A DNA stretch of 64,000 bases. Origin: a virus. Position 1 is the first letter of the stretch. Each line of letters starts with the position of its first letter. A program made the position numbers and the translations under genes. The stretch covers positions 24,107 to 88,106 of IMG/VR virus record IMGVR_UViG_3300027129_000004. One strand, given 5' to 3'. Positions 1 through 64,000 of the stretch are shown one piece after another. Under the pieces are notes generated by a model. That model worked only from the letters and a program-made list of their open reading frames with translations. It did no database searches and was not told where the DNA came from.

Positions 1-2
1 TT

Positions 3-35
3 ATTCGTATTCCATTACATCGGTGTAAGAAATGA
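3..35 (+). CDS. 3' end of an upstream small gene (partial)
   Basis: One frame is open from the left edge and stops with TGA at 33-35, overlapping the next ATG (32-34) as ATGA. That junction type recurs throughout this block, so this is probably the tail of a preceding gene. Only about ten residues are visible and two other frames also close nearby, so the choice of frame rests on the overlap alone. Confidence 0.3.
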   Translation: MRIPLHRCKK

Positions 36-247
36 TACATAAATGGACTACTGGAAATCCTAAAGAAAGTGGATATTATTGTTGTTTATATTATAATATA
101 AGACCCGATGGATATTTCTACAAACACATCTATTGGTGCGAAAAGAGAAAAAACTGGATTTCTTGGAGAAATCCTTTTAGTTCTTGTTTGCATCACTTTC
201 AGGTTGTAAAGTTTGCAGAAGAAACCAGGAGTAATTTTTACCCGTGA
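32..247 (+). CDS. Small hypothetical protein, DUF551-like flavour
   Basis: This 71-aa product opens with a W-x-TGNP-x-E-x-GYY pattern and continues with aromatic-rich segments (YWCEKRKNWISW). The layout resembles the short DUF551-type proteins of phages, in which an early Trp and a Gly-Tyr-Tyr precede a strand that ends near a Trp. The resemblance is by eye and weak. No catalytic motif is visible. It is the first complete gene of the dense small-ORF block, starts at an ATG overlapping the previous stop, and is followed by an 18-bp gap to the next gene. Confidence 0.6.
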   Translation: MIHKWTTGNPKESGYYCCLYYNIRPDGYFYKHIYWCEKRKNWISWRNPFSSCLHHFQVVKFAEETRSNFYP

Positions 248-265
248 ATATATGGAGAATGAGAA

Positions 266-637
266 ATGACTAATCCCTTAATTCAAAAATATTATGAGAT
301 TTATCCAGAAAAGAAAGAAGAACCAAAGAAAGAAGAATCAAAGAAAGAGGAGTATGAACTTACACTTGAATTTTTTGAGGAACTAAAAAAACTAAATTCA
401 ACTAATATTTCAGTCGCATCCAATCTCACAACTCCATCAGTAGCAACATCAAACACAGGTATTACAAAAATCAAATCCTACGACAAATACAGTGGGAATG
501 ATGCTTTCTTAGAATTGGCAGAAAAAGTAAAGAATGGAACCGCACAAGTAAAATGTGTATCTTTAGAGGTTGATGCTATTGGATGTTTCAGTTGTGGTAA
601 AAGAATAACCTTTGAGGTTTATGATTATGAACCTTGA
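266..637 (+). CDS. Hypothetical protein with Lys/Glu-rich segment
   Basis: The 123-aa product has a charged stretch near residues 14-30 with KKEE repeats, a Ser/Thr-rich middle, and a C-terminal part containing a CFSCG pair of cysteines that could bind metal or form a disulfide. I do not recognise the family. The start follows a purine-rich GGAGAATGAGAA region. Its 3' end overlaps the small ORF at 627 by 11 bp. Position in the early small-gene block suggests an accessory role. Confidence 0.65.
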   Translation: MTNPLIQKYYEIYPEKKEEPKKEESKKEEYELTLEFFEELKKLNSTNISVASNLTTPSVATSNTGITKIKSYDKYSGNDAFLELAEKVKNGTAQVKCVSLEVDAIGCFSCGKRITFEVYDYEP

Positions 638-719
638 AGAACTCCAAAAGTTCTTGGATGATAATAAAATCACACTTGAAGAGTATATGAGAGCAAATAT
701 GATTCTGATGAAGAGATGA
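627..719 (+). pseudogene. Frameshifted, truncated copy of the gene at 1003
   Basis: The 30-codon reading frame matches the start of the gene at 1003: both encode ELQKFLDDN-x-IT-x-EEYMRANMI. Right after that the two DNA copies differ by one base (GATTCTGATGAAG here, GATTACTGATGAAG at 1003). The missing A moves this copy into a frame that ends six codons later. Restoring the base would extend it only to about MITDEEMNFMVF, so it is also diverged downstream. It may still be translated as a 30-residue peptide because it overlaps the upstream stop in a coupled arrangement. Confidence 0.6.
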
Positions 720-748
720 ATTTTATGGTATTTTGAATAGAGGTTATT

Positions 749-1006
749 ATGACTAAACTTGAACTTACACAAGAACAAAGAGAATTTCTTGAAAATGAAT
801 TCAAGAGCATTCCTCAAGATATTGTAAAAGAAAATCAAACATTCACTACAATAGAGGGTATTGAAAACCAATTGAAAAAAACTGAAGAACAGATTGAATT
901 GGAAAATCCACAGTATCAAGATATTAGTGGTGTTATGACTTTTTATGGGTGTATGAGGAATGGAAAGTATAGTGTAAATAGATTTTTTGTACCTATAACA
1001 AAATGA
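749..1006 (+). CDS. Hypothetical acidic, helical protein
   Basis: This 85-aa protein has a Glu/Gln-rich, probably helical N-terminal two thirds (QEQREFLENEF, NQLKKTEEQIELEN) and a short C-terminal tail with aromatic residues. No family is recognised. The ATG follows GAGGTTATT, a plausible Shine-Dalgarno site. The stop overlaps the next ATG as ATGA, indicating coupling to the gene at 1003. Confidence 0.65.
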   Translation: MTKLELTQEQREFLENEFKSIPQDIVKENQTFTTIEGIENQLKKTEEQIELENPQYQDISGVMTFYGCMRNGKYSVNRFFVPITK

Positions 1007-1161
1007 CTGATGAAGTAAAAGAACTCCAAAAGTTCTTGGATGATAATAACATCACCTTTGAAGAGTATATGAGAGCAAATATGATTACTGATGAAGAACG
1101 GAAATATCTTGATAAGATATGGATGGATGCGATTTATAAGAACTTGGGTGAGAACACTTGA
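1003..1161 (+). CDS. Small hypothetical protein (intact member of a duplicated pair)
   Basis: This 52-aa protein shares its first half with the broken copy at 627-719 and continues with DEERKYLDKIWMDAIYKNL, probably a helix. Function is unknown. The start overlaps the preceding stop (ATGA), and the stop lies at the edge of the promoter cassette that begins at 1160, so this is the last gene of the first operon. Too short for the usual gene-calling cutoffs, but the duplication supports it as a real gene. Confidence 0.6.
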   Translation: MTDEVKELQKFLDDNNITFEEYMRANMITDEERKYLDKIWMDAIYKNLGENT

Positions 1162-1219
1162 AGAACTGGCACAGGGGATTCTCTGGATGCCTCTTTAGGT
1201 GGTATGATAGTCTCATACG
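1160..1219 (+). promoter_or_regulatory. Early promoter cassette 1 (-10 TATGAT)
   Basis: The cassette starts with a GAACTGGCACAGG box, then GGATTCTCTGG, and has a -10 TATGAT at 1203-1208. It is followed by AGTCTCATAC, a tail shared with the cassettes at 5288, 7568 and 9491. GTATGA and TCATAC around the -10 form a 6-bp inverted repeat. The near twin is the cassette at 5757. It would drive the operon starting at 1231. Confidence 0.65.
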
Positions 1220-1230
1220 CAACCAAACCG

Positions 1231-1404
1231 ATGGACTACGAAACTCACATCGACATCCACCAGTATTTCCCTGATGATAGATTTTATTACAAACTCAAAG
1301 TCACAGATGTAATGAATATGGATTACTACTATGAGGGTAGTGCTAAAACTCTTGATGATGTTATGGATTGTATCAAACTTCACCTCAAACAACACCAGAA
1401 CTGA
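1231..1404 (+). CDS. Small hypothetical protein
   Basis: I place the start at the ATG at 1231 (57 aa) because the longer in-frame reading would begin inside the -10 box of the cassette just upstream. The product is acidic and aromatic (DIHQYFPDDRFYYKLKVTDV), likely a small alpha/beta fold, with no recognisable motif. It is the first gene behind this promoter; the next gene starts one base after its stop. Confidence 0.65.
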   Translation: MDYETHIDIHQYFPDDRFYYKLKVTDVMNMDYYYEGSAKTLDDVMDCIKLHLKQHQN

Positions 1405-1405
1405 A

Positions 1406-1570
1406 ATGACTGAACAACCAAAACTCTACGAAATGAGTGTAGAAGAAGTCAAAGAGTATCTAAAAACTCAATCAAAACCACAAAGTTCTTATCAACCAGA
1501 AAAGAAAAAGAAACCAGAAGAACCACCTCAATACTTTTACGACATTTCTACAAATCTTTTTGTTGGATGA
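1406..1570 (+). CDS. Small Pro/Lys-rich hypothetical protein
   Basis: This 54-aa product has a helical start (YEMSVEEVKEYL), then a low-complexity PEKKKKPEEPPQ linker and an aromatic end. It starts at GAACTGAAATGACT, a junction sequence reused at 1901, 2219 and 2423, in which the upstream stop and downstream ATG nearly coincide. It overlaps the next gene by 4 bp. Function unknown. Confidence 0.6.
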   Translation: MTEQPKLYEMSVEEVKEYLKTQSKPQSSYQPEKKKKPEEPPQYFYDISTNLFVG

Positions 1571-1896
1571 TTGACCTTTCACAACTGACCGAAGAACAAC
1601 TCAACGAACTTCAACTTCAAATCCAAAAGCATAAGGAACAACAGAAGACAAAGGATGCTCTGGAAAATCTACAAGGTTATAAAGTAACTTTTTATATTAG
1701 GTTTGACCCTGAAAAGCATAAGAATCATGATATGCTTACAAATGATGGAGAACTTGACCCGAACATTTTTGCTGATTATCTGTGTGATAATCTTGTTACA
1801 GACCTGATTAGGGATTTTGAATTGTATGGTTATGAGGATGTGAATTATCCTACTGTGGAAGTAGCAACAAAACAAGAAATTGAAGAGAAATTTTGA
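1567..1896 (+). CDS. Hypothetical protein
   Basis: The 109-aa protein has an N-terminal amphipathic helix rich in Gln/Glu/Lys (about residues 5-30) followed by an alpha/beta region with YKVTFYIRFDPEKH and an acidic C-terminus. No known family was recognised. The 4-bp overlap with the preceding gene and the 9-bp gap to the next place it in the same coupled operon. Confidence 0.7.
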   Translation: MIDLSQLTEEQLNELQLQIQKHKEQQKTKDALENLQGYKVTFYIRFDPEKHKNHDMLTNDGELDPNIFADYLCDNLVTDLIRDFELYGYEDVNYPTVEVATKQEIEEKF

Positions 1897-1905
1897 GGAA
1901 CTGAA

Positions 1906-2229
1906 ATGACTGCCTTCACTTACAAAGGATACGGACGCATCTACACTAATCCAGAGAATATTCAAGATGTAGAACAAATCATTCAAGAACTTGATGAGTT
2001 TGAGTGGGGTTATTATACAGGAGGACTTGTAGCATCTTGGGATATGTATCCAAATGTTGAGTATGTTGGTAAGTTTGAACTGAATGAAGAAAAGTTCAAA
2101 CAAATCTGTAAAGAACGAAACATTCCTGTTTTTGTCTTTAATGCTTATGATAATGATTATCCTCGTGGTTATGTCAAAACTTTGAATAAAGAAGAAATCA
2201 AAACACTTTCTTATGGAGAACTGAAATGA
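1906..2229 (+). CDS. Hypothetical protein
   Basis: This 107-aa protein has a mixed alpha/beta pattern with a GYGRIYTNPENIQDVEQII opening that resembles many small ferredoxin-like folds, but no motif identifies it. Start is at the reused ACTGAAATGACT junction. The last codon region overlaps the next start by 4 bp. Ordinary codon use for this block. Confidence 0.7.
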   Translation: MTAFTYKGYGRIYTNPENIQDVEQIIQELDEFEWGYYTGGLVASWDMYPNVEYVGKFELNEEKFKQICKERNIPVFVFNAYDNDYPRGYVKTLNKEEIKTLSYGELK

Positions 2230-2432
2230 CTACGCAAATCACCAAAGAACAACTGAATCAACTTTGGAATGCGATTGAATACACACGGGGAACGATTGGA
2301 AATGGTTGTGTAATTGAAAGTACGGAAAAACCTGATTGGGTGCTCATTCATAAAGATAGGGCACATCAATCCAGAGAGTTTCTAAATCAAGCAAAAGACC
2401 TTGTAAATCAACTCAAAGCACAACTGAAATGA
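2226..2432 (+). CDS. Small hypothetical protein
   Basis: The 68-aa product begins with MTTQITKEQLNQLW and ends in a Gln/Lys helix (AKDLVNQLKAQLK). It contains a central short beta-like segment with a single Cys. No family is recognised. It overlaps its neighbours by 4 bp on each side, so translation is probably coupled across 1906-2656. Confidence 0.65.
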   Translation: MTTQITKEQLNQLWNAIEYTRGTIGNGCVIESTEKPDWVLIHKDRAHQSREFLNQAKDLVNQLKAQLK

Positions 2433-2656
2433 CTAACGAAGAAAAACTCAATCTTCTCCTCAAGGTTCTCAAAGAAGTAGCAGAGGTAAAACACTGCTAT
2501 GAAGGTCTATTTGGAGATGATTATACTCCAAGTGCTGGTAGTTATGATGATGCCTTTGAAGATGGTTGTGCTTATGGTGAGATTACCTTTGCCCGCACTA
2601 TGTTAGAATGTATTGGTGAAAAGTTTGAGTATCCTTGTATGAAAGAAAATGACTGA
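2429..2656 (+). CDS. Small hypothetical protein
   Basis: The 75-aa product has an N-terminal helix (EEKLNLLLKVLKEVAEVKH) and an acidic loop with GDDYTPSAGSYDDAFEDGCAYGE, the type of DAFEDGxxYGE segment that recurs in small phage proteins of unknown role. It overlaps the upstream gene by 4 bp and the downstream gene by 8 bp. Confidence 0.65.
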   Translation: MTNEEKLNLLLKVLKEVAEVKHCYEGLFGDDYTPSAGSYDDAFEDGCAYGEITFARTMLECIGEKFEYPCMKEND

Positions 2657-2831
2657 ACGAGTAAAATTCACACACATCACACGAGTGATTGGACCAAAAT
2701 CAGGTATTCATTATTTGGATGCTATTGATGAGAATGGACAACACTGGACTGCTGAAATGTCTCACGGTGTAGAACCTTGGATTGTTTATACTTCTAATTG
2801 GAAAAAAGACCCACAACAACCTTATGACTAA
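2649..2831 (+). CDS. Small hypothetical protein
   Basis: This 60-aa product is beta-rich (VKFTHITRVIG, IHYLDAIDENGQHWTAEM) and ends in a Pro/Trp segment. The fold suggests a small beta-barrel, but there is no diagnostic motif. It overlaps both neighbours by 8 bp. Confidence 0.65.
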   Translation: MTERVKFTHITRVIGPKSGIHYLDAIDENGQHWTAEMSHGVEPWIVYTSNWKKDPQQPYD

Positions 2832-3075
2832 ACATCCTACGAACGATTGGAACTTTCACGATGACGCAGAGGATGCCTTTGTAAAGTGGTTTAATGACTT
2901 TTATAGTCCTTATACTTTTCGTAGTGAGTGGTTTTATGGGGACTGTAAAGTAGAAGACGAAAAGACCCGTGAGGACATTATGTATGGTTGGATACACGCA
3001 TCTTTTGTTGCTGGTTGGGAAGCAGCAAACTATGCTAAACTGGAGGAGGAAGTAGGACTTACTGATAATGAGTGA
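2824..3075 (+). CDS. Conserved-type cyanophage hypothetical protein (YTFRSEWFYGD)
   Basis: I choose the ATG at 2824 (83 aa), which overlaps the preceding stop; an in-frame upstream ATG at 2782 would lie deep in the previous gene. The FVKWFNDFY, YTFRSEWFYGD and MYGWIHASFVAGWEAA segments form a pattern I associate with small conserved proteins of T4-like cyanophages, by memory rather than by search. Role unknown. It overlaps the gene at 3068 by 8 bp. Confidence 0.7.
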   Translation: MTKHPTNDWNFHDDAEDAFVKWFNDFYSPYTFRSEWFYGDCKVEDEKTREDIMYGWIHASFVAGWEAANYAKLEEEVGLTDNE

Positions 3076-3610
3076 TATAATCTACTACAAAAATGGTGAG
3101 GAAACATTTCGTATTTCTCCTTCAACTGTTGGAACCAAATGCCCTGAAACTAAACTTGAAATCAAAATGATTGAACAAAAATTCACACTTGAACTCACAC
3201 TTGACGAACTTCACATGCTTGATAAGTATGTTGAATATTGTGAAGAAACAAAAGAGTTTTTTGAAAAACTTAAGAATGCTTATCCTAAACCAAAATCACC
3301 AATAGAAGAAGCATATAAGGACTGGTGTGGTGAGTATCCATTAGGTTCTCCAAGTGAAGACGCAAGGTGGGGTGCTTTTTTAGCAGGTTATCGAGTAACA
3401 CAACCAAAAGCAGTTCCAGTTGATGACCCTCCCGAATATGATGAAATTGAACACGATATTAGTGAAAATGTAGAAAATAAAACAATCCGTCAGGTGATAG
3501 ACCGATGGTGGATGGATACATTCACATCTAAAAATATGTGGTCTGTTAATGAATGTATTGATGACCTTGCTGACCAAATTCAATTTTGGATTTTGAGGAA
3601 TAAGAAATGA
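3068..3610 (+). CDS. Hypothetical protein, founder of a local paralogue family
   Basis: The 180-aa protein has three parts: an N-terminal strand region (YYKNGEETFRISP, GTKCPETKLEIK), a middle PIEEAYKDWCGEYP...GAFLAGY segment, and a C-terminal segment VIDRWWMDTFTSKNMWSVNECIDDLADQI. The N-terminal part recurs in the truncated gene at 8055. The middle and C-terminal parts recur in the gene at 3607 (AYRDAYGHYP...AFQKGYEAAQPK; KWWTTCYSKHWTIDECTADL). The WW and NEC/DEC positions are conserved between copies. Function unknown. Confidence 0.7.
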   Translation: MSDIIYYKNGEETFRISPSTVGTKCPETKLEIKMIEQKFTLELTLDELHMLDKYVEYCEETKEFFEKLKNAYPKPKSPIEEAYKDWCGEYPLGSPSEDARWGAFLAGYRVTQPKAVPVDDPPEYDEIEHDISENVENKTIRQVIDRWWMDTFTSKNMWSVNECIDDLADQIQFWILRNKK

Positions 3611-4422
3611 CTAACCCAATTGAAGAACTAAAAGAAAAAATTGCTACGATGCAACATAACCTCAAAGTATTGGAGCAACTTGAAGCAAGCACAACAGATG
3701 TAGAAAAGGCATACAGGGATGCCTACGGACATTATCCAGAAACAAGTAGTTTTGCTGTAAGTGATTGGGATGTTATAAGTTGGGAAGCATTCCAGAAGGG
3801 TTATGAGGCAGCACAACCAAAAGAAGTTTCAGTAGAAGAACAAACAAAACCGATGGAGGAAGTTGTGGATAGGTTGGAGAACAAATGGAATTCTGCAGCA
3901 GAGAATTCTGCAGCAGAGAATTCTGCTTATTATATTACTGATGAAGTAGTTGATAGGTTGATAAAACAACAACAAGCACAAAAACTCTACAATAGATTGT
4001 ATGATGAACCAGAGCATTATGATGAAGTGGAGTGGGATGAGAAGGATAATCCAAAACCTATGAATGAGGTTCTGGATAGGTTGGAGAATAAGTGGAATTC
4101 TGCGACAGAGAATTCTGCTTCTTATATTACTGATGAAGTTGTGAATAGAATGTTGAAGAAGTGGGAGGAAAATCCACCAGAGTTCTTGAAGTTTGAGTTG
4201 GGGGAAACCCTAGAAACCCGAATTTATAAGTGGTGGACTACTTGCTATAGCAAACACTGGACTATTGATGAGTGTACTGCAGATTTACTGGATATTGTAG
4301 AATTATTTCTTCCACGAGAACAATCGGCAGAGGGGTCTCAAAATATCAATACCGAAGTTGCTGTAGAAGCACATAATGAACTTTTGCAGAAAATCAAATC
4401 AAAATTGAGGAATAAGAAATGA
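3607..4422 (+). CDS. Hypothetical protein with internal duplication
   Basis: The 271-aa protein is a paralogue of the upstream gene with an expanded middle. A segment of the form P-M-x-E-V-x-DRLENKWNSA-x-ENSA...YITDEVV-x-R occurs twice (about residues 80-118 and 151-182). Inside the first copy the SAAENSAAEN stretch is itself a small tandem repeat. EWDEKDNP, AQKLYNRL and EGSQNINTE segments recur in the gene at 6347. The repeats suggest growth by slippage or recombination. It overlaps the gene at 4419 by 4 bp. Function unknown. Confidence 0.7.
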   Translation: MTNPIEELKEKIATMQHNLKVLEQLEASTTDVEKAYRDAYGHYPETSSFAVSDWDVISWEAFQKGYEAAQPKEVSVEEQTKPMEEVVDRLENKWNSAAENSAAENSAYYITDEVVDRLIKQQQAQKLYNRLYDEPEHYDEVEWDEKDNPKPMNEVLDRLENKWNSATENSASYITDEVVNRMLKKWEENPPEFLKFELGETLETRIYKWWTTCYSKHWTIDECTADLLDIVELFLPREQSAEGSQNINTEVAVEAHNELLQKIKSKLRNKK

Positions 4423-4619
4423 AACTCCACGAACGACTTACGGAATGGTATTATACTCACGATGCCGTTCAATCTGGTGATGTAATCGCAAATGAGATTG
4501 TGAATGTTGTGAAAGAATGGTTGAAAAATTACCATAAAGAAGACAACAACAAATACGATTTTGACTATTTCAGTGGATGGGCAGATTGTATTGATATTTT
4601 AGAGAGAGATTTGAGATGA
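4419..4619 (+). CDS. Small hypothetical protein
   Basis: This 66-aa product is helical and aromatic-rich (LTEWYYTHDAV, IVNVVKEWLKNYHKE, YFSGWADCIDILERDL). It overlaps both neighbours by 4 bp. No family is recognised. The YFSGWADCIDIL end resembles short helical domains in other proteins of the block. Confidence 0.65.
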   Translation: MKLHERLTEWYYTHDAVQSGDVIANEIVNVVKEWLKNYHKEDNNKYDFDYFSGWADCIDILERDLR

Positions 4620-4843
4620 GATACAATCCAGCAGATTGGGATACTTATACTCAAAAACAAAGAAAAGAGTGGCATTACAAACCATATGAAGAACAACGAG
4701 AGATTATAAATCAATCATATCTCTCAATTATTACTGATGAGAATGGAAATCTTGATGCTTTGAAAATCCTTGAGATTATTATGGATTTACAAGACCGAGT
4801 AGAAGACCTTGAAACAGAATGTGTGAGGAAGGATTATTTCTAA
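4616..4843 (+). CDS. Small hypothetical protein
   Basis: The 75-aa product ends in a probable coiled coil (LKILEIIMDLQDRVEDLE). Its C-terminal half is like those of the genes at 5902 and 6873, where an ENGN/DAL-type loop precedes a helix ending in a D-R-x-E-x-L pattern, so it may be a distant relative. Stop TAA overlaps the next ATG (TAATG). Confidence 0.65.
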   Translation: MRYNPADWDTYTQKQRKEWHYKPYEEQREIINQSYLSIITDENGNLDALKILEIIMDLQDRVEDLETECVRKDYF

Positions 4844-4992
4844 TGACCGAACAATACGGGAATCTTCCTGATGGTTTCTTTCTTTCTGAAAAGGGGATTG
4901 AAGACTTGAGAAACTCTAAAAAAGAATTGACGACTTATGGTAGAGAGAAACTGAGAGAACTTATTGAAAAGCAGAAGAAAGAGGACACCTGA
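4843..4992 (+). CDS. Small hypothetical protein, copy A of a recent duplicate
   Basis: The 49-aa product (MTEQYGNLPDGFFL, then a charged helix with KKELTTYGREKLRELIEKQ) is almost identical, at DNA and protein level, to the gene at 7418. Differences cluster at codons 15-18 (SEKG versus YERE). The duplication extends through the stop codon and into GACACCTGAC. Function unknown; the recent duplication supports it as a real gene despite its length. Confidence 0.7.
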   Translation: MTEQYGNLPDGFFLSEKGIEDLRNSKKELTTYGREKLRELIEKQKKEDT

Positions 4993-5016
4993 CGAACGTA
5001 TTAAAGGCAAACTGTA

Positions 5017-5268
5017 ATGTACAAAATTCTTTTACTGGAAGGACCTGATGGTAATAGGTATAAGGGAACTCTCTTACATACAGGCATTTGGTCCGTAGAA
5101 AAATTTGCAAATTTGAGATCATCTGTCTGGTGGGACACCGAAAAACAAGGTTATTGGGGGAGTAATATTTCTTACACTGACGAAGAGTTAAAAGAAACAT
5201 TCGTTATTTTAGCAGAAAGTGAAACCTATATTCATCCGTCCAACTTCATTATTCACGATGGACGATGA
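5017..5268 (+). CDS. Small hypothetical protein
   Basis: The 83-aa product is beta-rich with several Trp (GIWSVEKF, SSVWWDTEKQGYWG). It contains LLLEGPDGNRYKGTL, which looks superficially like a nucleotide-kinase GPDG opening but lacks a P-loop Lys-Ser/Thr, so I do not assign one. It sits between the duplicated gene at 4843 and a promoter cassette, an insertion relative to the arrangement at 7418-7568. Confidence 0.65.
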   Translation: MYKILLLEGPDGNRYKGTLLHTGIWSVEKFANLRSSVWWDTEKQGYWGSNISYTDEELKETFVILAESETYIHPSNFIIHDGR

Positions 5269-5287
5269 AAAACTCTTGGATCTGTAG

Positions 5288-5356
5288 GACACCTGACGAA
5301 CTGGCACAAGATCCCTCCACAGGGGCACCAGATGCCCTATAATAGTCTCATACACA
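5288..5356 (+). promoter_or_regulatory. Early promoter cassette 2 (-10 TATAAT)
   Basis: GGACACCTGACGAACTGGCACA is followed by CTCCAC (5315-5320), a 17-nt spacer containing GGGGCACCAGATGCCC, then TATAAT at 5338-5343 and AGTCTCATACACA. The cassette at 7568 is nearly identical over its whole length. The CTCCAC hexamer sits at the -35 distance but is far from TTGACA. It would drive the gene at 5367. Confidence 0.75.
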
Positions 5357-5366
5357 CAGAACCCTG

Positions 5367-5756
5367 ATGAAACCCTTTGATTACTACTCCAAACCCCAAA
5401 CTGTTTATCCCAACAAAAAGGATTACATCACCTCTTATGTTTATGATAAGGGTGTAGTTCTTTGGTCTGGTCCTACTTGGGAAAAGGATAAAGCAGAACT
5501 AAAAGAAGAATATCCTAATGCTCTCATTCAAGAAATTTTGGATGAGGACGCATACAAGGCACAACGCAAAAAATATACTGATGAAGAGTTTAATCTTCAA
5601 GTACAGTTCCAGAATGATTTGTTTGAAGATTATGGTGTGACTGATAATCCTAAAAGGTTCATGTGTTTTGACCTTGCTTGGGAACAGGGACACGCTTATG
5701 GTCTTGAAGAAGTGTATAATAAGTTTGATGACTTGGTGGAACTTATTAAGGATTGA
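5367..5756 (+). CDS. Conserved-type hypothetical protein
   Basis: This 129-aa protein starts with MKPFDYYSKPQ and has a central DEDAYKAQRKKYTDEEF segment and a C-terminal WEQGHAYGLEEVYNKFDDLVELI, a GHAYG-x-EEV motif that recurs in short phage proteins of this type. It is the only gene between two promoter cassettes, so it is a single-gene transcription unit. Function unknown. Confidence 0.7.
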   Translation: MKPFDYYSKPQTVYPNKKDYITSYVYDKGVVLWSGPTWEKDKAELKEEYPNALIQEILDEDAYKAQRKKYTDEEFNLQVQFQNDLFEDYGVTDNPKRFMCFDLAWEQGHAYGLEEVYNKFDDLVELIKD

Positions 5757-5827
5757 GGACACTTGATGAACTGGCACAGGGGATTCTCTGGGTGCCTCTG
5801 GATGGTGTATAATACTCCTATACACCC
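5757..5827 (+). promoter_or_regulatory. Early promoter cassette 3 (-10 TATAAT in an inverted repeat)
   Basis: GAGGACACTTGATGAACTGGCACAGG and GGATTCTCTGG match cassette 1. The -10 TATAAT (5808-5813) lies inside a perfect 8-bp inverted repeat GGTGTATA/TATACACC (5804-5811 and 5819-5826). The symmetric arms over the start site could act as an operator or put a stem-loop at the extreme 5' end of the transcript. Confidence 0.7.
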
Positions 5828-5901
5828 AGAGAATGTGAGTATTCTCATATCACACAAGAACTCATCACCCAAACCGCAGAGGACATTCTATCTTTTTACA
5901 A

Positions 5902-6081
5902 ATGACTGAACGCAACTTCAAGAAAGAACTCTCTCACTCTGTTTATTATGATATGGAGGATGGGAATGATACTGAAACCATTTGTTATCCTTCCTTGATT
6001 TCTATTATCACAGAGTTGTGTGATAGAATTGAACAACTTGAAAAATCTCAACATACACACTCGGAAATGAACAATGACTGA
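5902..6081 (+). CDS. Small hypothetical protein, paralogue of the gene at 6873
   Basis: The 59-aa product begins MTERNFKKELSHSVYYDMEDG and has a C-terminal helix IITELCDRIEQLEKS. The gene at 6873 shares MTERN-x-K, YYxDMEDG-x-x-TETI and the same helix position. The 75 bp before it follow cassette 3 and contain no other gene. Overlap with the gene at 6074 is 8 bp. Confidence 0.65.
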   Translation: MTERNFKKELSHSVYYDMEDGNDTETICYPSLISIITELCDRIEQLEKSQHTHSEMNND

Positions 6082-6241
6082 AAACAAACTGAAAATTGAA
6101 CAAGAAGTGATTGATGACCTCTATTTTCAAATGAATGTCAATAAACCAAAAAAAAGATCCCAACAATTACTTGAAGAAGGTCTAATCAAAAAGGCATATT
6201 TGATGGGGTATTATGAATGTGAATGTAAGAACCAAAAATGA
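6074..6241 (+). CDS. Small hypothetical protein
   Basis: The 55-aa product is largely helical (KIEQEVIDDLYFQMN; EEGLIKKAYLMGYYECEC) with three Cys near its end. It overlaps the previous gene by 8 bp and the next by 4 bp. No family recognised. Confidence 0.6.
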   Translation: MTENKLKIEQEVIDDLYFQMNVNKPKKRSQQLLEEGLIKKAYLMGYYECECKNQK

Positions 6242-6375
6242 AACACTCACCATACACACTTGGAATAATCACGGGATTTTGTATTGCTGCTCTGTATTTT
6301 ATGGCACCTGGTATCTTTGAGAGTTTCAAACAACCAGAAGCAAGTTATGAAACAAATAGAAGAGTATCCTTATAA
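6238..6375 (+). CDS. Small single-span membrane protein
   Basis: The 45-aa product has one hydrophobic segment (about residues 8-26, LGIITGFCIAALYFMAPGIF) preceded by a short polar N-terminus with Lys and His and followed by a polar tail. That is a typical small phage membrane protein. It overlaps the gene at 6347 by 29 bp in another frame, so translation may be coupled. Function unknown. Confidence 0.55.
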   Translation: MKHSPYTLGIITGFCIAALYFMAPGIFESFKQPEASYETNRRVSL

Positions 6376-6685
6376 AAAATATACACCAGATGAAGTTGCT
6401 GATGAAGTAGAGTGGGATGAGAAAGATAATCCTGCTTCAATTGGATTCAAAATTGCCGATGAAGTTGTGAATAGGTTGGTGAAAAAACACCAAGCACAAA
6501 AACTTTTTAATAGATTGGTAGATGAACTTGGTTTCGAGTTTGATACTTGTAATGATATTGTAGATTTGGTGGAAGACTGGATTTTAGAAGAACAAAGTGC
6601 TTCTGGTTCGCAGAATGTGAATACTGAATTGCTTGTTGAGGGATTTAATGACGCAATACGCAAAATGAAAGAGATGTTGCGATGA
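6347..6685 (+). CDS. Hypothetical protein, paralogue of the gene at 3607
   Basis: I start this at the ATG at 6347 (112 aa); the longer frame would run through the membrane protein gene upstream. Segments DEVEWDEKDNP, DEVVNRLVKKHQAQKLFNRL and EEQSASGSQNVNTE match those of the 3607 product in the same order, while the duplicated ENKWNSA part is absent. It is therefore a shortened paralogue. It ends six bases before the next gene. Function unknown. Confidence 0.7.
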   Translation: MKQIEEYPYKKYTPDEVADEVEWDEKDNPASIGFKIADEVVNRLVKKHQAQKLFNRLVDELGFEFDTCNDIVDLVEDWILEEQSASGSQNVNTELLVEGFNDAIRKMKEMLR

Positions 6686-6691
6686 CTGAAA

Positions 6692-6880
6692 ATGACTAAA
6701 AAGAAAGACACTTGGAAAAAGTGGAACATCTATACCTCAATCCATCTCTTTGAGTATTGTGTGTATAGTTGGAGAAATCATATGTGGAACCATCTTGATG
6801 GATATCCAAATGAAGAGAGAATGAGAAACCTATTCTGGTATTATTTGAACTACGGACACGCAAACACTTATTATGACTGA
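6692..6880 (+). CDS. Small aromatic-rich hypothetical protein
   Basis: The 62-aa product is rich in Trp, Tyr and His (WKKWNIYTSIHLFEYCVYSW, LFWYYLNYGHANTYYD). The start is the ATG after GACTGAAA, in preference to a five-codon ORF at 6682. Overlap with the next gene is 8 bp. No family recognised. Confidence 0.6.
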   Translation: MTKKKDTWKKWNIYTSIHLFEYCVYSWRNHMWNHLDGYPNEERMRNLFWYYLNYGHANTYYD

Positions 6881-7055
6881 ACGAAACCTAAAACAACAAC
6901 TCCAGTATTCCTACTATGAGGATATGGAGGATGGTAGAACAACTGAAACGATTGATTATGATGCCTTGATTGAAATTATTGATGATTTGTATGATAAAAT
7001 TGAAACACTTCAAAGGGATAATGAATTCCTGAAATCTTATGCTTGGGAACAATGA
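6873..7055 (+). CDS. Small hypothetical protein, paralogue of the gene at 5902
   Basis: The 60-aa product shares MTERN-x-K-x-x-L and the YYEDMEDG...TETIDY core with the 5902 product and ends in a coiled-coil-like helix (IIDDLYDKIETLQRDNEFL). It overlaps both neighbours (8 bp and 4 bp). Two copies about 1 kb apart point to duplication within this block. Confidence 0.65.
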   Translation: MTERNLKQQLQYSYYEDMEDGRTTETIDYDALIEIIDDLYDKIETLQRDNEFLKSYAWEQ

Positions 7056-7246
7056 CTGACGAACAAATCTGCGAAATGGTTAATAGGCACCGATACCTTA
7101 TGAGGTGTGAGATTAAACACGCACTTGATAAATTTTGTGCTGAAAATGGGAACCAAGACTTCAGCACTGCCAATCGTTCAGAAGCATTCAACGATACAAA
7201 ATGGATTGAATTTGCTAAATGGTTCAAGGAGATAAGAGATGAATGA
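7052..7246 (+). CDS. Small hypothetical protein
   Basis: The 64-aa product starts at the ATG that overlaps the previous stop (ATGA). It is helical with HALDKFCAENGN and ends in WIEFAKWFKEIRDE. No family recognised. Overlaps the next gene by 8 bp. Confidence 0.6.
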   Translation: MTDEQICEMVNRHRYLMRCEIKHALDKFCAENGNQDFSTANRSEAFNDTKWIEFAKWFKEIRDE

Positions 7247-7421
7247 AGAACTTTATATTCTTTATCTCAAACTTCGTGGTGGATATTGGAGAGTTAAGGA
7301 GGCATTTTCTATTTGGGGATTTTTGATGACCCATAGTTTGGAAAGATTAAATGAAAGATGTCACGGTTTAAATTGTTTTGATGAGTTTTATGCTACAATT
7401 AATGGTGGTTGGAAAAAATGA
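7239..7421 (+). CDS. Small hypothetical protein
   Basis: This 60-aa product is mildly hydrophobic and aromatic (LYILYLKLRGGYWRVKEAFSI), with two Cys near the middle. It may associate with membranes, but no clear span is visible. It overlaps the duplicated gene at 7418 by 4 bp. Confidence 0.6.
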   Translation: MNEELYILYLKLRGGYWRVKEAFSIWGFLMTHSLERLNERCHGLNCFDEFYATINGGWKK

Positions 7422-7567
7422 CCGAACAATACGGGAATCTTCCTGATGGTTTCTTTCTTTATGAAAGGGAGATTGAAGACTTGAGAAACTCTAAAAAAGA
7501 ATTGACGACTTATGGTAGAGAGAAACTGAGAGAACTTATTGAAAAGCAGAAGAAAGAGGACACCTGA
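7418..7567 (+). CDS. Small hypothetical protein, copy B of a recent duplicate
   Basis: Near-identical to the gene at 4843-4992 over all 150 bp, apart from a few changes near codons 15-18. In this copy the stop runs directly into promoter cassette 4, whereas copy A is separated from the equivalent cassette by the gene at 5017. Gene and cassette may therefore have been copied as one unit, or a gene was inserted at copy A. Confidence 0.7.
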   Translation: MTEQYGNLPDGFFLYEREIEDLRNSKKELTTYGREKLRELIEKQKKEDT

Positions 7568-7626
7568 CCAACTGGCACAAGACCCCTCCACAGGGGCACC
7601 AGATGCCTTATAATAGTCTCATACAC
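7568..7626 (+). promoter_or_regulatory. Early promoter cassette 4 (-10 TATAAT)
   Basis: Nearly identical to the cassette at 5288. The CCAACTGGCACAAG box is followed by CTCCAC (7586-7591), a 17-nt spacer, TATAAT (7609-7614) and AGTCTCATACACA. It would drive the gene at 7647. Confidence 0.75.
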
Positions 7627-7646
7627 ATAACAAATACTCTATTTTT

Positions 7647-7919
7647 ATGAACAAAGAACCACTCCAAGCAAAAGTATCCGACGAAGATTACCAAAAACTT
7701 CTTGATTACTTCAAAACTCAACTTGTTCAATCGGTTGTACCCAACAACCCTTTGAGTAAGGTTCAACAAACACGAACCATCTATTCCAAAATCAAAGAGA
7801 AAAATGTAGTAGAAGGTCTGGTTTCTTTTGATGGTGAAGAACCTGCTTGGGTTCCGATTGAAACCATCAACGGGATTTATTCCTTTATCAACAAAACCTT
7901 TGACAATTTTAACATTTGA
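7647..7919 (+). CDS. Hypothetical protein
   Basis: This 90-aa protein begins MNKEPLQAKVSDEDYQKLL. It has a helical N-terminal half and a beta-like second half (VVEGLVSFDGEEPAWVPIE). It is a single-gene unit behind cassette 4. The tRNA-Cys promoter overlaps its last codons. No family recognised. Confidence 0.7.
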   Translation: MNKEPLQAKVSDEDYQKLLDYFKTQLVQSVVPNNPLSKVQQTRTIYSKIKEKNVVEGLVSFDGEEPAWVPIETINGIYSFINKTFDNFNI

Positions 7920-7928
7920 TAGTATAAT
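7900..7928 (+). promoter_or_regulatory. Consensus sigma70-type promoter for tRNA-Cys
   Basis: TTGACA (7900-7905), a 17-nt spacer and TATAAT (7923-7928) make a perfect consensus promoter, 11 nt upstream of the tRNA. The -35 lies inside the end of the upstream gene. Among the promoters I can see, only this one matches both hexamers exactly. Confidence 0.85.
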
Positions 7929-7939
7929 CGTCTGGTGCT

Positions 7940-8016
7940 GTGTCTGTGGACCGAGTGGTGAAGGCAACCGTCTGCAAAACGGTTAATCAACGTGGGTTCA
8001 AATCCCACCAGACACT
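7940..8016 (+). tRNA. tRNA-Cys (anticodon GCA)
   Basis: A full cloverleaf can be drawn. The acceptor stem GTGTCTG/CAGACAC has seven pairs, the anticodon stem ACCGT/ACGGT carries the loop CTGCAAA with GCA at its centre, and the T arm is GTGGG-TTCAAAT-CCCAC. The discriminator base is U, which cysteine tRNAs use. No CCA is encoded. The gene has its own consensus promoter. Phage tRNAs usually supplement codons that the phage uses more than its host. Confidence 0.93.
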
Positions 8017-8054
8017 CTTATAAATTATGAGGCACTAAAGGAACTGAAATACAA

Positions 8055-8204
8055 ATGAGTGAAGACCTAATCTTCTATACAAATGGTAAAGAAACGTCCC
8101 GTATTCCTTCTCCAACTCTTGAAACTCTTACTCTTGGAACCAAAACACCAGAAACTAAACTTGAAATAGAAAAAACAATGGATAAAGAAGATACTGATAA
8201 ATAA
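8055..8204 (+). CDS. Short paralogue of the N-terminus of the 3068 product
   Basis: The 49-aa product matches the first 35 or so residues of the 180-aa protein at 3068 (FYTNGKETSRI-x-SPT, GTK-x-PETKLEI) and then ends with MDKEDTDK. The stop codon lies inside the GATAAATA motif that opens the homing-endonuclease leader at 8196. It is probably a gene shortened when that element arrived; an alternative is an independent partial duplication. Confidence 0.6.
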   Translation: MSEDLIFYTNGKETSRIPSPTLETLTLGTKTPETKLEIEKTMDKEDTDK

Positions 8205-8288
8205 TAGTGCTTATGTGTGTCGCAACCATAGCAGAGATTGGGTGCTTTCGGGCACCTTTTCTTGTATAAATACTATTGCGACACAACA
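8196..8288 (+). promoter_or_regulatory. Homing-endonuclease leader A: two late-type promoters, inverted repeat and terminator
   Basis: Order: GATAAATA (8196-8203), ATAGTGC, left arm TGTGTCGCAA (8216-8225), a terminator hairpin, TATAAATA (8265-8272), then right arm TTGCGACACA (8276-8285), perfectly complementary to the left arm. The second TATAAATA is an exact T4 late -10 motif. A transcript starting just after it would lack the left arm, whereas read-through RNA would have both. The leader at 11957 has the same layout with different arm sequences. Confidence 0.75.
8241..8260 (+). terminator. Rho-independent-type terminator within leader A
   Basis: GGTGC (8241-8245) and GCACC (8252-8256) form a stem closing TTTCGG, followed by TTTT. 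It lies in the loop between the two arms of the leader, so it would end upstream transcription before the endonuclease gene. Confidence 0.65.
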
Positions 8289-8300
8289 TAAAGCAGAACT

Positions 8301-9089
8301 ATGGAACTCAAAGAGTATCACTATGTTTATTATTCCTATGAGGAATATGGTAGAGGATATTTTGGTAGTAGAACTTGTAAATGTTTACCAGAAGATGATG
8401 TAAGATATTTTGGTTCTTACAGGGATAAGACATTCAAACCAACTCAAAAGATAATCTTGAAAAGTGATTATGCTACAAGAGAAGAGGCATATGATGATGA
8501 GATTACTTTACAAGAATATTATAAAGTAGTTGAAAATCCACATTTTTCTAATAGGGCATATCAAACATCTACAAAATTTTCTTATATAAGACCAACAGAA
8601 CAAGCAAGAGAAATTGGAAAAAAATCTGGATTAAAAGTAAAAGAACTTGGATTGGGATTTCACGCACTCACAAAAGAACAATTAAGTGAAAATTCTAAAA
8701 AAATGGTAGAAAAACATAGAAAAACTGGAACTGGTTTATTTACTTTAACTAATGAACAAAGAAGTAAAGGTGGATTAAAAAATAAAGAACAAGGTTCGGG
8801 AATTTTTTCTTTAACGGAAGAAGAAAAACAAAAAATAAGAAGTGAAGCAGGAAAAATAGGAGGGAAAAGGGCAGCAGAACTGAAAGTAGGTGCTCACGGA
8901 AGAACAAAAGAACAGATGAGTGAGGATGGTAAAAAAGTATCAAAATCAGTAAGAATACAAGCAGGAAAAACAACAAGTTCTCAAAGATGGATGTGTCTTG
9001 AAACAGGACATATTTCTACACCAGGAGGACTTTCAAAATATCAAAAACATAAAGGAATAGATACTTCTAGAAGAATAAGAGTATCATAA
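8301..9089 (+). CDS. GIY-YIG-type homing endonuclease
   Basis: The 262-aa protein opens with YVYYSYEEYGRGYFGSRTC, a GIY-YIG-like catalytic start (Y-x-Y then Y-F-G-S, residues about 8-26). It continues with Lys-rich segments in which a unit G-x-G-(F/L)-x-(A/T/S)-LT-x-E-(Q/E) recurs three to four times between residues 110 and 215, like the DNA-binding repeats (NUMOD3-type) of homing enzymes. It would cut a specific site in a related phage to spread its gene. It stands behind its own late promoter and beside a tRNA. The family call is by eye. Confidence 0.75.
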   Translation: MELKEYHYVYYSYEEYGRGYFGSRTCKCLPEDDVRYFGSYRDKTFKPTQKIILKSDYATREEAYDDEITLQEYYKVVENPHFSNRAYQTSTKFSYIRPTEQAREIGKKSGLKVKELGLGFHALTKEQLSENSKKMVEKHRKTGTGLFTLTNEQRSKGGLKNKEQGSGIFSLTEEEKQKIRSEAGKIGGKRAAELKVGAHGRTKEQMSEDGKKVSKSVRIQAGKTTSSQRWMCLETGHISTPGGLSKYQKHKGIDTSRRIRVS

Positions 9090-9148
9090 AGGACACTTGA
9101 CGAACTGGAACAAGGTGCCTTTACGGGGCACCTTTTTTGTTGTATAAT
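9088..9148 (+). promoter_or_regulatory. Early promoter cassette 5 (terminator plus TATAAT)
   Basis: GGACACTTGACGAACTGGAACAAG is followed by the terminator at 9112 and then TATAAT at 9143-9148. No TTGACA lies at the -35 distance. It drives the gene at 9170. Confidence 0.7.
9112..9138 (+). terminator. Rho-independent terminator
   Basis: GGTGCC (9114-9119) and GGCACC (9127-9132) enclose TTTACGG and are followed by six T. It ends the endonuclease transcript and overlaps promoter cassette 5, so terminator and promoter are joined in one element. Confidence 0.85.
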
Positions 9149-9169
9149 ATGAGAAATCAAAGGAACATT

Positions 9170-9475
9170 ATGGAAGATAGATTTTATCCAGATGAAATGT
9201 TTGAAGTTGCTGAACGAAGGGAGAAGAGTAATCGTGTTCTCCAAAGGTATAATGACTACTACAATATGGAGTGTGAATCATTACCAACTGGAGGACCAAT
9301 TAGTATGATGCATATGCAAGCAATTGCATTACAATCTGCAATTGATGCTCTGCGTTGCGAAAACCTGAATCGTGAGTATAATGAAATCGCAATCTCTGAT
9401 ATTGAGGATTTGATTGAACGATTGTATCAACAGAGTAATGAGTATCTTGAACGAGTGAGGAAACTGAAAAAATGA
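9170..9475 (+). CDS. Hypothetical protein
   Basis: I start at the ATG at 9170 (101 aa), which follows AAAGGA at a proper distance. An ATG at 9149 directly follows the -10 box and cannot be the start of this transcript. The protein is helical, with GGPISMMHMQAIALQSAIDAL in the middle and a coiled-coil-like end (IEDLIERLYQQSNEYLERVRKL). Family unknown. Confidence 0.7.
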   Translation: MEDRFYPDEMFEVAERREKSNRVLQRYNDYYNMECESLPTGGPISMMHMQAIALQSAIDALRCENLNREYNEIAISDIEDLIERLYQQSNEYLERVRKLKK

Positions 9476-9490
9476 CTTACTCACCAAACC

Positions 9491-9560
9491 TGTGACACTT
9501 GTGAAACTGGCACAAGACCCCACCAATCCCCCTGTGGATGCCCTATAATAGTCTCATATT
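9491..9560 (+). promoter_or_regulatory. Early promoter cassette 6 (-10 TATAAT)
   Basis: GTGACACTTGTGAAACTGGCACAAG opens the cassette; TATAAT lies at 9544-9549 and AGTCTCATA follows. It links the GACACTTGACGAACTGG form of the box seen at 5757 and 9088 with the GTGCCACTTGTAGCACTGG form seen further right. It drives the gene at 9572. Confidence 0.7.
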
Positions 9561-9571
9561 CAAAAAGAGCA

Positions 9572-9835
9572 ATGACTGCTTCCAATCTTTCTAAAATCAA
9601 ACCTAAACTTCGCACTCAAGGCTCTGTATCTGGGAACTTTGGTAGGGCAAAAGTTAAAGCAGGTTCTCCTTTGCGTGATATTGGAATGACCGATGCAAAA
9701 GTAGTTAAAGTTTGCACACAAGAAGATTATCTGAAGAGACTCTATCTTGCATATGAGACAACTGAAGATGCTAAACTGAAAAAGTTTGTATTTTCTGAAA
9801 TTAAAAAGATTCTAATCCAACGAGGGGAATGGTGA
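9572..9835 (+). CDS. Small basic hypothetical protein
   Basis: The 87-aa product is basic at its N-terminus (SNLSKIKPKLRTQG) with a Gly/Ala-rich stretch, and helical at its C-terminus (EDAKLKKFVFSEIKKILIQ). The charge suggests nucleic-acid contact, but no motif is present. It overlaps the gene at 9829 by 7 bp. Confidence 0.65.
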   Translation: MTASNLSKIKPKLRTQGSVSGNFGRAKVKAGSPLRDIGMTDAKVVKVCTQEDYLKRLYLAYETTEDAKLKKFVFSEIKKILIQRGEW

Positions 9836-10017
9836 GTAACACTGTTTACGCATATTCAGAAGTTGAACGTGCTTACAAGATTCTTAAAGAACTTGCAGAA
9901 CGTGAGAATAAACTTCATATGATGGATATGACCATCAATCTCCAGCATCTTGATGTTATTCAATACGAGATTCTTCCTGCACTGGAAGAAATCGTTTATT
10001 TTGACCCAACTCCTTAA
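9829..10017 (+). CDS. Small helical hypothetical protein
   Basis: The 62-aa product is predicted mostly helical (SEVERAYKILKELAERENKL; LQHLDVIQYEILPALEEIV). The ATG lies just before the upstream stop. A strong hairpin follows about 20 bp after its stop, so it ends this unit. Family unknown. Confidence 0.65.
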   Translation: MVSNTVYAYSEVERAYKILKELAERENKLHMMDMTINLQHLDVIQYEILPALEEIVYFDPTP

Positions 10018-10036
10018 TTGTCTACATAGGTATAAC

Positions 10037-10063
10037 AATGGACAGTTTTTTCACTGTCCATTT
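10037..10063 (+). terminator. Hairpin, probable terminator
   Basis: AATGGACAGT (10037-10046) pairs perfectly with ACTGTCCATT (10053-10062), enclosing a T-rich loop. It follows the gene at 9829. The downstream T run is short, so termination may be partial. Confidence 0.6.
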
Positions 10064-10067
10064 GCAC

Positions 10068-10096
10068 TTGATTACGCACCGAAAGGGTGCTATGAT
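10068..10096 (+). promoter_or_regulatory. Sigma70-type promoter TTGATT-17-TATGAT
   Basis: TTGATT (10068-10073) and TATGAT (10091-10096) are 17 nt apart with an extended -10 (TGC just upstream). Together with the hairpin at 10037 it forms another stem-loop plus promoter pair, but without the GTGCCA box. Confidence 0.75.
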
Positions 10097-10115
10097 TACG
10101 AAGTAAATCACTCAA

Positions 10116-10244
10116 ATGATGTTCGACACATTCAATTTTACTGGTGATGCCACTACCTTTATTGGTTTGGTTGGTGTTATTAGCACTGCTGTTATTGTTA
10201 TTACTGTTTTCCGTTCTTACTGGTCTAGTCCTTATCGCAAATGA
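10116..10244 (+). CDS. Small single-span membrane protein
   Basis: The 42-aa product has one hydrophobic span (FIGLVGVISTAVIVITVF, residues about 15-32) followed by a positively charged tail. A second ATG follows immediately. The TGA overlaps the next ATG. A plain small membrane protein of unknown function. Confidence 0.6.
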   Translation: MMFDTFNFTGDATTFIGLVGVISTAVIVITVFRSYWSSPYRK

Positions 10245-10462
10245 ATTATTCAAAATCCATTCAAGAGTACGAAAAAGAACTCAAAGAAGCAAAGAAAAAG
10301 TTTGATAAACTCTCAAAGCAATATAAAAAGTGTAGAAGTGTTTATCAAGCAGAGATGATGTACGATGACCTAACAATTCTGAATGAAGATATTTCTGAAC
10401 TTCAGATGATTGTGAAGGAACTGCGTCAACAAAAGAAACTTGCCGAAATTGATGTTGTCTAA
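10241..10462 (+). CDS. Coiled-coil hypothetical protein
   Basis: The 73-aa product is dominated by charged heptad-like helix (YEKELKEAKKKFDKLSKQYKK; LNEDISELQMIVKELRQQ). It probably forms a coiled coil. Overlaps the membrane-protein gene by 4 bp and is two bases from the next gene, so the three are co-expressed. Confidence 0.65.
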   Translation: MNYSKSIQEYEKELKEAKKKFDKLSKQYKKCRSVYQAEMMYDDLTILNEDISELQMIVKELRQQKKLAEIDVV

Positions 10463-10464
10463 TT

Positions 10465-10695
10465 ATGTCTGACCTTTATACTGAAATCTTGGTGTTTAAC
10501 AAAATGTCTTTTAATCGTGAGCAACTTGTTGAGGATTATATCCAGCAAACGATTGGAGGAATGGATTATAAGACTATGGAACGTTTTGTTTATGATACTT
10601 TGAAAGATAATCTAGCAGATTATAATGATGAAGAATTGATTACAGAGGTTACAGACTACTACCCAGAATTGTTGGAGGATGTTGATACTCTGTGA
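10465..10695 (+). CDS. Conserved-type small acidic hypothetical protein
   Basis: The 76-aa product is acidic and helical (REQLVEDYIQQTIGG; DYKTMERFVYDTLKDNLADY). The stretch FVYDTLKDNL...YNDEELITEV resembles small conserved cyanophage proteins by memory. It ends inside promoter cassette 7. Confidence 0.65.
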   Translation: MSDLYTEILVFNKMSFNREQLVEDYIQQTIGGMDYKTMERFVYDTLKDNLADYNDEELITEVTDYYPELLEDVDTL

Positions 10696-10760
10696 CACTT
10701 GTGGCACTGGCACACTAAAAGATCACAGCACCTCAAATCCTGCTATAATTACTTCGTAAT
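10691..10760 (+). promoter_or_regulatory. Early promoter cassette 7 (-10 TATAAT)
   Basis: GTGACACTTGTGGCACTGGCACAC is followed by GATCAC (10721-10726), a 17-nt spacer and an extended -10 TGCTATAAT (TATAAT 10744-10749). The -10 merges into a short inverted repeat ATTAC-TTC-GTAAT (10748-10760). Drives the gene at 10772. Confidence 0.7.
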
Positions 10761-10771
10761 CAATCAACACC

Positions 10772-10948
10772 ATGTTAGTCCTTGATTCTATTGGTTTCTA
10801 CGATAAGTTTCAAAATTATAATCTAATCCTAGATTTTTCTGGTCGTTGGGTAGAACATTATAATTATATGATATCTCCTTTTAATGAAAAATGGATAAAT
10901 AAAACCTATCAAGATGAGATAAGGCAAAATCGGTTTTACGATGTTTGA
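10772..10948 (+). CDS. Small hypothetical protein
   Basis: The 58-aa product is aromatic and Asn-rich (FYDKFQNYNLILDFSGRW; YMISPFNEKWINKTYQDEI). Supported by its position, starting 23 bp after a strong -10 and ending at the next cassette. Family unknown. Confidence 0.55.
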   Translation: MLVLDSIGFYDKFQNYNLILDFSGRWVEHYNYMISPFNEKWINKTYQDEIRQNRFYDV

Positions 10949-10956
10949 TTGTGCCT

Positions 10957-11021
10957 TGTGCCACTGATTCTTCTGGCACATAACACTTTACAGACCCCAG
11001 AACCTGTGCTATGATGTATTC
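10957..11021 (+). promoter_or_regulatory. Early promoter cassette 8 (TTTACA-17-TATGAT)
   Basis: GTGCCA (10958-10963) and TGGCAC (10974-10979) form the stem-loop. TTTACA (10987-10992) stands exactly where other cassettes have GAGCAC and is followed by the shared AGACCCC. Extended -10 TGCTATGAT (TATGAT 11010-11015) is 17 nt away. This copy shows that the GAGCAC element occupies the -35 position. Confidence 0.75.
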
Positions 11022-11043
11022 ATCAAGTCAAGGAGGTTTCAAG

Positions 11044-11187
11044 ATGATTGACACTTGTGTTCTTCACGATGATTACGAGGACTTTGCTAAAAAGTTTCTC
11101 GGTGTTGATTATGAGGACTTTATTGGTCTTCAACTTGGTCTTCCCGATGAAGATGAAATTGAAATTGAATACTCTTTAAGTATTTGA
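11044..11187 (+). CDS. Small acidic hypothetical protein
   Basis: The 47-aa product is strongly acidic (HDDYEDFAKKFLG, LPDEDEIEIEY). It has an excellent ribosome-binding site, AAGGAGG, ten bases before the ATG, stronger than most in this region, so it may be highly expressed. Family unknown; a DNA-mimic role is conceivable from charge only. Confidence 0.65.
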   Translation: MIDTCVLHDDYEDFAKKFLGVDYEDFIGLQLGLPDEDEIEIEYSLSI

Positions 11188-11195
11188 TTTCATTT

Positions 11196-11256
11196 GGAAC
11201 GGGTTTGCCAATGGGTTGGAAATATCTAACCAATAAAGTTACCCATTTTTCGTTCC
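11196..11256 (+). terminator. Nested stem-loop, probable terminator
   Basis: An outer stem GGAACG/CGTTCC (11196-11201, 11251-11256) encloses an inner stem AATGGGT/ACCCATT (11210-11216, 11241-11247), followed by T residues inside the outer arm. It fills the gap between the genes at 11044 and 11273. It may be a terminator or a processing structure. Confidence 0.5.
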
Positions 11257-11272
11257 CTTGACTTTTCATTAA

Positions 11273-11503
11273 ATGTCTGCTAAACTGATTGCTCTTGCTT
11301 CCGAAATCGTTGATACCAACCCTGCTGCTGCTCAACTGATTGTTAGTCTGACTAAAGCAGAAACTGGTGCTGAACTCATCGAAGCACTTGATAACTATGA
11401 TTCCACCGTGCTTGAGAACTATTCTGAACCTGTGGATTCTGAAGATGAAGATGAAGGTGAAGTGACTCTCACCGATGCAGATGGTATTGTAACTTCTGTT
11501 TGA
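11273..11503 (+). CDS. Hypothetical protein, acidic tail
   Basis: The 76-aa product has an Ala/Leu-rich helical first half (LIALASEIVDTNPAAAQLIV) and an acidic tail (DSEDEDEGEVTLTDADG). It is likely soluble. No family recognised. It sits 38 bp upstream of the gene at 11542 with no promoter cassette between. Confidence 0.7.
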   Translation: MSAKLIALASEIVDTNPAAAQLIVSLTKAETGAELIEALDNYDSTVLENYSEPVDSEDEDEGEVTLTDADGIVTSV

Positions 11504-11541
11504 TTTTTGATTCTTTAATTTCTTAACCAACTAATTTTATT

Positions 11542-11793
11542 ATGGCACGTCGCAACAAGTCTGCATCTCGTCAAATGGTTGAAAATCTTCAAGAACAACT
11601 TGTTGAGTATTTTCAAGAAAACATCTTTGATGATTGTGATTACGAAGATTTGACTGGTTCTGACCTTCTTGAAGCACTGGTTGGCACTTTCCGTGAACTG
11701 GAAAGTGAAATCCAAAAGAAAATGAACCCGATTCAGTATGTGCTAAATAAAATTGACCCAGAGGATTCTGAATCTCAAGTCCTTAACGGTTAA
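11542..11793 (+). CDS. Hypothetical protein
   Basis: The 83-aa product has a basic start (MARRNKSASRQ) followed by helices (ENLQEQLVEYFQENIF; GSDLLEALVGTFRELESEI). No motif identifies it. It is the last protein gene before the tRNA-Arg. The interval to the tRNA contains a CCCTCT/AGAGGG stem around 11840-11872 that may be a weak terminator. Confidence 0.7.
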   Translation: MARRNKSASRQMVENLQEQLVEYFQENIFDDCDYEDLTGSDLLEALVGTFRELESEIQKKMNPIQYVLNKIDPEDSESQVLNG

Positions 11794-11878
11794 TTCTTAC
11801 GGGCATCAAAGGTCCAAACTTTGAATAAGACCCACACCCTCTATGCCTCTTAACAATGCACAAACCAGAGGGTCTCTT

Positions 11879-11951
11879 GGGCATATGGTGAAGTGGATTA
11901 TCACACGGCTCTTCTAAAGCCTTATCCCTGGTTCGAATCCAGGTATGCCTG
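11879..11951 (+). tRNA. tRNA-Arg (anticodon UCU)
   Basis: A cloverleaf can be drawn: acceptor GGGCATA/TATGCCT (one G-U pair), anticodon loop CTTCTAA with TCT at its centre, T arm CCTGG-TTCGAAT-CCAGG, discriminator G. The base of the anticodon stem has a C-U mismatch. It reads AGA, a codon favoured by AT-rich phages. No CCA is encoded. A homing-endonuclease leader begins 5 bp after its 3' end. Confidence 0.9.
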
Positions 11952-11956
11952 TTTAA

Positions 11957-12053
11957 TATAAATAATAGTGCCTGAGTTGGGTGCAATCTTCACAGGTAAG
12001 ATAGTGGGGGCAGAAATGTCCCCTCTTCTAATATAAATACTATTGCACCCAAC
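11957..12053 (+). promoter_or_regulatory. Homing-endonuclease leader B: two late promoters, inverted repeat and terminator
   Basis: Same order as leader A: TATAAATA (11957-11964), ATAGTGC, left arm GTTGGGTGCAAT (11976-11987), hairpin with T tail, TATAAATA (12032-12039), right arm ATTGCACCCAAC (12042-12053). The 12-bp arms are perfect complements yet differ in sequence from leader A, so the pairing rather than the sequence is preserved. The downstream promoter lies between the arms. Confidence 0.75.
12006..12028 (+). terminator. Terminator-like hairpin within leader B
   Basis: GGGGGCA and TGTCCCC (one G-U pair) close a GAAA tetraloop and are followed by TCTTCT. It corresponds in position to the terminator in leader A. 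The T tail is imperfect. Confidence 0.55.
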
Positions 12054-12064
12054 AAAGAGCAGTT

Positions 12065-12640
12065 ATGAAAGGTACTATTTATTGTATCCACTGTATTTCC
12101 ACTGGAGAGAAATATATTGGACAAACCAGAAGAAGTATACAAGATAGACTAAGATATCACAAATACGCATCTGCAAAAAGTTCCAGAGCAAAATTATACA
12201 TACAAGCAAATAAAACTGGATGGGATGATTTCATAATTGGGATTGTTGAGCAGTGTGAGGTCAATCAATTAAATGGAAAAGAATGTTTTTATATTGAAAC
12301 ATTTAATACTTTAGAAAAAGGACTGAATAGTTCTCCAGGTGGAGGAAAATTCCCAGTTATGAAAGGAAAATTGCACCCTTTGTTTGGAAAAGGACATAAA
12401 AAGGAAACAAAATTAAAAATAAGCAAAAATCATCACAATGTCTTAGGAAAAAACAATCCAAGGTCAAATTATTATGAAGTTGAATTTTTAAATGGAAAAA
12501 AAGAAACTGTTCATTGTTTGACGGAGTGGGGAAGAAACAATGGATACAAAAAACAAAATTTATTTAATTTAGCTTGCAATCTCCAGAAATCACCTCACAA
12601 AGATATTTTAAAAATTACTAAAATTCAAAATGAAAGTTAA
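12065..12640 (+). CDS. GIY-YIG homing endonuclease
   Basis: The 191-aa protein starts MKGTIYCIHC and has KYIGQT near residue 17-22, the two halves of a GIY-YIG core (Y...YIG-x-T), followed by R and H residues expected in the active site. Residues 95-125 (GKLHPLFGKGHKKETKLKIS) match a NUMOD3-type DNA-binding motif. The C-terminal part (LTEWGRNNGYKKQNLFNLA) looks like a helical DNA-contact segment. Such enzymes spread their own genes between phages. It sits directly after a tRNA and overlaps the phosphoesterase gene by 11 bp. Confidence 0.85.
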   Translation: MKGTIYCIHCISTGEKYIGQTRRSIQDRLRYHKYASAKSSRAKLYIQANKTGWDDFIIGIVEQCEVNQLNGKECFYIETFNTLEKGLNSSPGGGKFPVMKGKLHPLFGKGHKKETKLKISKNHHNVLGKNNPRSNYYEVEFLNGKKETVHCLTEWGRNNGYKKQNLFNLACNLQKSPHKDILKITKIQNES

Positions 12641-13403
12641 AGTAGCATCAGATTTGCACCTTGAATTTTTAAACTCTTTTGAAGAAATTCCAAACTTAGG
12701 AACTGCTGATATATTAGTGCTGGCAGGAGATATATTTCCAGCAAAGTATTTAAAAACAAATGGAAAATTAAAAGACATTTATCTTCGTTTTGTGGATAAA
12801 TGTTCAAAAGATTTTTCACATATATTATATGTTCTTGGGAATCATTGCTATTATGGATACAATTACGAAGGAAGTAAGAGGAAAATAAAAGAGCATCTTC
12901 CTCATAATTTCCAAATCCTTGACAATGACACAGTTAAGATTGGAGACTGGAACTTTATAGGTTTCACTCTCTGGACTGACTTTAGAAATGAAAATGCTCT
13001 AGAGATGATGGAAGCAGCACAAGTGATGAATGACTACAAAGTTATTCGTATTACTCCAAAGTATCGGAAACTGAATCCAACTGACACTCTTAATTTTCAT
13101 AAGGATAGTAAGAAGTATCTGTTGAATCAACTACAAACACTCAATGACAATGTATTTGTCATCAGTCATCATGCACCGAGTTATCAATCGGTTCCACAGC
13201 AATTCAAGAAACACGCAAATGGTGCCTATTGTAGTAATCTGGATGATTTGATTGTTAATCATCCACAAATTAAATACTGGGCACACGGACACACTCACAC
13301 TGCTTTTAATTATATGATTGAAGGTTGCCGAGTGATTTGTAATCCTGGTGGGTATCCTGGACAAGGAACTGGATTTAATCCAGATTTACTTTTTGACATC
13401 TAG
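12630..13403 (+). CDS. Calcineurin-like metallophosphoesterase
   Basis: The 257-aa protein has the ordered metal-binding motifs of the family: D-L-H at residues 8-10, G-D at 33-34, G-N-H at 70-72, H-H at 180-181 and GHTH at 220-223. These bind two metal ions used to hydrolyse phosphomono- or diesters. The substrate is unknown; phage relatives are often annotated as phosphatases or phosphodiesterases. The complete motif set suggests an active enzyme. Its start overlaps the GIY-YIG gene, so it may now be translated from that gene's late transcript. Confidence 0.85.
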   Translation: MKVKVASDLHLEFLNSFEEIPNLGTADILVLAGDIFPAKYLKTNGKLKDIYLRFVDKCSKDFSHILYVLGNHCYYGYNYEGSKRKIKEHLPHNFQILDNDTVKIGDWNFIGFTLWTDFRNENALEMMEAAQVMNDYKVIRITPKYRKLNPTDTLNFHKDSKKYLLNQLQTLNDNVFVISHHAPSYQSVPQQFKKHANGAYCSNLDDLIVNHPQIKYWAHGHTHTAFNYMIEGCRVICNPGGYPGQGTGFNPDLLFDI

Positions 13404-13451
13404 ATATAAGGAAGGTAGAATCTTCCCACACATTAAACTCGCAAAAGGTCG

Positions 13452-13928
13452 ATGGACTACTTAAAAATTGAACCAAATCAAACTATTCTTGTTCTAAACG
13501 CATCCTATGAACCAATTAACTTTACTAATTGGAAAAGAGCAATCGTGCTGCTTATGAAGAACAAAGCACAAGCACTTGGTAAGAGAGTCATTCGACTGGT
13601 CAATTACATTAAGTTGCCCTACGAGAAACTAATGCAAAATAGACCATCACGAGCAATGATTTATAAACGTGATGGTCATAAGTGTCAGTATTGTGGTTCG
13701 ACTAAAGAACTAACTATTGACCACATCATCCCACGTTCTCGTGGTGGTGAAGATACTTGGGAAAATCTTACTGTTGCTTGTATGCCTTGCAACTCTAAAA
13801 AAAGTGATAAACTTCTTGAAGAAACTAATTTGTCTCTTCGCACTATTCCAAAAAAACCACTGAATAAGATGCTATTTGCTCTCGATAGAGCAAATGACCC
13901 AGAGTGGAATGAATACTCTTATGCCTAA
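13452..13928 (+). CDS. HNH endonuclease with two zinc-binding Cys pairs
   Basis: The 158-aa protein has an N-terminal segment (LVLNASYEPINFTNWKRAI) typical of cyanobacterial and phage HNH proteins, then an HNH domain: CQYC (78-81), DH (90-91), an Asn-containing stretch near 105, and CMPC (110-113) followed by N114. The four Cys probably hold a structural zinc and D-H/N/N the catalytic metal. It may be free-standing and mobile or act in packaging or host DNA breakdown. The stop overlaps the next gene by 8 bp. Confidence 0.88.
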   Translation: MDYLKIEPNQTILVLNASYEPINFTNWKRAIVLLMKNKAQALGKRVIRLVNYIKLPYEKLMQNRPSRAMIYKRDGHKCQYCGSTKELTIDHIIPRSRGGEDTWENLTVACMPCNSKKSDKLLEETNLSLRTIPKKPLNKMLFALDRANDPEWNEYSYA

Positions 13929-14085
13929 ACTCAATAATGAGTTTTATACTGTAGAATATGAGTTTATGGGGAAGAGAAAGTTTGCTTGTTATTTTCAACT
14001 TGAATCCGCACAGGAAGCAATGATGAAAATGATTAAGAAAGGAATGGTTGTTAATGGATTAGAAACCAAGACTCTCAAAAAATAG
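13921..14085 (+). CDS. Small hypothetical protein
   Basis: Starting at the ATG inside the last codons of the HNH gene gives 54 aa (MPKLNNEFYTVEYEFMGKRK...); a longer frame from 13876 would overlap the HNH gene extensively. It shows strand-strand-helix order with FQLESAQEAMMKMIKKG. Translationally coupled to the nuclease. Family unknown. Confidence 0.6.
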   Translation: MPKLNNEFYTVEYEFMGKRKFACYFQLESAQEAMMKMIKKGMVVNGLETKTLKK

Positions 14086-14090
14086 TCAGT

Positions 14091-14155
14091 GTGCCACTTG
14101 TAGCACTGTCCCTAACACCTCTCCAAACCCCCTGGAGGGGTGTTATACTATGGAG
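14091..14155 (+). promoter_or_regulatory. Early promoter cassette 9 (GC hairpin plus TATACT)
   Basis: GTGCCACTTGTAGCACTG opens the cassette. CACCTCTCC and GGAGGGGTG form a 9-bp stem (one G-U) directly upstream of the -10 TATACT (14144-14149). The hairpin occupies the -35 region, as at 16231. Confidence 0.65.
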
Positions 14156-14172
14156 ACAAGCAAAGGGGAGGG

Positions 14173-14295
14173 ATGACTCCAAATTGGCAGCACAACTCAG
14201 GAAAAAATAAGAATACTAAAGGTTCTTGTAAGGGGAAACTCAAAGCAAGAAAACAAGCATTGCAGCACATCAAACGCAAACTCAAAGTAATCTGA
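14173..14295 (+). CDS. Very small basic protein
   Basis: The 40-aa product is highly basic (GKNKNTKGSCKGKLKARKQ), suggesting nucleic-acid binding. It has a good ribosome-binding site (AAAGGGGAGGG) just upstream. It overlaps the next ATG as TGATG. Too short for family assignment. Confidence 0.6.
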   Translation: MTPNWQHNSGKNKNTKGSCKGKLKARKQALQHIKRKLKVI

Positions 14296-14468
14296 TGACT
14301 TATCAAAATCTTCTGGAGATTCTTCAGACTCTCACTCTGGAGCAGTTGAAGATGGATGTGTCAATTTATGACATTAGTTATGATGAGTTTTGTCCAATGC
14401 ACAAATTTCATTTTGCAGATAACACTGTAGATGTGCTTGACCCTGACCACCCTTACCTTTCTTTCTGA
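14295..14468 (+). CDS. Small hypothetical protein
   Basis: The 57-aa product begins MTYQNLLEILQTLTLEQL and ends with an acidic Pro-rich tail (DVLDPDHPYLSF). The pattern (two helices, short strand, then DPDHP) is common in small cyanophage ORFs by memory. Start overlaps the upstream stop. The next gene follows at TGATTATG. Confidence 0.65.
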   Translation: MTYQNLLEILQTLTLEQLKMDVSIYDISYDEFCPMHKFHFADNTVDVLDPDHPYLSF

Positions 14469-14470
14469 TT

Positions 14471-14602
14471 ATGAACTCTAAAACTATTACTTACATCTTT
14501 CTTGCTTTTATTGCTGTTCTTGGATGGAACTCATTTGCAATTCAACGTGATGAGAAAATGTTTGATGCTTATGATAAAGCAGTAGTAATTAAAAAATTGT
14601 AA
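14471..14602 (+). CDS. Small single-span membrane or secreted protein
   Basis: The 43-aa product has a short basic start (MNSK), a hydrophobic segment (ITYIFLAFIAVLGW) and a charged tail. This could be a signal anchor or a tiny membrane protein. It follows its neighbour through a TGATTATG junction without a visible Shine-Dalgarno site. Confidence 0.55.
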   Translation: MNSKTITYIFLAFIAVLGWNSFAIQRDEKMFDAYDKAVVIKKL

Positions 14603-14643
14603 TTTGAAGTGAGTATAAATTAAAGAAATTATTTAATTTATAG

Positions 14644-14874
14644 ATGCCACTTCATTACAAACCCAAAGTTGATGATTATGTCAGGTGGAAAAATCTAGAG
14701 GGATGGATTTATTTCAAAGATGATGCGTATGTTTCTATTGAGATTGCAGTAAAAGATAAAGTCTGCAATAAAGGTTCATTTCATAAGAAAGACCATCTTC
14801 TTGTATTGTGTTATTATGAACAATGGAATAATCTTGAGTATGTAAAGACAAGGCAATCGAAATATGAGGGGTAA
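14644..14874 (+). CDS. Conserved-type small protein (beta-rich)
   Basis: The 76-aa product contains VDDYVRWKNLEGWIYFKDD, EIAVKDK and LLVLCYYEQWNNLEYVKTR. I associate this pattern of a Trp-rich small beta-barrel-like fold with conserved T4-like cyanophage proteins, from memory. Function unknown. It lies in a gap after the membrane gene without a clear promoter. Confidence 0.7.
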   Translation: MPLHYKPKVDDYVRWKNLEGWIYFKDDAYVSIEIAVKDKVCNKGSFHKKDHLLVLCYYEQWNNLEYVKTRQSKYEG

Positions 14875-14886
14875 GATTGATACCGA

Positions 14887-14957
14887 TGTGCCACCTGTAG
14901 CACTGGCACAGTAAATGAGCACAGACCCCCCTGATGCCCTACAATACAGGGACACAA
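14887..14957 (+). promoter_or_regulatory. Early promoter cassette 10 (GAGCAC-17-TACAAT)
   Basis: GTGCCACCTGTAGCACTGGCACAG, then GAGCAC (14917-14922), the shared AGACCCC, a 17-nt spacer and -10 TACAAT (14940-14945). It drives the TTG-initiated gene at 14972. Confidence 0.7.
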
Positions 14958-14971
14958 GCAAAGGAGACCAC

Positions 14972-15220
14972 TTGGCAGACCTCGATACTATCTTTAACTA
15001 CACCACCTCTCGTTGGGATTGGCATGAAGGTAATGTCAATCAAATGTGGATTCAAGAGATTGAAGAATCTCCTGATTTTTATCGTTATATTGCGGTTGCT
15101 TACAATCCTCGTAAGAATGTGAGCACAGTAGTATCTGAACCTCGTTGCTATGCTGACACCTTGAAATGGGTTCGTATGTATTGTGGTAATTTCTGTATTC
15201 TTCCTGAGTATTGCTATTGA
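14972..15220 (+). CDS. Hypothetical protein, probable TTG start
   Basis: The frame is open upstream to an ATG at 14915, but that lies inside the promoter cassette. AAGGAG at 14961-14966 sits five bases before an in-frame TTG at 14972, giving 82 aa starting with LADLDTIFNYTT (initiator Met in practice). The protein has WDWHEGNVNQMW and a C-terminal Cys/Tyr-rich end. Function unknown. The ribosome-binding site decides the start. Confidence 0.65.
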   Translation: MADLDTIFNYTTSRWDWHEGNVNQMWIQEIEESPDFYRYIAVAYNPRKNVSTVVSEPRCYADTLKWVRMYCGNFCILPEYCY

Positions 15221-15222
15221 TT

Positions 15223-15384
15223 ATGCTTTACAACATTACAGTTAAGTTTAAGGATGGAACTGTCGAGACGTTTCAACGCAGAAGCAACATCAAACCCATC
15301 AACAGTGTAAAACTCACCGATAAGATTGCTAACGAAATCTTTCCACGAGAGTGGAAAGAAATCTCTTCCAAACCTGTTTATTGA
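15223..15384 (+). CDS. Small hypothetical protein
   Basis: The 53-aa product is strand-rich at the start (LYNITVKFKDGTVETFQ) and contains KLTDKIANEIFPREWKEI. Both ends are TGATTATG junctions. The short beta-hairpin plus helix is typical of small phage proteins but not diagnostic. Confidence 0.6.
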   Translation: MLYNITVKFKDGTVETFQRRSNIKPINSVKLTDKIANEIFPREWKEISSKPVY

Positions 15385-15386
15385 TT

Positions 15387-15644
15387 ATGTCTTTCACCAC
15401 TATCACTCTTGAAAAGTTTCACGAACTCCTGGCAGATGCTTATGCTGTCTGCGTGAATGACACTCTATACTTTGTGGGGTATGATACGGACGACAATCCT
15501 TACATTTCCGACAATGATGGGGATGATTATGTTGACCTCTCCACTGTAGATGGTGACATTGAAGTTCACAAAAACTATGTGTTCTTTTATGTGAACGGTG
15601 AAGCAATGCAAATGGTCTTTCTCAACATCAAAAAACTTTCTTGA
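15387..15644 (+). CDS. Small acidic hypothetical protein
   Basis: Starting at the ATG of the TGATTATG junction gives 85 aa: a helix (ITLEKFHELLADAYAV), then strands and an acidic DNDGDDYVDL loop that could bind calcium, though no canonical EF-hand spacing is seen. Family unknown. Confidence 0.65.
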   Translation: MSFTTITLEKFHELLADAYAVCVNDTLYFVGYDTDDNPYISDNDGDDYVDLSTVDGDIEVHKNYVFFYVNGEAMQMVFLNIKKLS

Positions 15645-15646
15645 TT

Positions 15647-16027
15647 ATGTCTTTCACCTTTCCTCGTCTGTCTGCTGGTATCTACGAAGTTCAGAAGGAT
15701 TCTAACACTGTTGGATTCATTCGTAAAGCATCTGCTGCTAAGTGGATTATTGTTGATGTTGTAGACACTCCTCAACAAGTCACAAAGACTCTCAAAGAAG
15801 CAAAGGATGCTTGTGTCAATCTAATCATCTTTGATGTGGTTGACAAGACCCCTGAACCTGAGTATAATGACTCTGTAGGGGTTGATAAGGTGAATACTGA
15901 ACTTAATAAGGTTCTTGAGGGTTCTTTGCACTGCTATAAGCAGATTCCTGGAACTGATGAGTTTAAGGAAGTTTCTCCTGTTGAGTTTGGGTTTGCTGAA
16001 CCTACTCTTGAACCAATTTTGTTCTGA
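15647..16027 (+). CDS. Hypothetical protein
   Basis: The 126-aa protein starts with MSFTFPRLSAGIYEV, sharing its first residues with the upstream product (MSFTT). Its middle is a Val/Asp-rich alpha/beta region (AAKWIIVDVVDTPQQV, NLIIFDVVDKTPEPEY) that holds two copies of a VDVVD/FDVVD-type strand. The C-terminus is Glu/Pro-rich. No family recognised. Confidence 0.65.
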   Translation: MSFTFPRLSAGIYEVQKDSNTVGFIRKASAAKWIIVDVVDTPQQVTKTLKEAKDACVNLIIFDVVDKTPEPEYNDSVGVDKVNTELNKVLEGSLHCYKQIPGTDEFKEVSPVEFGFAEPTLEPILF

Positions 16028-16203
16028 TGTTTAAGTTTATTTTACATAAATTGTTTAATCAAAGAAAAATGCACGATTCTACTCTTGACCTGTTTTGTAA
16101 TCACGAGTCTGCTGAGTATGCAGATGAGTATGCAATGGAGATTGAACGTAAAGCAGCAGAACTAGAAGTGACTGTTGATTATTATATGGCCGAGTTTATG
16201 TGA
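16027..16203 (+). CDS. Small hypothetical protein
   Basis: The 58-aa product has a short basic hydrophobic start (MFKFILHKLFNQRK) and an acidic helical remainder (AEYADEYAMEIERKAAELEV). The ATG overlaps the upstream TGA (TGATG). It ends just before cassette 11. Confidence 0.6.
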   Translation: MFKFILHKLFNQRKMHDSTLDLFCNHESAEYADEYAMEIERKAAELEVTVDYYMAEFM

Positions 16204-16206
16204 CCT

Positions 16207-16270
16207 CTGTGCCACTTGTGGAACCGTCCAGCACTCTTCCCGAACGCACGGGAGGGGTGCTATAATGTAT
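16207..16270 (+). promoter_or_regulatory. Early promoter cassette 11 (12-bp hairpin plus TATAAT)
   Basis: GTGCCACTTGTGGAAC is followed by a hairpin of twelve pairs with G-U wobbles (GCACTCTTCCCG/CGGGAGGGGTGC, 16231-16260) whose last bases run directly into TATAAT (16261-16266). The stem covers the -35 region and can also end upstream transcription. It drives the helicase gene. Confidence 0.75.
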
Positions 16271-16296
16271 GAATACAAACGTTACTTGACTTATTG

Positions 16297-17532
16297 ATGC
16301 TGACTCTTCTTCCTTATCAACAACGTGCTCTGAAAGCAGTTCAGAACTCCATTAAAGGTTCTGTGTATATTCCTACTGGTGGTGGGAAAACTGTTGTGAT
16401 GATGGAAGATGCTCGTCAGAGGATTCTTAACGCACTGGAACCAATGACATTTGTTGTTGTTGCTCCTCGTATTCTGCTTGCAAATCAACTTTGTTCTGAG
16501 TTTGAAGCATATCTCAAGGACCAGAATGTTGCTTATATGCACGTTCACAGTGGTGAAACTCATCATCAATCCTCTACACGTCCAGCAGACATTGCAGAAT
16601 ACAATGACACTGCAATCGGAAGTGGCAAGCATCAGTTTATCTTCACCACTTACAATTCGATTGGTCGGGTGAATGAGTCTGATATTGAAATTGATGTTGT
16701 GTATTTTGATGAAGCACATCATTGCGTGAAACCATCTAACTTTGTGGGTATTGCTCATACTTCATCAGTTGCAGATAATGCTTATTTCTTCACTGCAACT
16801 CCGAAGTTCAATAACAGTATGGAGTCTATGAATAATACTGATGTTTATGGCAACAACATCATCAGTATTCCTGCACAAGAACTGATTGATGCTGGTAGTA
16901 TTATTCCTCCCAAAGTTGTGCCTTATGAAGCACAAACCATTCGCACTAAAGAAAATGCTGCATTTGTAGATGCAGAGAACATTGTAGGTATCCTGTCAGA
17001 GATTTCTGATTGTGATGCACCTAAAGTTCTTGTTGCTGCTCCTAGCACCAAAGTAATCTGGGCAATGTTTACTGAGAGTGATTTGCTTCAACAACTCAAT
17101 GATATGGGTTATACGATTATGCATATCACTTCTAAGCACGGTGCTTATATTGACAAACAGAAAGTGTCTCGTGAAGTCTTCTTTGAGAAGATGAATGAGT
17201 TTGGTGCAGACCCAGAAAAGAAGTTCATTGTGTTTCACTACAGCATCTTGTCTGAGGGTATGAACGTGCAGGGATTGACTGATTGCATTATGCTTCGCAA
17301 TCTTCCATTGATTGAAATGGCACAGACTGTTGGACGGGTTATCCGTATGCACGGTGATGACCGTAAAGCAATCGCAGATGGTAAGATGAAAGCAGGAGAG
17401 TTTGCTTTCTACAAGAAACCATTTGGCACTATCACGATTCCTGTTAATAACAACTATGGTGATAAGATTGCAAAGCAACTTCAAAATGTTGTGGATACTA
17501 TCTTTGTGAAAGGTGAAGTTCTTGGTGTATAA
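16297..17532 (+). CDS. Superfamily 2 DEAD/DEAH-type helicase
   Basis: The protein is about 411 aa. Walker A PTGGGKT lies near residues 26-32, the DEAH box (FDEAHH) near 138-142, motif III-like TATP near 166-169, and motif VI QTVGRVIRM near the C-terminal third, after SEGMNVQGLTDCIML. All motor motifs are intact, so it should be an ATP-driven DNA or RNA translocase. T4 UvsW plays a comparable role in recombination and origin control, but I cannot say it is the same protein. A TTG one codon earlier could also serve as the start. Confidence 0.88.
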   Translation: MLTLLPYQQRALKAVQNSIKGSVYIPTGGGKTVVMMEDARQRILNALEPMTFVVVAPRILLANQLCSEFEAYLKDQNVAYMHVHSGETHHQSSTRPADIAEYNDTAIGSGKHQFIFTTYNSIGRVNESDIEIDVVYFDEAHHCVKPSNFVGIAHTSSVADNAYFFTATPKFNNSMESMNNTDVYGNNIISIPAQELIDAGSIIPPKVVPYEAQTIRTKENAAFVDAENIVGILSEISDCDAPKVLVAAPSTKVIWAMFTESDLLQQLNDMGYTIMHITSKHGAYIDKQKVSREVFFEKMNEFGADPEKKFIVFHYSILSEGMNVQGLTDCIMLRNLPLIEMAQTVGRVIRMHGDDRKAIADGKMKAGEFAFYKKPFGTITIPVNNNYGDKIAKQLQNVVDTIFVKGEVLGV

Positions 17533-17539
17533 ATTATAT

Positions 17540-17554
17540 TATGTGTCCCACATA
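17540..17554 (+). promoter_or_regulatory. Operator-like palindrome TATGTG-TCC-CACATA
   Basis: A perfect 6-bp inverted repeat with a 3-base centre (TCC) lies six bases before the ATG of the ribbon-helix-helix-like gene at 17560. The palindromes flanking the promoter at 25835-25884 have the same 6-3-6 layout and the same TCC centre but different arms. It may be the binding site of the encoded regulator. Confidence 0.55.
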
Positions 17555-17559
17555 GAATT

Positions 17560-17724
17560 ATGCCATTTACAAAGAAATTTCCACAGTCAGGAGAAACAAC
17601 CCATATTCGGGTTCCGAAATGTTATGCTGAACTCATTGAAGAACTGATGGTAACGTTAGATGAACGATTTGATGTAGATAAGGGCAAACATCTACTGAAG
17701 AAGTTCATACACAACTTAACGTGA
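17560..17724 (+). CDS. Ribbon-helix-helix-like small regulator
   Basis: The 54-aa product reads GETTHIRVPKCYAELIEELM followed by a second helix (VDKGKHLLKKFIHNL). A short strand with alternating residues (THIRVP) and two helices fit the ribbon-helix-helix fold of Arc/MetJ-type repressors, which bind palindromes as dimers. The gene at 25886 encodes a same-length protein with the same GET-x-x-(I/M)-RVP-x-C start. A palindrome sits immediately upstream. Assignment is by pattern, not by search. Confidence 0.6.
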   Translation: MPFTKKFPQSGETTHIRVPKCYAELIEELMVTLDERFDVDKGKHLLKKFIHNLT

Positions 17725-17739
17725 GTCCAATGATATCCT

Positions 17740-17805
17740 GTGCCACCTGTAGCACTGGCACAGTAAATGAGCACATACCCCTAAATGTGTTATAGTAGTT
17801 CTATG
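17740..17805 (+). promoter_or_regulatory. Early promoter cassette 12 (GAGCAC-16-TATAGT)
   Basis: GTGCCACCTGTAGCACTGGCACAG, GAGCAC (17769-17774) and -10 TATAGT (17791-17796), 16 nt apart. Nearly identical to cassette 10 in its upstream half. Drives the operon at 17823. Confidence 0.7.
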
Positions 17806-17822
17806 GTTGAGGAAGACCTTCA

Positions 17823-17987
17823 ATGACTTACACCCCACATCTTTCTAAGATTCCTTATTTGATGATTCCAGAAAACAGAGTGAATCTTGCATTCAACTGG
17901 TATCAACGAGATAGGAGTCATCCACAAAACTTTCCTGCTTATTCTTATTGGATTCAACAATGCACAAATGATGGGAGTGATTACTGA
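17823..17987 (+). CDS. Small hypothetical protein
   Basis: The 54-aa product has NLAFNWYQRDRSHPQNFPAY and YWIQQCTNDGSDY, an aromatic-rich sequence with Cys near its end. First gene behind cassette 12; its TGA overlaps the next ATG. Family unknown. Confidence 0.6.
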   Translation: MTYTPHLSKIPYLMIPENRVNLAFNWYQRDRSHPQNFPAYSYWIQQCTNDGSDY

Positions 17988-18169
17988 TGGAAATGCTTGA
18001 TACTGTTCTGACTATTGAGGAAGTTTTGACTGATAAACAATTGCTTGCTCTGCAAGACATTCTTTGCCATTACAAAGAGTTTCAGGAAGAACTTTACAAC
18101 TATCCTGAACCTGATACTCTCTTCACTAAGACTCAACAAGAACTGTTTGACATCTTTAACATCAAATGA
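17987..18169 (+). CDS. Small helical hypothetical protein
   Basis: The 60-aa product is mainly helical (LTIEEVLTDKQLLALQDILC; TKTQQELFDIFNI). Overlaps both neighbours (1 bp and 4 bp). Family unknown. Confidence 0.6.
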   Translation: MEMLDTVLTIEEVLTDKQLLALQDILCHYKEFQEELYNYPEPDTLFTKTQQELFDIFNIK

Positions 18170-18372
18170 CTTCTATTTCTTTTACCTCTGGTGAGTTGTT
18201 GGATATTATGTCCGTACTTGAAGAGAAAGAAAATGCTCTTCAACTTGCAGAGAATTATCAACTCTCTGCTTATTATATGCACCTTGGGGGTCAATTCCAA
18301 CGGATTTATGATAAACTGCAGGAGTTTGTTCCTGAGAACCGAGTTGCCAATCTTGTCCTTGCTGTGAATTGA
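18166..18372 (+). CDS. Small hypothetical protein
   Basis: The 68-aa product has a Ser/Thr-rich start, a helix (GELLDIMSVLEEKENALQLA) and a second helix (QFQRIYDKLQEFVPE). The EL-x-x-I-x-x-x-LEEKENAL region looks like a short amphipathic domain common in phage early proteins. Family unknown. Confidence 0.65.
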   Translation: MTSISFTSGELLDIMSVLEEKENALQLAENYQLSAYYMHLGGQFQRIYDKLQEFVPENRVANLVLAVN

Positions 18373-18641
18373 TGACTATGGAAACACACAGTCTGATTAT
18401 TCTTTCTACTGCACACCTACATCCATTGGAAGCAGCAAAGATTGATGAATTTTCTTATGTTGGAAACAAAGAATGTGCTCTTGTTTCCACTGTTTCAGAG
18501 ATGAGGGATTTCTATTATCAGGGTGGATTGGTTTGCTTGTGCGACCTGTTGAAATTGGTGCAAGAAAAATATAATGCAAAATATGTTCTCTTTGACCCTG
18601 ATGCAGATACTACTGATGAGTTCAGGTATTATCAATGGTGA
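18372..18641 (+). CDS. Small hypothetical protein
   Basis: I use the ATG at 18372, which shares a base with the upstream TGA (TGATG); the product is 89 aa. It is alpha/beta (HSLIILSTAHLHPLEAAKID; YQGGLVCLCDLLKLVQEKY) and ends with acidic and aromatic residues. Family unknown. Last gene of the unit. Confidence 0.65.
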   Translation: MTMETHSLIILSTAHLHPLEAAKIDEFSYVGNKECALVSTVSEMRDFYYQGGLVCLCDLLKLVQEKYNAKYVLFDPDADTTDEFRYYQW

Positions 18642-18710
18642 TGTGCCAGTTGTAGCACTGGCACACTAAAAGAGCACAGAGGCACCAGATGCCTTATAAT
18701 ACTCTCATAC
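18642..18710 (+). promoter_or_regulatory. Early promoter cassette 13 (GAGCAC-17-TATAAT)
   Basis: GTGCCAGTTGTAGCACTGGCACAC, GAGCAC (18672-18677), then GGCACCAGATGCC as in cassettes 2 and 4, TATAAT (18695-18700) and ACTCTCATAC. It combines the left half of one subtype with the right half of another, which suggests recombination between cassettes. Confidence 0.75.
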
Positions 18711-18721
18711 GAAACAAACCG

Positions 18722-18889
18722 ATGACCCTGACCGAAGCAAACAAGATATGGTCCGACTGTTACAACAGCGGCGACCTCTCACTGTGGAACAACTATACTA
18801 ACGCCCAGCGTGAGCAGGCAATCGCCACCCGAGACGCCCACTTCAACGGTCGCCAGTGGGGCATCTGGAACATCAACGATTGGGACTGA
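18722..18889 (+). CDS. Small GC-rich hypothetical protein
   Basis: The 55-aa product (MTLTEANKIWSDCYNSGDLS...) begins after the -10, not at the upstream ATG inside the cassette. Its third codon positions are strikingly C- and G-rich (GACGCCCACTTC, CAACGGTCGCC), unlike all neighbours, so it looks recently acquired. It is flanked by promoter cassettes on both sides. Family unknown. Confidence 0.65.
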   Translation: MTLTEANKIWSDCYNSGDLSLWNNYTNAQREQAIATRDAHFNGRQWGIWNINDWD

Positions 18890-18922
18890 TTGCCCTACCT
18901 GGTGGTCTGACTGGTAAGTGAT

Positions 18923-18990
18923 GGCACTCTGAAAACTGGCACAGGGCATCCTTCGGAGTGCCCTTTGATGCCTTATAATACTCTCATACA
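18923..18990 (+). promoter_or_regulatory. Early promoter cassette 14 (terminator plus TATAAT)
   Basis: After AAAACTGGCACAG a hairpin GGGCATCC-TTC-GGAGTGCCC with TTT tail forms a probable terminator, followed by TATAAT (18974-18979) and ACTCTCATACA. Like cassettes 5, 9 and 11, it joins termination and initiation. Confidence 0.75.
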
Positions 18991-19004
18991 CAAAGGAACT
19001 TCAA

Positions 19005-19271
19005 ATGCTTGATGCCTTTACTGATTATCCTATTGAAAAACTTGATGATATTGAATTTGAAAAAGCACCCATTCGTAAATGCACCATTCTAACTTGGGAC
19101 AGAAATAAGTATTGTGATGTCCTTGTATATTTTGTAGATGAGGATGGTGATTTGCGAGGACACATTACTAACTTCAAGCAGTGGTATTTGTATAAGAATG
19201 AAGCACGACTTGATGATGGTATTCAATTTACTGATGATGAACTGAAAACTCTTCCTTGGACTTGCCGATGA
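19005..19271 (+). CDS. Hypothetical protein
   Basis: The 88-aa product is beta-rich and acidic (IRKCTILTWDRNKYCDVLVY; VDEDGDLRGHITNFKQW). A good AAAGGAACTTCAA region precedes the ATG. It overlaps the next gene by 4 bp. Family unknown. Confidence 0.7.
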   Translation: MLDAFTDYPIEKLDDIEFEKAPIRKCTILTWDRNKYCDVLVYFVDEDGDLRGHITNFKQWYLYKNEARLDDGIQFTDDELKTLPWTCR

Positions 19272-19450
19272 CTGCTATTGAAATTGATGAAATGATGAAC
19301 CGAATGGAATCATTTGGTGGTTCATTTGTTGTTGCACTTGCTTATGCAATGCGAAAAGCAGACCCATCAAATAAAACTAGACTGATTCTTGCCTTTCCTG
19401 AGTATGTGAAAGAGTATGGACCAGAAAGTCAGTTTCCTGCGTATGAATGA
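19268..19450 (+). CDS. Small hypothetical protein
   Basis: Starting at the ATG that overlaps the upstream TGA gives 60 aa: MTAIEIDEMMNRMESFGGSF...AFPEYVKEYGPESQF. The FGGSFVVALAYAMRKADP stretch, followed by a short Pro/Tyr tail, recurs in T4-like cyanophage ORFs by memory. Family unknown. Confidence 0.7.
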   Translation: MTAIEIDEMMNRMESFGGSFVVALAYAMRKADPSNKTRLILAFPEYVKEYGPESQFPAYE

Positions 19451-19632
19451 TGAAACCTAAGTTCCGTGCCGTATTAGAAATGGCAATAGAAGAAGGTGTA
19501 AGGTTTGGATACAATCGTGCTTTTAAGCATAATTCAGAACCACACATTGATTCTATATCTGATAGTATAGTTACAGAAATCTTTAATTCACTTGACACTT
19601 GGTTTGATGACATCAACGACACTGAAAACTAA
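19447..19632 (+). CDS. Small hypothetical protein
   Basis: The 61-aa product (MMKPKFRAVLEMAIEEGVRF...) is helical. The two start codons are adjacent (ATGATG), so translation could begin at either. It overlaps the upstream gene by 4 bp and ends one base before the next ATG. Family unknown. Confidence 0.65.
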   Translation: MMKPKFRAVLEMAIEEGVRFGYNRAFKHNSEPHIDSISDSIVTEIFNSLDTWFDDINDTEN

Positions 19633-19633
19633 A

Positions 19634-20041
19634 ATGAATCCTGAAATTAAACAGAAATGGGTTGATGCTCTGCTTTCTGGCAAATACGAACAAGGCAGTG
19701 GGAAACTCCGTGGTGCAAATGGTTATTGTTGCCTTGGTGTTCTGTGTGACCTTTATTCACAAGAACACGATACTCAATGGGAGTTTAGGAGTCATGATGA
19801 AAATAGTGATGAAACTAATCCTGAACCAATGGACTATTGGTATTTCGATGGTGAGGGTGAGTTTCTGCCTAAATCTGTGATGAATTGGGCAGGATTTTCT
19901 CTTCATAGTCCTCAAGTTCGAGTTGATGTTACTGAGGATGATGATAAAGATGATTGGTCCTATAAGGAGTATATTGCCAATCTGAACGATACGGGTTATA
20001 CTTTTGAAGCACTTTCTAAACTAATCGAAGAACAATTTTAA
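19634..20041 (+). CDS. Phage protein of the MNPEIKQKWVDAL...CCLGVLC family
   Basis: The 135-aa protein has a helical start (EIKQKWVDALLSGKYEQG), a GxLRGANGYCCLGVLCDLY signature and a C-terminal helix (TFEALSKLIEEQF). The sequence pattern is widespread in phages and prophages as a protein of unknown function. I recognise it from memory, without a name. The paired Cys in CCLGVLC suggest a metal site. TAATG couples it to the next gene. Confidence 0.75.
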   Translation: MNPEIKQKWVDALLSGKYEQGSGKLRGANGYCCLGVLCDLYSQEHDTQWEFRSHDENSDETNPEPMDYWYFDGEGEFLPKSVMNWAGFSLHSPQVRVDVTEDDDKDDWSYKEYIANLNDTGYTFEALSKLIEEQF

Positions 20042-20223
20042 TGGAAGAAGAAAACACTCTGACACAAGGACGTATTCCTACTCACAAAAGTGTAAACGTT
20101 GCACTTTTCTTTAATGATGAGATGGATGATGGTGAAGTGAGAGACTTTATTGAACGTATGACTGAAAAGTATCATCATCCTGATGATATTGTGAAAGATT
20201 ATGAATACTGGTATGATGAGTGA
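20041..20223 (+). CDS. Small acidic hypothetical protein
   Basis: The 60-aa product is acidic with FFNDEMDDGEVRDFIERMTE and ends in DYEYWYDE. It starts at a TAATG overlap and is the last gene before cassette 15. Family unknown. Confidence 0.6.
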   Translation: MEEENTLTQGRIPTHKSVNVALFFNDEMDDGEVRDFIERMTEKYHHPDDIVKDYEYWYDE

Positions 20224-20228
20224 GTCTA

Positions 20229-20306
20229 GTGTGAGACTGTGACAGTTGGGGGACTGTCCACCAAACCCCCCATTTCCCCCTCTGGGGTGCTATCATTACA
20301 AAGTAA
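20229..20306 (+). promoter_or_regulatory. Early promoter cassette 15 (two hairpins plus TATCAT)
   Basis: GACAGT/ACTGTC encloses a G-rich loop, then a C-rich/G-rich hairpin (CCCC...GGGG) runs into an extended -10 TGCTATCAT (20291-20296). ATTAC-AAA-GTAAT follows, as in cassette 7. No GTGCCA box remains, but the layout is the same. Drives the antirestriction-like gene. Confidence 0.65.
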
Positions 20307-20324
20307 TCGAGGTTAAGAGACCCA

Positions 20325-20720
20325 ATGCCTGCAACTGAAATGCAACTTAAAGAATCCACTGTTGATTTCATTAAGGATTTGGTTGAGCAATCCTATTATG
20401 ATGAAGATATGTATATTTTCATCGGTGAGCATGGTGAAGATACATTTGTTCAGTATTACGAAGAGTATGTTCAGTTTGGTGAATCTTATAACTATCGTGC
20501 TGTAGATACTTTCATTGAAGAGTTTGGTATTGATAATCTCTCTTCCTTTGAAGATGCTTACCGTGGTGAATGGGAGTCTAAAGCAGATTATGCGGAAAAC
20601 TTTGTAACTGATTGTTATTCTGTTGATTTCCCTGCTTTTATTGAGATTGACTGGGAAAATACCTTTGACAATCTTGATTCTGTTTATGTCAATGGTTTTG
20701 TTTTTGATACCAAATTCTGA
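20325..20720 (+). CDS. ArdA-like antirestriction protein (probable)
   Basis: The 131-aa protein is very acidic. Its second half reads SFEDAYRGEWESKADYAENF, then a P-x-FIEIDWENTFDNL segment, close to the pattern of the DNA-mimic ArdA family (DAY-x-GE(Y/W)-x-S-x-x-D(F/Y)AE). ArdA proteins bind type I restriction enzymes and stop them cutting phage DNA. The N-terminal half is less typical. A nearby early promoter fits a protein needed at once after infection. Confidence is moderate because the match is by eye. Confidence 0.65.
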   Translation: MPATEMQLKESTVDFIKDLVEQSYYDEDMYIFIGEHGEDTFVQYYEEYVQFGESYNYRAVDTFIEEFGIDNLSSFEDAYRGEWESKADYAENFVTDCYSVDFPAFIEIDWENTFDNLDSVYVNGFVFDTKF

Positions 20721-20722
20721 AT

Positions 20723-20971
20723 ATGAAACTTCAATCTAACGATGGAAACATGGTGGTAGATTTCTACCCCATCAAAACACCTTTTGGTGATGTATCTCAA
20801 GAGTGGTTCTTGAAGACTCTCACTTTTATGGGTCAAAGTCAATCCAAGAAGTTTCTCAATCGCATTGAGATGAATCTTGAGATTGAAGAATATCTCAATC
20901 ACACTATTCCGTATGAAGTTGTAGACTTCAATACGATTCCACAACTTGCTAATCCTTTTATTGGTGTCTGA
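20723..20971 (+). CDS. Small hypothetical protein
   Basis: The 82-aa product starts two bases after the upstream TGA (TGAATATG) and is alpha/beta (MKLQSNDGNMVVDFYPIKTP; KKFLNRIEMNLEIEEYLN). Family unknown. Likely co-expressed with the antirestriction-like gene. Confidence 0.65.
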   Translation: MKLQSNDGNMVVDFYPIKTPFGDVSQEWFLKTLTFMGQSQSKKFLNRIEMNLEIEEYLNHTIPYEVVDFNTIPQLANPFIGV

Positions 20972-20973
20972 CA

Positions 20974-21189
20974 ATGCTTCTGAAACTAACTGACATTGAG
21001 TTTGATTTTGATGATGGAGAAGAAATCTCTGGGGAACTTCCTTATGATGAACAGGTTGCAGTCACTAAATCCGTGATTGGTGAAGTCTTTGAGGTTGAGA
21101 CTGAAGATGAACTTGCTGATGCAGTTTCTGACAGAACTGGTTGGTGTGTGAAATATCTTGATTATGTTGAAATCTCTGAATCTCACTGA
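20974..21189 (+). CDS. Conserved-type small acidic protein
   Basis: The 71-aa product has LTDIEFDFDDGEE, YDEQVAVTKSVIGEVFEVE and GWCVKYLDYVEI. This arrangement (acidic strand, YDEQ helix, GWCVK strand) is one I associate with a conserved small protein of T4-like cyanophages, by memory. Function unknown. TGACAATG junction with its upstream neighbour. Confidence 0.7.
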   Translation: MLLKLTDIEFDFDDGEEISGELPYDEQVAVTKSVIGEVFEVETEDELADAVSDRTGWCVKYLDYVEISESH

Positions 21190-21204
21190 GTCCAATGATG
21201 CCCT

Positions 21205-21290
21205 GTGCCACTTCTTCTAGTGGCACACTAAAAGAGCACAGACCCCTAAATGTGGTATTCTTAAAGGGTGGAAGGGGTCACACCCACCCA
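21205..21290 (+). promoter_or_regulatory. Early promoter cassette 16 (8-bp stem-loop, GAGCAC, TATTCT)
   Basis: GTGCCACT/AGTGGCAC (21205-21212, 21219-21226) is a perfect 8-bp stem with a 6-nt loop. GAGCAC (21234-21239) with AGACCCC follows; the -10 is TATTCT (21256-21261). The next stretch GGGTG...CACCC would form a hairpin early in the leader. The stem is the fullest form of the box that is degenerate in cassettes 1-6. Confidence 0.7.
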
Positions 21291-21316
21291 CAAACGTCCA
21301 ACTAACTCAAACTAAA

Positions 21317-21514
21317 ATGACTGTTGATTTCTCTCGTGATGTGATGGTTGCTATGCTCTGCCAGGGTGATACTGGCAACGACATTCTGGATATTCTGAAT
21401 GTTCTTGTTCCCTATCAAACTGAACTCACTCGTGAGCAAGTTTGTGAAGACCTGGGCATTGCTGATTGTCCTGAGAATGATGATGAGATTGCCCGTGCTA
21501 TGGTTGCTGCCTGA
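21317..21514 (+). CDS. Small acidic hypothetical protein
   Basis: The 65-aa product (MTVDFSRDVMVAMLCQGDTGN...) is helical and acidic with three Cys. A 5' leader hairpin precedes it. Family unknown. Confidence 0.65.
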   Translation: MTVDFSRDVMVAMLCQGDTGNDILDILNVLVPYQTELTREQVCEDLGIADCPENDDEIARAMVAA

Positions 21515-21577
21515 GTTTAATTTGGGGGAGATTCAATTCTCCCTCTGTGGATTTAATTCATTTACTCTTTGATTCCA

Positions 21578-21766
21578 ATGTTTGTTATCTGTCCCGCATC
21601 TTTTGATTTGATTGATGCTGAGTGGTTTGACAATGTATATGAAGCAAAAGATGAAGCACTTGATTGGAGTGTTGAACTCTCTGGTGAGAATGTGATTGTT
21701 TATCGGGCAGTTGAGGAAGATGATGGTGCTTATGAGTTTGATAAACTCTATGCCATCTCTGCCTGA
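21578..21766 (+). CDS. Small acidic hypothetical protein
   Basis: I start at ATG 21578 (62 aa). The product is alpha/beta (FVICPASFDLIDAEWFDNVY; EALDWSVELSGENVIVYR) with an acidic end. The stop overlaps the next ATG (TGATG). Family unknown. Confidence 0.65.
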   Translation: MFVICPASFDLIDAEWFDNVYEAKDEALDWSVELSGENVIVYRAVEEDDGAYEFDKLYAISA

Positions 21767-21918
21767 TGAGAACTAAAACACTCACATTTAGACCACCAAA
21801 TAAGATGCGAACTATAATTCTTATCTTTGCAGTTGCATTTATTTTCTCTCCGAGTGTGAGGAATGTAACTGCAAACACACTTTACACTGTTGCTGATATT
21901 ATCAGCACAAATCGGTGA
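21766..21918 (+). CDS. Small membrane or secreted protein
   Basis: The 50-aa product has a basic start (MRTKTLTFRPPNKMR), a hydrophobic stretch (TIILIFAVAFIFSP) and a polar end. It could be a signal peptide or membrane anchor. Overlaps the previous stop. Just upstream of cassette 17. Confidence 0.5.
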   Translation: MRTKTLTFRPPNKMRTIILIFAVAFIFSPSVRNVTANTLYTVADIISTNR

Positions 21919-21933
21919 GTCCAGTGTTGAGAT

Positions 21934-22045
21934 GTGCCACTTGTTCTAGTGGCACACGAAATGGGCACAGACCCCCAAATATGCTAATCTTAAAGGGTGG
22001 AGGGAGCAGGTCGCACTGTCCCACCCGAGTCTCAATCTTCATTCT
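21934..22045 (+). promoter_or_regulatory. Early promoter cassette 17 with structured leader
   Basis: GTGCCACT/AGTGGCAC (21934-21941, 21948-21955) with a 6-nt loop, GGGCAC (21963-21968), -10 TAATCT (21985-21990), then a leader with GGGTGGAGGG and CCCACCCGAGTC that can pair, followed by TCTTCATTCTTTTA before the ATG. The leader is nearly the same in cassette 18, so post-transcriptional control may be shared. Confidence 0.7.
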
Positions 22046-22051
22046 TTTAAC

Positions 22052-22726
22052 ATGGACCGTTCACAAGTCATCTCCAAGATTCAGTCTATCCTGAAACTTC
22101 AGGAAGGAACTTCTTTTGATGGTGAAGCAGATGCTGCTGCCAAGATGATTGATAAACTGTGTAAGCAGTATGGTGTTACAATCACCGAAGCAACTGAAAC
22201 TCAAGTTTATGATGAATCTTTCATCAATTTCAAACGTGTGAATGTTGCACTTACAACTCTTCTGAATGCGATTGCATCTTTCTATGATGCAAAGGCATAT
22301 ATGAAGAATGGTGATGTTAAGTCTCTGCAAATCATTGGTAGTGAAGCACAACAAATCCAAGTGCGTCTCTATTATGATTACCTGAATCAAGTGATGGAGA
22401 AAGAAGCAGAAGTTGCATATCAAGCAGAGAAGATTATGTCTGCTCTAACTGGTGCAACTGTTTCTCGTAGTTTCAAACTTAATTTCCGCAAGGCATTTGC
22501 AGATAATGTTGCTCTGCGTTTGCGTGAAATGAAGAAAGCAGAGAACCGAGTTCACGATGATGCAAAAGCAGTGAGTGATAAACTCTCTACGATGCGATTC
22601 GGACGTGCAAAGAAGATGAATGGTGCTAATGGTGCTGGTGCTTATGCTGGTTCTAACGTTGGTGCTGGTGTATCTCTGAACCGTCAAGCAACTGGTTCTG
22701 TGACCAAACAACTGTGTGGAGTGTGA
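22052..22726 (+). CDS. DUF2786-type protein
   Basis: The 224-aa protein opens with ISKIQSILKLQEG...GEADAAAKMIDKLCKQYGVT, matching the DUF2786 pattern of phage and plasmid proteins (K-I-x-x-(L)LKL ... EA-x-AA-x-K-x-x-x-L-x-x-x-YG). Many are next to helicases or ssDNA-binding proteins, but the function is unknown. The middle is alpha-rich with KAENRVHDDAKAVSDKL. The C-terminus is Gly/Ala-rich (NGAGAYAGSNVGAG), a likely flexible tail. It follows a structured early leader. Confidence 0.7.
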   Translation: MDRSQVISKIQSILKLQEGTSFDGEADAAAKMIDKLCKQYGVTITEATETQVYDESFINFKRVNVALTTLLNAIASFYDAKAYMKNGDVKSLQIIGSEAQQIQVRLYYDYLNQVMEKEAEVAYQAEKIMSALTGATVSRSFKLNFRKAFADNVALRLREMKKAENRVHDDAKAVSDKLSTMRFGRAKKMNGANGAGAYAGSNVGAGVSLNRQATGSVTKQLCGV

Positions 22727-22770
22727 GTTAATCTCGCCTCTACTTCACTTTTCCCTTTATTCCTAATACG

Positions 22771-23103
22771 ATGAACGCACAACTGACAATTGATGAGTGT
22801 AAACTGATGTGGGTTGTTGGTGCATTGCAACGACTTGCAACTTTGGGTATGATTGGTCCTGATATTCCTCTGAAACTTTCTGGTAGTGCAGTAGATGATT
22901 ATCTTTATATTGATGAGCATCGGGAAATTCTGTTTGAATCTGATTTTGAGATTGCAAGTATTTTCACTGCTATTGTCAATAGTGAATGTGACCCAAAAGT
23001 TCAAAATCCTGATGATACCAAACCTCTGATTGAACTTCTTCTGCAATATAAGAACAATCGCACCGAGATTGTGAAGTATGCACTCTCGCAACAAGTTATT
23101 TGA
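22771..23103 (+). CDS. Hypothetical protein
   Basis: The 110-aa protein begins MNAQLTIDECKLMWVVGALQ and is helical, with a middle SGSAVDDYLYIDEH and a C-terminal ELLLQYKNNRTEIVKYALSQ. Family unknown. Probably in the same transcript as the DUF2786 gene; the 44-bp gap carries no cassette. Confidence 0.65.
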   Translation: MNAQLTIDECKLMWVVGALQRLATLGMIGPDIPLKLSGSAVDDYLYIDEHREILFESDFEIASIFTAIVNSECDPKVQNPDDTKPLIELLLQYKNNRTEIVKYALSQQVI

Positions 23104-23105
23104 AA

Positions 23106-23303
23106 ATGACAATGGATAAAGATTTAATGCAAATCACACTGAGTAAGGAAAATTATAAGGTTCTACATAAACTCATCTGCGACCAAATGGTTTATATTCT
23201 TTCTCCGTTTGACAATGATGATTATGAACCAACGCAAGAACATCTAAAGATTCTCGACGCAGTTACAAAGTTCAGTTCTTATCAAGTTACTTACAATGTT
23301 TGA
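23106..23303 (+). CDS. Small hypothetical protein
   Basis: The 65-aa product from ATG 23106 (a further ATG lies at 23112) is helical with QITLSKENYKVLHKLICDQM and an acidic linker. It overlaps the gene at 23296 by 8 bp. Family unknown. Confidence 0.65.
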   Translation: MTMDKDLMQITLSKENYKVLHKLICDQMVYILSPFDNDDYEPTQEHLKILDAVTKFSSYQVTYNV

Positions 23304-23544
23304 CCTTCTGAAGTTTAACCCCCATCATATTCCTGAGTGTATTCAAGCACGACATAAGTTTTCCAACGGTTGGGAGATTAGTGTAGTTGCTGGTCCACCG
23401 AATTGTGGTCTCTATGGCAACATCAATGAGAACAATTATGAAGTTGCAATTTTCCGTCCCAATGGAAATATGACTGAAGATGTAAATGGTTGGAATACTA
23501 AAGAAGAAGTATCTGCGATGATGTGGGTGCTGTCTCAACTCTAG
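23296..23544 (+). CDS. Conserved-type phage hypothetical protein
   Basis: The 82-aa product is beta-rich: RHKFSNGWEISVVAGPPNCG, NYEVAIFRPNG and a C-terminal W-N-T-K-EEVSAMMWVLSQL. The layout (NGW-x-x-SV, G-x-YG, YEVA(I/V)) recurs in short phage proteins of unknown function. It overlaps its upstream neighbour by 8 bp and closes the operon. Confidence 0.7.
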   Translation: MFDLLKFNPHHIPECIQARHKFSNGWEISVVAGPPNCGLYGNINENNYEVAIFRPNGNMTEDVNGWNTKEEVSAMMWVLSQL

Positions 23545-23557
23545 TCTCTTATACCGT

Positions 23558-23658
23558 GTGCCACTTGTTCTAGTGGCACAGTAAATGAGCACAGACCCCT
23601 GGATGTGGTATATTAAAGAGGTGGAGGGGTCTGGTCCCACCCGAGTCCCATTCTTCAT
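23558..23658 (+). promoter_or_regulatory. Early promoter cassette 18 with structured leader
   Basis: GTGCCACT/AGTGGCAC (23558-23565, 23572-23579), GAGCAC (23587-23592), -10 TATATT (23609-23614) and a leader with GGTGGAGGGG and CCCACCCGAGTC, then TTCTTCATTCTTT before the ATG at 23664. The leader is nearly identical to that of cassette 17. Confidence 0.75.
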
Positions 23659-23663
23659 TCTTT

Positions 23664-23882
23664 ATGCAAACTCTCGAACAACAACTTAAATCTGATTGGA
23701 ATGAAACAATTTCCAATCTGACTCCTGAAGAGAAGGAAATGCTGAAGAACTCTACTCCTCAAGATTGGATTAAAGCAATTTCTGATCTTGTAAAAAGTCC
23801 TGAGTTTTGGGCAAGTATTGCTGTTGCATTTGCTGAAGGAATTATTCGGGGGATTGATTCTTATGCAAATGAACAGTTCTGA
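23664..23882 (+). CDS. Small protein with C-terminal hydrophobic helix
   Basis: The 72-aa product has a Gln/Leu-rich start (MQTLEQQLKSDWNETISNL), a charged middle (PEEKEMLKNSTPQDWIKAIS) and an amphipathic to hydrophobic end (FWASIAVAFAEGIIRGID). The C-terminal helix may insert into membrane. Family unknown. Confidence 0.65.
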   Translation: MQTLEQQLKSDWNETISNLTPEEKEMLKNSTPQDWIKAISDLVKSPEFWASIAVAFAEGIIRGIDSYANEQF

Positions 23883-23932
23883 GTCCAGCATACCCATCAG
23901 GGATGCTGATAGGTAGAAGAACCGTTACCACC

Positions 23933-23961
23933 TTGACAAACACCCAGATCCGTGCTATGAT
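23933..23961 (+). promoter_or_regulatory. Sigma70-type promoter TTGACA-17-TATGAT
   Basis: TTGACA (23933-23938), 17-nt spacer, extended -10 TGCTATGAT (TATGAT 23956-23961). A good consensus match without the GTGCCA box. It would start a transcript around 23967-23970, which constrains the start of the next gene. Confidence 0.8.
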
Positions 23962-23983
23962 GAACGAAGTTCAGACTCAAGAA

Positions 23984-24157
23984 ATGACTGCTGCTCAACG
24001 GATGGAAAAGCAATTCTTCATTCAAATGATTCAACTTGTGAATGAAGTGCAAGGTAAGCAGAAACTTCCTTCTCAAGTTAATTCTTCTCGTAAGTCTGCT
24101 TGGTGTAAGAAAGTTTCTAATCCCAAGCAAAAGAAAGATGCACTTGCTCGCATCTAG
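23984..24157 (+). CDS. Small basic hypothetical protein
   Basis: The frame is open from 23903, but the promoter at 23933-23961 lies inside that extension, so I take the first ATG well after the -10 (23984, 57 aa). ATGs at 23957 and 23960 sit within the -10 itself. The product has a Gln-rich helix (FFIQMIQLVNEVQGKQKL) and a Lys/Arg-rich tail (SSRKSAWCKKVSNPKQKK). It may bind nucleic acid. Start is uncertain. Confidence 0.55.
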   Translation: MTAAQRMEKQFFIQMIQLVNEVQGKQKLPSQVNSSRKSAWCKKVSNPKQKKDALARI

Positions 24158-24196
24158 TTCTTAATTCTTTCATCTGTCCCACACAAACAACAAACA

Positions 24197-24361
24197 ATGC
24201 TGATCAAAACTGTTTTCGATGTTCAAACCAAGCAAGCAGGTTATGCTATTTGTGATCCTGCCACTGAACGTTGTGGTTTTGTGACTTATAGCATCATCAA
24301 TGCTATTAAAGCAGGGCAATGTAAAACCTTCGCACAAGTTCAACAACTCATCAATGCCTGA
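24197..24361 (+). CDS. Small hypothetical protein
   Basis: The 54-aa product (MLIKTVFDVQTKQAGYAICD...) has a strand-rich first half with two Cys and a helical second half (AIKAGQCKTFAQVQQLINA). TGA is separated by one base from the next ATG. Family unknown. Confidence 0.6.
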   Translation: MLIKTVFDVQTKQAGYAICDPATERCGFVTYSIINAIKAGQCKTFAQVQQLINA

Positions 24362-24362
24362 A

Positions 24363-24521
24363 ATGAATCAAATGTATGAAGTTACTTATCAGGTGCCTTA
24401 CAACGATTGTGAATGGAGAAGTCAATACTTTAATACTCTACAAGAAGCACAATCAATGGTAGAGTTTTATAGGTCTTGTGGATCTCCTGCTAAACTGATT
24501 GAACGTAAAGTAAGTAACTGA
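24363..24521 (+). CDS. Small hypothetical protein
   Basis: The 52-aa product, from ATG 24363 (an internal Met at 24372 is also possible), reads YEVTYQVPYNDCEWRSQYFN, then a helix (LQEAQSMVEFYRSCG). The beta-hairpin plus helix pattern is common among small phage proteins. Longer in-frame sequence upstream would overlap the previous gene. Family unknown. Confidence 0.65.
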   Translation: MNQMYEVTYQVPYNDCEWRSQYFNTLQEAQSMVEFYRSCGSPAKLIERKVSN

Positions 24522-24522
24522 A

Positions 24523-24762
24523 ATGACTCAAACTCTCACTGAAACCATCTACTCTGATGCTCTGTTATTTCTGACTCGATACTTCAATCAGTTTGATGAA
24601 TGTCAGTTGCAAGAACACGATGATTTGACTATTCAAGATATTGTTGATGTTCTTGGTTATGCAAGTTTCGAGGAGCATTATCATTCTGATGTAGCATATA
24701 TTTCTGATATTCAGACACTCAATAAACTTCGTAATGAAATTCGCAATCGGTTCTATCAATGA
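24523..24762 (+). CDS. Small helical hypothetical protein
   Basis: The 79-aa product is helical (LTETIYSDALLFLTRYFNQF; IQDIVDVLGYASFEEHYHSD) with a His-containing segment. It starts one base after the upstream TGA and overlaps the next gene by 4 bp. Family unknown. Confidence 0.65.
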   Translation: MTQTLTETIYSDALLFLTRYFNQFDECQLQEHDDLTIQDIVDVLGYASFEEHYHSDVAYISDIQTLNKLRNEIRNRFYQ

Positions 24763-24902
24763 CTGAACTCATCTTTCGATTCACACCTGAAGAACTTGAA
24801 GTGTTACAAGCATTGATTGAATTTCATTCTGGTTGTGAGATTCCCGAATGGTTAAGTGAAGATGCTTATGATTCTTTATTCGATAAAGTAATGAGTAATT
24901 AG
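24759..24902 (+). CDS. Very small acidic hypothetical protein
   Basis: The 47-aa product reads MTELIFRFTPEELEVLQALI..., with acidic residues and a C-terminal Asp/Tyr segment. Overlaps the upstream gene by 4 bp. Family unknown. Confidence 0.55.
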   Translation: MTELIFRFTPEELEVLQALIEFHSGCEIPEWLSEDAYDSLFDKVMSN

Positions 24903-24903
24903 A

Positions 24904-25056
24904 ATGGAAAAATCCAATCGAACTCATATGCTTATCGAGGCACTTGAGTATTATATTCAAGACCTCAAAAAGAATAATTGCACTGAAGCATCTATTCAAG
25001 CATACACAACTCTTCTCAAAGAGATTGATGTTGACAACTACTCAGTCATTGATTAA
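24904..25056 (+). CDS. Small helical hypothetical protein
   Basis: The 50-aa product is helical with HMLIEALEYYIQDLKKNNC and AYTTLLKEIDVD. It starts one base after the previous stop. Family unknown. Confidence 0.55.
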   Translation: MEKSNRTHMLIEALEYYIQDLKKNNCTEASIQAYTTLLKEIDVDNYSVID

Positions 25057-25063
25057 AACAAAG

Positions 25064-25162
25064 ATGAAACGTAAAGAAAAACTTGAACTACTATCTAAAG
25101 CACAAGATGGTAATGAACTTCTTCTAATCGCACAAGCAATTATTAACTCTCAAACCAAATGA
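25064..25162 (+). CDS. Tiny hypothetical protein
   Basis: The 32-aa product, MKRKEKLELLSKAQDGNELL..., starts with a basic helix. It overlaps the next gene by 4 bp, in the style of the whole block, which is the main support for its being translated. Confidence 0.45.
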   Translation: MKRKEKLELLSKAQDGNELLLIAQAIINSQTK

Positions 25163-25359
25163 TTATTCTTCAAAAAGAAAACTACGGTTGTGTTTATACA
25201 ATTGATCCTGATACTCAAGAACTCTTCTATGCCCCCATTCATACAAACAACACTGTAAATCTTTCTGAGTTTGCACCTGTTGATCTATCAAGTGTAGATG
25301 ATGAATATGATGTAATTACGATTCAAAAAGAACTGATTAACCTAAACACTAACACTTAA
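25159..25359 (+). CDS. Small hypothetical protein
   Basis: The 66-aa product (MIILQKENYGCVYTIDPDTQ...) is beta-rich and acidic. It is the last gene before a 526-bp stretch without genes. Family unknown. Confidence 0.65.
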   Translation: MIILQKENYGCVYTIDPDTQELFYAPIHTNNTVNLSEFAPVDLSSVDDEYDVITIQKELINLNTNT

Positions 25360-25453
25360 TCATAAGATGAAATAATCATTTATAACGATAAAATGTTTTA
25401 ATTGATAATTAAATTAAATGTATTAAAAAACATATGTTAGTGTTTTGTGTTGA

Positions 25454-25473
25454 TATAATGATAGTGTTATAAT
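25454..25473 (+). promoter_or_regulatory. Tandem TATAAT -10 boxes
   Basis: TATAAT at 25454-25459 and 25468-25473. The second is followed by AGTCTT, resembling the AGTCTC tail of the early cassettes. No protein gene follows for about 400 bp, so any transcript would first be a leader or a non-coding RNA. Confidence 0.5.
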
Positions 25474-25611
25474 AGTCTTTATATCCTCTTTAGACACTTA
25501 TAAATGCCTCTAGGTCTTGTTGTCTAGGCCCGCATTATACCATAAGACCCAAAAAAAGTCAAGGGCATTACAGACACTCCTAGGGGTGGCACAAGACATA
25601 TAGACAATGAA

Positions 25612-25648
25612 ACTCCTGAGACTCACACATCTTATGAGTCTTGGGAGT
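25612..25648. ncRNA. 14-bp stem-loop, possible RNA element
   Basis: ACTCCTGAGACTCA (25612-25625) pairs with TGAGTCTTGGGAGT (25635-25648), 14 pairs with two G-U, enclosing a 9-nt loop. The sequence GAGACTCA is itself self-complementary. The T-rich tail (ATTTTG) could make it a terminator for the promoters at 25454, or it may be a stable RNA element. Confidence 0.5.
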
Positions 25649-25834
25649 ATTTTGCTAGTTACTCGTAAGACTCATAGGTCTCAAACCACTGCAGTAACTG
25701 GCACATCGTATCGTGAGTCTCACTGATTCTGCGATAGACTTATAGGGTCGGGAGGGGAGGGAATATTATAAACTCCCATAACTGATAAGAAATACGCAGA
25801 ACCCAGTGATTGCAATACTTTTTCGGGGCATTAT

Positions 25835-25884
25835 AGTTTTGTCCCAAAACCCCCTATAAATAACCCTAGTTTTGGGACAAAACT
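25835..25884 (+). promoter_or_regulatory. Late promoter between two copies of a palindromic operator
   Basis: AGTTTTGTCCCAAAAC (25835-25850) and its exact complement (25869-25884) form a 16-bp inverted repeat. Each arm alone is a 6-3-6 palindrome (GTTTTG-TCC-CAAAAC). TATAAATA (25855-25862) lies between them, and the second arm ends two bases before the ATG at 25886. Read-through RNA could hide the start codon in a hairpin; DNA-level binding by the regulator it precedes would block the promoter. Confidence 0.7.
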
Positions 25885-25885
25885 T

Positions 25886-26050
25886 ATGAGACCACAAAAG
25901 TATAAGAATTTGGGTGAAACTGAAAGAATGAGAGTGCCCTTATGCAAACAACTTACACGTTTGTGTGATGCATTAGATAAAAAGGCAGAAGATGGATATG
26001 ATGTCGTTGAGATATTAGATTCATTTATTGAGAGTATCAAGGACATATAA
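25886..26050 (+). CDS. Ribbon-helix-helix-like small regulator
   Basis: The 54-aa product shows GETERMRVPLCKQLTRLCD, then a second helix (YDVVEILDSFIESIK). The short strand (ERMRVP) and two helices fit a ribbon-helix-helix DNA-binding fold, which dimerises and recognises palindromes with its strand. It has the same length and opening as the gene at 17560. The palindromes beside its promoter suggest autoregulation. Assignment by pattern; a search is needed to confirm. Confidence 0.65.
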   Translation: MRPQKYKNLGETERMRVPLCKQLTRLCDALDKKAEDGYDVVEILDSFIESIKDI

Positions 26051-26054
26051 ACCT

Positions 26055-26493
26055 TTCGTTATTCATAGCACTTCGTCATAAGAATTCGTTATACATAAGA
26101 GTTCGTTATCCAGTTCGTCATCTCTGAGAGTTCGTTATACATAAGAGTTTGTTGTGCAGTTCGTTATACTATGAGTATAATAATATAACAATACTGTTAT
26201 ATGTTTATCATAAAAACAGTTCGTTATGCCACTCCCCATATGGTTTGCTATTCTGTTCGTCCTGTGCTATACTATTCGTTGTATACAGTTCTGTGTGCTT
26301 ACTTGTAGTCTCCCTTTCTTATACTTTACATCATTTCTTCGTTTATGCCCACTCCCGGTATGGTTCGTTATTAGAATCAAACAGTGTTACATAAGCACTT
26401 ATATCGTGCCCGTTCGTTATGCCCACTCCCGGTATGGTTCGTTATTAGAATAAAACAGTAATGAATATAAAATATTCGTAATTGTTCGTTTAT
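26055..26493. repeat. TTCGTTAT repeat array
   Basis: TTCGTTAT occurs exactly at 26055, 26085, 26102, 26131, 26160, 26220, 26364, 26413 and 26438. Close variants lie at 26072, 26114, 26148, 26256, 26275, 26338, 26475 and 26485. Spacings vary from about 10 to 70 bp and all exact copies have the same orientation. TTCGTTATACATAAGAGTT is repeated exactly at 26085 and 26131. No convincing ORF is present. Iteron-like protein-binding sites, a recombination hotspot or an expanding repeat are all possible. Confidence 0.8.
26344..26451 (+). repeat. 34-bp perfect direct repeat with a degenerate third copy
   Basis: TATGCCCACTCCCGGTATGG followed by TTCGTTATTAGAAT occurs at 26344-26377 and at 26418-26451, 74 bp apart. 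A degenerate copy lies at about 26225-26252, and a shorter GTTGCCCC...CCGGTATA echo lies near 26541. The unit contains a TTCGTTAT motif, so it is nested in the larger array. Confidence 0.8.
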
Positions 26494-26671
26494 TATAATA
26501 GACAGTTATTTTATGTTGTTTGTTATTCTTATACCTAACCGTTGCCCCCCCCGGTATATAATTTTAATGGGTCCTTCAAGGCTACACCGAACCGAAAACG
26601 AGAGAGTAATTGTCTTTCAAATAAAAAAATTTTTCCAAAAAATTTTTCCAAAAAAGTTAAAACATAAAATT

Positions 26672-27574
26672 ATGAATTACCCAGAAGGAACTATTAAGAC
26701 AAACACCCAAGGAAACAAATACATCAGAAAAGATGGAAAATGGGTATATATGAAAAAACCAAAAGAAGAAAGGAAAATATCAAAGGAAAATCCCAAAAGA
26801 GTTGTTTATAATTATCCCCCCATAAGATTGTCCGAAAATATGAGAGAAACTCAATATCCTGGGTATTATATCACTGAGGACGGGAGAGCATATCGCAAAC
26901 CTGGAAAATATGATAGGAATGGAAAATACGGAGAAATTAATGAAAATGGGTTAATATATCTAAAACCTGCGTTCAGGGGACACTCAAAATATCCAGAACA
27001 TCAATATGAATGCATAAACATCTCAATGTATGATGAAACTGGAAAGTATAAACAAATTAAAAAATCAATTCATCAATTAGTTGCGGAAGCATTTATTCCT
27101 AATCCTGAAAGACATAGTGAGATATTACACATAGATGGAAATAATAGGAATAATCATTATACAAATTTAAAATGGGGAACACATAAAGAAAACATGGAGA
27201 TGGTTGGTTTACCAGAAGGGAGTATTAGGAGAGCAAAAGGAAAGTCTAGTGATTATATCAAAAAAGATGGTGAGTGGATTTTAATTCCAAAAAATACACC
27301 TCCATGGAATAGGGGATTGAAAGGAGTATCATGGAATACATTACCTGATGGAACTGTTACAACAAGAAAAGTAAATGGAAAACCTGGAACTTTCATAAAA
27401 CAAAATGGTAAATGGGTTTACCAGACAAATAATCCTAAGTCTAGAGGAAAGAGTTTTAAAGAAAATAAACCAAAAAGAAAACCACTACCCGATGGAACTA
27501 TTAGAACTCGTGCTGATGGTACTACATGGGTAAAGGAAAATGGTAAATGGGTTTATCAAAAAACAAAAAAATGA
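26672..27574 (+). CDS. HNH homing endonuclease with PDGT-type repeats
   Basis: Taking the ATG at 26672 gives 300 aa; an upstream in-frame ATG at 26513 would translate low-complexity spacer. The core (about residues 134-177: HQLVAEAFIPNPE, ILHIDGNNRNNHYTNLKWGT) is an HNH_3-type nuclease, with H-I-D-G-N-x-x-N-N and NL-x-W. Four repeats of the form (L)P-(E/D)-GT-I-x-T ... (I/V)K-x-(D/N)GKWVY flank it (starts near residues 3, 179, 222 and 271), probably DNA-contact modules. Located next to the repeat array, it may be mobile. Confidence 0.8.
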   Translation: MNYPEGTIKTNTQGNKYIRKDGKWVYMKKPKEERKISKENPKRVVYNYPPIRLSENMRETQYPGYYITEDGRAYRKPGKYDRNGKYGEINENGLIYLKPAFRGHSKYPEHQYECINISMYDETGKYKQIKKSIHQLVAEAFIPNPERHSEILHIDGNNRNNHYTNLKWGTHKENMEMVGLPEGSIRRAKGKSSDYIKKDGEWILIPKNTPPWNRGLKGVSWNTLPDGTVTTRKVNGKPGTFIKQNGKWVYQTNNPKSRGKSFKENKPKRKPLPDGTIRTRADGTTWVKENGKWVYQKTKK

Positions 27575-27604
27575 TATATAATAAAAAATGCCCCTGAAAG
27601 AATA

Positions 27605-27757
27605 ATGAGAATTAATTTTGATGATTACGAAAAAGACTTGTTGATTGATACGATACAGCATCGTTTAGATACTGATAAGTTATTGATTATCAATCATAGT
27701 TTAAGAGAAGAGATTGAAGATTTACTTCGAAAGATAGAAGAGGATGAATACGTATAA
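27605..27757 (+). CDS. Small helical hypothetical protein
   Basis: The 50-aa product (MRINFDDYEKDLLIDTIQHR...) is a charged helical protein. It overlaps the next gene by 14 bp in another frame. It resembles small helical cyanophage ORFs upstream of the glycosyltransferase-like gene, by memory. Function unknown. Confidence 0.6.
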   Translation: MRINFDDYEKDLLIDTIQHRLDTDKLLIINHSLREEIEDLLRKIEEDEYV

Positions 27758-27914
27758 TATTTCAGTTAAGGGAAATGAGATATTAAGTCAGGTGCCGCAG
27801 AGTGATTTACAGGAGAATCTGAAACTTGTCAGAGGAATTGTATGGACTTCTGGGGGAAATGACAAGGATATTCAAGTATCTCTAAATAAGAATGAAGACC
27901 ATTGCAATGAATGA
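27744..27914 (+). CDS. Conserved-type small cyanophage protein
   Basis: The 56-aa product has MNTYNISVKGNEILSQVPQ, then LVRGIVWTSGGNDKDIQVSL. I recognise the NTYNIS...VWTSGG-x-DKDIQV arrangement as one conserved in T4-like cyanophages, from memory. Function unknown. Overlaps the gene at 27605; the glycosyltransferase-like gene follows after 41 bp. Confidence 0.7.
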   Translation: MNTYNISVKGNEILSQVPQSDLQENLKLVRGIVWTSGGNDKDIQVSLNKNEDHCNE

Positions 27915-27955
27915 GTTGTCGTGGTAAAATAATGTAGTATCGAAAAAATTATTTT

Positions 27956-28705
27956 ATGGCTAAAGGATTTACAGTAAAAGCAAAACTTCCAACAGGACCT
28001 GTGGAAGGAGAGTTTAATTTAGAAGCAGCAAAGGAGATGATTCGAGGGAAGTCAATTGTATTTTGTCTTCCAGGACGAGGAGTTTCTTACATTTATCTGA
28101 AGAACTTTGTGCAACTTTGTTTTGATTTAGTACAGAGTGGTGCAAGTATTCAGATTAGTCAAGATTATTCGAGTATGGTAAACTTTGCACGATGTAAAGT
28201 ACTTGGTGCGAATGTTCTCAGAGGTCCCAAGCAAATTCCTTGGGACGGTAAACTGCAATATGATTATCAACTCTGGATTGACAGTGATATTGTCTTTGAT
28301 ACTGAGAAGTTCTATCGTCTTGTTGCAATGGATAAGGACATTGCTGCTGGATGGTATTGCACTGAGGATGGTCACACCACGTCTGTTGCACATTGGTTAG
28401 AGGAAGAAGATTTCCGTAAGTCTGGTGGTGTAATGAATCACGAGACATTGGAGACCATTCAGAAACGTCGTAAACCATTTACAGTTGATTATACTGGATT
28501 TGGATGGGTATTGATTAAGAAAGGAGTCTTTGAGAGTCTTGAATATCCTTGGTTTGCACCGAAGATGCAGGTATTTGAATCTGGAGAGGTTCAAGATATG
28601 TGTGGAGAGGATGTAAGTTTCTGTTTGGATGCAAAAGAGAAAGGATATGAGATTTGGTGCGATCCTTTGATTCGTGTTGGACACGAAAAAACAAGGATTA
28701 TCTGA
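27956..28705 (+). CDS. Glycosyltransferase-like protein (GT-A type DxD)
   Basis: The 249-aa protein has an alpha/beta start (SIVFCLPGRGVSYIYLKNFV), then YDYQLWIDSDIVF with the D109-S110-D111 triad expected of a GT-A fold, which binds the metal-nucleotide-sugar. GFGWVLIKKGVFESLEYPWF and GEDVSFCLDAKEKGYEIWCD follow, as in many family-2-like enzymes (acceptor and catalytic acid region). It could modify DNA, a virion protein or the host surface. Substrate unknown. A terminator follows. Confidence 0.75.
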   Translation: MAKGFTVKAKLPTGPVEGEFNLEAAKEMIRGKSIVFCLPGRGVSYIYLKNFVQLCFDLVQSGASIQISQDYSSMVNFARCKVLGANVLRGPKQIPWDGKLQYDYQLWIDSDIVFDTEKFYRLVAMDKDIAAGWYCTEDGHTTSVAHWLEEEDFRKSGGVMNHETLETIQKRRKPFTVDYTGFGWVLIKKGVFESLEYPWFAPKMQVFESGEVQDMCGEDVSFCLDAKEKGYEIWCDPLIRVGHEKTRII

Positions 28706-28714
28706 TAAGTGTCT

Positions 28715-28737
28715 GGAAGGTCTTTCTTGACCTTCTT
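28715..28737 (+). terminator. Rho-independent terminator
   Basis: GAAGGTC (28715-28721) pairs with GACCTTC (28728-28734) around TTTCTT and is followed by TTT. It ends the transcript of the glycosyltransferase-like gene. Confidence 0.7.
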
Positions 28738-28856
28738 TAAGACGTTATGATAGAATGCTTCTGTGAGGGTTTGACGAGTCTTGTAGGAGCATTTTTAATG
28801 GCCTGAGAGACTTTATAAAAACCCCCTTGTAAAAACCGTTAGATGGAGAATTGAAA

Positions 28857-28994
28857 ATGGCACAAAAGAGTCGGAAAGATATGAAGATTGAGAGTATTCC
28901 TAAGAATACTCGACAAGGTGATGGTAGGAATACTAAATATGCTGCTACGAGTCGCAATGTAGCACGTAAAAAGTATAGAGGGCAAGGACGGTAA
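28857..28994 (+). CDS. Conserved-type small basic protein
   Basis: The 45-aa product MAQKSRKDMKIESIPKNTRQ...TKYAATSRNVARKKYRGQG is highly basic and resembles a small protein conserved among cyanophages, by memory. The charge suggests nucleic-acid binding. A TATAAAAA motif about 40 bp upstream may be a late-type promoter. Function unknown. Confidence 0.7.
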   Translation: MAQKSRKDMKIESIPKNTRQGDGRNTKYAATSRNVARKKYRGQGR

Positions 28995-28997
28995 ATA

Positions 28998-29627
28998 ATG
29001 GCTTATCTAAATCACAGTCTTCCAGATTGGTCCTGTTATATTCGTAATGAATTTCTTTTTAATCATAAAAAGGGTCACGGTGAAGTAACTAAATGTGATG
29101 TACATTGTGTTGCCAGTATTGAAAAAAGAGTTCCTTTATTTGAGGCATTCCTTGAAAATGGCGTGAATTGGACTCGTAGACCTCTTCACGCCTTTTGTTG
29201 GAAATCAGATGCAGAAATAGAACCTCTAGAAGATATTATGTACTGGGACTGCTTTTCTCCGTATGTTGATGTTCAAAAACGTGCTCGTCTCGCTGGATTA
29301 CAAGCAGAATTAATTCGTCCTGATGGAAGAAAGGTGATTGGAAGTTATATGTTTACTCTTGATTGGTCATGGGAAAATAAAGGAGTCACTGATCTTAATT
29401 TTTCAGAGACTCCTGAACATAAATGTGCTCATTTATTCAAGGTAGAAACTGGAAATTACTATGCATATCCAAATAATCGTATTATTTGGTATGATAATGC
29501 CTGGACATTTAATAGAATCGACAAAAATCCAGGGTATGAAATTGACTTAACTGTGTATTCGGTTGAAAATAAAAGAAAAATTGAAACATCCGATCATTAT
29601 ATGTACGAAATTAAAAATTTAAATTAA
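28998..29627 (+). CDS. Conserved-type cyanophage hypothetical protein
   Basis: The 209-aa protein contains LPDWSCYIRNEFLFNHKKGH, FCWKSDAEIEPLEDIMYWDC, HLFKVETGNYYAYPNNRIIW and FNRIDKNPGYEIDLTVYSVE. Trp/Tyr-rich strands suggest a beta-sandwich. Such proteins occur near the structural genes of T4-like cyanophages by memory. Function unknown. It starts three bases after the previous gene, and a late promoter follows. Confidence 0.7.
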   Translation: MAYLNHSLPDWSCYIRNEFLFNHKKGHGEVTKCDVHCVASIEKRVPLFEAFLENGVNWTRRPLHAFCWKSDAEIEPLEDIMYWDCFSPYVDVQKRARLAGLQAELIRPDGRKVIGSYMFTLDWSWENKGVTDLNFSETPEHKCAHLFKVETGNYYAYPNNRIIWYDNAWTFNRIDKNPGYEIDLTVYSVENKRKIETSDHYMYEIKNLN

Positions 29628-29635
29628 AATAAATA
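29628..29635 (+). promoter_or_regulatory. Late promoter motif AATAAATA
   Basis: AATAAATA fits the NATAAATA late -10 of T4-type phages. It lies one base after the stop of the upstream gene and about 25 bp before the speD start. No -35 is expected for this promoter class. Confidence 0.6.
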
Positions 29636-29657
29636 AATTTTTACTAAAGATATTGAA

Positions 29658-29999
29658 TTGAAACAGTTTTCGATGGGCAATCACCTTCTTTTGGAGGTTT
29701 ATAACGTAGAACACAACCTTTTAAATGATGGCATTGCTCTTCAGGAGGTAATGGAACGTGGCATTCAACGTGCTGGAATGACGATTTTAAATATTTTTCA
29801 GCATTGTTTCTATCCTCAAGGAGTTACAATCGTAATTGCACTCTCAGAAAGTCATGTTTCTTGTCATACGTGGCCCGAGAAAGGTTGTATTGCGATAGAT
29901 GTTTACACTTGTGGTGAAGGAAAACCAAAATTAGTAGCATTAGAACTCTTAAAATATTTTAATTCGGAAAATTATAAACTTCGTCAGTTAGATCGTTAA
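29658..29999 (+). CDS. speD: S-adenosylmethionine decarboxylase proenzyme
   Basis: The 113-aa protein (with a TTG start at 29658, or 108 aa from ATG 29673) matches the short prokaryotic class of AdoMet decarboxylase, which supplies aminopropyl groups for spermidine. ESHVSCHTWPEKG carries the self-processing Glu64-Ser65 pair (Ser becomes pyruvoyl), His70 and, in DVYTCG, Cys85, spaced as in the Thermotoga enzyme (Ser63, His68, Cys83). All three are present, so it should be active. Known as a host-derived gene of cyanophages; polyamines may help DNA packaging or host growth. Confidence 0.93.
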   Translation: MKQFSMGNHLLLEVYNVEHNLLNDGIALQEVMERGIQRAGMTILNIFQHCFYPQGVTIVIALSESHVSCHTWPEKGCIAIDVYTCGEGKPKLVALELLKYFNSENYKLRQLDR

Positions 30000-30003
30000 A
30001 TAG

Positions 30004-30056
30004 TTTAAGGAGATAGAAACCTCCTTAAAAGTTCTGTTTTTAACTTTAAAAACAGA
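30004..30056 (+). promoter_or_regulatory. Tandem stem-loops in the leader of the 30066 gene
   Basis: TTTAAGGAG/CTCCTTAAA (30004-30012, 30021-30029) and TCTGTTTTTA/TAAAAACAGA (30033-30042, 30047-30056) are both perfect stems of 9 and 10 bp. The second ends in the AGAGGA region that serves as ribosome-binding site for the gene at 30066, so folding could limit translation. Either may also act as a terminator for speD. Confidence 0.65.
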
Positions 30057-30065
30057 GGATCTAAA

Positions 30066-30305
30066 ATGTCATTTTACCAAGTTGATCGAGACAAAAATTA
30101 TATGAGGGAAATGTGGGGGACCACAAAACTCATTACAGATATCGATCCAGAAAAACCAAAAAGAGTTATTCAAGAAATTATGCACGATTATGCACCAAAG
30201 CACAATCTAAAGAAACAAACTGAATTGCATGAACGAATTAGGAATGATAGTGATTATGATGATTGGGATTATGGGACTGAACCATCCTATGGAAAAATGA
30301 TTTAA
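30066..30305 (+). CDS. Hypothetical protein next to the baseplate genes
   Basis: The 79-aa product (MSFYQVDRDKNYMREMWGTT...) is charged, with an acidic tail (RNDSDYDDWDYGTE). It precedes gp25 and lies behind two stem-loops. Its position suggests a minor virion or assembly role, but nothing in the sequence proves it. Confidence 0.65.
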   Translation: MSFYQVDRDKNYMREMWGTTKLITDIDPEKPKRVIQEIMHDYAPKHNLKKQTELHERIRNDSDYDDWDYGTEPSYGKMI

Positions 30306-30343
30306 AAAGTATTATAGATATATTAAATATACTCATTGTTTAA

Positions 30344-30742
30344 ATGCTTAGTATTTCTAGAAGTTTTAGGGACATTAGTTTGTCTTTTTCTAGACATCCA
30401 GTGACGAATGATGTTCTTGTATTAAAAAATGAGGATGCGATTAAAAAATCTGTTATTAACTTAATCAGAACTCGTATTGGTGAGAGGTTCTTCAATAATT
30501 TATTGGGAACCTCTGTTGATAATTCTTTATTTGAACTTAATGGACCAGAAGTTTCGACAATACTTGATGAAGAAATTAAAACAGTATTAAGTAACTTTGA
30601 ACCAAGAATTGTAGTTAGAGAAGTAATGGTTGAATCGATTGAAGATTCAAATGAATTGAATGTAAAAATTTCTTACGATATTGTTGGACTTCCATTTCCT
30701 CTTCAAAATATAGAGTTTCTTTTACAACCAACTAGAATATAA
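30344..30742 (+). CDS. gp25: Baseplate wedge protein gp25
   Basis: The 132-aa protein has the gp25/GPW-like layout: a Ser/Arg-rich start (ISRSFRDISLSFSRHPVTND), a helix (EDAIKKSVINLIRTRIGERF) followed by LGTSVDNSLFE, and a C-terminal sandwich with NFEPRIVVREV and a final YDIVGLPFPLQNIEF. In T4, gp25 is a wedge component that contacts gp6 and initiates sheath assembly. The gp6 gene follows with a TAATG overlap, the same order as in T4-type phages. Confidence 0.92.
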   Translation: MLSISRSFRDISLSFSRHPVTNDVLVLKNEDAIKKSVINLIRTRIGERFFNNLLGTSVDNSLFELNGPEVSTILDEEIKTVLSNFEPRIVVREVMVESIEDSNELNVKISYDIVGLPFPLQNIEFLLQPTRI

Positions 30743-32622
30743 TGTCCTTCAATAATTTCACCAATCTAGATTTTAATGATTTACGATCTCAGATAAAAGA
30801 CTATCTGAGATCGAATAGTAATTTCACGGATTTTGATTTTGAAGGATCTAATTTTTCAAGTTTAATTGATGTATTAGCATACAACTCTTATATTACTGCC
30901 TTCAATACGAATATGGCAGTCAATGAATCCTTTATTGATAGTGCAACTCTTCGAGAAAATGTAGTCTCCCTTGCACGTAATATTGGGTATGTTCCTAGGT
31001 CCAAAAGTGCATCAAAAGCAAAGGTTAGTTTTACAGTCAATACAACAGGTTTAAATTCAAAAACAGTCACTCTAAAGGCAGGAATCGTTGCTTTAGGTGC
31101 TGTTGAGAATGGTAATTATATATTTTCAATTCCAGAAGACATCACAGTAGTTGTTGATAATAATGGATTTGCAAATTTTACAGGCATTGATGTTTATGAA
31201 GGTTCATATTTAACAAAAACATATACAGTAGATAAATCACAATTAAATCAAAGATTTACAATTCCAAATACTGGTGTAGATTCTTCTACGATTCGAGTAA
31301 AAGTTAGTGGTGTTATCACAGAAAAATATGAATCATATTCAAATATCTTTAAAGTAAATAAAAATTCAAAACTTTTTCTAATACAAGAAATAGATGATGA
31401 GAAATATGAGATTTTATTTGGTGATGATATTATAGGGAAAAAACCAATTAGTGGAAGTACTATTTTCATTAGTTATATTATTACAAATGGAAAGGAAGCA
31501 AATGGTGCAGCAAACTTTACCTTTTCTGGAATTTTAACTGATAACAATAGCACTTCAATTACAAATAATATTTCTTTATTAACTACAATTCAACCATCCG
31601 AAAATGGAGATGATATTGAATCAATTGATTCGATTAAGTATCTTGGTCCTAGAGTATATGCTTCACAATACCGTGCAGTGACTGCAAATGACTATAAAGG
31701 ATTAATTCCATATCTGTTTCCAAATGTGGATACTGTAACGGCATATGGTGGGGATGAGTTGGATCCACCAGAGTATGGTAAAGTTTATATTTCTATCAAA
31801 CCAAGAAATGGTAAATATCTTTCACAACTTACAAAAGATAGTATCAAAAAAGATTTAAGACAATATTCAATTGCTGGAATTAAACCAGAAATTATTGATT
31901 TGAAGTATATGTATGTTGAGATAGACACGACAGTTTATTATGATAAAAGTACGACAATAGATCCAAATAATCTACAATTAAGAGTTACAAAATCTCTAGA
32001 GTCTTATAGCAAATCAACTGAGTTGAATAGTTTTGGTGGTAGATTCAAATACAGTAAAGTTTCTTCATTGATTGACAATACAAGTACATCTATTACTTCC
32101 AATATTACTAAAATCAAAATCAGAAGAGATTTACAACCAGAATATAATAAATTAGCAACGTATGAAATATGTTTTGGAAATCAATTTCATATTAAAAAAT
32201 TAAATTCTGATGGTAGGGGATATAATATAAAATCAACTGGATTTACAGTAAAAGATACTAGTGGAACTTTGTATATGAGTGATGTTCCAAAAACTGATGA
32301 AATTGGGATTATATTTTTCTTCAAAATGGTTGATGGTCTTCCTGTGATTGTAAACAATAATGCTGGAACGGTAAATTATATGAGGGGTGAAATTAAATTA
32401 ACTACAATTACATTCACATCATCTACAAGCACTGCTGGTATTGAAATAGAAGCAATACCAGAATCAAATGATGTCCTTGCGTTAAAGGATATATACTTGG
32501 AACTAGATACTACTAAACTTAATGTAAGTATGTTGGAGGATGTAATTACATCTGGTGAAAATACTTCAGCAACACAATATGCTGTCACATCAAGTTACGT
32601 AAACGGAAATTATACAAGATAA
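30742..32622 (+). CDS. gp6: Baseplate wedge protein gp6
   Basis: The 626-aa protein has the baseplate J-like features of gp6: NFTNLDFNDLRSQIKDYLRS near the start, SLIDVLAYNSYITAFNTNMA (residues about 36-60), and RVYASQYRAVTANDYKGLIP (about 305-325), which T4-like phages conserve. It forms the dimeric core of each wedge ring. Length is near that of T4 gp6 (660 aa). Its start overlaps the gp25 stop. Confidence 0.93.
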   Translation: MSFNNFTNLDFNDLRSQIKDYLRSNSNFTDFDFEGSNFSSLIDVLAYNSYITAFNTNMAVNESFIDSATLRENVVSLARNIGYVPRSKSASKAKVSFTVNTTGLNSKTVTLKAGIVALGAVENGNYIFSIPEDITVVVDNNGFANFTGIDVYEGSYLTKTYTVDKSQLNQRFTIPNTGVDSSTIRVKVSGVITEKYESYSNIFKVNKNSKLFLIQEIDDEKYEILFGDDIIGKKPISGSTIFISYIITNGKEANGAANFTFSGILTDNNSTSITNNISLLTTIQPSENGDDIESIDSIKYLGPRVYASQYRAVTANDYKGLIPYLFPNVDTVTAYGGDELDPPEYGKVYISIKPRNGKYLSQLTKDSIKKDLRQYSIAGIKPEIIDLKYMYVEIDTTVYYDKSTTIDPNNLQLRVTKSLESYSKSTELNSFGGRFKYSKVSSLIDNTSTSITSNITKIKIRRDLQPEYNKLATYEICFGNQFHIKKLNSDGRGYNIKSTGFTVKDTSGTLYMSDVPKTDEIGIIFFFKMVDGLPVIVNNNAGTVNYMRGEIKLTTITFTSSTSTAGIEIEAIPESNDVLALKDIYLELDTTKLNVSMLEDVITSGENTSATQYAVTSSYVNGNYTR

Positions 32623-32623
32623 G

Positions 32624-35600
32624 ATGTCTGAAATCAAAAGAGTAAAAATTCAATCTATTGTTGAATCACAAATTCCAGAATTTTTAAATGATGATTCACC
32701 ACTTTTCAGGGAATTTTTAGAGCAGTATTATATTTCTCAAGAACATCAAACTGGTGTTGTAGACTTGTCAGTCAATTTACAACAATATAAGAGTATTGAT
32801 AACTTCAATAATGAAACATTTTATACTCAAGCAGTTCCTTGCATCTTAGCAGAAGACGTAACTTCTTTTGATGATATCATTCCTGTCAATCATACAATTG
32901 GATTTCCCCGAAAATATGGTTTATTGAAAATTGATAATGAAATTATCACATATACTGGTATTACTACAAATAGTTTTACTGGATGTGTTCGTGGATTTAG
33001 TGGAATAGACCAACATTCAAATAATGAATCTTTTGTATTTTCAACCACTGATTCAGCATCTCACACCAAAGCAGGAACAGTAACGAATTTAAATTTATTA
33101 TTCTTTAATGAAATATTTAAAAAATTTAAAACTCAATTTTTACCTGGATTTGAGGATAGGCAATTTGCAAAAGGATTAAATTTAAAAAATATTTTATCCA
33201 GAGCAAAAGATTTTTACATCTCAAAAGGAACTGATACATCCTATAAAATTTTATTCAGCATTCTTTTTGGTAAAGACATTCAAGTTATTAAACCACAAGA
33301 TTATCTTTTAAGACCATCAGATAATAATTATTTGGTGACTAAAAATATTTTAGTCGAACAGATAGTTAGAGATGAAACATTTAGAGTTAATGATTCTGAT
33401 TTAAGAAAACAATTAAAAGGAAAAACTATATTTGAAACTTTAAGTAATGGCAAAACTGCTAGTGCTGCTGTTTATAATGTAGAGTATAGACCAGTAGATG
33501 ATAGAGATTTATATGAAATTTCTTTAGATTCCACTTCTTTTATATTTAATTTTGAACCTACAAAAAAAACAAATATTTCCGAACTTGTCTCTGGAGGTTC
33601 TACTTCTATTATAGTGGATTCCACAGTTGGATTTAAGGAAAGTGGTTCTTTGTTTATAAATCCATCAAATTTGGCAAATCCAATAACTCTAACTTATACG
33701 GATAAGACTTTAAACGAATTTCTTGGAGTTTCTGGTGTTATTACGAATTTAAATTTTGGCGAAGAACTGGTAGAGGAAAACTTTTTATACTCGTATCTAG
33801 ATGATGGAACTAAAGTCGAATTTAGATTAATTAATGTTATTGATACTATTGATTATTCTGAAACATCTAGTTTGAGAATTGGAGACAAGATTCAACTTTC
33901 TTCATTTGGAAATGATTTGAATGATAGAAAAGAATTTAATTTTTGGAACTATAATATACCAACAACTCATAAAATAAAATCCATTGCTAATAATAGAATA
34001 TATTTTTATGATAAATTAACTTTTATTGTTGGAGATAAATTTAATTTATTGAATCCAAATGATGAAAATGATAATCTTTTATCTGCAACAGTAAAAGATT
34101 ATGGGTTTAATGATAATGGATACTATGTTGATATCGATGAAACATTAAATATATCATCAAAAACTGAAATCAAAAAAATAATTAAAAAGGCAAATAGTGC
34201 TTTAGATTATTTTCCGTCTATTGTTGATTTGCCAACAGGAGTTCAGAATACTTATGTTGATTATGATTTTAGTAATTTTTATGTTACTTCTTCTGGACTA
34301 CCAAATGATAAGATTTATGCAACAGATAGAAAAACAAAAGTTACTGCAGGCGTAGGTAATACAAATATTTTAAATTGCCCCAATCATAAATTTTATACTG
34401 GGGAAAAAATTTATTATAGTCCGTCTTCCAATTCTGGAATTAAAACATCAATTTACTTTTTGACAAGTATTGATGATAATAATATTAAACTTTCTTATAG
34501 TAATACTGATTTATATACCAAAAATTATATTAGATTTTCAAATGTGGGGACTGGAGATTATTTTGTAAAATTAAATTATCAAAATAAAACATTAGAACAT
34601 CAAAAATTATTTAAAAAGTTCAATTTAACTAAAAAAGAACAATTTTTTGACAATCCAGAAAAAAGAAAAACAATCAATAAAAAAATAGGTATTTTGGCGG
34701 ATGGAGTTGAATTATTTTCAACTACTATTTTCCAAGATAATATTTACTATGGAAAATTAAACTCCGTATCTGTTAATGCAACAGGACAAGGATATGATGT
34801 AATTAATTTTTCTGGAATAACCGTTGAGGATAATTCTGGATCTGGTGCTATATTAAATGGATGTATAACAGGAAGTCTAAAAGAGGTAAAATTATTATCT
34901 CCAGGAATTGGTTATCAGTCAAAACCAAAAATTACTCTTACTGGTGGAAATGGTTCTGGTGCTGTATTAGAATCAAATTTAGTAAAAACAAGAATTACTT
35001 CAAATTTTAAAGCAACTAGTATATACAGCAATAGTATTAATTTTTCACAAAACCATAATTTTGACAATTCAGAAGAAGTTTTTTACAGTAAAAATTCAAA
35101 TACTTCTATATCTCCTCTCATTGATGGTGCTTCATATTTTGTTGGTGTAACTAGCACAACACAAATTAAATTATATAATACAAAAAATGATTCTATATCT
35201 GGAATTAATACCATTTCAATTAGTGGTATTGGTTATTCTGGAGTTCATAGTTTCAAAACAGTAAATTCAAAAAATACAATAACAAAAATATATGTAAAAA
35301 ATGGTGGATTTGGATATTCAAATAGATTTGTGTCAGTTCCATCATTATTATCGGCAGATAATCAATCAAATGGAATTAATACTTTTGATGATTATATTTT
35401 TGCAAAAAACCATAATTTCAAAAATGAAGATTTGGTTTTATATACAACATCAGATACTGTGGTATCTGGATTGTCAACTCAAATCAATTATCACGTAACA
35501 GTAGTTGATGAAAATAAATTTAAACTATCAATTGCTGGAGTTTCTACAAATATTTCTAGAGAAAATTATATTAATAAAAAATATGTAAGTTTTGCTTCTA

Positions 35601-38600
35601 TTGGTGTTGGAACTCACAAATTTTCATATCCATCAATTGAGATTGGTGTTGAATCAATTAGTGGAATTGCTACCACAATTGTAGAACCATCCTTAGATCC
35701 GATTGTTCTTGGTTCTTTTGATAATATTTTTATAGAAAATACTGGAAGCAATTATGGAACACCAGATATTCTAAACTTCCATAGAAAACCATTTGTTTCT
35801 GTAAGAAAACAAACATCAGAAGCAATATTAAAACCAGTCGTTTCTAATGGTTTGATTGTTGATGTCCAAATATTAAATGCAGGAAATGGATATGCAAATG
35901 ACATTGACATTGTTGTTACTAGTGAAAGTGGAAAATATGCTGAATTATATCCAACTGTGGTAAATGGAAAAATAACTCAAGTTTTAGTTATCAATTCTGG
36001 AATAAACTATGATGAAACAAATACATCAATAACCATAAAGAAAAGAGGTTCTGGTGCTAGATTTGAAGGTAATATTTTCGAATGGCAAATAAATCAAATT
36101 GAAAAAAATAAGTCAATCATTAACTCTGAAGATGAAGGTGTTATTATACCAAGTGATGTTGACAAATTCGGATTACAATTTATAAATTATTATCCTTCCA
36201 AAAAATTAAGAAAAAATTTAAATAATTTTATCGATATAGAAGGAAATGAAAATCCACCAGCAGCAACAACAAATCCATATCAAATTTTAGGATGGGCTTA
36301 CGACGGAAATCCTATTTTTGGTCCTTATGGTAAAGTAAATGGGCAAATCAAAAGATTAAAATCAAGCTATAATAAAATTAGTGAGTCGGAAAAAAATCAA
36401 TTAATTGATTTAAATGTAAGACCAAATTTTGATGCTGGATTTTTTATTGATGATTTTTATTTTGATAGATCAGTATCTGAGGGAGATTTGGACGAGTGTA
36501 ATGGAATGTTTATAAACACTCTTGATTTTCCAAATATTAATTATGGATATTTCCTCAGTCTTGATGATGATGGAAATCCACAATATCCATATTTAATTGG
36601 TTCAAAGTTTAAAGATTTACCAATAGAAGAAAATTTTGAACCATCTTTCAACCAGGAATTGGATTTTAATAATTTGGATATAGTGAGAAATACTGGTCCA
36701 TATTATTTGAATTCTACATATGCATCCTATGGTTTAATTAATAAAATAGAATCAAAATACAAACAAGAATTTGTAGTAAAACAAATACGGTCTTCTGGTA
36801 TAAATTCTGTTTCAATTTATGATCCAGGTCAAGATTATAAATCAGGTGATAATATTGTTTTTGATAATTCAACTTCTGGTGGAACTGGATTATCTGCTGT
36901 AATTTCAAGAATTGAAGGAAAAGAAGTTTCGAATATTCAAATTGGAGTATCTACTTTTTCTGGTGTAACTTTTATCACAAAGGGAACAAGAATAAAAGGA
37001 ATTACAGAAACACCCCACAATTTGATTACAAATGATGAAATTTTAGTCACTTCCATTTCTTCTAGTCCGTATAATTATATTCAAGGATTTAAAAAAGTAT
37101 TAATAAATCAAAAAAGTGTTAGTTTAATAAATGATATTCCAAACCAATCAACTACTGGTGTAACAACTTATATTACTGTAAATGATATTTCTGGATTTGA
37201 AGTCGATAACTTAATTGGAATTGATACAGAAACTTTAAGAGTTATTGATATTTCATCTTCGGAATCAAAATTATTTGTAAATCGATATGAAAATTATACT
37301 GGAATTCATACTGCAGGAATTGCATCCGTAGTATTACTTCCAAATACATTTACATTCGATGCTCCCCAATATAATGATACTATCATAGAAAATAAAACCA
37401 CTTATTTCAATCCCAGCAATACAATAGGGATAGGAACAATTGGAACAAATTATTATAAATTGGTTGGTGTTAAAACTGATTTTGGAACATTTAATGCTGG
37501 AATAACCAGTTATATTGGAATTAATACTACTGCATTGGAAATTGGTGATTATGTTTCGGGAACTAATGTTTCTGCTGGGACAACTGTTATAAGTGTTGGA
37601 ATTGGAAGTATTCAAATTTCACCAAGTCATACTCTTGGTGGAGGAATTTCCACTTCTTTAATTACCTTTAAAAGATCAGTATATGATAAATTTGTTCCAT
37701 CTCGTTCAATTTATATACCAAATCACAAATATTACACAGGCCAATCTTTAACTTATAATGTTGGGTTGGGCGGAAATGGTATTGTAGTATCAAATACTGG
37801 CACAGGTTCTACATTTAGATTAAATCAAAATCAAACAGTCTATGCAGTCAATTTGGGAAATGACTATGTTGGATTATCTACCTTAGGTTTTACAACAACT
37901 ACAGGAATTGGATCAACATCAAATTCATTGTATTTTAGTTCATCAACAAATATTGGATTAGCACATTCATTAGCAACACAATATTCAAAACTTACTGGAA
38001 CTTTTGAAAATTATTCCGTAACTGTTTCTACAGCACAAACACATGGATTACAAACAGACGATAAAATAAAATTCAATGTATTTCCAAGTTTTTCAAATAC
38101 AATAAAATTAAGATACGATACTGCACTCAGAAAAATCACAACAGATAAAATTGATTTTGATGCTTCTTCAGTTGGTGTAAATACACAAACAAATGAGATT
38201 ACTATAACTGGCAATAAATTAAAAACTGGTGATAAAGTTGTTTATTATACTAATGGAAATACCTCCATTGGTGGATTGACTAATAATAATACTTATTACA
38301 TCTTAAAAGAAAACCCAGACAAAATAAAATTATCAAATTATCTTTACGACACAGCAGTCGGAACTTGTATTAGTTTCACAAGTGTTGGTGTTTCCAATCA
38401 TAGCATTGCTCTTATTAATCCACCAATCAGTCTCACTAAAGGTGATATATTGACTTTTGACTTAAGTGATGCTTCTGATATGGATTTGAGGTTATACAAA
38501 GATCCAAATTTTGCTAAAGAAATTGAAAACTTTAAATATATCAGCAATAACACAAGAGTATTAAATACTCAAACGACTGATGTTCCAAATGAACTATACT

Positions 38601-40948
38601 ATAATTTAATACCATTAACAGATTCATTTACAGAATTATTCCAAATTTCTTACGACAAAGAAGTTGTTGCAAACAATAGAATTAAAATTGTTCCTAGTGC
38701 ATTCAATAATGAATATCCAATTATAGGAATTGGAAGTACAGCATTCAAATTTAATTTAAACACAAAACCAGAAAATACATCATATACAACTTCAAGTGGA
38801 GTATCTACTATTTTTTATGATACAAATTCTACCAATACTTCTGGACCAATATCAAAAATAAAAGTTAATTTTGGTGGAAAAAGATACACAAAATTACCAA
38901 AAATATCTTCAATTGAAACTGTTTCTGGAAAAAATGCAATTCTCAAATCATCATCTTCTACCATAGGAAAAGTTGATTACTTAGAGAGAGTCAAAGATGG
39001 TTTTGACTACCCAACTGATAGCACATTAACACCATTTTTGAGCTCTCCAGCAATAGTTCAAATTAAAGATATTTCAAGGGTTGATTATGTTGGCATAATA
39101 ACTGGAGGAAAAGGATACAATACTGCTCCATCACTCAAAGTTATTGGAAATGATAAGATAAAGTTATCTGCCGAATTACAAAGTGGAAGTATTGTTGGTG
39201 TAAAAGTTGTTGAAAACACTAATGATTTAATCACACCATTAAGAATTGTACCTATAAACAATTCTAATGGATATGAGATTGATGACATCGTAGCAGAAAA
39301 TGATGGTTCTACAGTTACTTTAGAATTATTAAATGATACTCAATTATATCCATTAATTACAACTGGATATGGAAAAACAGAAACCGTATTCCCATTTGCT
39401 GTTGGAGATGAAATCTTTATAGAAAAATGCAGACAACAAGATAAAACAAAAGACAATTTCAACTCAAAAGATTATGGATATAAGTTTTTCACTGTAACTG
39501 GAATAAGTTTAGAAAATTTTACAGTAACCTTTAGTATGACTGGAGTGAAAGATACATTAAATTTAAATCAAAATAATCGTGAAGGTAATTATATCAATAC
39601 TTATGGTTATGGTGTTGTAATCAATAAAAAGGATATGCCCGAATTTGAGATGATTCTTATTGATGATTTGAATTATATTTCTGGGGAAAAAGTTACTGGA
39701 TTTGATAACTCTGGTAATTCAGTATTTTCTGCAATTGTTATGGAAAATGGTTGGGATAATGATATCAATCAATTGCGATTGGTTGATGCAAAAGGTGAAT
39801 TGGAAGTTGGAAATAAACTAAGAGGTGAAAAATCATTATTGAATGGTACTGTTGAATTTGCCAATAAGTTCAACTTAAAATCAACACTTGGAGCAACAAG
39901 AGATAAAGTCAATGATGCTGGGAATGAAGTTGGTTTTTTAAATAACTATCAACAAAGAATTTCAGACAATTCTTATTATCAAAAGTTTTCATATTCAATT
40001 AAGAGTGAAGTATCTTATGATGTATGGAAAGAACCAGTTCGTTCTGTTATTCACCCAGCAGGGTTTAAAGAATTTTCTGATTTAGATATAATTAGTATTG
40101 TTCCATCAACTGCAACCAAAAATCTAAAAGTTGGAATTGCAAACTCCACGTTAGATTTAATTATAAATCTTGATGATGTATCGTCATTTTATAGTAGAAA
40201 TAATCTATCATTAGTCACAGAAGATGAAGAAAGTTTATTTGAAGATGGTTCAATTGAGAGGGTAAATATTGGAGCAGAAGAAGCAAATGTTGCTGGTATT
40301 GGTATAACTGGACCCATTTTTGGTGTAGCACTCAAACCTTATACTTTAAGTAAAACAAATAAGGTTTTGGTAATGGACGACATAAGTAGTCAATTTGATG
40401 GTTCAAACGAGTACATTTCAATCGGAACAACAACTGCTACATTTGATAGTTTCTATCCATATTATATAAATCTCAATACTGACAATTTAAATGTTGGTGA
40501 TTATGTGGGATTTTCTGCTCTACTTATCCCAGACAATACCGTTATTACTGAAATTGGTATTGGTAGTGTAAGATTGAATCTTCCACACAGATTAAATCAC
40601 GGCATTGAAACATCTAGTGTAAAAATTAGAAGAAGACTTGCTGGAAGTTCTGTAGTTGGAAGTAAATCTTTCAGTTTAACTAGTAAGGGAACACCATTAT
40701 TCTATCGTGAATTTGATAGTTCTAATAGCAATATTGTTAGTATTGATAATGATATCATAAATCTTCCAAATCATAATTTCCAAACGGGACAGAAAATACT
40801 ATATTCTGGAGTAATTGGAAATATAAACCCAACAGGGGCAGCAACTACATCGGTTGATGATGCATTTGCTTATGGTATAAACAAAAAATTTGATGATACT
40901 ATCTGGGCTTCATTTGATATGACTACATTTACATTCGACTCAAATTAA
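32624..40948 (+). CDS. Giant baseplate-wedge protein with YHYH-type domain
   Basis: The 2,774-aa protein starts like cyanophage wedge proteins located after gp6 (SQIPEFLNDDSPLFREFLEQYY...). Residues about 1215-1330 hold a YHYH-type domain: GWAYDGNPIFGPYG, then LDECNG and PYLIGSKF. Two short G-D-x-(E/T)-x-(I/L) modules of the kind found in other proteins here occur near 98-142 and 1521-1578. Repeated G-x-GY ... GSGA beta units run through the protein. It may take the gp7 role (wedge initiation and pin). The gene-name assignment rests on position. Confidence 0.8.
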   Translation: MSEIKRVKIQSIVESQIPEFLNDDSPLFREFLEQYYISQEHQTGVVDLSVNLQQYKSIDNFNNETFYTQAVPCILAEDVTSFDDIIPVNHTIGFPRKYGLLKIDNEIITYTGITTNSFTGCVRGFSGIDQHSNNESFVFSTTDSASHTKAGTVTNLNLLFFNEIFKKFKTQFLPGFEDRQFAKGLNLKNILSRAKDFYISKGTDTSYKILFSILFGKDIQVIKPQDYLLRPSDNNYLVTKNILVEQIVRDETFRVNDSDLRKQLKGKTIFETLSNGKTASAAVYNVEYRPVDDRDLYEISLDSTSFIFNFEPTKKTNISELVSGGSTSIIVDSTVGFKESGSLFINPSNLANPITLTYTDKTLNEFLGVSGVITNLNFGEELVEENFLYSYLDDGTKVEFRLINVIDTIDYSETSSLRIGDKIQLSSFGNDLNDRKEFNFWNYNIPTTHKIKSIANNRIYFYDKLTFIVGDKFNLLNPNDENDNLLSATVKDYGFNDNGYYVDIDETLNISSKTEIKKIIKKANSALDYFPSIVDLPTGVQNTYVDYDFSNFYVTSSGLPNDKIYATDRKTKVTAGVGNTNILNCPNHKFYTGEKIYYSPSSNSGIKTSIYFLTSIDDNNIKLSYSNTDLYTKNYIRFSNVGTGDYFVKLNYQNKTLEHQKLFKKFNLTKKEQFFDNPEKRKTINKKIGILADGVELFSTTIFQDNIYYGKLNSVSVNATGQGYDVINFSGITVEDNSGSGAILNGCITGSLKEVKLLSPGIGYQSKPKITLTGGNGSGAVLESNLVKTRITSNFKATSIYSNSINFSQNHNFDNSEEVFYSKNSNTSISPLIDGASYFVGVTSTTQIKLYNTKNDSISGINTISISGIGYSGVHSFKTVNSKNTITKIYVKNGGFGYSNRFVSVPSLLSADNQSNGINTFDDYIFAKNHNFKNEDLVLYTTSDTVVSGLSTQINYHVTVVDENKFKLSIAGVSTNISRENYINKKYVSFASIGVGTHKFSYPSIEIGVESISGIATTIVEPSLDPIVLGSFDNIFIENTGSNYGTPDILNFHRKPFVSVRKQTSEAILKPVVSNGLIVDVQILNAGNGYANDIDIVVTSESGKYAELYPTVVNGKITQVLVINSGINYDETNTSITIKKRGSGARFEGNIFEWQINQIEKNKSIINSEDEGVIIPSDVDKFGLQFINYYPSKKLRKNLNNFIDIEGNENPPAATTNPYQILGWAYDGNPIFGPYGKVNGQIKRLKSSYNKISESEKNQLIDLNVRPNFDAGFFIDDFYFDRSVSEGDLDECNGMFINTLDFPNINYGYFLSLDDDGNPQYPYLIGSKFKDLPIEENFEPSFNQELDFNNLDIVRNTGPYYLNSTYASYGLINKIESKYKQEFVVKQIRSSGINSVSIYDPGQDYKSGDNIVFDNSTSGGTGLSAVISRIEGKEVSNIQIGVSTFSGVTFITKGTRIKGITETPHNLITNDEILVTSISSSPYNYIQGFKKVLINQKSVSLINDIPNQSTTGVTTYITVNDISGFEVDNLIGIDTETLRVIDISSSESKLFVNRYENYTGIHTAGIASVVLLPNTFTFDAPQYNDTIIENKTTYFNPSNTIGIGTIGTNYYKLVGVKTDFGTFNAGITSYIGINTTALEIGDYVSGTNVSAGTTVISVGIGSIQISPSHTLGGGISTSLITFKRSVYDKFVPSRSIYIPNHKYYTGQSLTYNVGLGGNGIVVSNTGTGSTFRLNQNQTVYAVNLGNDYVGLSTLGFTTTTGIGSTSNSLYFSSSTNIGLAHSLATQYSKLTGTFENYSVTVSTAQTHGLQTDDKIKFNVFPSFSNTIKLRYDTALRKITTDKIDFDASSVGVNTQTNEITITGNKLKTGDKVVYYTNGNTSIGGLTNNNTYYILKENPDKIKLSNYLYDTAVGTCISFTSVGVSNHSIALINPPISLTKGDILTFDLSDASDMDLRLYKDPNFAKEIENFKYISNNTRVLNTQTTDVPNELYYNLIPLTDSFTELFQISYDKEVVANNRIKIVPSAFNNEYPIIGIGSTAFKFNLNTKPENTSYTTSSGVSTIFYDTNSTNTSGPISKIKVNFGGKRYTKLPKISSIETVSGKNAILKSSSSTIGKVDYLERVKDGFDYPTDSTLTPFLSSPAIVQIKDISRVDYVGIITGGKGYNTAPSLKVIGNDKIKLSAELQSGSIVGVKVVENTNDLITPLRIVPINNSNGYEIDDIVAENDGSTVTLELLNDTQLYPLITTGYGKTETVFPFAVGDEIFIEKCRQQDKTKDNFNSKDYGYKFFTVTGISLENFTVTFSMTGVKDTLNLNQNNREGNYINTYGYGVVINKKDMPEFEMILIDDLNYISGEKVTGFDNSGNSVFSAIVMENGWDNDINQLRLVDAKGELEVGNKLRGEKSLLNGTVEFANKFNLKSTLGATRDKVNDAGNEVGFLNNYQQRISDNSYYQKFSYSIKSEVSYDVWKEPVRSVIHPAGFKEFSDLDIISIVPSTATKNLKVGIANSTLDLIINLDDVSSFYSRNNLSLVTEDEESLFEDGSIERVNIGAEEANVAGIGITGPIFGVALKPYTLSKTNKVLVMDDISSQFDGSNEYISIGTTTATFDSFYPYYINLNTDNLNVGDYVGFSALLIPDNTVITEIGIGSVRLNLPHRLNHGIETSSVKIRRRLAGSSVVGSKSFSLTSKGTPLFYREFDSSNSNIVSIDNDIINLPNHNFQTGQKILYSGVIGNINPTGAATTSVDDAFAYGINKKFDDTIWASFDMTTFTFDSN

Positions 40949-40950
40949 AA

Positions 40951-40958
40951 CATAAATA
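40951..40958 (+). promoter_or_regulatory. Late promoter motif CATAAATA
   Basis: CATAAATA, a NATAAATA late -10 match, lies three bases after the wedge gene stop and about 25 bp before the fibre gene at 40983. Confidence 0.6.
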
Positions 40959-40982
40959 AACAAAAAGGCAGTCTATTAAATA

Positions 40983-42866
40983 ATGGCGAAACTAGGAATA
41001 TTTACTGGAACCTCACCAAATGATACTACTGGAGATACCTTATCTCAAGGTGCTGTAAAGATTAATAGTAACTTTAATGAAATTTATAATGCAATTGGAG
41101 ATGGGACAAATATAACAAATAGTCTTTCATCTATTACAGTTGCTGGACTTTCTACATTCACCAATGGACCAATGTTAGTTGGTTCTGGGATACAAACAGG
41201 AACCTCAAAACTTCAAATATCTGGAAATACTTTTATCACAGGTTCTGTTGGTGTAGGAACCACAAATCCATCATCAAAACTTCATATTGTTGGTGATGGT
41301 AGATTTACTGGTATAGTTACTGCTTCTAGTTTTAGTGGTAATGCTTCTTCTTCTGGTTATGCTACAACAGCAGGTATAGCAACTTACGCTACCAATGCTG
41401 GAACTTCAACATCAGTCATTGGTGGTATTGGTTCTATTACACAACTTCGAGTTACTGGAATTTCTACATTCGCAAATGGACCAGTTCTGATAGGTGGTGA
41501 AACTTCCACAGGAACATCAGGTCAAGTTTTTCAAGTCACTGGTATCAGTAGTGGTGTTTATATTGGTGGTTCAGTTGGTATTGGAACTACAAATCCAATA
41601 TCAAAACTTCACGTTGTCGGTAATTTACAAGTTGACGGAACAATTACTGGTAGTTTTTCTGGTACTCTTGAAAATGCAACAACAGCAACTAATGTTATTG
41701 GTGGTATTGGTTCCATTACACAACTTCAAGTTGGTCCTGGCATTACAACAGTAGGATTTATTACTGCCACTAGTGCTTATGTTGGAGTTGCAACAGTAGG
41801 GATTATTACTGCCACCAATCTTCGAGTTTCTGGCATCACAACAGTAGGTTTTATTACTGCTACTAGTGCTTATATTGGAGTTGCAACAGTAGATTTTATT
41901 ACTGCTACTAATTCTTATGTTTCTGGTGTTTCCACTTTTTCTGGTAATTCTTATTTTTCCAATTCAATAGGTATAGGAATTACAACTCCAACATCTTCGT
42001 TATCTGTAAATGGTTCAACGGTGATTGGAACAGAATTATTAAATATGACTGGTTTATCCAGTACATTCACAACTGTTGGAAGTAATACTTTTACAGTTCC
42101 TGCTGGTGTAACAAAGATTTCTGCTGTATTGATTGGTGGTGGTGGAGCAGGTGGTGCCTCTGGTGGTTCTTCTGGTGGAAATGGTGGAGGTGGAGGAGGA
42201 CTGATATATGTTAACGATTATTCAGTAACTCCAGGACAAACTCTCAATATCACTGTTGGTGCTGGTGGTGTTGCAGTTTCCGAAGGTGCGGGAGGAAATG
42301 GTGGAGATAGTTCAATAACAGGGATTGCTACAGCATTTGGAGGAAAAGGTGGTGCATCTGATTATCAAGGATCAGTTGGTGCTGGTGGTTCTGGTTCTGG
42401 AGGTCAAGGTGGAGCAACTGGAGGTTCTGGTGGCAGAGCAACATTAAATAGTGGTGCTGGAGGTGGAGGTTCTGGTGGTTATAGTGGCAATGGAGGAACT
42501 GGTGGAAATGGAGCAGGTGGTAGTGGAGGTGCAGGATCTGGTGGTGGAGCAGGTGGTGGAGCAGGTGGTGGTGACTCTGGATCTGGTGGTGGTGGAGTTG
42601 GTGTATTAGGACAAGGAACTTCTGGATCACTATCAAATGGTGCTGGAAATGCTGGTTCTGGTGGATCAAATGGATTAACTGGAAATACAACTAATGGTGC
42701 TGGTGGTGGGATATATGGTGGTGGAGGTGGTGGTGGTGATGGTGGTGCTGGATCTGTTATTGGAGGAAATGGGGCACAAGGTATTGTAAGAATTATATGG
42801 TCTCCAAGTTCTAAGTTTTCTAGATTATTCCCAACAAATCAAGTTGGAAACAGTATAAATCAATAA
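40983..42866 (+). CDS. Tail fibre/adhesin with glycine-rich receptor-binding domain
   Basis: The 627-aa protein has an N-terminal part with TSPNDTTGDTLSQGA...NSNFNEIY and several modules GLSTFTNGP-(M/V)-L-(V/I)-G, SVG-(V/I)-GTTNP-(S/I)-SKLH, typical of phage fibre shafts. Residues about 382-602 are a glycine-rich domain (long GGxGG strings), like the polyglycine sandwich adhesin of the T4-superfamily gp38 type. The end GIVRIIWSPSSKFSRLFP is a common cyanophage fibre terminus. It probably binds the host surface. Confidence 0.8.
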   Translation: MAKLGIFTGTSPNDTTGDTLSQGAVKINSNFNEIYNAIGDGTNITNSLSSITVAGLSTFTNGPMLVGSGIQTGTSKLQISGNTFITGSVGVGTTNPSSKLHIVGDGRFTGIVTASSFSGNASSSGYATTAGIATYATNAGTSTSVIGGIGSITQLRVTGISTFANGPVLIGGETSTGTSGQVFQVTGISSGVYIGGSVGIGTTNPISKLHVVGNLQVDGTITGSFSGTLENATTATNVIGGIGSITQLQVGPGITTVGFITATSAYVGVATVGIITATNLRVSGITTVGFITATSAYIGVATVDFITATNSYVSGVSTFSGNSYFSNSIGIGITTPTSSLSVNGSTVIGTELLNMTGLSSTFTTVGSNTFTVPAGVTKISAVLIGGGGAGGASGGSSGGNGGGGGGLIYVNDYSVTPGQTLNITVGAGGVAVSEGAGGNGGDSSITGIATAFGGKGGASDYQGSVGAGGSGSGGQGGATGGSGGRATLNSGAGGGGSGGYSGNGGTGGNGAGGSGGAGSGGGAGGGAGGGDSGSGGGGVGVLGQGTSGSLSNGAGNAGSGGSNGLTGNTTNGAGGGIYGGGGGGGDGGAGSVIGGNGAQGIVRIIWSPSSKFSRLFPTNQVGNSINQ

Positions 42867-42881
42867 AGGTATTAAAGAAAA

Positions 42882-44390
42882 ATGGCAAACAACACAGGAA
42901 CATTTTTTAACGTTAATGATAATGATGGCATACCTTTAGTTGGTGTTTCTACTGATGGTAAAGTGATGATCAATCACCTTTATGGAAACTGCTTGATTGG
43001 TTCAACATCAGCAACAGGAACAGCATCACAACCACTTCAAGTTACTGGTGGTGCTTATGTTTCTGGTTCTGTTGGTATAGGAACCACAAATCCAACCTCA
43101 AAACTATCAATCGTTGGTGATGGCAACTTTACTGGTGTCGTTACTTCTACTGGAGGTTTTGTAGGAAGTCTTACTGGAACAGCAACTACTGCCAATAACG
43201 TAAGTTCTACTATTGATATTAATACTTCTGGTATTATAACTGCTTCTAGTTTTACTGGAAATCTTACTGGTACAGCAACTACTGCTAATAACGTAAGTTC
43301 TACTATTAACATAAACACTAGTGGGATTATAACTTCTACTGGAGGTTTTGTAGGAAGTCTTACTGGTACAGCAACTACTGCCAATAACGTAAGTTCTGCT
43401 ATTGATATTAATACTTCCGGTATTATAACTTCTACTGGAGGTTTTGTAGGAAATCTTACTGGTACAGCAACTACTGCTACACATCTTGAAGATGCTGAAA
43501 ATATAACAACTGGCACAATAGCAAGAGAAAGATTAACTGGAACTTATGATATTAATATTACTGGGTCTGTAGTAAGTTCTGGTCAAGTGCTTGATAATTT
43601 GACCACTACTGGACTTTCCACATTTACCAATGGACCAGTATTAGTTGGTTCTGGAATACGAACAGGAACATCAAAACTTCAAGTATCTGGAGATACTTTT
43701 ATCACAGGAAATATTGGCATTGGAACCACAAATCCAACTGCAAAAGTCCATATAGGTGCTGCAACAACTTCTGACCCAGGCGGTTCTCCATTAAAAATTG
43801 GAGCAGGAACTACCATTTTAGCAACACCAGAAGTAGGTGCGATTGAGTATGATGGTTCTTACTTATATCAGACTCCAAACTCTACCTCTGGTAGAGCATA
43901 TGTTCCTCCTGTTTATTCATTTAGAAGAACTACTGATGGTTCAGCAATTGGTAACGCAATTGCTGATTTCTTTACAACACCAAGTTCATTAAGTTTAGAG
44001 GCATCATCGGTCTATAAAATTACTTGCTTCGCATACTTTACAAAAACTACAGCAGGTACTGCAACTTGGACTCATACGTTTTCTTCTGCTCCTACTATAT
44101 TCACATCATCTCTCACATATTCGCCAGTTACTGGTATTGCAAATGGAACACAGACAAATGTACTTTCATACTCTGGAGGTCAGTCTACTGCTTCGATGGC
44201 TCATGCTGCTACTGCATCATTATCTACGGGAGTGAATCATTTTTCAAGATTTGAATTAATTGCTGTAACAAATGCTGCCACTAACTGGAGACTTCGTTTA
44301 ACTCAAAGTGCTGGTACTGCTACTCCACTTGCTGGTAGTTTTTATACAATAGAAAAAGTAGGTCCATCAACTGGTACATTTGTCGCATAA
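42882..44390 (+). CDS. Tail fibre-like structural protein with tandem repeats
   Basis: The 502-aa protein repeats GSLTGTATTANNVSS-x-IDINTSGI about four times between residues 85 and 200 (93-96 bp DNA units). GLSTFTNGPVLVGSG and NIGIGTTNPTAKVHIG modules are shared with the upstream fibre. The C-terminal 150 residues (RRTTDGSAIGNAIADF, YKITCFAYFTKTTAG) form a different beta domain suitable for receptor contact or trimerisation. It is probably a fibre or decoration protein. Confidence 0.8.
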   Translation: MANNTGTFFNVNDNDGIPLVGVSTDGKVMINHLYGNCLIGSTSATGTASQPLQVTGGAYVSGSVGIGTTNPTSKLSIVGDGNFTGVVTSTGGFVGSLTGTATTANNVSSTIDINTSGIITASSFTGNLTGTATTANNVSSTININTSGIITSTGGFVGSLTGTATTANNVSSAIDINTSGIITSTGGFVGNLTGTATTATHLEDAENITTGTIARERLTGTYDINITGSVVSSGQVLDNLTTTGLSTFTNGPVLVGSGIRTGTSKLQVSGDTFITGNIGIGTTNPTAKVHIGAATTSDPGGSPLKIGAGTTILATPEVGAIEYDGSYLYQTPNSTSGRAYVPPVYSFRRTTDGSAIGNAIADFFTTPSSLSLEASSVYKITCFAYFTKTTAGTATWTHTFSSAPTIFTSSLTYSPVTGIANGTQTNVLSYSGGQSTASMAHAATASLSTGVNHFSRFELIAVTNAATNWRLRLTQSAGTATPLAGSFYTIEKVGPSTGTFVA

Positions 44391-44396
44391 GTCCTC

Positions 44397-44404
44397 AATA
44401 AATA
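44397..44404 (+). promoter_or_regulatory. Late promoter motif AATAAATA
   Basis: AATAAATA lies six bases after the fibre gene stop and 29 bp before the 44433 start codon; it fits the NATAAATA class. Confidence 0.6.
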
Positions 44405-44432
44405 TAAGAATAAAAGAGTAGTTTTCGTAATA

Positions 44433-47400
44433 ATGCGAACAGTTCCAGGGTCAGGTGCAAGTTTTAAACCAGAGTTTGATACTGAGTTTTATTCTGTATC
44501 AAAAATTTATGTAATCGATGGTGGGTCTGGATATTCTTCAACTGACCCACCAAAAATTACGATACAAAATACCCAAACACCAGTAGTAGAAGGAGTTTTT
44601 TATCCTGTAATTTCTAGTGGTTCTATTCAAAGTGTAAAGGTAATCAGTGGCGGATCTGGGTATTATCCAATAACAGCAGAAAATCAAACAAGAATTGGAA
44701 TTGGCACAACATCTTTAGTCGAATCACAATTTGTGACTAAAGAATATGGTGCTGGAATTATAATGGGAGTGAGTGGTGGTATTGGAAGTGCAATATTTGA
44801 GAATGGATATAATGTAGCAATCAGTACTACAATTACTGGCATATCGACTTTGATACCTTATGCATCAAGTCGAATTTATGGATTTGGAAATCCAATTCCA
44901 TCTACTACATCTGGAATTGGAACTGGTGCAACATTTGAAGTTTGGATTACTTATGACGGTTCAGTAACTGGAAATCCAATTTCAACATCCATTATTCTCA
45001 AAGATGGTGGAAGAGGATATGGAATAGGAAATACAGTTTCAATTGCTGGAACTTATCTCGGAGGAGCAAATCCAACTCACACATTATCATTTAAAGTATC
45101 TAAAGTTTCAAGTACAGCAATAGTATCAGCAGCAAATTCAACATATACTGGTGTTGCTGGCACTACAACAGTTGGGGTTGGATCTGGTGCAAAATTTAAC
45201 ATATCAAGAGATTCTTCGGGAAAAATTAGTTCCGTTCAAGTTGCAAATGGAGGAAGATCTTATGCTATTGGAAATCAAACAGATGGGTCTTTGACGGACA
45301 TTATTAGCATTGCTGGAACATCTATTGGTGGATCTACACCAGCAGATGATTTATATCTTTCTCCAACACTTTTGGGAACAGATCTTTTGCCACAAGTTTT
45401 ATATATTGATAAATTAAATGATAATCAATTTAAAGTATCTGGGTTATCAACTTCTTCTAATTTAAATATTGATAATTATGGAATTGGAACTCATTCATTC
45501 ACTTATCCTGAACCAAATTCAAGTGCGTTAATTACCATTGACAATATCATCCAATCACCACTATACAGAAGAGGCACTACCTTATATCCAGCAGCATCAA
45601 TTGGAATTGGGAATACAATATATTTGAGATCTGGCATTTCATCATTATCATCTTTGGATGTTTTAATGGTGGATTTGGAATTGATGAAAGTGAGATCGGT
45701 TGGTATTGGTTCAACCAATAGTGTTATAGTGAATCGTGGATATTATGGAACAACAGCAGCAGGTCATACTGTTGGGGCAGCAGTTACTGTGATGAGAGGT
45801 GATTTTAATATAGTCAAGGATACAATTTATTTTACTGATCCTCCATACGGAAAAATAGGTCAAGAAAGCATACAAGTAAACTCATCATTTCAAGGAAGAT
45901 TTTTCTCAAGAAGATTTGAACCAGGAAATACATCAGATAAAAATTTAATTATCGATGACATTTCTAAAGATTTTACTGGAAAGGCAGAAACAGTAGGAAT
46001 TAGAACAGGAACTCTTAGTTCTTCAAGTAAAAATACAATAAGTGGAATTATTACATCTTCTTTAAGTTTAGGTGATGTTCTAAATTTAGAATATACAGAA
46101 AATGAATATATTGTAAGAAATACAGTTATTCAATCTATAGGTGTTGGGTCAATTACTATTGCTCCAAATCATAATGTAAATACTGGAATTGCCACAACAA
46201 CATTCAATATTACAAGATTAAATTATGTGTTGAAATCAAATGGGGAAAATATATCTGGATTATATTCTGATACTAATAGCAGTTCAAATATAAACAATAA
46301 TCCATTTATTCTATTGAATAATGTTTCTCAGATATCAGATAGTGATTTTATTATCGATACAGAAGGAAATAACACTATTAAGTTTATAAGTGGTGTTCCA
46401 AATGCTGGAAAAATTGTTAGAGTTGCGATTACGACTGGATATGGTTACCAGCCCCTCGTAGGTGCCTCTGCAACAGTTTCTGTATCTGCTGCTGGCACAA
46501 TATCAAATATTTACTTAACTGGTGCTGGAGGTGGTTATAGAATTGCTCCAGTAATTAGTGTTGCTTCTACAATTGGTAATGGTGCTACAATTACTGCTTC
46601 AATTGGTTCTGGTGGAACAATAACTTCACTAACTATAGTAAATGCAGGAACTGGATATACAACTACAGCAAAACCATCAATCAACATACCAATTCCTCCA
46701 AATTATAGCAATCTTGGTGTTGCTTATACTGGTGGTTCTAGTGGTGTCGGTGAAGGAGCAAAGGTTTCTGTGATCGTAAGTAATGGTTCTAGTATTACTG
46801 GATTTAATATAGATGATCCTGGATATGGTTACAAAGTTGGGGAAGTATTAACAGTTGTTGGTATTACCACAAACCCATCGGTTGGAGTGGGATTTAGTGA
46901 ATTTAGAATGACAGTATTGGAAACATTCACAGATAAATTTGGTGGGTTTTATCCAGGACAATTTGTTAGAATCAACAGTCTTGCGCCATTTTTTACTGGA
47001 AAAAAACGCAAATTCTTATTAACTGTCACAACTCTTGGCATAACAGATACATTTTCAGTAAGAGCAATTCCAGGTTCAGATCTAAACACAAGCAATAACT
47101 TTTTTGTTTTTATAAATGACATTTTACAAAAACCAGATGAATCTTATAAAATAATTGGTTCACAAATAATTTTCAATGAAGCACCAAAGGCAAATTCAAA
47201 ATGTTTGATTTTATATTATAGAGGATCAGATTTGGATGTAGAACAGGTAGATCCACCAAAAACAATAAAAGAAGGTGATTCCATTCAAATTGGAGAAAAC
47301 ATATTAGATCCATATGACAGAGAACAATTTGAACGTGTGGTGAAGAAAATTGTTTCTTTTGACACAGTTGATACATTTCCTTATGATAGTCTTGGTATTA

Positions 47401-49445
47401 ACACTAATCCCAAAAAAGCAAGACCTCTCAATTGGACTAAACAAACAAGAGATAGAATTATTAATGGTGTTTTATATTCAAAAGGAAGACCAGATTTAAA
47501 ATCGAGAAATACACCAACAACAAGAATTATTAAATCGATTGAGAAAAATGATACTACAATATATGTAAATAATGCTTTTCCATTATTTGTGGAAGATATT
47601 GGAAGAGGATTAACAGAAGAATTAAGAGACATTATTGTTCTTGATAATAAGACAGTCGATCCAGCATCTGGAACTGCTGTTGTTTCTGCCGCATCGACTA
47701 TTTCAAATATTACAATTACAAATTCTGGTTCGGGATATCAAATTGCAAATCCAACAGTTGCAATTTCTTCGGCATTCATAACAAGAAAAGATCCAATTTA
47801 TAATTGGAAAGGAACTTCTGGAATAACTACAAATTACGAAATAAAATCAATTACTTATGGAAATATTTTTGTTGGTGTTGGAACAAGTAGTCTTTTAGTT
47901 AAGAGTGTAGATGGAATATCTTGGTCCAATAGTAGTATTGGGTATGGAAACACAATTTCATTCAATTCTGTCGCATTTGCCGGAACAAATACTTATGTTG
48001 CCGTAGGACAAACTGGGAAAATCATAACAGCAACAACAACAGGAATTGGAACTGGAGTATCTTCTTGGATTGAATGTAAGTTATTTAACAGTACTATTAA
48101 TTTTGTTGGTGTTCCAGATATTCAAGATAGTACATATAATGGTGAATTCAAAGACATTTCTTATTCTTCATCTAAAAATACTTTTGTTGTTGTTGGTAAA
48201 ATTTCCAATTACAATCAAAAATCTCCAATTTTCACTGCTGTTGGGATTGGGACTACTCAATTCTTCGAACAAAACAAAACAAATATAAAAAATCTAAATT
48301 CAATTGCAAATAATAATAGTACTTTTGTTGCAGTTGGTGATGATGGAACAATTTATTATTCCTCCAATTTGGAAGTTTGGTCCATTATTGGAGATTCATC
48401 AAAACCAACTACGCAAAATTTAAATAAAGTCATATGGGATGGAACAAAATTTATTGCAGTAGGAAATAATGGGTCAGTAATAACTTCATTAAGTGGTAAT
48501 GCCTGGTCTTCGCAAACTAATATAAATATTACAAATAATTTAACAAATATAAACTATTATGATGGTGTTTATGTTGTGTTAGATGATAATGGGAATTTGT
48601 ATTATTCATTAGACCTTTCAACTTGGGAAAAAAGATCAACAAACCAATCAAATGCAATTAGAGATTTAATTTTTGTTCCATCATTAAGTTATGAGGGAAG
48701 ATATGTTGTAGTTGGATCTGGCACAACGATTATGTATGCAGAACCAATGTATAATAGAGCAACAGCAACGTCTTCGTCCACAAACGGTATTGTGACTTCG
48801 GTGTCAATCACAAATGGCGGATTTGGTTACTCCCAAACAAACGTTCCTCCTGTTATTTTTGATACTACAAAATCAAATAGAGAAAAGGTATATTCAATAA
48901 AAGCAAAAGGTGATTTTGGAACAATAACTGGCATCAATACTATAGGAATTGGTTTATCCTCTTTGGAATTTAAATTACAATCAGAAACTTATGATAATAC
49001 CAATCTTGGTATTGGATATTCATCACTTGATAAGTTTGGTGTATCATATAGTCAATTGGAAACTGGAGATTATTTTGTAATTTTTGACAGCAATGTGACT
49101 TCTGGATATGCTTTAACCGGAATAACAACCACTACTGGAATTAGAGTTGGAACAGCAACTTCATTCATTGATGGTCTGTATAGAGTAGAAAATATTATTT
49201 CAAATCCATCATCTGGAATAGTGACCGTGAGATGTGATTTTGTTTCTGTTCCCAATGGTGTAGATAAAGCAATAAATCTTGGAATTAATACGACTGGATT
49301 TTATGGAAGATATACTTGGAGTAAAATATATGATTATCAAAATAGAGCAAGAGAAAATCCAAAAGACTTTGTTGTAAATACGAATGATGGACTGACTGGA
49401 TTATCTACAGCAGCAGAAGTTTATAGAACTCGTGGTTTGATTTAG
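44433..49445 (+). CDS. Giant virion structural protein with beta-propeller insert
   Basis: The 1,670-aa protein has N-terminal GGSGYSSTDPPKITI-type units (G-x-GY...P-x-I), repeated many times, as in the other giant baseplate proteins. Residues about 1139-1437 change character: VAVGQTGKIITA, FVAVGDDGTIYYSS, FIAVGNNGSVITS and YVVLDDNGNLYYS recur every 45-60 residues, the blade pattern of BNR-like propellers. A short module at 407-458 is shared with other proteins. The C-terminus contains an NRARENPKDFVV segment. It is probably a baseplate or fibre protein. Confidence 0.8.
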   Translation: MRTVPGSGASFKPEFDTEFYSVSKIYVIDGGSGYSSTDPPKITIQNTQTPVVEGVFYPVISSGSIQSVKVISGGSGYYPITAENQTRIGIGTTSLVESQFVTKEYGAGIIMGVSGGIGSAIFENGYNVAISTTITGISTLIPYASSRIYGFGNPIPSTTSGIGTGATFEVWITYDGSVTGNPISTSIILKDGGRGYGIGNTVSIAGTYLGGANPTHTLSFKVSKVSSTAIVSAANSTYTGVAGTTTVGVGSGAKFNISRDSSGKISSVQVANGGRSYAIGNQTDGSLTDIISIAGTSIGGSTPADDLYLSPTLLGTDLLPQVLYIDKLNDNQFKVSGLSTSSNLNIDNYGIGTHSFTYPEPNSSALITIDNIIQSPLYRRGTTLYPAASIGIGNTIYLRSGISSLSSLDVLMVDLELMKVRSVGIGSTNSVIVNRGYYGTTAAGHTVGAAVTVMRGDFNIVKDTIYFTDPPYGKIGQESIQVNSSFQGRFFSRRFEPGNTSDKNLIIDDISKDFTGKAETVGIRTGTLSSSSKNTISGIITSSLSLGDVLNLEYTENEYIVRNTVIQSIGVGSITIAPNHNVNTGIATTTFNITRLNYVLKSNGENISGLYSDTNSSSNINNNPFILLNNVSQISDSDFIIDTEGNNTIKFISGVPNAGKIVRVAITTGYGYQPLVGASATVSVSAAGTISNIYLTGAGGGYRIAPVISVASTIGNGATITASIGSGGTITSLTIVNAGTGYTTTAKPSINIPIPPNYSNLGVAYTGGSSGVGEGAKVSVIVSNGSSITGFNIDDPGYGYKVGEVLTVVGITTNPSVGVGFSEFRMTVLETFTDKFGGFYPGQFVRINSLAPFFTGKKRKFLLTVTTLGITDTFSVRAIPGSDLNTSNNFFVFINDILQKPDESYKIIGSQIIFNEAPKANSKCLILYYRGSDLDVEQVDPPKTIKEGDSIQIGENILDPYDREQFERVVKKIVSFDTVDTFPYDSLGINTNPKKARPLNWTKQTRDRIINGVLYSKGRPDLKSRNTPTTRIIKSIEKNDTTIYVNNAFPLFVEDIGRGLTEELRDIIVLDNKTVDPASGTAVVSAASTISNITITNSGSGYQIANPTVAISSAFITRKDPIYNWKGTSGITTNYEIKSITYGNIFVGVGTSSLLVKSVDGISWSNSSIGYGNTISFNSVAFAGTNTYVAVGQTGKIITATTTGIGTGVSSWIECKLFNSTINFVGVPDIQDSTYNGEFKDISYSSSKNTFVVVGKISNYNQKSPIFTAVGIGTTQFFEQNKTNIKNLNSIANNNSTFVAVGDDGTIYYSSNLEVWSIIGDSSKPTTQNLNKVIWDGTKFIAVGNNGSVITSLSGNAWSSQTNINITNNLTNINYYDGVYVVLDDNGNLYYSLDLSTWEKRSTNQSNAIRDLIFVPSLSYEGRYVVVGSGTTIMYAEPMYNRATATSSSTNGIVTSVSITNGGFGYSQTNVPPVIFDTTKSNREKVYSIKAKGDFGTITGINTIGIGLSSLEFKLQSETYDNTNLGIGYSSLDKFGVSYSQLETGDYFVIFDSNVTSGYALTGITTTTGIRVGTATSFIDGLYRVENIISNPSSGIVTVRCDFVSVPNGVDKAINLGINTTGFYGRYTWSKIYDYQNRARENPKDFVVNTNDGLTGLSTAAEVYRTRGLI

Positions 49446-49446
49446 T

Positions 49447-49454
49447 AATAAATA
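49447..49454 (+). promoter_or_regulatory. Late promoter motif AATAAATA
   Basis: AATAAATA begins two bases after the stop of the giant protein and lies 22 bp before the gp8 start. Confidence 0.6.
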
Positions 49455-49475
49455 GAAAAAAAGTATACGATTAAA

Positions 49476-51032
49476 ATGTCTGCAATTATATCAGATCAAT
49501 TTAGGATAATGAATGCTGAGACTTTCACAAAAAGTCTTATTGGTGTTGGAGATACGGCAAATACTTATTATACTTTTATAGGACAACCAAATGCTTTGAA
49601 TTCTCAAGCAAATGGATCAGCATCTTGGGGGGAGGGATTACCTCCATTGGATGGGTTTAAAGAAGAATGCGAAATAAAAGAGACTATTATTTCTATGAAA
49701 AAAGTCACTAGAAGTGACGTGAGAAGAATGGTAAGAAAAAAAACTTGGGAAAGTAATTTTACCTATGAAATGTATAGACATGACTATACAGTTTATAATT
49801 TATCCCCAATTACAAACTCTACATCATTATATGATGCAAATTATTATGTAATTAACGATGATTTGAGAGTTTATATTTGCCTACAAAATGGTACAGATCC
49901 AGAAAATCCAAAAGGAAAACCGTCAGTAGATAAACCAGATTTTGTAGATTTGGAACCAAGACCTGCGGGAACAAGTGGTGACGGATATATTTGGAAATAT
50001 CTGTATACGATCAAACCATCTGAAATTGTAAAATTTGATTCCATTGAATTTATTCCAGTTCCAGAAGACTGGGGAACAGTCGGTGAAAGTATTTCAATCA
50101 AAAATAATGCCATCAATGGGAAAGTACAAATTTTAACTATAAAAACTAGAGGTTCTGGATATGCTCCAATTTCAAAAACATTTGTAAATATTCCAATTCT
50201 TGGTGATGGCACTGGAGGAAAAGCAACTGTTATAGTTGATTCTTTTGGGAAAGTTTCAGATGCTTATGTTACTGATGGTGGAATTGGATATACCAAAGGA
50301 ATTATTCAATTTGAACCAGGGGCACCAGGAATTCCAGATGAATTAGTAAATACTGGAACAATTGCTAGTTTTGATGTAATTATTCCCCCCAAAGGAGGTC
50401 ATGGTTATGATATCTACAGAGAACTTGGTGCTTATAGAGTTTTAGTTTATTCTCGTTATAATACCGATGAAACAAATCCTGATACTATTATTGGAAATGA
50501 TTTTGCTAGAATCGGAATTATCAAAAATCCAACAAAAATAACGAGTGATGTTGAACCATTAGATGCAGCAGAAGTAAGTGCTCTGAAAGCATTAAAATTA
50601 ACTGGTGTTGCTACCACATTAACAACTTATGCAGTTGATTCTACAATCACTCAAACAGTTAGTAGTGGCACTGTTGCAATTGGTTTTGTTGCTTCGTGGA
50701 ACAATATAACAGGTGTCTTGAAATATTATCAACCAGTTGGACTAGCAACAGTTGGGGTTGGATATAAAATTAATGATTTTAGTTCTACTGGTTCATCTTT
50801 GGTAATAAATGGTGCTGCTTCTGGAACACCACTAAGTATTGATACTTCTTTTACTGGCATTAGTACCGTAATAAATAATAGGACATATCAACTGGGAAGC
50901 AACTTTGTTGCTGGTATTGCGTCTGCAGAATACAATAAAAAGTCTGGTGAAATCATTTATATTGACAACAGACCACCAATACCAAGATCAGCAAGTCAAA
51001 AAGAAGATATCAAAATCGTTTTGGAGTTCTAA
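49476..51032 (+). CDS. gp8: Baseplate wedge protein gp8
   Basis: The 518-aa protein has a gp8-like N-terminus (DQFRIMNAETFTKSLIG, TYYTFIGQPNA) and a conserved core with KKVTRSDVRRMVRKKTWESN, YEMYRHDYTVYN and SGDGYIWKYLYTIKPSEIVK. T4 gp8 (334 aa) is a dimeric wedge part; the cyanophage form is longer, with an extra C-terminal domain after residue 350. It lies seven bp before the next gene. Confidence 0.88.
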   Translation: MSAIISDQFRIMNAETFTKSLIGVGDTANTYYTFIGQPNALNSQANGSASWGEGLPPLDGFKEECEIKETIISMKKVTRSDVRRMVRKKTWESNFTYEMYRHDYTVYNLSPITNSTSLYDANYYVINDDLRVYICLQNGTDPENPKGKPSVDKPDFVDLEPRPAGTSGDGYIWKYLYTIKPSEIVKFDSIEFIPVPEDWGTVGESISIKNNAINGKVQILTIKTRGSGYAPISKTFVNIPILGDGTGGKATVIVDSFGKVSDAYVTDGGIGYTKGIIQFEPGAPGIPDELVNTGTIASFDVIIPPKGGHGYDIYRELGAYRVLVYSRYNTDETNPDTIIGNDFARIGIIKNPTKITSDVEPLDAAEVSALKALKLTGVATTLTTYAVDSTITQTVSSGTVAIGFVASWNNITGVLKYYQPVGLATVGVGYKINDFSSTGSSLVINGAASGTPLSIDTSFTGISTVINNRTYQLGSNFVAGIASAEYNKKSGEIIYIDNRPPIPRSASQKEDIKIVLEF

Positions 51033-51038
51033 AGAAAA

Positions 51039-54000
51039 ATGCCACAGAATACTAACCTAAACGTATCTCCATATTTTGATGATTTTGATGCGACAAAAGG
51101 GTATCAAAGAGTTTTATTTAAACCAGGAACCCCAATTCAAGCAAGGGAATTAACAACTCTTCAATCAATTTTACAAAATCAAGTTGAAAAGTTTGGGAAA
51201 CATTTCTTCAAAGAAGGTTCTATGGTTATTCCGGGTCAAATTGGTTATGACTCGGAATATAGTTGCGTACAAATTGATGACGCACATTTGGGAATTCCAG
51301 TATCATCATACATTGATAAGTTTATAGGTAAAAGTATAAAAGGGGAAACAAGTGGTGTTACTGCGGTAGTAGAAAATTATATTACAAATACAGTATCAGA
51401 AAAAAATAACTACACACTATATGTAAAGTATAAGAGTTCTAGTGATACAAATTTTACAAATAAAACTTTTGTTGATGGTGAAAATTTAATTTCATTGGAA
51501 AATGTGGATTACACATTATCTTCAATTAGAGCAAATACATCTTTTGCGACTTCGATTATTTCTGGTTCTATTGGTAAAGGGTCTGCAGCAAAAATTGAAG
51601 AAGGTGTGTATTTTGTTCGTGGATTCTTCATTACTGTTCCAAAACAAGTAGTAATTTTAGACCAATACACAAATACTCCAACATATCGTGTTGGTCTTTT
51701 GATTGACGAAGAGATTGCAGTAGCATCAAATAATTATAATGATTTGTTTGATAATGCTCAAGGATTTTCAAATTATGCTGCTCCAGGTGCTGATAGATTA
51801 AAAATTTCTACAACTTTAATCAAAAAAGAAATTGATGATTTTAACGATCAGGATTTCGTAGAATTGTTACGAGTAGAAAATGGTGGATTAACAAAGTTTG
51901 TAGATAGAACTGATTATAATTTAATTAGAGATGAATTAGCAAGAAGAACTTATGACGAATCTGGTGATTATTATGTAAGACCCTTTGATATTAATGTAAA
52001 GGAATCGTTAAATGACAGAATTGGAAATAATGGAGTTTATTATTCAAGCCAAAAAACTAAGCAAGGAAATAATCCATCAAAAGACCTTGCTTGCATTTCA
52101 ATAAGTCCAGGAAAAGCATACGTCCGTGGATATGAAATTGAAACGATTAGTAATACTATTGTAGATATAGAAAAACCAAGAACAACAGAACGAGCAGAGA
52201 ATGCATCAATTCCATTTAATGTTGGAAGACAGATTCTATTAAATAATGTCTTTGGTTCTATTGCAGTTGGATTAACAACACAAGTAAGTCTTTATGATAC
52301 CAGAACAGCAACACCAGGATCTTTATCTGGAACAAAGATTGGAGTTGCTAGACTTTATGATTTAAAATTAAAAAATGCAGCATATTCAAATGCTTCAACT
52401 CAATTTGAAAGTTCTCTTTATGATATTCAAACATATACAGTATTGACAATTAACACTGCATTGACACAAACTGCTCCAGCATATATTGAAGGAAAAAATA
52501 GTGGTGCTAAAGGATATTTGGTTAGCAATGCATCATCTACCACTTTAACATTATATCAAGTTTCTGGGTCATTTATAGCAAATGAGCAAATTAAAATTAA
52601 TGGTTTAGACATTTCTCGCACAATCACATCAGTAAAAGATTATTCTTTATCTGATGTTCATCAAATATACTCTCCTGGATTTACTGCTGACCCAATTTTA
52701 TCAAAAAATTTATCAGTTGCAGAACCAGGAACTCAATTTACTATTACTGGTAATAGTGGTGGAATTTCTACAGTAACAACTTCAAATCAAAACTTTTATG
52801 TTGGAGTTAATGTAGGTGATATTGTATCATACACAAAACAAGGGGAAAGTGTACCTACTTACAATAGAGTTTCTGCTGTTAGTGGATCCTCAAGATCTTT
52901 AACTATTGTAGCAACGACTTCTGTTTCCGGTGTTTGTTCTGGTGCTCTTCCAGGTTCAACTATTACTGTAAATGACTTCAAAGTATCATCTTTGGACGTT
53001 TTAAATACACAAAATGCCTTTTTATACGCACGTTTAAATAATTCAAAAGTTTCAAATTTAGATTTAACTGGTTCTGATGTAGTATTCAAAAAATCTTACA
53101 CTATTACTGCTGGTGAATTTAGTGATGGTGCCTGGAGTGCGACATTAGAAACAGACACTTCTTTAACGTTTGAACCATTTGATGAGGAAGATTATAATTT
53201 AACTTTTGCCGATGGAACTGTAGCAGTATTAGATAACCAAAAATTAGTTCCAAGTGGAAGAACCATATCTATTCAAAATATTACTGTAAATTCAGGTGCA
53301 GCAATATTAACTGCTACTCTCAAAAAAGTAAACACAAAAACTCGCAAAAAGATATACAATAGATGCTCTAGTCTAACAATCAACAAAACTTCTTCTGGTG
53401 TTTCCACATCCACAAGTGGTTTAACTATCAGCACTGTTTATGGATTAAGAGTTGAAGATGATGAGATTTCATTAAATGTTCCAGATGTAGAATCAGTTAT
53501 TGGAATTTTTGAATCATCTTCATCTTCAACTCCAACATTACCATCAATTACATTAATTGGATTAAATTCAAATATTTTAAATTCAATTAAAGGTGAAAGA
53601 ATAATTGGTAAAGACACTGGAGCAGTTGCAAGTTTAGCATCAAATGATGGAACAAATGAAGTAAAATTTGTTTATTTGAATGAAAATATTTTTTCTGTTG
53701 GTGAAAAAGTTACATTTGAGGAATCTCAAATTTCTGGAACTGTTGACTCAATTCAAGTTGGTGATAAAAATATTAGAACTAACTTTATTTTGGATGAAGG
53801 ACAAAGATCAGAATACCTTGATTTTTCTAGAATTATCAGAAAACCGCAAATTGCTGCACCAACCAAGCAGATAACAATTATTTACAATAATTATACAATA
53901 GATTCATCTGATGTTGGTGATTTTGTTGGAGTAAATTCTTACGATAAAGATAGATATGGAGATGACATATCATCAGTTGACGGAATATCTTTAAGTGATG

Positions 54001-57000
54001 TTATTGATTTAAGACCAAGAGTTGCTCCTTATTCTGGCACAAAATCACCATTTGAGTACGAATCTAGAATATTTACTGGAGAAAATTCATCTAGAAATAT
54101 TTTTGCACAACAAAAAGCATTAAATCTATCTTATGAGTATTATCTACCAAGAATTGATAGATTATTTTTAACAAAAGAAGGATCATTTATCGTAAATAAA
54201 GGTGTACCATCACTTCAACCAAAACTTCCAAATAGTTTAGATTCTTGTCTGGAAATAGCAACAATTCGTTTACCTGCTTATTTGAATAGGGCAGAAAATG
54301 CATCAACATCTTTGGTACAACACAAACGATATACAATGAAAGATATTTCCAGATTGGAAAATAGACTTTCAAATGTTGAATATTATACATCATTGTCTTT
54401 ATTGGAAACAGATACTCAAAATTTAACAATAAGAGATGCTACAACAAAATTAGATAGATTTAAATGTGGTTTCTTTGTTGATAATTTTAGATCTTATAAT
54501 GGAGGAGAAATAAGAAATCGTGATTATAAAGCAAGTGTCGATGATGCAAATGGATTATTAAGACCAACCCATTACACAACTTCTATAGATTTGCTTTTAG
54601 GATCTGAAGCAGTTATTGGAATTGGCCAGACATCAAATCCAGATGCTGATTTACGTTTTGTTAGTGATTTAGGTTCTCCAAATATAAAAAGAGTTGGAGA
54701 TATTGTATGTTTGAATTATTCTGAGGTTGAATATGTAAAAAATCAGTTTGCCACAAGAAGTGAAAATGTAAATCCATTTAATGTGATAAACTGGATTGGA
54801 TCAATTCAATTAAATCCATCAAGTGATACTTGGATTGAAACAAGAAAAACAGAAAGAACTTATGACATTGAAGGCAGTTATGATGCGTCAATGGCACTTG
54901 CCAATGCCGATAGTAATACTGGTCTTTCTCCAATTGATTGGAACTCTTGGGAAACCACTTGGACTGGTTCAAATGTTTCTAGTTCATCTTCTGGTCCAGT
55001 ATTTACTGGAAGTTCTACTGAATCATTTACCATCGATCCTGGTGGTGGAAGAAGATTGGTAACTGATGTTACAGTAACACAAAATAATTTTCAAACTACA
55101 ACAAATACTACAGTAACTACAACAACAAATCAATCTAGACAAGGAATTCAATTAGGTGTTACTGAAAGATTTGATTCCACAAATCTTGGAGATAAAATTA
55201 TTTCTAGAGAAATCATAACAACGATGAGATCTAGGAACATTGAAATTATTTCCAAAAGATTAAAACCATCATCAAGAGTTTATGCATTTTTTGATAATGT
55301 TGATATGACTTCATATGTTGTACCAAAATTGATTGAAGTTTCAATGTCTAGTGGAACTTTTGTTAGTGGAGAAACAATAGTTGGAAGTTTGGGTTCAAAA
55401 ACTATTAGATTTAGACTTGCAACACAAAATCACAAATATGGTCCATATAATTCACCAACAGAAACATTTTTATTAAATCCATATTTACTAGAAAATTCTT
55501 TATCTAGTTCATACTCATCAACAACTACGATATTAAATGTTGATACTGCAAGTTTAGAAATGCAGGCATCATCTGGTTTTTATGGTAGTATTGCAAAAAG
55601 TATGCAATTGGTTGGACAAACTAGTGGAGCAATTGCAAAAATCTCTGATGTTAGATTGATAGCAGATGAATCTGGAGTTTTCATTGGTTCGTTGTTTATT
55701 CCCGACCCAACAATTCCATCAACTCCATCATTTAGAACTGGAACAAAGACTTTTGTTTTAACCTCAAGTTCAACAAATTCTACAGTAGTTACTTCAGATG
55801 AAACTACAGCAGAAGTCAATTTCACTTCTGCTGGAACTTTAGACAATGTTGAAAATTCTACACTTAGGATCAGAAATGCAAATGTCGAAAGAATTCCACG
55901 CACAGATTCACGAACACTTGTCAATTCTGTCACATCAACATCTACTGCAAATACTGCTGATACTTCAACATCACAATCAACTAGATGGGTTGATCCTTTA
56001 GCACAATCATTTGAAGTTGCTGATACTAATGGAGTTTATATTACAAAATGTGATATTTTCTTCAAAACAAAAGACACCAAAGGAATTCCAGTAACACTTC
56101 AAATCAGAACGATGCAATCTGGTCTTCCAACACAAACATTTTTACCATTTTCAGAAGTAACATTAGATCCAAAAGATGTTAAAGCATCTGAAGATGGTAC
56201 TGTTGCAACTACTTTTACTTTCCCTTCTCCAGTTTATTTGGAAAAAGTTGGTTCTGGATATTCTATTGTATTAATCTCGTCTTCCGATTCGTATAATGTA
56301 TGGATTTCAAGAATGGGAGAACCAGACATATCAACTGCAAATAAACCAGATTCTCAAAAAATTATTGTTTCCAAACAACCGACTCTTGGTGCATTATTTA
56401 AATCACAAAATGGATCAACTTGGACTGCATCTGATTTGGAAGATTTGAAGTTTACCTTATACAGGGCAGATTTTGTAACTTCGCCAGCATCATTTAGATT
56501 CTATAATCCAGATCTATCTATTGGCAATAATCAAGTTGCAACATTGAGAAAAAATCCACTAAATGCGTATTCAAATTCGGCATTAATTGGTTTAGGTAAG
56601 AGTCTATCTACTTCGGAACAAACCTCATTAGTTGTCGGAAATACAATTAGTCAAACAACCAATACCAATTTTACTTCAAATCTTAAATCTCTTGTTGGTG
56701 CAGTTGGAATTGGTTCAACCTTAACATTAACAAATGTTGGTTCTGGGTTTACAAGTGGGGCAACAGTATATTCAAATATAAGTTTGATATCATTAACAGG
56801 ATTCGGACAAAATGCAAAAGTCAATCTTTCAGTTTCCTCTGGTGTAGCAGTCGCTGCAACTATTACTGATGGTGGTTCTGGATATGCTCCTGGTGATACA
56901 TTAACAGTAAGTTCTACTGATACTAATAATCTTGGAAAAAATCTCATCTTAACCATTCCAAACAATGTTGGAATTATTTCAGCAGTCAATTCTATTATTG

Positions 57001-58484
57001 TTGATAATATTCAAGGAAAATTAGACACATCGGGAACAAAAACAATTACCAATAATGGTTCTTCTATAGCAGGAGCAACTGTAACTAGTACTGTTAATAT
57101 TTCTGATGGATTGCACTTTAAAGTCAATCACCAAAATCACGGAATGTATTCACCAATCAATCAAGTTACTTTGAGTGGAATCGAATCTGATATTGCTCCT
57201 GTAAAACTAACTGCTGACTATTCTTCTACTTCTACTAGTGATATTACATTAAATTCAATCGGTACTTTAGAAACCTTCGAAAACATTGCTGTTGATTCAA
57301 ATAATCCAGGTTATATTGTTATTGATAATGAAATTATAAAGTATACAGGAACTTCTGGAAATACTTTAACTGGTATTAGTGGTGGAAGAGGAATTGACAA
57401 TACAGTTGCGACATTACACTTGACAAACGCATCCGTATTTAAATACGAATTCAATGGAGTTTCACTCAGAAGAATCAACAAAACTCATAAATTTACAGAT
57501 GTTGATTTAACAAAATATCCAATTGAACTTGATTCTTACCACGTAAAAATAGATCAATCGACACCAGGAACCAATAGAAGCACTGGAAATACTAATTCAT
57601 ATCCAGAGTTATTCTTCAAACAATCTAAATCTGGTGGAACATATTCGTCAACCCCAATTGTTGGGTCTTTTAATGGACCAAAAGCAACACAAAATATCAC
57701 ATTTAATAGTATTAGACCAAATATACAAACATTATTACCAGAAACAACATCAGTTGGAGCAAAAATCAGAACAACAACTGGAACAAGTGTGAATGGAACT
57801 GAAATTTCATTCACGGATAGAGGATTTGAAGATATATCTTTAAATTCTACCAATCAACTAAGTGAAACTTCTGCGATTTATTCTAAAGTAAATGAACTTT
57901 CAAATTTAACCACTTTACCCGGAAATAGATCATTCACTATGGAACTTCTATTGTCAACAGGTGATAGAAAAGTATCTCCAATGATTGATTTGCATAGAGT
58001 AAACATAATCACAACAATGAATAGGATTAATAATCCTGTTTCTGATTTTGCTTTAGATCCAAAAGTAAATCAATTGAGTGGTGACCCAAATGCAGCAATT
58101 TATGTTTCAAAAATTGTAAAGTTACAAAAATCAGCAGATAGTTTGAAAGTTCTCTTTGATGCTTATAGACACTCATCAAATGATATTAGAGTTATGTATA
58201 GATTGCTTAGAAATGATACTCCAGATTCACAACAATTATATGAATTTTTCCCAGGATATGACAATCTTGATGAGAATGGAAACGTAATCGATTCTTCAAA
58301 AAATAATGGAAAATCTGATAGATTCGTTCAAGCATCAAATACTTTAGGTGATTTTGGTAATTATGAATTTACTGGTAAAAATATAACTCCATTCAATGGA
58401 TTCCAAATTAAAATTATTATGACTGGAACAAATCAATCATATGTTCCACTTATTAGAGACTTAAGAGCAATTGCATCAATATGA
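51039..58484 (+). CDS. Giant structural protein, DUF4815-like N-terminus
   Basis: The 2,481-aa protein begins PYFDDFDATKGYQRVLFKPG, IQARELTTLQSILQNQVEKF, the DUF4815 signature found in baseplate-associated proteins of T4-like cyanophages. Around residue 1100, RLENRLSNVEYYTSLSLLET continues the conserved region. Residues about 2088-2140 contain the shared module (VIDNEIIKYTG ... GGRGIDNT). Much of the rest is beta-rich with repeats. It might play the gp10 connector role, but the assignment is by position. Its last codons overlap the next gene by 4 bp. Confidence 0.8.
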   Translation: MPQNTNLNVSPYFDDFDATKGYQRVLFKPGTPIQARELTTLQSILQNQVEKFGKHFFKEGSMVIPGQIGYDSEYSCVQIDDAHLGIPVSSYIDKFIGKSIKGETSGVTAVVENYITNTVSEKNNYTLYVKYKSSSDTNFTNKTFVDGENLISLENVDYTLSSIRANTSFATSIISGSIGKGSAAKIEEGVYFVRGFFITVPKQVVILDQYTNTPTYRVGLLIDEEIAVASNNYNDLFDNAQGFSNYAAPGADRLKISTTLIKKEIDDFNDQDFVELLRVENGGLTKFVDRTDYNLIRDELARRTYDESGDYYVRPFDINVKESLNDRIGNNGVYYSSQKTKQGNNPSKDLACISISPGKAYVRGYEIETISNTIVDIEKPRTTERAENASIPFNVGRQILLNNVFGSIAVGLTTQVSLYDTRTATPGSLSGTKIGVARLYDLKLKNAAYSNASTQFESSLYDIQTYTVLTINTALTQTAPAYIEGKNSGAKGYLVSNASSTTLTLYQVSGSFIANEQIKINGLDISRTITSVKDYSLSDVHQIYSPGFTADPILSKNLSVAEPGTQFTITGNSGGISTVTTSNQNFYVGVNVGDIVSYTKQGESVPTYNRVSAVSGSSRSLTIVATTSVSGVCSGALPGSTITVNDFKVSSLDVLNTQNAFLYARLNNSKVSNLDLTGSDVVFKKSYTITAGEFSDGAWSATLETDTSLTFEPFDEEDYNLTFADGTVAVLDNQKLVPSGRTISIQNITVNSGAAILTATLKKVNTKTRKKIYNRCSSLTINKTSSGVSTSTSGLTISTVYGLRVEDDEISLNVPDVESVIGIFESSSSSTPTLPSITLIGLNSNILNSIKGERIIGKDTGAVASLASNDGTNEVKFVYLNENIFSVGEKVTFEESQISGTVDSIQVGDKNIRTNFILDEGQRSEYLDFSRIIRKPQIAAPTKQITIIYNNYTIDSSDVGDFVGVNSYDKDRYGDDISSVDGISLSDVIDLRPRVAPYSGTKSPFEYESRIFTGENSSRNIFAQQKALNLSYEYYLPRIDRLFLTKEGSFIVNKGVPSLQPKLPNSLDSCLEIATIRLPAYLNRAENASTSLVQHKRYTMKDISRLENRLSNVEYYTSLSLLETDTQNLTIRDATTKLDRFKCGFFVDNFRSYNGGEIRNRDYKASVDDANGLLRPTHYTTSIDLLLGSEAVIGIGQTSNPDADLRFVSDLGSPNIKRVGDIVCLNYSEVEYVKNQFATRSENVNPFNVINWIGSIQLNPSSDTWIETRKTERTYDIEGSYDASMALANADSNTGLSPIDWNSWETTWTGSNVSSSSSGPVFTGSSTESFTIDPGGGRRLVTDVTVTQNNFQTTTNTTVTTTTNQSRQGIQLGVTERFDSTNLGDKIISREIITTMRSRNIEIISKRLKPSSRVYAFFDNVDMTSYVVPKLIEVSMSSGTFVSGETIVGSLGSKTIRFRLATQNHKYGPYNSPTETFLLNPYLLENSLSSSYSSTTTILNVDTASLEMQASSGFYGSIAKSMQLVGQTSGAIAKISDVRLIADESGVFIGSLFIPDPTIPSTPSFRTGTKTFVLTSSSTNSTVVTSDETTAEVNFTSAGTLDNVENSTLRIRNANVERIPRTDSRTLVNSVTSTSTANTADTSTSQSTRWVDPLAQSFEVADTNGVYITKCDIFFKTKDTKGIPVTLQIRTMQSGLPTQTFLPFSEVTLDPKDVKASEDGTVATTFTFPSPVYLEKVGSGYSIVLISSSDSYNVWISRMGEPDISTANKPDSQKIIVSKQPTLGALFKSQNGSTWTASDLEDLKFTLYRADFVTSPASFRFYNPDLSIGNNQVATLRKNPLNAYSNSALIGLGKSLSTSEQTSLVVGNTISQTTNTNFTSNLKSLVGAVGIGSTLTLTNVGSGFTSGATVYSNISLISLTGFGQNAKVNLSVSSGVAVAATITDGGSGYAPGDTLTVSSTDTNNLGKNLILTIPNNVGIISAVNSIIVDNIQGKLDTSGTKTITNNGSSIAGATVTSTVNISDGLHFKVNHQNHGMYSPINQVTLSGIESDIAPVKLTADYSSTSTSDITLNSIGTLETFENIAVDSNNPGYIVIDNEIIKYTGTSGNTLTGISGGRGIDNTVATLHLTNASVFKYEFNGVSLRRINKTHKFTDVDLTKYPIELDSYHVKIDQSTPGTNRSTGNTNSYPELFFKQSKSGGTYSSTPIVGSFNGPKATQNITFNSIRPNIQTLLPETTSVGAKIRTTTGTSVNGTEISFTDRGFEDISLNSTNQLSETSAIYSKVNELSNLTTLPGNRSFTMELLLSTGDRKVSPMIDLHRVNIITTMNRINNPVSDFALDPKVNQLSGDPNAAIYVSKIVKLQKSADSLKVLFDAYRHSSNDIRVMYRLLRNDTPDSQQLYEFFPGYDNLDENGNVIDSSKNNGKSDRFVQASNTLGDFGNYEFTGKNITPFNGFQIKIIMTGTNQSYVPLIRDLRAIASI

Positions 58485-58681
58485 TACCAGTAGAAGGACA
58501 CAAAGGATTGTATCGTGATGAAAAATCAAATGCAATCGTAAATTGCAATGATTATGAATACCAAGAATATTTGAGAGTCAAAAACTCATCATTAGAGGAA
58601 AAAAATGAAATTGAAAATTTAAAAACCGAATTGACTGAGATAAAATCGTTACTTGCAAAACTCTTAGAAAACAAAACCTAA
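58481..58681 (+). CDS. Conserved-type small protein with coiled coil
   Basis: The 66-aa product (MIPVEGHKGLYRDEKSNAIV...) ends in a coiled-coil helix (EIENLKTELTEIKSLLAKLL). Small proteins with this N-terminus are found in T4-like cyanophages just after giant structural genes, by memory. It may help assembly. Overlaps upstream gene by 4 bp. Confidence 0.7.
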   Translation: MIPVEGHKGLYRDEKSNAIVNCNDYEYQEYLRVKNSSLEEKNEIENLKTELTEIKSLLAKLLENKT

Positions 58682-58714
58682 ATATATTAGGAAAGATTTT
58701 ATCTAGTTATCATA

Positions 58715-59053
58715 ATGGCAATATATGTAGCTAATATAACAATTCCAGGGGGTGCTGATTTTAATCAGACATTTTTTCTTGAATCAGTAGCAAATACTCC
58801 ATTGGATTTGACTGGATATACTGGTTATGCAAAATTAAAAAAATCACCAGCATCATTAAATACTTCTGCTGTTTTTACAGTTTCTTTCCCCAATAGACCT
58901 GACGGAAGAGTTAAAATTTCTTTAGGTTCAACTATCACATCAACATTGAGACCAGGAAGATATTGTTATGACATACTATTAGATAGTGGAACAGCAAAGA
59001 CAAGAGTTGTTGAAGGAAGTGCTTTAGTTACTGCTGGAATTACCACCGCATAA
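58715..59053 (+). CDS. Virion structural-type protein (Ig-like small)
   Basis: The 112-aa protein has NITIPGGADFNQTFFLESVA, TPLDLTGYTGYAKLKKSP and RPDGRVKISLGSTITSTLRP, reminiscent of the short Ig-like or BppU-like baseplate domains of phage tails. It is between the DUF4815 gene and gp13. No membrane segment. Confidence 0.7.
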   Translation: MAIYVANITIPGGADFNQTFFLESVANTPLDLTGYTGYAKLKKSPASLNTSAVFTVSFPNRPDGRVKISLGSTITSTLRPGRYCYDILLDSGTAKTRVVEGSALVTAGITTA

Positions 59054-59058
59054 AAACA

Positions 59059-59286
59059 ATGTCAGACATTAGAGTAAGAACTAATTCAGACAATTTAATA
59101 AAAGTAAGACTTGGTGCTGATAACGCAAACAGGGTAGTTTCTGCTGTTGCAAATTTAAAAATGAATCTTACCGATTTAAATGATGTCAATACAACTACAG
59201 CAATTCCAAACAATTCAGTACTTGTATACAATTCATCAACAGAACAATGGAATCCATATCCATTCATTGATGGTGGCACATATTGA
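59059..59286 (+). CDS. Small structural-type protein
   Basis: The 75-aa product contains LTDLNDVNTTTAIPNNSVL, VYNSSTEQWNP, a unit that in many phage fibres reads D-L-x-D-V ... VL-x-(Y/W)-x-(S)-x-x-x-x-W-x-P. It may be a fibre attachment or decoration protein. Its stop overlaps a late promoter motif. Confidence 0.65.
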   Translation: MSDIRVRTNSDNLIKVRLGADNANRVVSAVANLKMNLTDLNDVNTTTAIPNNSVLVYNSSTEQWNPYPFIDGGTY

Positions 59287-59292
59287 TAAATA
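59285..59292 (+). promoter_or_regulatory. Late promoter motif GATAAATA
   Basis: GATAAATA, a NATAAATA match, overlaps the stop of the preceding gene and lies 22 bp before gp13. Confidence 0.6.
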
Positions 59293-59313
59293 ATTAGAGT
59301 CTAAAATTAAATA

Positions 59314-60129
59314 ATGTCTCAACCATCAAGTCGTCAAGGATTAATTGATTACTGTTTGCGAAAACTTGGATATCCTGTTCTAGAAATTAACGTCGATGAC
59401 GACCAAATTGACGATTTGGTAGATGATGCTATTCAATTTTTTAATGAAAGACATTATGATGGTGCGGCAAGAGTATATTTAAAACACAAACTTCTACCTG
59501 ATGAAAAAACTATAGTAAGAACAGGTATCACAAGTTCAACTGCAAATTCTTCTGTTGGAATAACAACGGTCAATTATCAAGAAACAAATAATTTTATTCA
59601 ACTTCCAGATACAATTATTGGAGTGAATAACGTATTTAAATCAGATGCAAATACAATATCATCTGGTTTGTTTAATATCAAATATCAAATATTTTTGAAT
59701 GATTTGTATTATTATGGTGCTCTCGATTTGCTAAATTATGCAATGGTAAAAACACATTTGGAAGATATTAGCAGACTAATAACTCCAGATGTTCAATTGA
59801 GATTTAATAAAAAACAACATAGGTTGTATTTGGATATAGACTGGGCAATGGTAAATGAAAATAGTTATATTATTGTCGATTGTATTCGAATTGTAGACCC
59901 ATCAGACTTTTCTGCTGTATATAATGATTGGTGGTTGAAAAGATATTTGACTGCAATCATAAAAAGACAATGGGGTCAAAATTTAATTAAATTTAATGGA
60001 GTTCAACTTCCTGGTGGAATTACGATGAATGGTGAAAGAATATTAAATGATGCGATTAGAGAAATTGAAGAACTTGAGACAGAACTTAAGACTGATTATG
60101 AATTACCCCCAATGGATATGATAGGATAA
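59314..60129 (+). CDS. gp13: Neck protein gp13
   Basis: The 271-aa protein has the gp13 start SSRQGLIDYCLRKLGYPVLE, then DDQIDDLVDDAIQFFNERHY and, later, FSAVYNDWWLKRYLTAIIKR with QWGQNLIKFNGVQLPGG. T4 gp13 (309 aa) sits at the neck where head and tail meet, with gp14. gp14 follows immediately (ATAATGG). Confidence 0.92.
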   Translation: MSQPSSRQGLIDYCLRKLGYPVLEINVDDDQIDDLVDDAIQFFNERHYDGAARVYLKHKLLPDEKTIVRTGITSSTANSSVGITTVNYQETNNFIQLPDTIIGVNNVFKSDANTISSGLFNIKYQIFLNDLYYYGALDLLNYAMVKTHLEDISRLITPDVQLRFNKKQHRLYLDIDWAMVNENSYIIVDCIRIVDPSDFSAVYNDWWLKRYLTAIIKRQWGQNLIKFNGVQLPGGITMNGERILNDAIREIEELETELKTDYELPPMDMIG

Positions 60130-61508
60130 TGGCACCACTAAATCCCTATTTTCTGGGAGGTTCTTCCAGTGAGCAAAGACTTGTTCAAGATTTAATCAAC
60201 GAACAACTGAAAATGTATGGGCAAGATGTTGTGTATATGCCCAGACAATTGATTAATGAAAAAACTATTATCAAAGAAGTTTTAGTATCAAAATTTGATG
60301 ATAGTTTTAGAATTGAAGCATATATTTCAAATTTCAATGGATTTGGAGGACAAGGAGATATTTTATCAAAATTTGGAGTAAAGACAAGTGATGAACTAAC
60401 TCTTATCATTTCAAAAGAAAGATATGAAGATTTTATAACTCCATTTTTATTGGATGACCCAGATATCAAAGTTGCAACAAGACCACAAGAAGGAGATTTG
60501 ATTTATCTTCCAATTGATAATGGTCTTTTTGAAATTAAGTACGTTGAAGGTAAAGTTCCATTTTATCAATTAAACAATCTATATGTTTATGAATTGAGAT
60601 GTGAAATCTTTAGATACGAAGATGAACTTATTGATACCAGTATTGATGAAGTTGATAGGTCAGTTCAGGATTTTGGTTATATTCAAACCATTACTATGGT
60701 TAAAGATACTGCAACTACAGCAACTGCTACGGTTTCAATTGCTTCTACACAAAACAATTCAGTTCAATATATTGATTTAATTAATGATGGAACTGGTTAT
60801 CTATCTACACCAACAATTCAAATTACAAAAGCACCAGAAGGTGGAATAGATGCAACAGCAGTTGCTATTATGACCAGCAAAACAGGAAGAACGGGAAATT
60901 CTATTGATAGAATTCTTATAGTTAATCCTGGCATTGGTTATACACAAATACCATCAGTTACAATTGTCGGTCAATCTGGTTCTGGTGCAATTGCAACTGC
61001 TGTTCTTGCATCTAGAACTTTAGGTATTGTAACTATTACTTCTGGTGGAAGTCAATATTCATCTGCTCCTGTTGTTTCAATATCTACTGCTCCTGCTGGT
61101 GGAGTAAATGCAACAGCAGAAGCAGTCCTAACAGTCACTGGAATTGTAACGGCAATTCGTTACACCAATGCTGGTGCTGGATATACGGTTTCCCCAACAA
61201 TTACACTTACAAGTCCTATTGGAATTTCTACTGGTGACTTTGAGTTTAATGAATCGGTTAGAGGTGTTTCTACTGGAACTACTGGATACGTAAAAGATTG
61301 GGATGCGGATACTAGAGTACTTAAAGTTTCAATAGTTGGCGGAAACTTTGCTAATGGTGAATTGATAGTTGGTGCAGCAGCAACACATAAAGTATATTCA
61401 ATCAATACATTTGATGAGTATGACCCTTATGCGGAAAATATTCAAATTGAAGATGAAGCAGATGATATACTTGACTTTTCGCAAAAGAATCCTTTTGGTA
61501 ATTACTAA
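60129..61508 (+). CDS. gp14: Neck protein gp14
   Basis: The 459-aa protein opens with a gp14-like NPYFLGGSSSEQRLVQDLIN, QDVVYMPRQLINEKTIIKEV, FRIEAYISNFNGFGGQGDIL. T4 gp14 is 256 aa; here residues about 200-430 add G-x-GY...GGSQYSS/PAGG-x-NATA units, the same type of beta repeats as the giant baseplate proteins. Proximity to gp13 and the N-terminal core make the assignment firm. Confidence 0.92.
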   Translation: MAPLNPYFLGGSSSEQRLVQDLINEQLKMYGQDVVYMPRQLINEKTIIKEVLVSKFDDSFRIEAYISNFNGFGGQGDILSKFGVKTSDELTLIISKERYEDFITPFLLDDPDIKVATRPQEGDLIYLPIDNGLFEIKYVEGKVPFYQLNNLYVYELRCEIFRYEDELIDTSIDEVDRSVQDFGYIQTITMVKDTATTATATVSIASTQNNSVQYIDLINDGTGYLSTPTIQITKAPEGGIDATAVAIMTSKTGRTGNSIDRILIVNPGIGYTQIPSVTIVGQSGSGAIATAVLASRTLGIVTITSGGSQYSSAPVVSISTAPAGGVNATAEAVLTVTGIVTAIRYTNAGAGYTVSPTITLTSPIGISTGDFEFNESVRGVSTGTTGYVKDWDADTRVLKVSIVGGNFANGELIVGAAATHKVYSINTFDEYDPYAENIQIEDEADDILDFSQKNPFGNY

Positions 61509-61530
61509 ATAATTAATAAACTCTATTGTT

Positions 61531-62589
61531 ATGTTAGGAACTTATAGTTACAATGAAATAATCAGGAAAACCATTATTGCTTTTGGTACACTTTTTAATG
61601 AAGTGTACATCAAGCACGAAGAGCAGGATGGTACTGATTATAGTTTTATGAAAGTTCCTATTGCTTATGGACCAATTCAAAAGTTTTTAGCAAGAGTAGA
61701 ACAAAAACCAGATTTGAGGAAAAGAGTTGCAATGACTCTTCCTCGAATGTCTTTTGAGATGACGAGTTTAAAATATGATAGTAGCAGAAAAGTTTCTGCT
61801 ATGCAGACGTTTAAGGCAATAAAAACTACTGATAGAACAGAACAAATTAAAGTTTTTATGCCGGTTCCTTATAATATTGGATTTCAACTTAGCATTATGA
61901 CTAAGTTGAATGATGATATGCTTCAAATTGTAGAACAAATTCTTCCAGCATTTCAACCAAATTTTACATTAACAATCAATTTAATCTCATCAATAGGTGA
62001 GAAGAAAGATGTTCCTGTAGTCCTGGAGGGAATTAGTATGGAAGATAATTATGAAGGTAATTATACAGAAAGAAGAGCTTTAGTATATACGTTAAACTTT
62101 ACAGCAAAGACGTATCTGTTTGGTCCAATTGCTGATAGCACTGATGGATTAATCAAAAAAGTTCAAGTGGATTATTATACAGATACTAATACTAAGAATG
62201 CGTCAAGACAATTGAGATATACTGCTACACCAAGAGCAATTAAGGACTATGATAATGATAATACAACAACACTCACTCAAGACATTGATGATAAAGTAAC
62301 TGCGTTTGATGTTTCGAGTGCTGTATCACTGGTTAATAATTCTTATATTATGATTGGCAATGAAGAAATGTATATTAAGAATATTTCCGGAAATACATTA
62401 AGTGTATTGAGAGGACAAGACAATACCACGATTACATCTCACACTGAAGGTGATTCAATTGATGCAATCACAACAGCAGATAATGAATTAGTTGAAATGG
62501 ACGATGATTTTGGATTTAGTGAATCTCGTTTTGATTTTGGTGATGGTAAAATTTATAGCACAACAAAGGGGATTGATGTATCATTATGA
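61531..62589 (+). CDS. gp15: Tail completion protein gp15, extended
   Basis: The 352-aa protein has the gp15 core: GTYSYNEIIRKTIIAFGTLF, PIAYGPIQKFLARVEQKPDL, TLPRMSFEMTSLKYDSSRK. T4 gp15 (272 aa) caps the tail and joins it to the neck. Residues 268-312 add a module (YIMIGNEEMYIKNISGN, VLRGQDNTTITSHTEGD) that recurs in three giant proteins. The stop overlaps the gp16 start by 4 bp. Confidence 0.92.
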   Translation: MLGTYSYNEIIRKTIIAFGTLFNEVYIKHEEQDGTDYSFMKVPIAYGPIQKFLARVEQKPDLRKRVAMTLPRMSFEMTSLKYDSSRKVSAMQTFKAIKTTDRTEQIKVFMPVPYNIGFQLSIMTKLNDDMLQIVEQILPAFQPNFTLTINLISSIGEKKDVPVVLEGISMEDNYEGNYTERRALVYTLNFTAKTYLFGPIADSTDGLIKKVQVDYYTDTNTKNASRQLRYTATPRAIKDYDNDNTTTLTQDIDDKVTAFDVSSAVSLVNNSYIMIGNEEMYIKNISGNTLSVLRGQDNTTITSHTEGDSIDAITTADNELVEMDDDFGFSESRFDFGDGKIYSTTKGIDVSL

Positions 62590-63008
62590 AAAGTAAATTC
62601 GAAAATATAGACGAAGCACTAGAAATAGAAGCAACTTCTGTATCAAAAGAAATTGTAAAAAAATCAAAAGAAGCAATAGCAAGACCAATCTCTGGAGAAG
62701 AAAGTGATAAGGATTATGAATACACACGAGGAAATTTGTATTCATTGATTGAAAAGGGCCAAGAAGCAATTGATAGTATTATGGATTTAGCACAACAAAG
62801 TGATAGTCCAAGAGCATATGAAGTTGCAGGTCAATTAATTAAAAATGTTGGTGATGTGACTGATAAGTTAATTGATTTGCAGCATAAAATGAAGAAACTT
62901 AAAGAGGAAGATACTAGAGGACCTTCTACTGTCAATAATTCTGTTTTTATTGGTTCAACAGCAGACCTTCAAAAATTATTGAAGCAAGGTCTAATGGACT
63001 CTAAATAA
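62586..63008 (+). CDS. gp16: Small terminase subunit gp16
   Basis: The 140-aa protein is helical (EALEIEATSVSKEIVKKSKE; YTRGNLYSLIEKGQEAIDSI; VAGQLIKNVGDVTDKLIDLQ), fitting gp16, which regulates the packaging motor gp17. Length compares with 164 aa in T4. The large subunit is expected downstream of this window or after the partial gene. Confidence 0.88.
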   Translation: MKSKFENIDEALEIEATSVSKEIVKKSKEAIARPISGEESDKDYEYTRGNLYSLIEKGQEAIDSIMDLAQQSDSPRAYEVAGQLIKNVGDVTDKLIDLQHKMKKLKEEDTRGPSTVNNSVFIGSTADLQKLLKQGLMDSK

Positions 63009-63022
63009 TTAAAAAATTTCTA

Positions 63023-64000
63023 ATGAAAACTTTTCAGGAATTTATTTTAGAGGCAAGTTGCAATAAAACTCCAAAAGGAATGGATTGCCCATCACACGGA
63101 AGTGCAGAGTGCCCTAAAGTAAAATCACACAAAACGGTTAAAGCAATTGCAGCAAAGCATCGTTTGGATGTTTCTTTTATTGCAAATCAACTTAAGATGG
63201 GAATTCCCATCGAACACGAGCACACAAAAAACAAAACACTAGCAACTGACATTGCACTTCAACATCTTGAAGAAATTCCAGATTATTACACTCGTCTCAA
63301 AAAAATGGAAGCAAGTGCGAAAAAAGAACACAAGAAATTCAAAGACGTAAAGGAAACAGTTACGATTGAAGACGCAAATGGAAATACATTTTTGGAAATT
63401 ATTGATTTAATTAAACCAGAAAGAATGAAAGGTATTAGTGAGGGAAGAAAATCGGGAGATTATTCACTACACGATTGGTTTTCAAAAAGCAGATCAAGTG
63501 ATGGGAAACCGGGATGGGTTCAACTAGGAGGCAAATACGCAGGAAAACCTTGTGCGAAGCAACCAGGACAAACCACTAAACCAAAGTGTGGTTCATCAAA
63601 AATGGCTGCAAATATGTCCGATGATGAAGAGGATGCAGCAGCAAGAAGAAAAAGAAAAGAAGACCCAAATCCAGATAGGTCAGGACAAGCAAAAAATGTT
63701 GCGACTGAGGAATTTGTAAGCGAAGATGCCTGTAAAGAAAAAGTAAAATCTCGTTATAAAATTTGGCCTAGTGCTTATGCTTCTGGGGCACTTGTCAAAT
63801 GTCGTAAAGTTGGTGCTAAAAATTGGGGCAATAAAAGTAAAGATGTAAAAGAAGGGTATACACGCATACAGTCTCGTGGTTCTACTTATAGTATCGTGTT
63901 AAATTGGAGAGGAAAATATCTTTCAGTTCAAATGTTTTTCCCACAATTTGCTAGACCACCAAAAGATCAGGTTACTTATGAAGTGAGGAAGATATATCCT
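63023..64000 (+). CDS. Cys-containing structural-type protein (partial, 3' truncated)
   Basis: The gene is open from ATG 63023 to the right edge (326 codons seen). MKTFQEFILEA is an N-terminus common to cyanophage core or capsid-associated proteins. Residues about 12-95 resemble DUF5661 (DVSFIANQLKMGIPIEHEHT, ATDIALQHLEEIPDYYTRLK). Around 140-190, SGDYSLHDWFSKSRSSDGKP, GWVQLGGKYAGKPCAKQPG and KCGSSKMA resemble DUF5872. A DACKEKVKSRYKIWPSAYAS segment follows. Function unknown; several paired Cys may bind metal. Confidence 0.75.
   Translation, partial: MKTFQEFILEASCNKTPKGMDCPSHGSAECPKVKSHKTVKAIAAKHRLDVSFIANQLKMGIPIEHEHTKNKTLATDIALQHLEEIPDYYTRLKKMEASAKKEHKKFKDVKETVTIEDANGNTFLEIIDLIKPERMKGISEGRKSGDYSLHDWFSKSRSSDGKPGWVQLGGKYAGKPCAKQPGQTTKPKCGSSKMAANMSDDEEDAAARRKRKEDPNPDRSGQAKNVATEEFVSEDACKEKVKSRYKIWPSAYASGALVKCRKVGAKNWGNKSKDVKEGYTRIQSRGSTYSIVLNWRGKYLSVQMFFPQFARPPKDQVTYEVRKIYP

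Follow-up and report, generated by a model that had tools for sequence, protein, structure and literature searches.

Repeated units in which a promoter stands beside a hairpin, the PeSL cassettes, were reportedly described from T4-type phages by Arbiol et al. in 2010 and Comeau et al. in 2014. In T4-like cyanophages, an early-gene control element is said to have been found common by Doron et al. in 2016 (Syn9 and P-TIM40 being the examples). A third relevant group are the P2 Ogr and P4 delta-type sites, dyads near -55 at promoters without a good -35, where a small activator contacts RNA polymerase. We have analysed 64,000 nucleotides (hereafter the window; positions 24,107 to 88,106) of the virus record IMGVR_UViG_3300027129_000004. 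Judged from its sequence, this freshwater cyanobacterial virus appears to turn on small early gene blocks from about 30 copies of one promoter module, and unrelated cyanobacterial viruses share this module and seem to use it as a gene-swapping seam. The promoter part is presumably the same as the early element reported for Syn9; that element may or may not also comprise embedded terminators, a role as seam and a presence in S-SKS1 and S-TIM5. Compared with the PeSLs, the array is similar in having repeated promoter and hairpin units among small variable genes (19 in the window, about 30 in the record) and in that a subset of cassettes are composite terminator-promoters. It differs in its constant part, which is here a DNA dyad near -53 and not a stem-loop, in its optional terminators, and in that T4 has no copies above chance under our profile. 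The P2 and P4 sites share with it the upstream dyad and the poor -35 (binding being here only predicted), but they have TGT-N12-ACA half-sites and serve late genes, whereas sequence and spacing are different here and the genes are probably early.

The pattern GTGCCA-N2..12-TGGCAC was counted seven times in the window, where 0.01 would be expected. Alignment of the window copies gave the shared box CTGGCACA, with TATAAT beginning 35-37 nt past the start of TGGCAC (mostly 36) and free intervening sequence. A profile was trained on IMG/VR loci from other phages, a near-identical phage being represented by two fragments, and it converged on an almost perfect palindrome. The consensus is a 24-bp DNA dyad, TGTGCCASTT-N4-AASTGGCACA, whose centre lies ca. 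53.5 bp before the inferred start. Statistics on arms, spacing and initiation were obtained from 405 cassettes after de-duplication, among which the gap from box to the sigma-70-type -10 is rigid, 29 ± 1 bp (28-30), despite the freely varying sequence of the spacer. Exact matches are widespread in IMG/VR, with gaps of 29, 30 and 28 bp in 105, 33 and 18 cases. The whole 88-kb record has 34 profile sites (about 1-2 in shuffles). An earlier note on this DNA had described about eighteen cassettes, each a box followed at a fixed distance by a -10 and a gene; we identified 19 boxes between 1150 and 23580, each upstream of a + strand gene, and both the excess over shuffles and the rigid gap agree with that description. 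Since at least 10 further copies precede the window (record 941-18007, within the preceding 24 kb), the array is longer than had been stated.

All boxes are given here on the + strand. The first, at 1150-1173 (-10 TATGAT 1203-1208, inferred start 1215, profile 34.8), is followed by one at 5285-5308 (TATAAT 5338-5343, inferred start 5350, ATG 5367, profile 40.5) with a spacer hairpin GGGCA-CCAGA-TGCCC, and by another at 5755-5778 (TATAAT 5808-5813, inferred start 5820, profile 39.0). The cassette at 7556-7579 (TATAAT 7609-7614, start 7621, ATG 7647, profile 36.9) is a 96% copy of the one at 5285, and a 156-bp stretch upstream of it resembles 4842-4997 (repeats D1 and D4). The box at 9089-9112, with the variant TGGAACA, scores 27.7 (TATAAT 9143-9148, ATG 9170), and the one at 9491-9514 has the highest score in the window, 46.2 (TATAAT 9544-9549, start 9556, ATG 9572). 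A weak box, GGACAGT-N8-ACTGTCC, lies at 10038-10061 (TATGAT 10091-10096, ATG 10116, profile 21.3), although this site could alternatively combine a plain terminator with a promoter behind it. It shares ACTGTCC with the right arms of the boxes at 14090-14113 (TATACT 14144-14149, profile 32.1), which precedes an ORF for a small basic peptide (14173-14295), and at 20238-20261 (TATCAT 20291-20296, ATG 20325, profile 30.3). The related ACCGTCC is found at 16208-16231 (TATAAT 16261-16266, profile 30.9), upstream of a helicase ORF at 16294-17532 (phrog_16 match, E=7.5e-66). The remaining imperfect copies are at 10691-10714 (TATAAT 10744-10749, ATG 10772, profile 40.8), 10957-10980 (TATGAT 11010-11015, ATG 11044, profile 30.7), 14887-14910 (TACAAT 14940-14945, inferred start 14952, profile 34.4), 17739-17762 (TATAGT 17791-17796, ATG 17823, profile 32.7), 18642-18665 (TATAAT 18695-18700, ATG 18722, profile 44.0) and 18920-18943 (TATAAT 18974-18979, ATG 19005, profile 34.7). 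A possible further weak box with a poor -10 is located at 25682-25705 (profile 19.5).

As had been noticed before, the left third of the array has degenerate arms, and perfect 8-bp inverted repeats are formed in three copies, at 21204-21227 (-10 TATTCT 21256-21261, ATG 21317, profile 31.4), 21933-21956 (TAATCT 21985-21990) and 23557-23580 (TATATT 23609-23614, ATG 23664, profile 34.4). These three have the weakest -10s of the array. The second was found by the GTGCCA/TGGCAC pattern count; the profile scan favours the opposite strand there because the box is symmetric. Such perfect stems, together with the position of the cassettes between genes, are what would be expected if the box worked in the RNA, where a stem-loop closing the 3' end of the preceding transcript would act as a terminator, stability or processing element, i.e., the literal PeSL reading. 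However, no covariation between the arms was detected among the 405 cassettes; the position pair 9/18 even pairs below chance (z = -4.05), and all eight inner positions are paired in only 6 copies. Besides, the -10 follows at a rigid distance, and the window copies have no T-run directly after the box. The missing covariation led us to reject the RNA stem-loop, which is quite improbable, and with it the earlier description of the box as a stem-loop, and to read the dyad as DNA.

Hairpins do occur, but in the spacer. They are present in about 25% of the cassettes (5% expected) and carry a T-rich tail in 13% (1% expected), that is, in about half of the hairpin carriers, while a -10-like sequence is found in all copies. 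The PeSL-like layout of promoter beside terminator proposed in the earlier note is supported in part; the box itself forms no stem-loop. The note had seen GC-rich terminators in several copies, and a terminator-like hairpin is indeed present between box and -10 in a minority. Such hairpins are clear at 9100 and at record position 9100; the terminator of the cassette at 9089 extends from about 9111 to 9137, with an 8-bp stem and a T-run.

The copies look like promoters, judging by the placement of the -10, the A at the start and the short leaders. When sites were chosen by the box alone, 93% had a -10 at the right distance, compared to 9% at random positions. The initiation consensus is CATA, with +1 mostly A, and in most window copies the inferred start lies 13-26 nt upstream of the start codon. 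The -35 is usually poor, with at least five of its six bases in only 13% of the cassettes (null 1%), although about a third keep at least four, which suggests that some cassettes may work without an activator. We think it probable that these are early promoters for the host RNA polymerase with a dimeric activator on the dyad, and that recombination among them shuffles early genes. Host RNA polymerase would read each cassette as an early promoter, and the dimeric protein would help to hold it by a class-I-like contact, possibly via the C-terminal domain of alpha, and would so compensate for the weak -35. Many short early operons might thereby fire together, and the embedded terminator, where present, would block read-through from the preceding operon. 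Among cassettes we saw no compensation between box strength and that of the -10 or -35, which counts against the activator model, since a trade-off is what simple compensation would predict.

It is from the geometry alone that we infer activation over repression. An upstream dyad would be compatible with either sign, and the partial -35 in about a third of the cassettes would also suit the operator of a repressor that turns early promoters off or holds them silent. Such operators, though, usually lie across the core promoter, while here the dyad is always upstream near -53, its distance is fixed, and a good -35 is missing from most of the promoters, which makes repression rather unlikely. A known cyanobacterial site, NtcA (GTA-N8-TAC) or the Pho box (CTTA-N7-CTTA), might come to mind, as predicted sites of both kinds are carried by marine cyanophages (PMC3037559), but our consensus matches neither their half-sites nor their spacing and we find this scarcely credible. 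A sigma-54-like element (TGGCAC-N5-TTGC) was discarded because of its spacing.

With the exception of two pairs, the genes directly behind the cassettes are mutually unrelated, and near-identical cassettes in different phages have unrelated genes on either side and often coincide exactly with synteny breaks. Out of 431 pairs of similar cassettes, 277 have both flanks unrelated, 99 share one flank and 55 share both; a column-shuffled null gave no similar pair. This bears out the earlier view that cassettes are copied or exchanged independently of their neighbours, and the synteny breaks are a further likeness to the PeSLs. The cassette at 18642, formerly proposed as a recombinant, does look mosaic, the left part being like the subtype of 14887 and 17739 and the right part like that of 7556. 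Homologous recombination between cassettes would reshuffle early genes, as the PeSL proposal has it. The coincidence with synteny breaks would equally suit repeats that serve DNA processing (as a start of replication or a site for packaging or recombination), with the promoters being only incidental; yet orientation and the distances to the -10, the inferred start and the start codon are all fixed, and the profile scan found no strong cassette in that half of the record which holds the structural genes, so that such a role appears very improbable indeed.

A scan of cyanophage genomes with the box and -10 profile, as the earlier note had suggested, indicated that T4-like cyanophages generally have the cassette (Syn9, S-PM2, P-TIM40 and S-CRM01) and that it also occurs in two other cyanophage lineages, S-SKS1 and S-TIM5. 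It was absent from T4, the pelagiphage HTVC008M, Ma-LMM01, P-SS2, S-CBS2 and P-SSP7. The box had been thought to differ from that of T4-type phages, and T4 is indeed at chance level, but neither is the box peculiar to this phage. At scores >13, Syn9 has 16 sites and P-TIM40 has 20 (shuffle expectation about 2-5), in line with the reported presence of the early element in both. The sites lie in clusters of small non-structural genes; in Syn9 box density peaks at 43-53 kb, where the genes are small and most have no known function.

As to the protein that would bind the dyad, the box follows picocyanobacterial hosts in three lineages of phages, which favours a host protein. On the other hand, no matching sites were found in picocyanobacterial chromosomes (251 and 400 genomes searched), which weakens a host regulator and favours a protein carried by the phage. 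A host regulon with the same site was rejected, as the N4 palindrome is not enriched over other spacings in these genomes; 10 among the 12 matches listed are one conserved site adjoining ridA that looks like a terminator. Three of four matches to the box plus -10 in host genomes are on one contig that reads as cyanophage, as we infer from its small genes and hli-like ORFs. A comparison allowing one mismatch against a reversed control was set aside because it is confounded by composition. Syn9 gp230, annotated as a transcriptional regulator, is widespread, but it has no S-TIM5 counterpart and no Pfam domain and was rejected as the binder. Among the gene families common to the phages with the box, which were mostly genes for photosynthesis and metabolism or coded for small proteins without known function, no binder was identified. 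More tentatively, then, cyanophages of at least three lineages unrelated to one another (T4-like, S-SKS1 and S-TIM5) may share an early-promoter code that is read by a dedicated phage-carried regulator, perhaps delivered with the virion, with the cassettes as seams for the exchange of early genes.

A 2010 review (PMC2984593) called it unclear how early transcription starts in T4-like cyanophages, which have no homologues of alt, mod, motA and asiA. With so sharp a 24-bp consensus and a defined geometry, the search for its reader becomes experimentally simple. Gene shuffling by PeSLs had earlier been set aside for S-PM2 because they looked too sparse (PMC4503421). The ends of the published S-PM2 ORFanage deletion (5,799 and 15,339) are not on cassettes, so this deletion is not explained by them. 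The homology limited to cassettes nevertheless revives the shuffling mechanism in cyanophages, as S-PM2 has 28 scored sites, more than half of them within its first 24 kb.

The window (bases 24107-88106 of an 88,106-base IMG/VR virus record) encodes T4-like baseplate and tail proteins in its right half, and the closest helicases to that of this phage are those of marine Synechococcus phages (54% identity), on which grounds we classify it, by sequence, as a T4-like cyanophage. For the stretches compared, the phage collection contained no close relative. Within 1150-23580 of the window there are 19 copies of the box, each followed by a -10 at a nearly constant distance, and a profile scan added ca. 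10 cassettes in the 24 kb preceding the window (record positions 941, 2052, 6998, 8524, 9100, 10895, 13605, 13891, 15975, and 18007), the structural half of the record giving few scores, all weak. With GTGCCA...TGGCAC alone found 7 times against 0.01 expected, the repeated array described in the earlier note is real. Adjoining it is an ordinary promoter devoid of the box (TTGACA-N17-TATGAT, window 23933-23961), and an HNH endonuclease (26513-27574) lies immediately ahead of the structural region. Three ORFs (8301-9089, 12065-12640, and 13452-13928) resemble further endonucleases, judged by reading alone, and an Rfam abiF RNA (11837-11873; 48.8 bits, gathering 37) is located directly upstream of a tRNA-Arg.

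An exact search of viral contigs for AACTGGCACA-N28-30-TATAATA matched at least 120 stretches. Among the matches listed, the gap between box and -10 was 29 in 105, 30 in 33, and 28 in 18, and the spacers had little sequence in common. The two-block profile trained solely on these loci converged to TGTGCCASTT-N4-AASTGGCACA plus TATAAT. Of the sites picked on the box alone, 93% had a good -10 block at a distance of 27-31 nt, vs. 9% of random positions, a strong comparison but not a fully independent one, the -10 profile having been trained jointly with the box. Counting 12 bases on from the first -10 base, the consensus is CATA, an A occupying the expected +1; in the window copies this base falls mostly 13-26 nt ahead of a start codon. 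All this supports the cassettes as probable promoters, with the centre of the dyad at about -53.5 from the predicted start. Most cassettes lack a good -35, which a minority keeps, since at least five of the six bases of TTGACA are matched in only 13% (1% expected) and at least four in 31% (10% expected). The terminator hairpin proposed for several copies stands in part: spacer hairpins of at least 5 bp occur in 25% of cassettes (5% expected; the clearest in the window at ca. 9111-9137), and in 13% a T-rich tail accompanies the hairpin (1% expected).

The box had been taken for a stem-loop, in a cassette laid out like the promoter-early stem-loops (PeSLs) of T4-type coliphages, and the stem-loop was not borne out. 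Watson-Crick matching between mirrored box positions in 405 de-duplicated cassettes was close to the expectation for independent arms, with no covariation; the only mirrored pair free to vary on both sides (G/C) matched below chance (z = -4.05), and all eight inner positions were paired in only 6 of the 405. Arms that do not covary, together with a -10 at a fixed distance, point to a predicted dimeric protein binding the box on the DNA.

The cassettes also appear to be seams of gene exchange. Among 529 cassettes with 300-bp flanks we found 431 similar pairs (at least 80% identity over at least 60 nt), of which 277 had both flanks unrelated, 99 exactly one conserved, and 55 both conserved, although these are not counts of independent events, as one moved cassette may enter many pairs. 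Shuffling the alignment columns of the gap-29 cassettes left 0 similar pairs against 330 observed, so the likeness reflects copying and not merely motif constraint. These figures agree with the proposal that cassettes move or are duplicated independently of their neighbours. The record cassette at 13605 and locus L101, for example, have the entire upstream flank in common and nothing downstream; window cassettes 5285 and 7556 are 96% identical, with the 156-bp stretch ahead of each 97% alike, and 18642 looks like a mosaic of two subtypes. That neighbouring genes are unrelated is true of the first genes behind 29 cassettes, save for two related pairs. In S-PM2, PeSL-driven shuffling was deemed unlikely because only two stem-loops were observed (Puxty et al., PMC4503421), one of them at 11369-11391. 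This stem-loop falls within a cassette (11363-11405), and the S-PM2 genome has 28 profile sites at score >14. No cassette was found at either end of the S-PM2 deletion described in that study (PMC4503421).

Scanning cyanophage genomes with the profile, as had been proposed, gave many sites at score >13 in Syn9 (16), P-TIM40 (20), S-CRM01 (30), and S-PM2 (30), the present record having 34. T4 (2), pelagiphage HTVC008M (3), and P-SSP7 (1) were at chance level, as were Ma-LMM01 and S-CBS2, and P-SS2 had no sites. HTVC008M shares its family assignment with the T4-like cyanophages, yet its host is SAR11, while S-SKS1 (26 sites at score >14, 0.7 expected) and S-TIM5 (11, 1.6 expected) infect marine Synechococcus and are filed outside that family. 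With HTVC008M at chance level and the latter two well above it, the box tracks the host and not the phage family. P-SS2 and S-CBS2 show that its use is not universal among picocyanobacterial phages. The absence from Ma-LMM01 agrees with the SigA-like early promoters of that phage (PMC5780444). Two small basic products may be mentioned here: a phrog_3309-related peptide (PNWQ..S..K; window 14173-14295), the first gene behind a cassette, whose family is found in 6 of 7 box-bearing phages examined (not P-TIM40) and 0 of 6 box-less ones, and phrog_516 (KTRQG...RGQG; ca. 28851-28991), within the structural region, found in all 7 box-bearing phages and weakly in P-SS2.

As to what reads the box, its occurrence in several phage lineages favours a factor that the hosts share. 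Yet the genome sequences do not support a host regulator that controls a regulon of the usual kind from this site, as palindromes in 251 picocyanobacterial genomes showed no enrichment of the 4-bp spacing of the box over other spacings and box-plus-(-10) occurred only 4 times in 400 genomes (3 on one phage-like contig), both searches using exact patterns only and thus having limited power. Phage-coded candidates for the binding protein are weak. In a Cyanobium genome (locus L286), an exact palindrome resembling the box, its arms extended (GTGCCACTTATACAACTGGCACA; 2045-2062), precedes a tyrosine integrase (2240-3520) by ca. 180 bp, with a second near-match ca. 14 kb away; the locus is possibly a phage satellite borrowing the phage promoter.

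An early element has reportedly been described in Syn9, and the promoter part of the cassette is most likely this element. The promoter and mobility readings of the cassettes are sound and the stem-loop reading is not. What seems to be added is the geometry of the DNA dyad, the terminator embedded in some cassettes, the statistics on seams, and the presence or absence of the cassette across other phage lineages and hosts.
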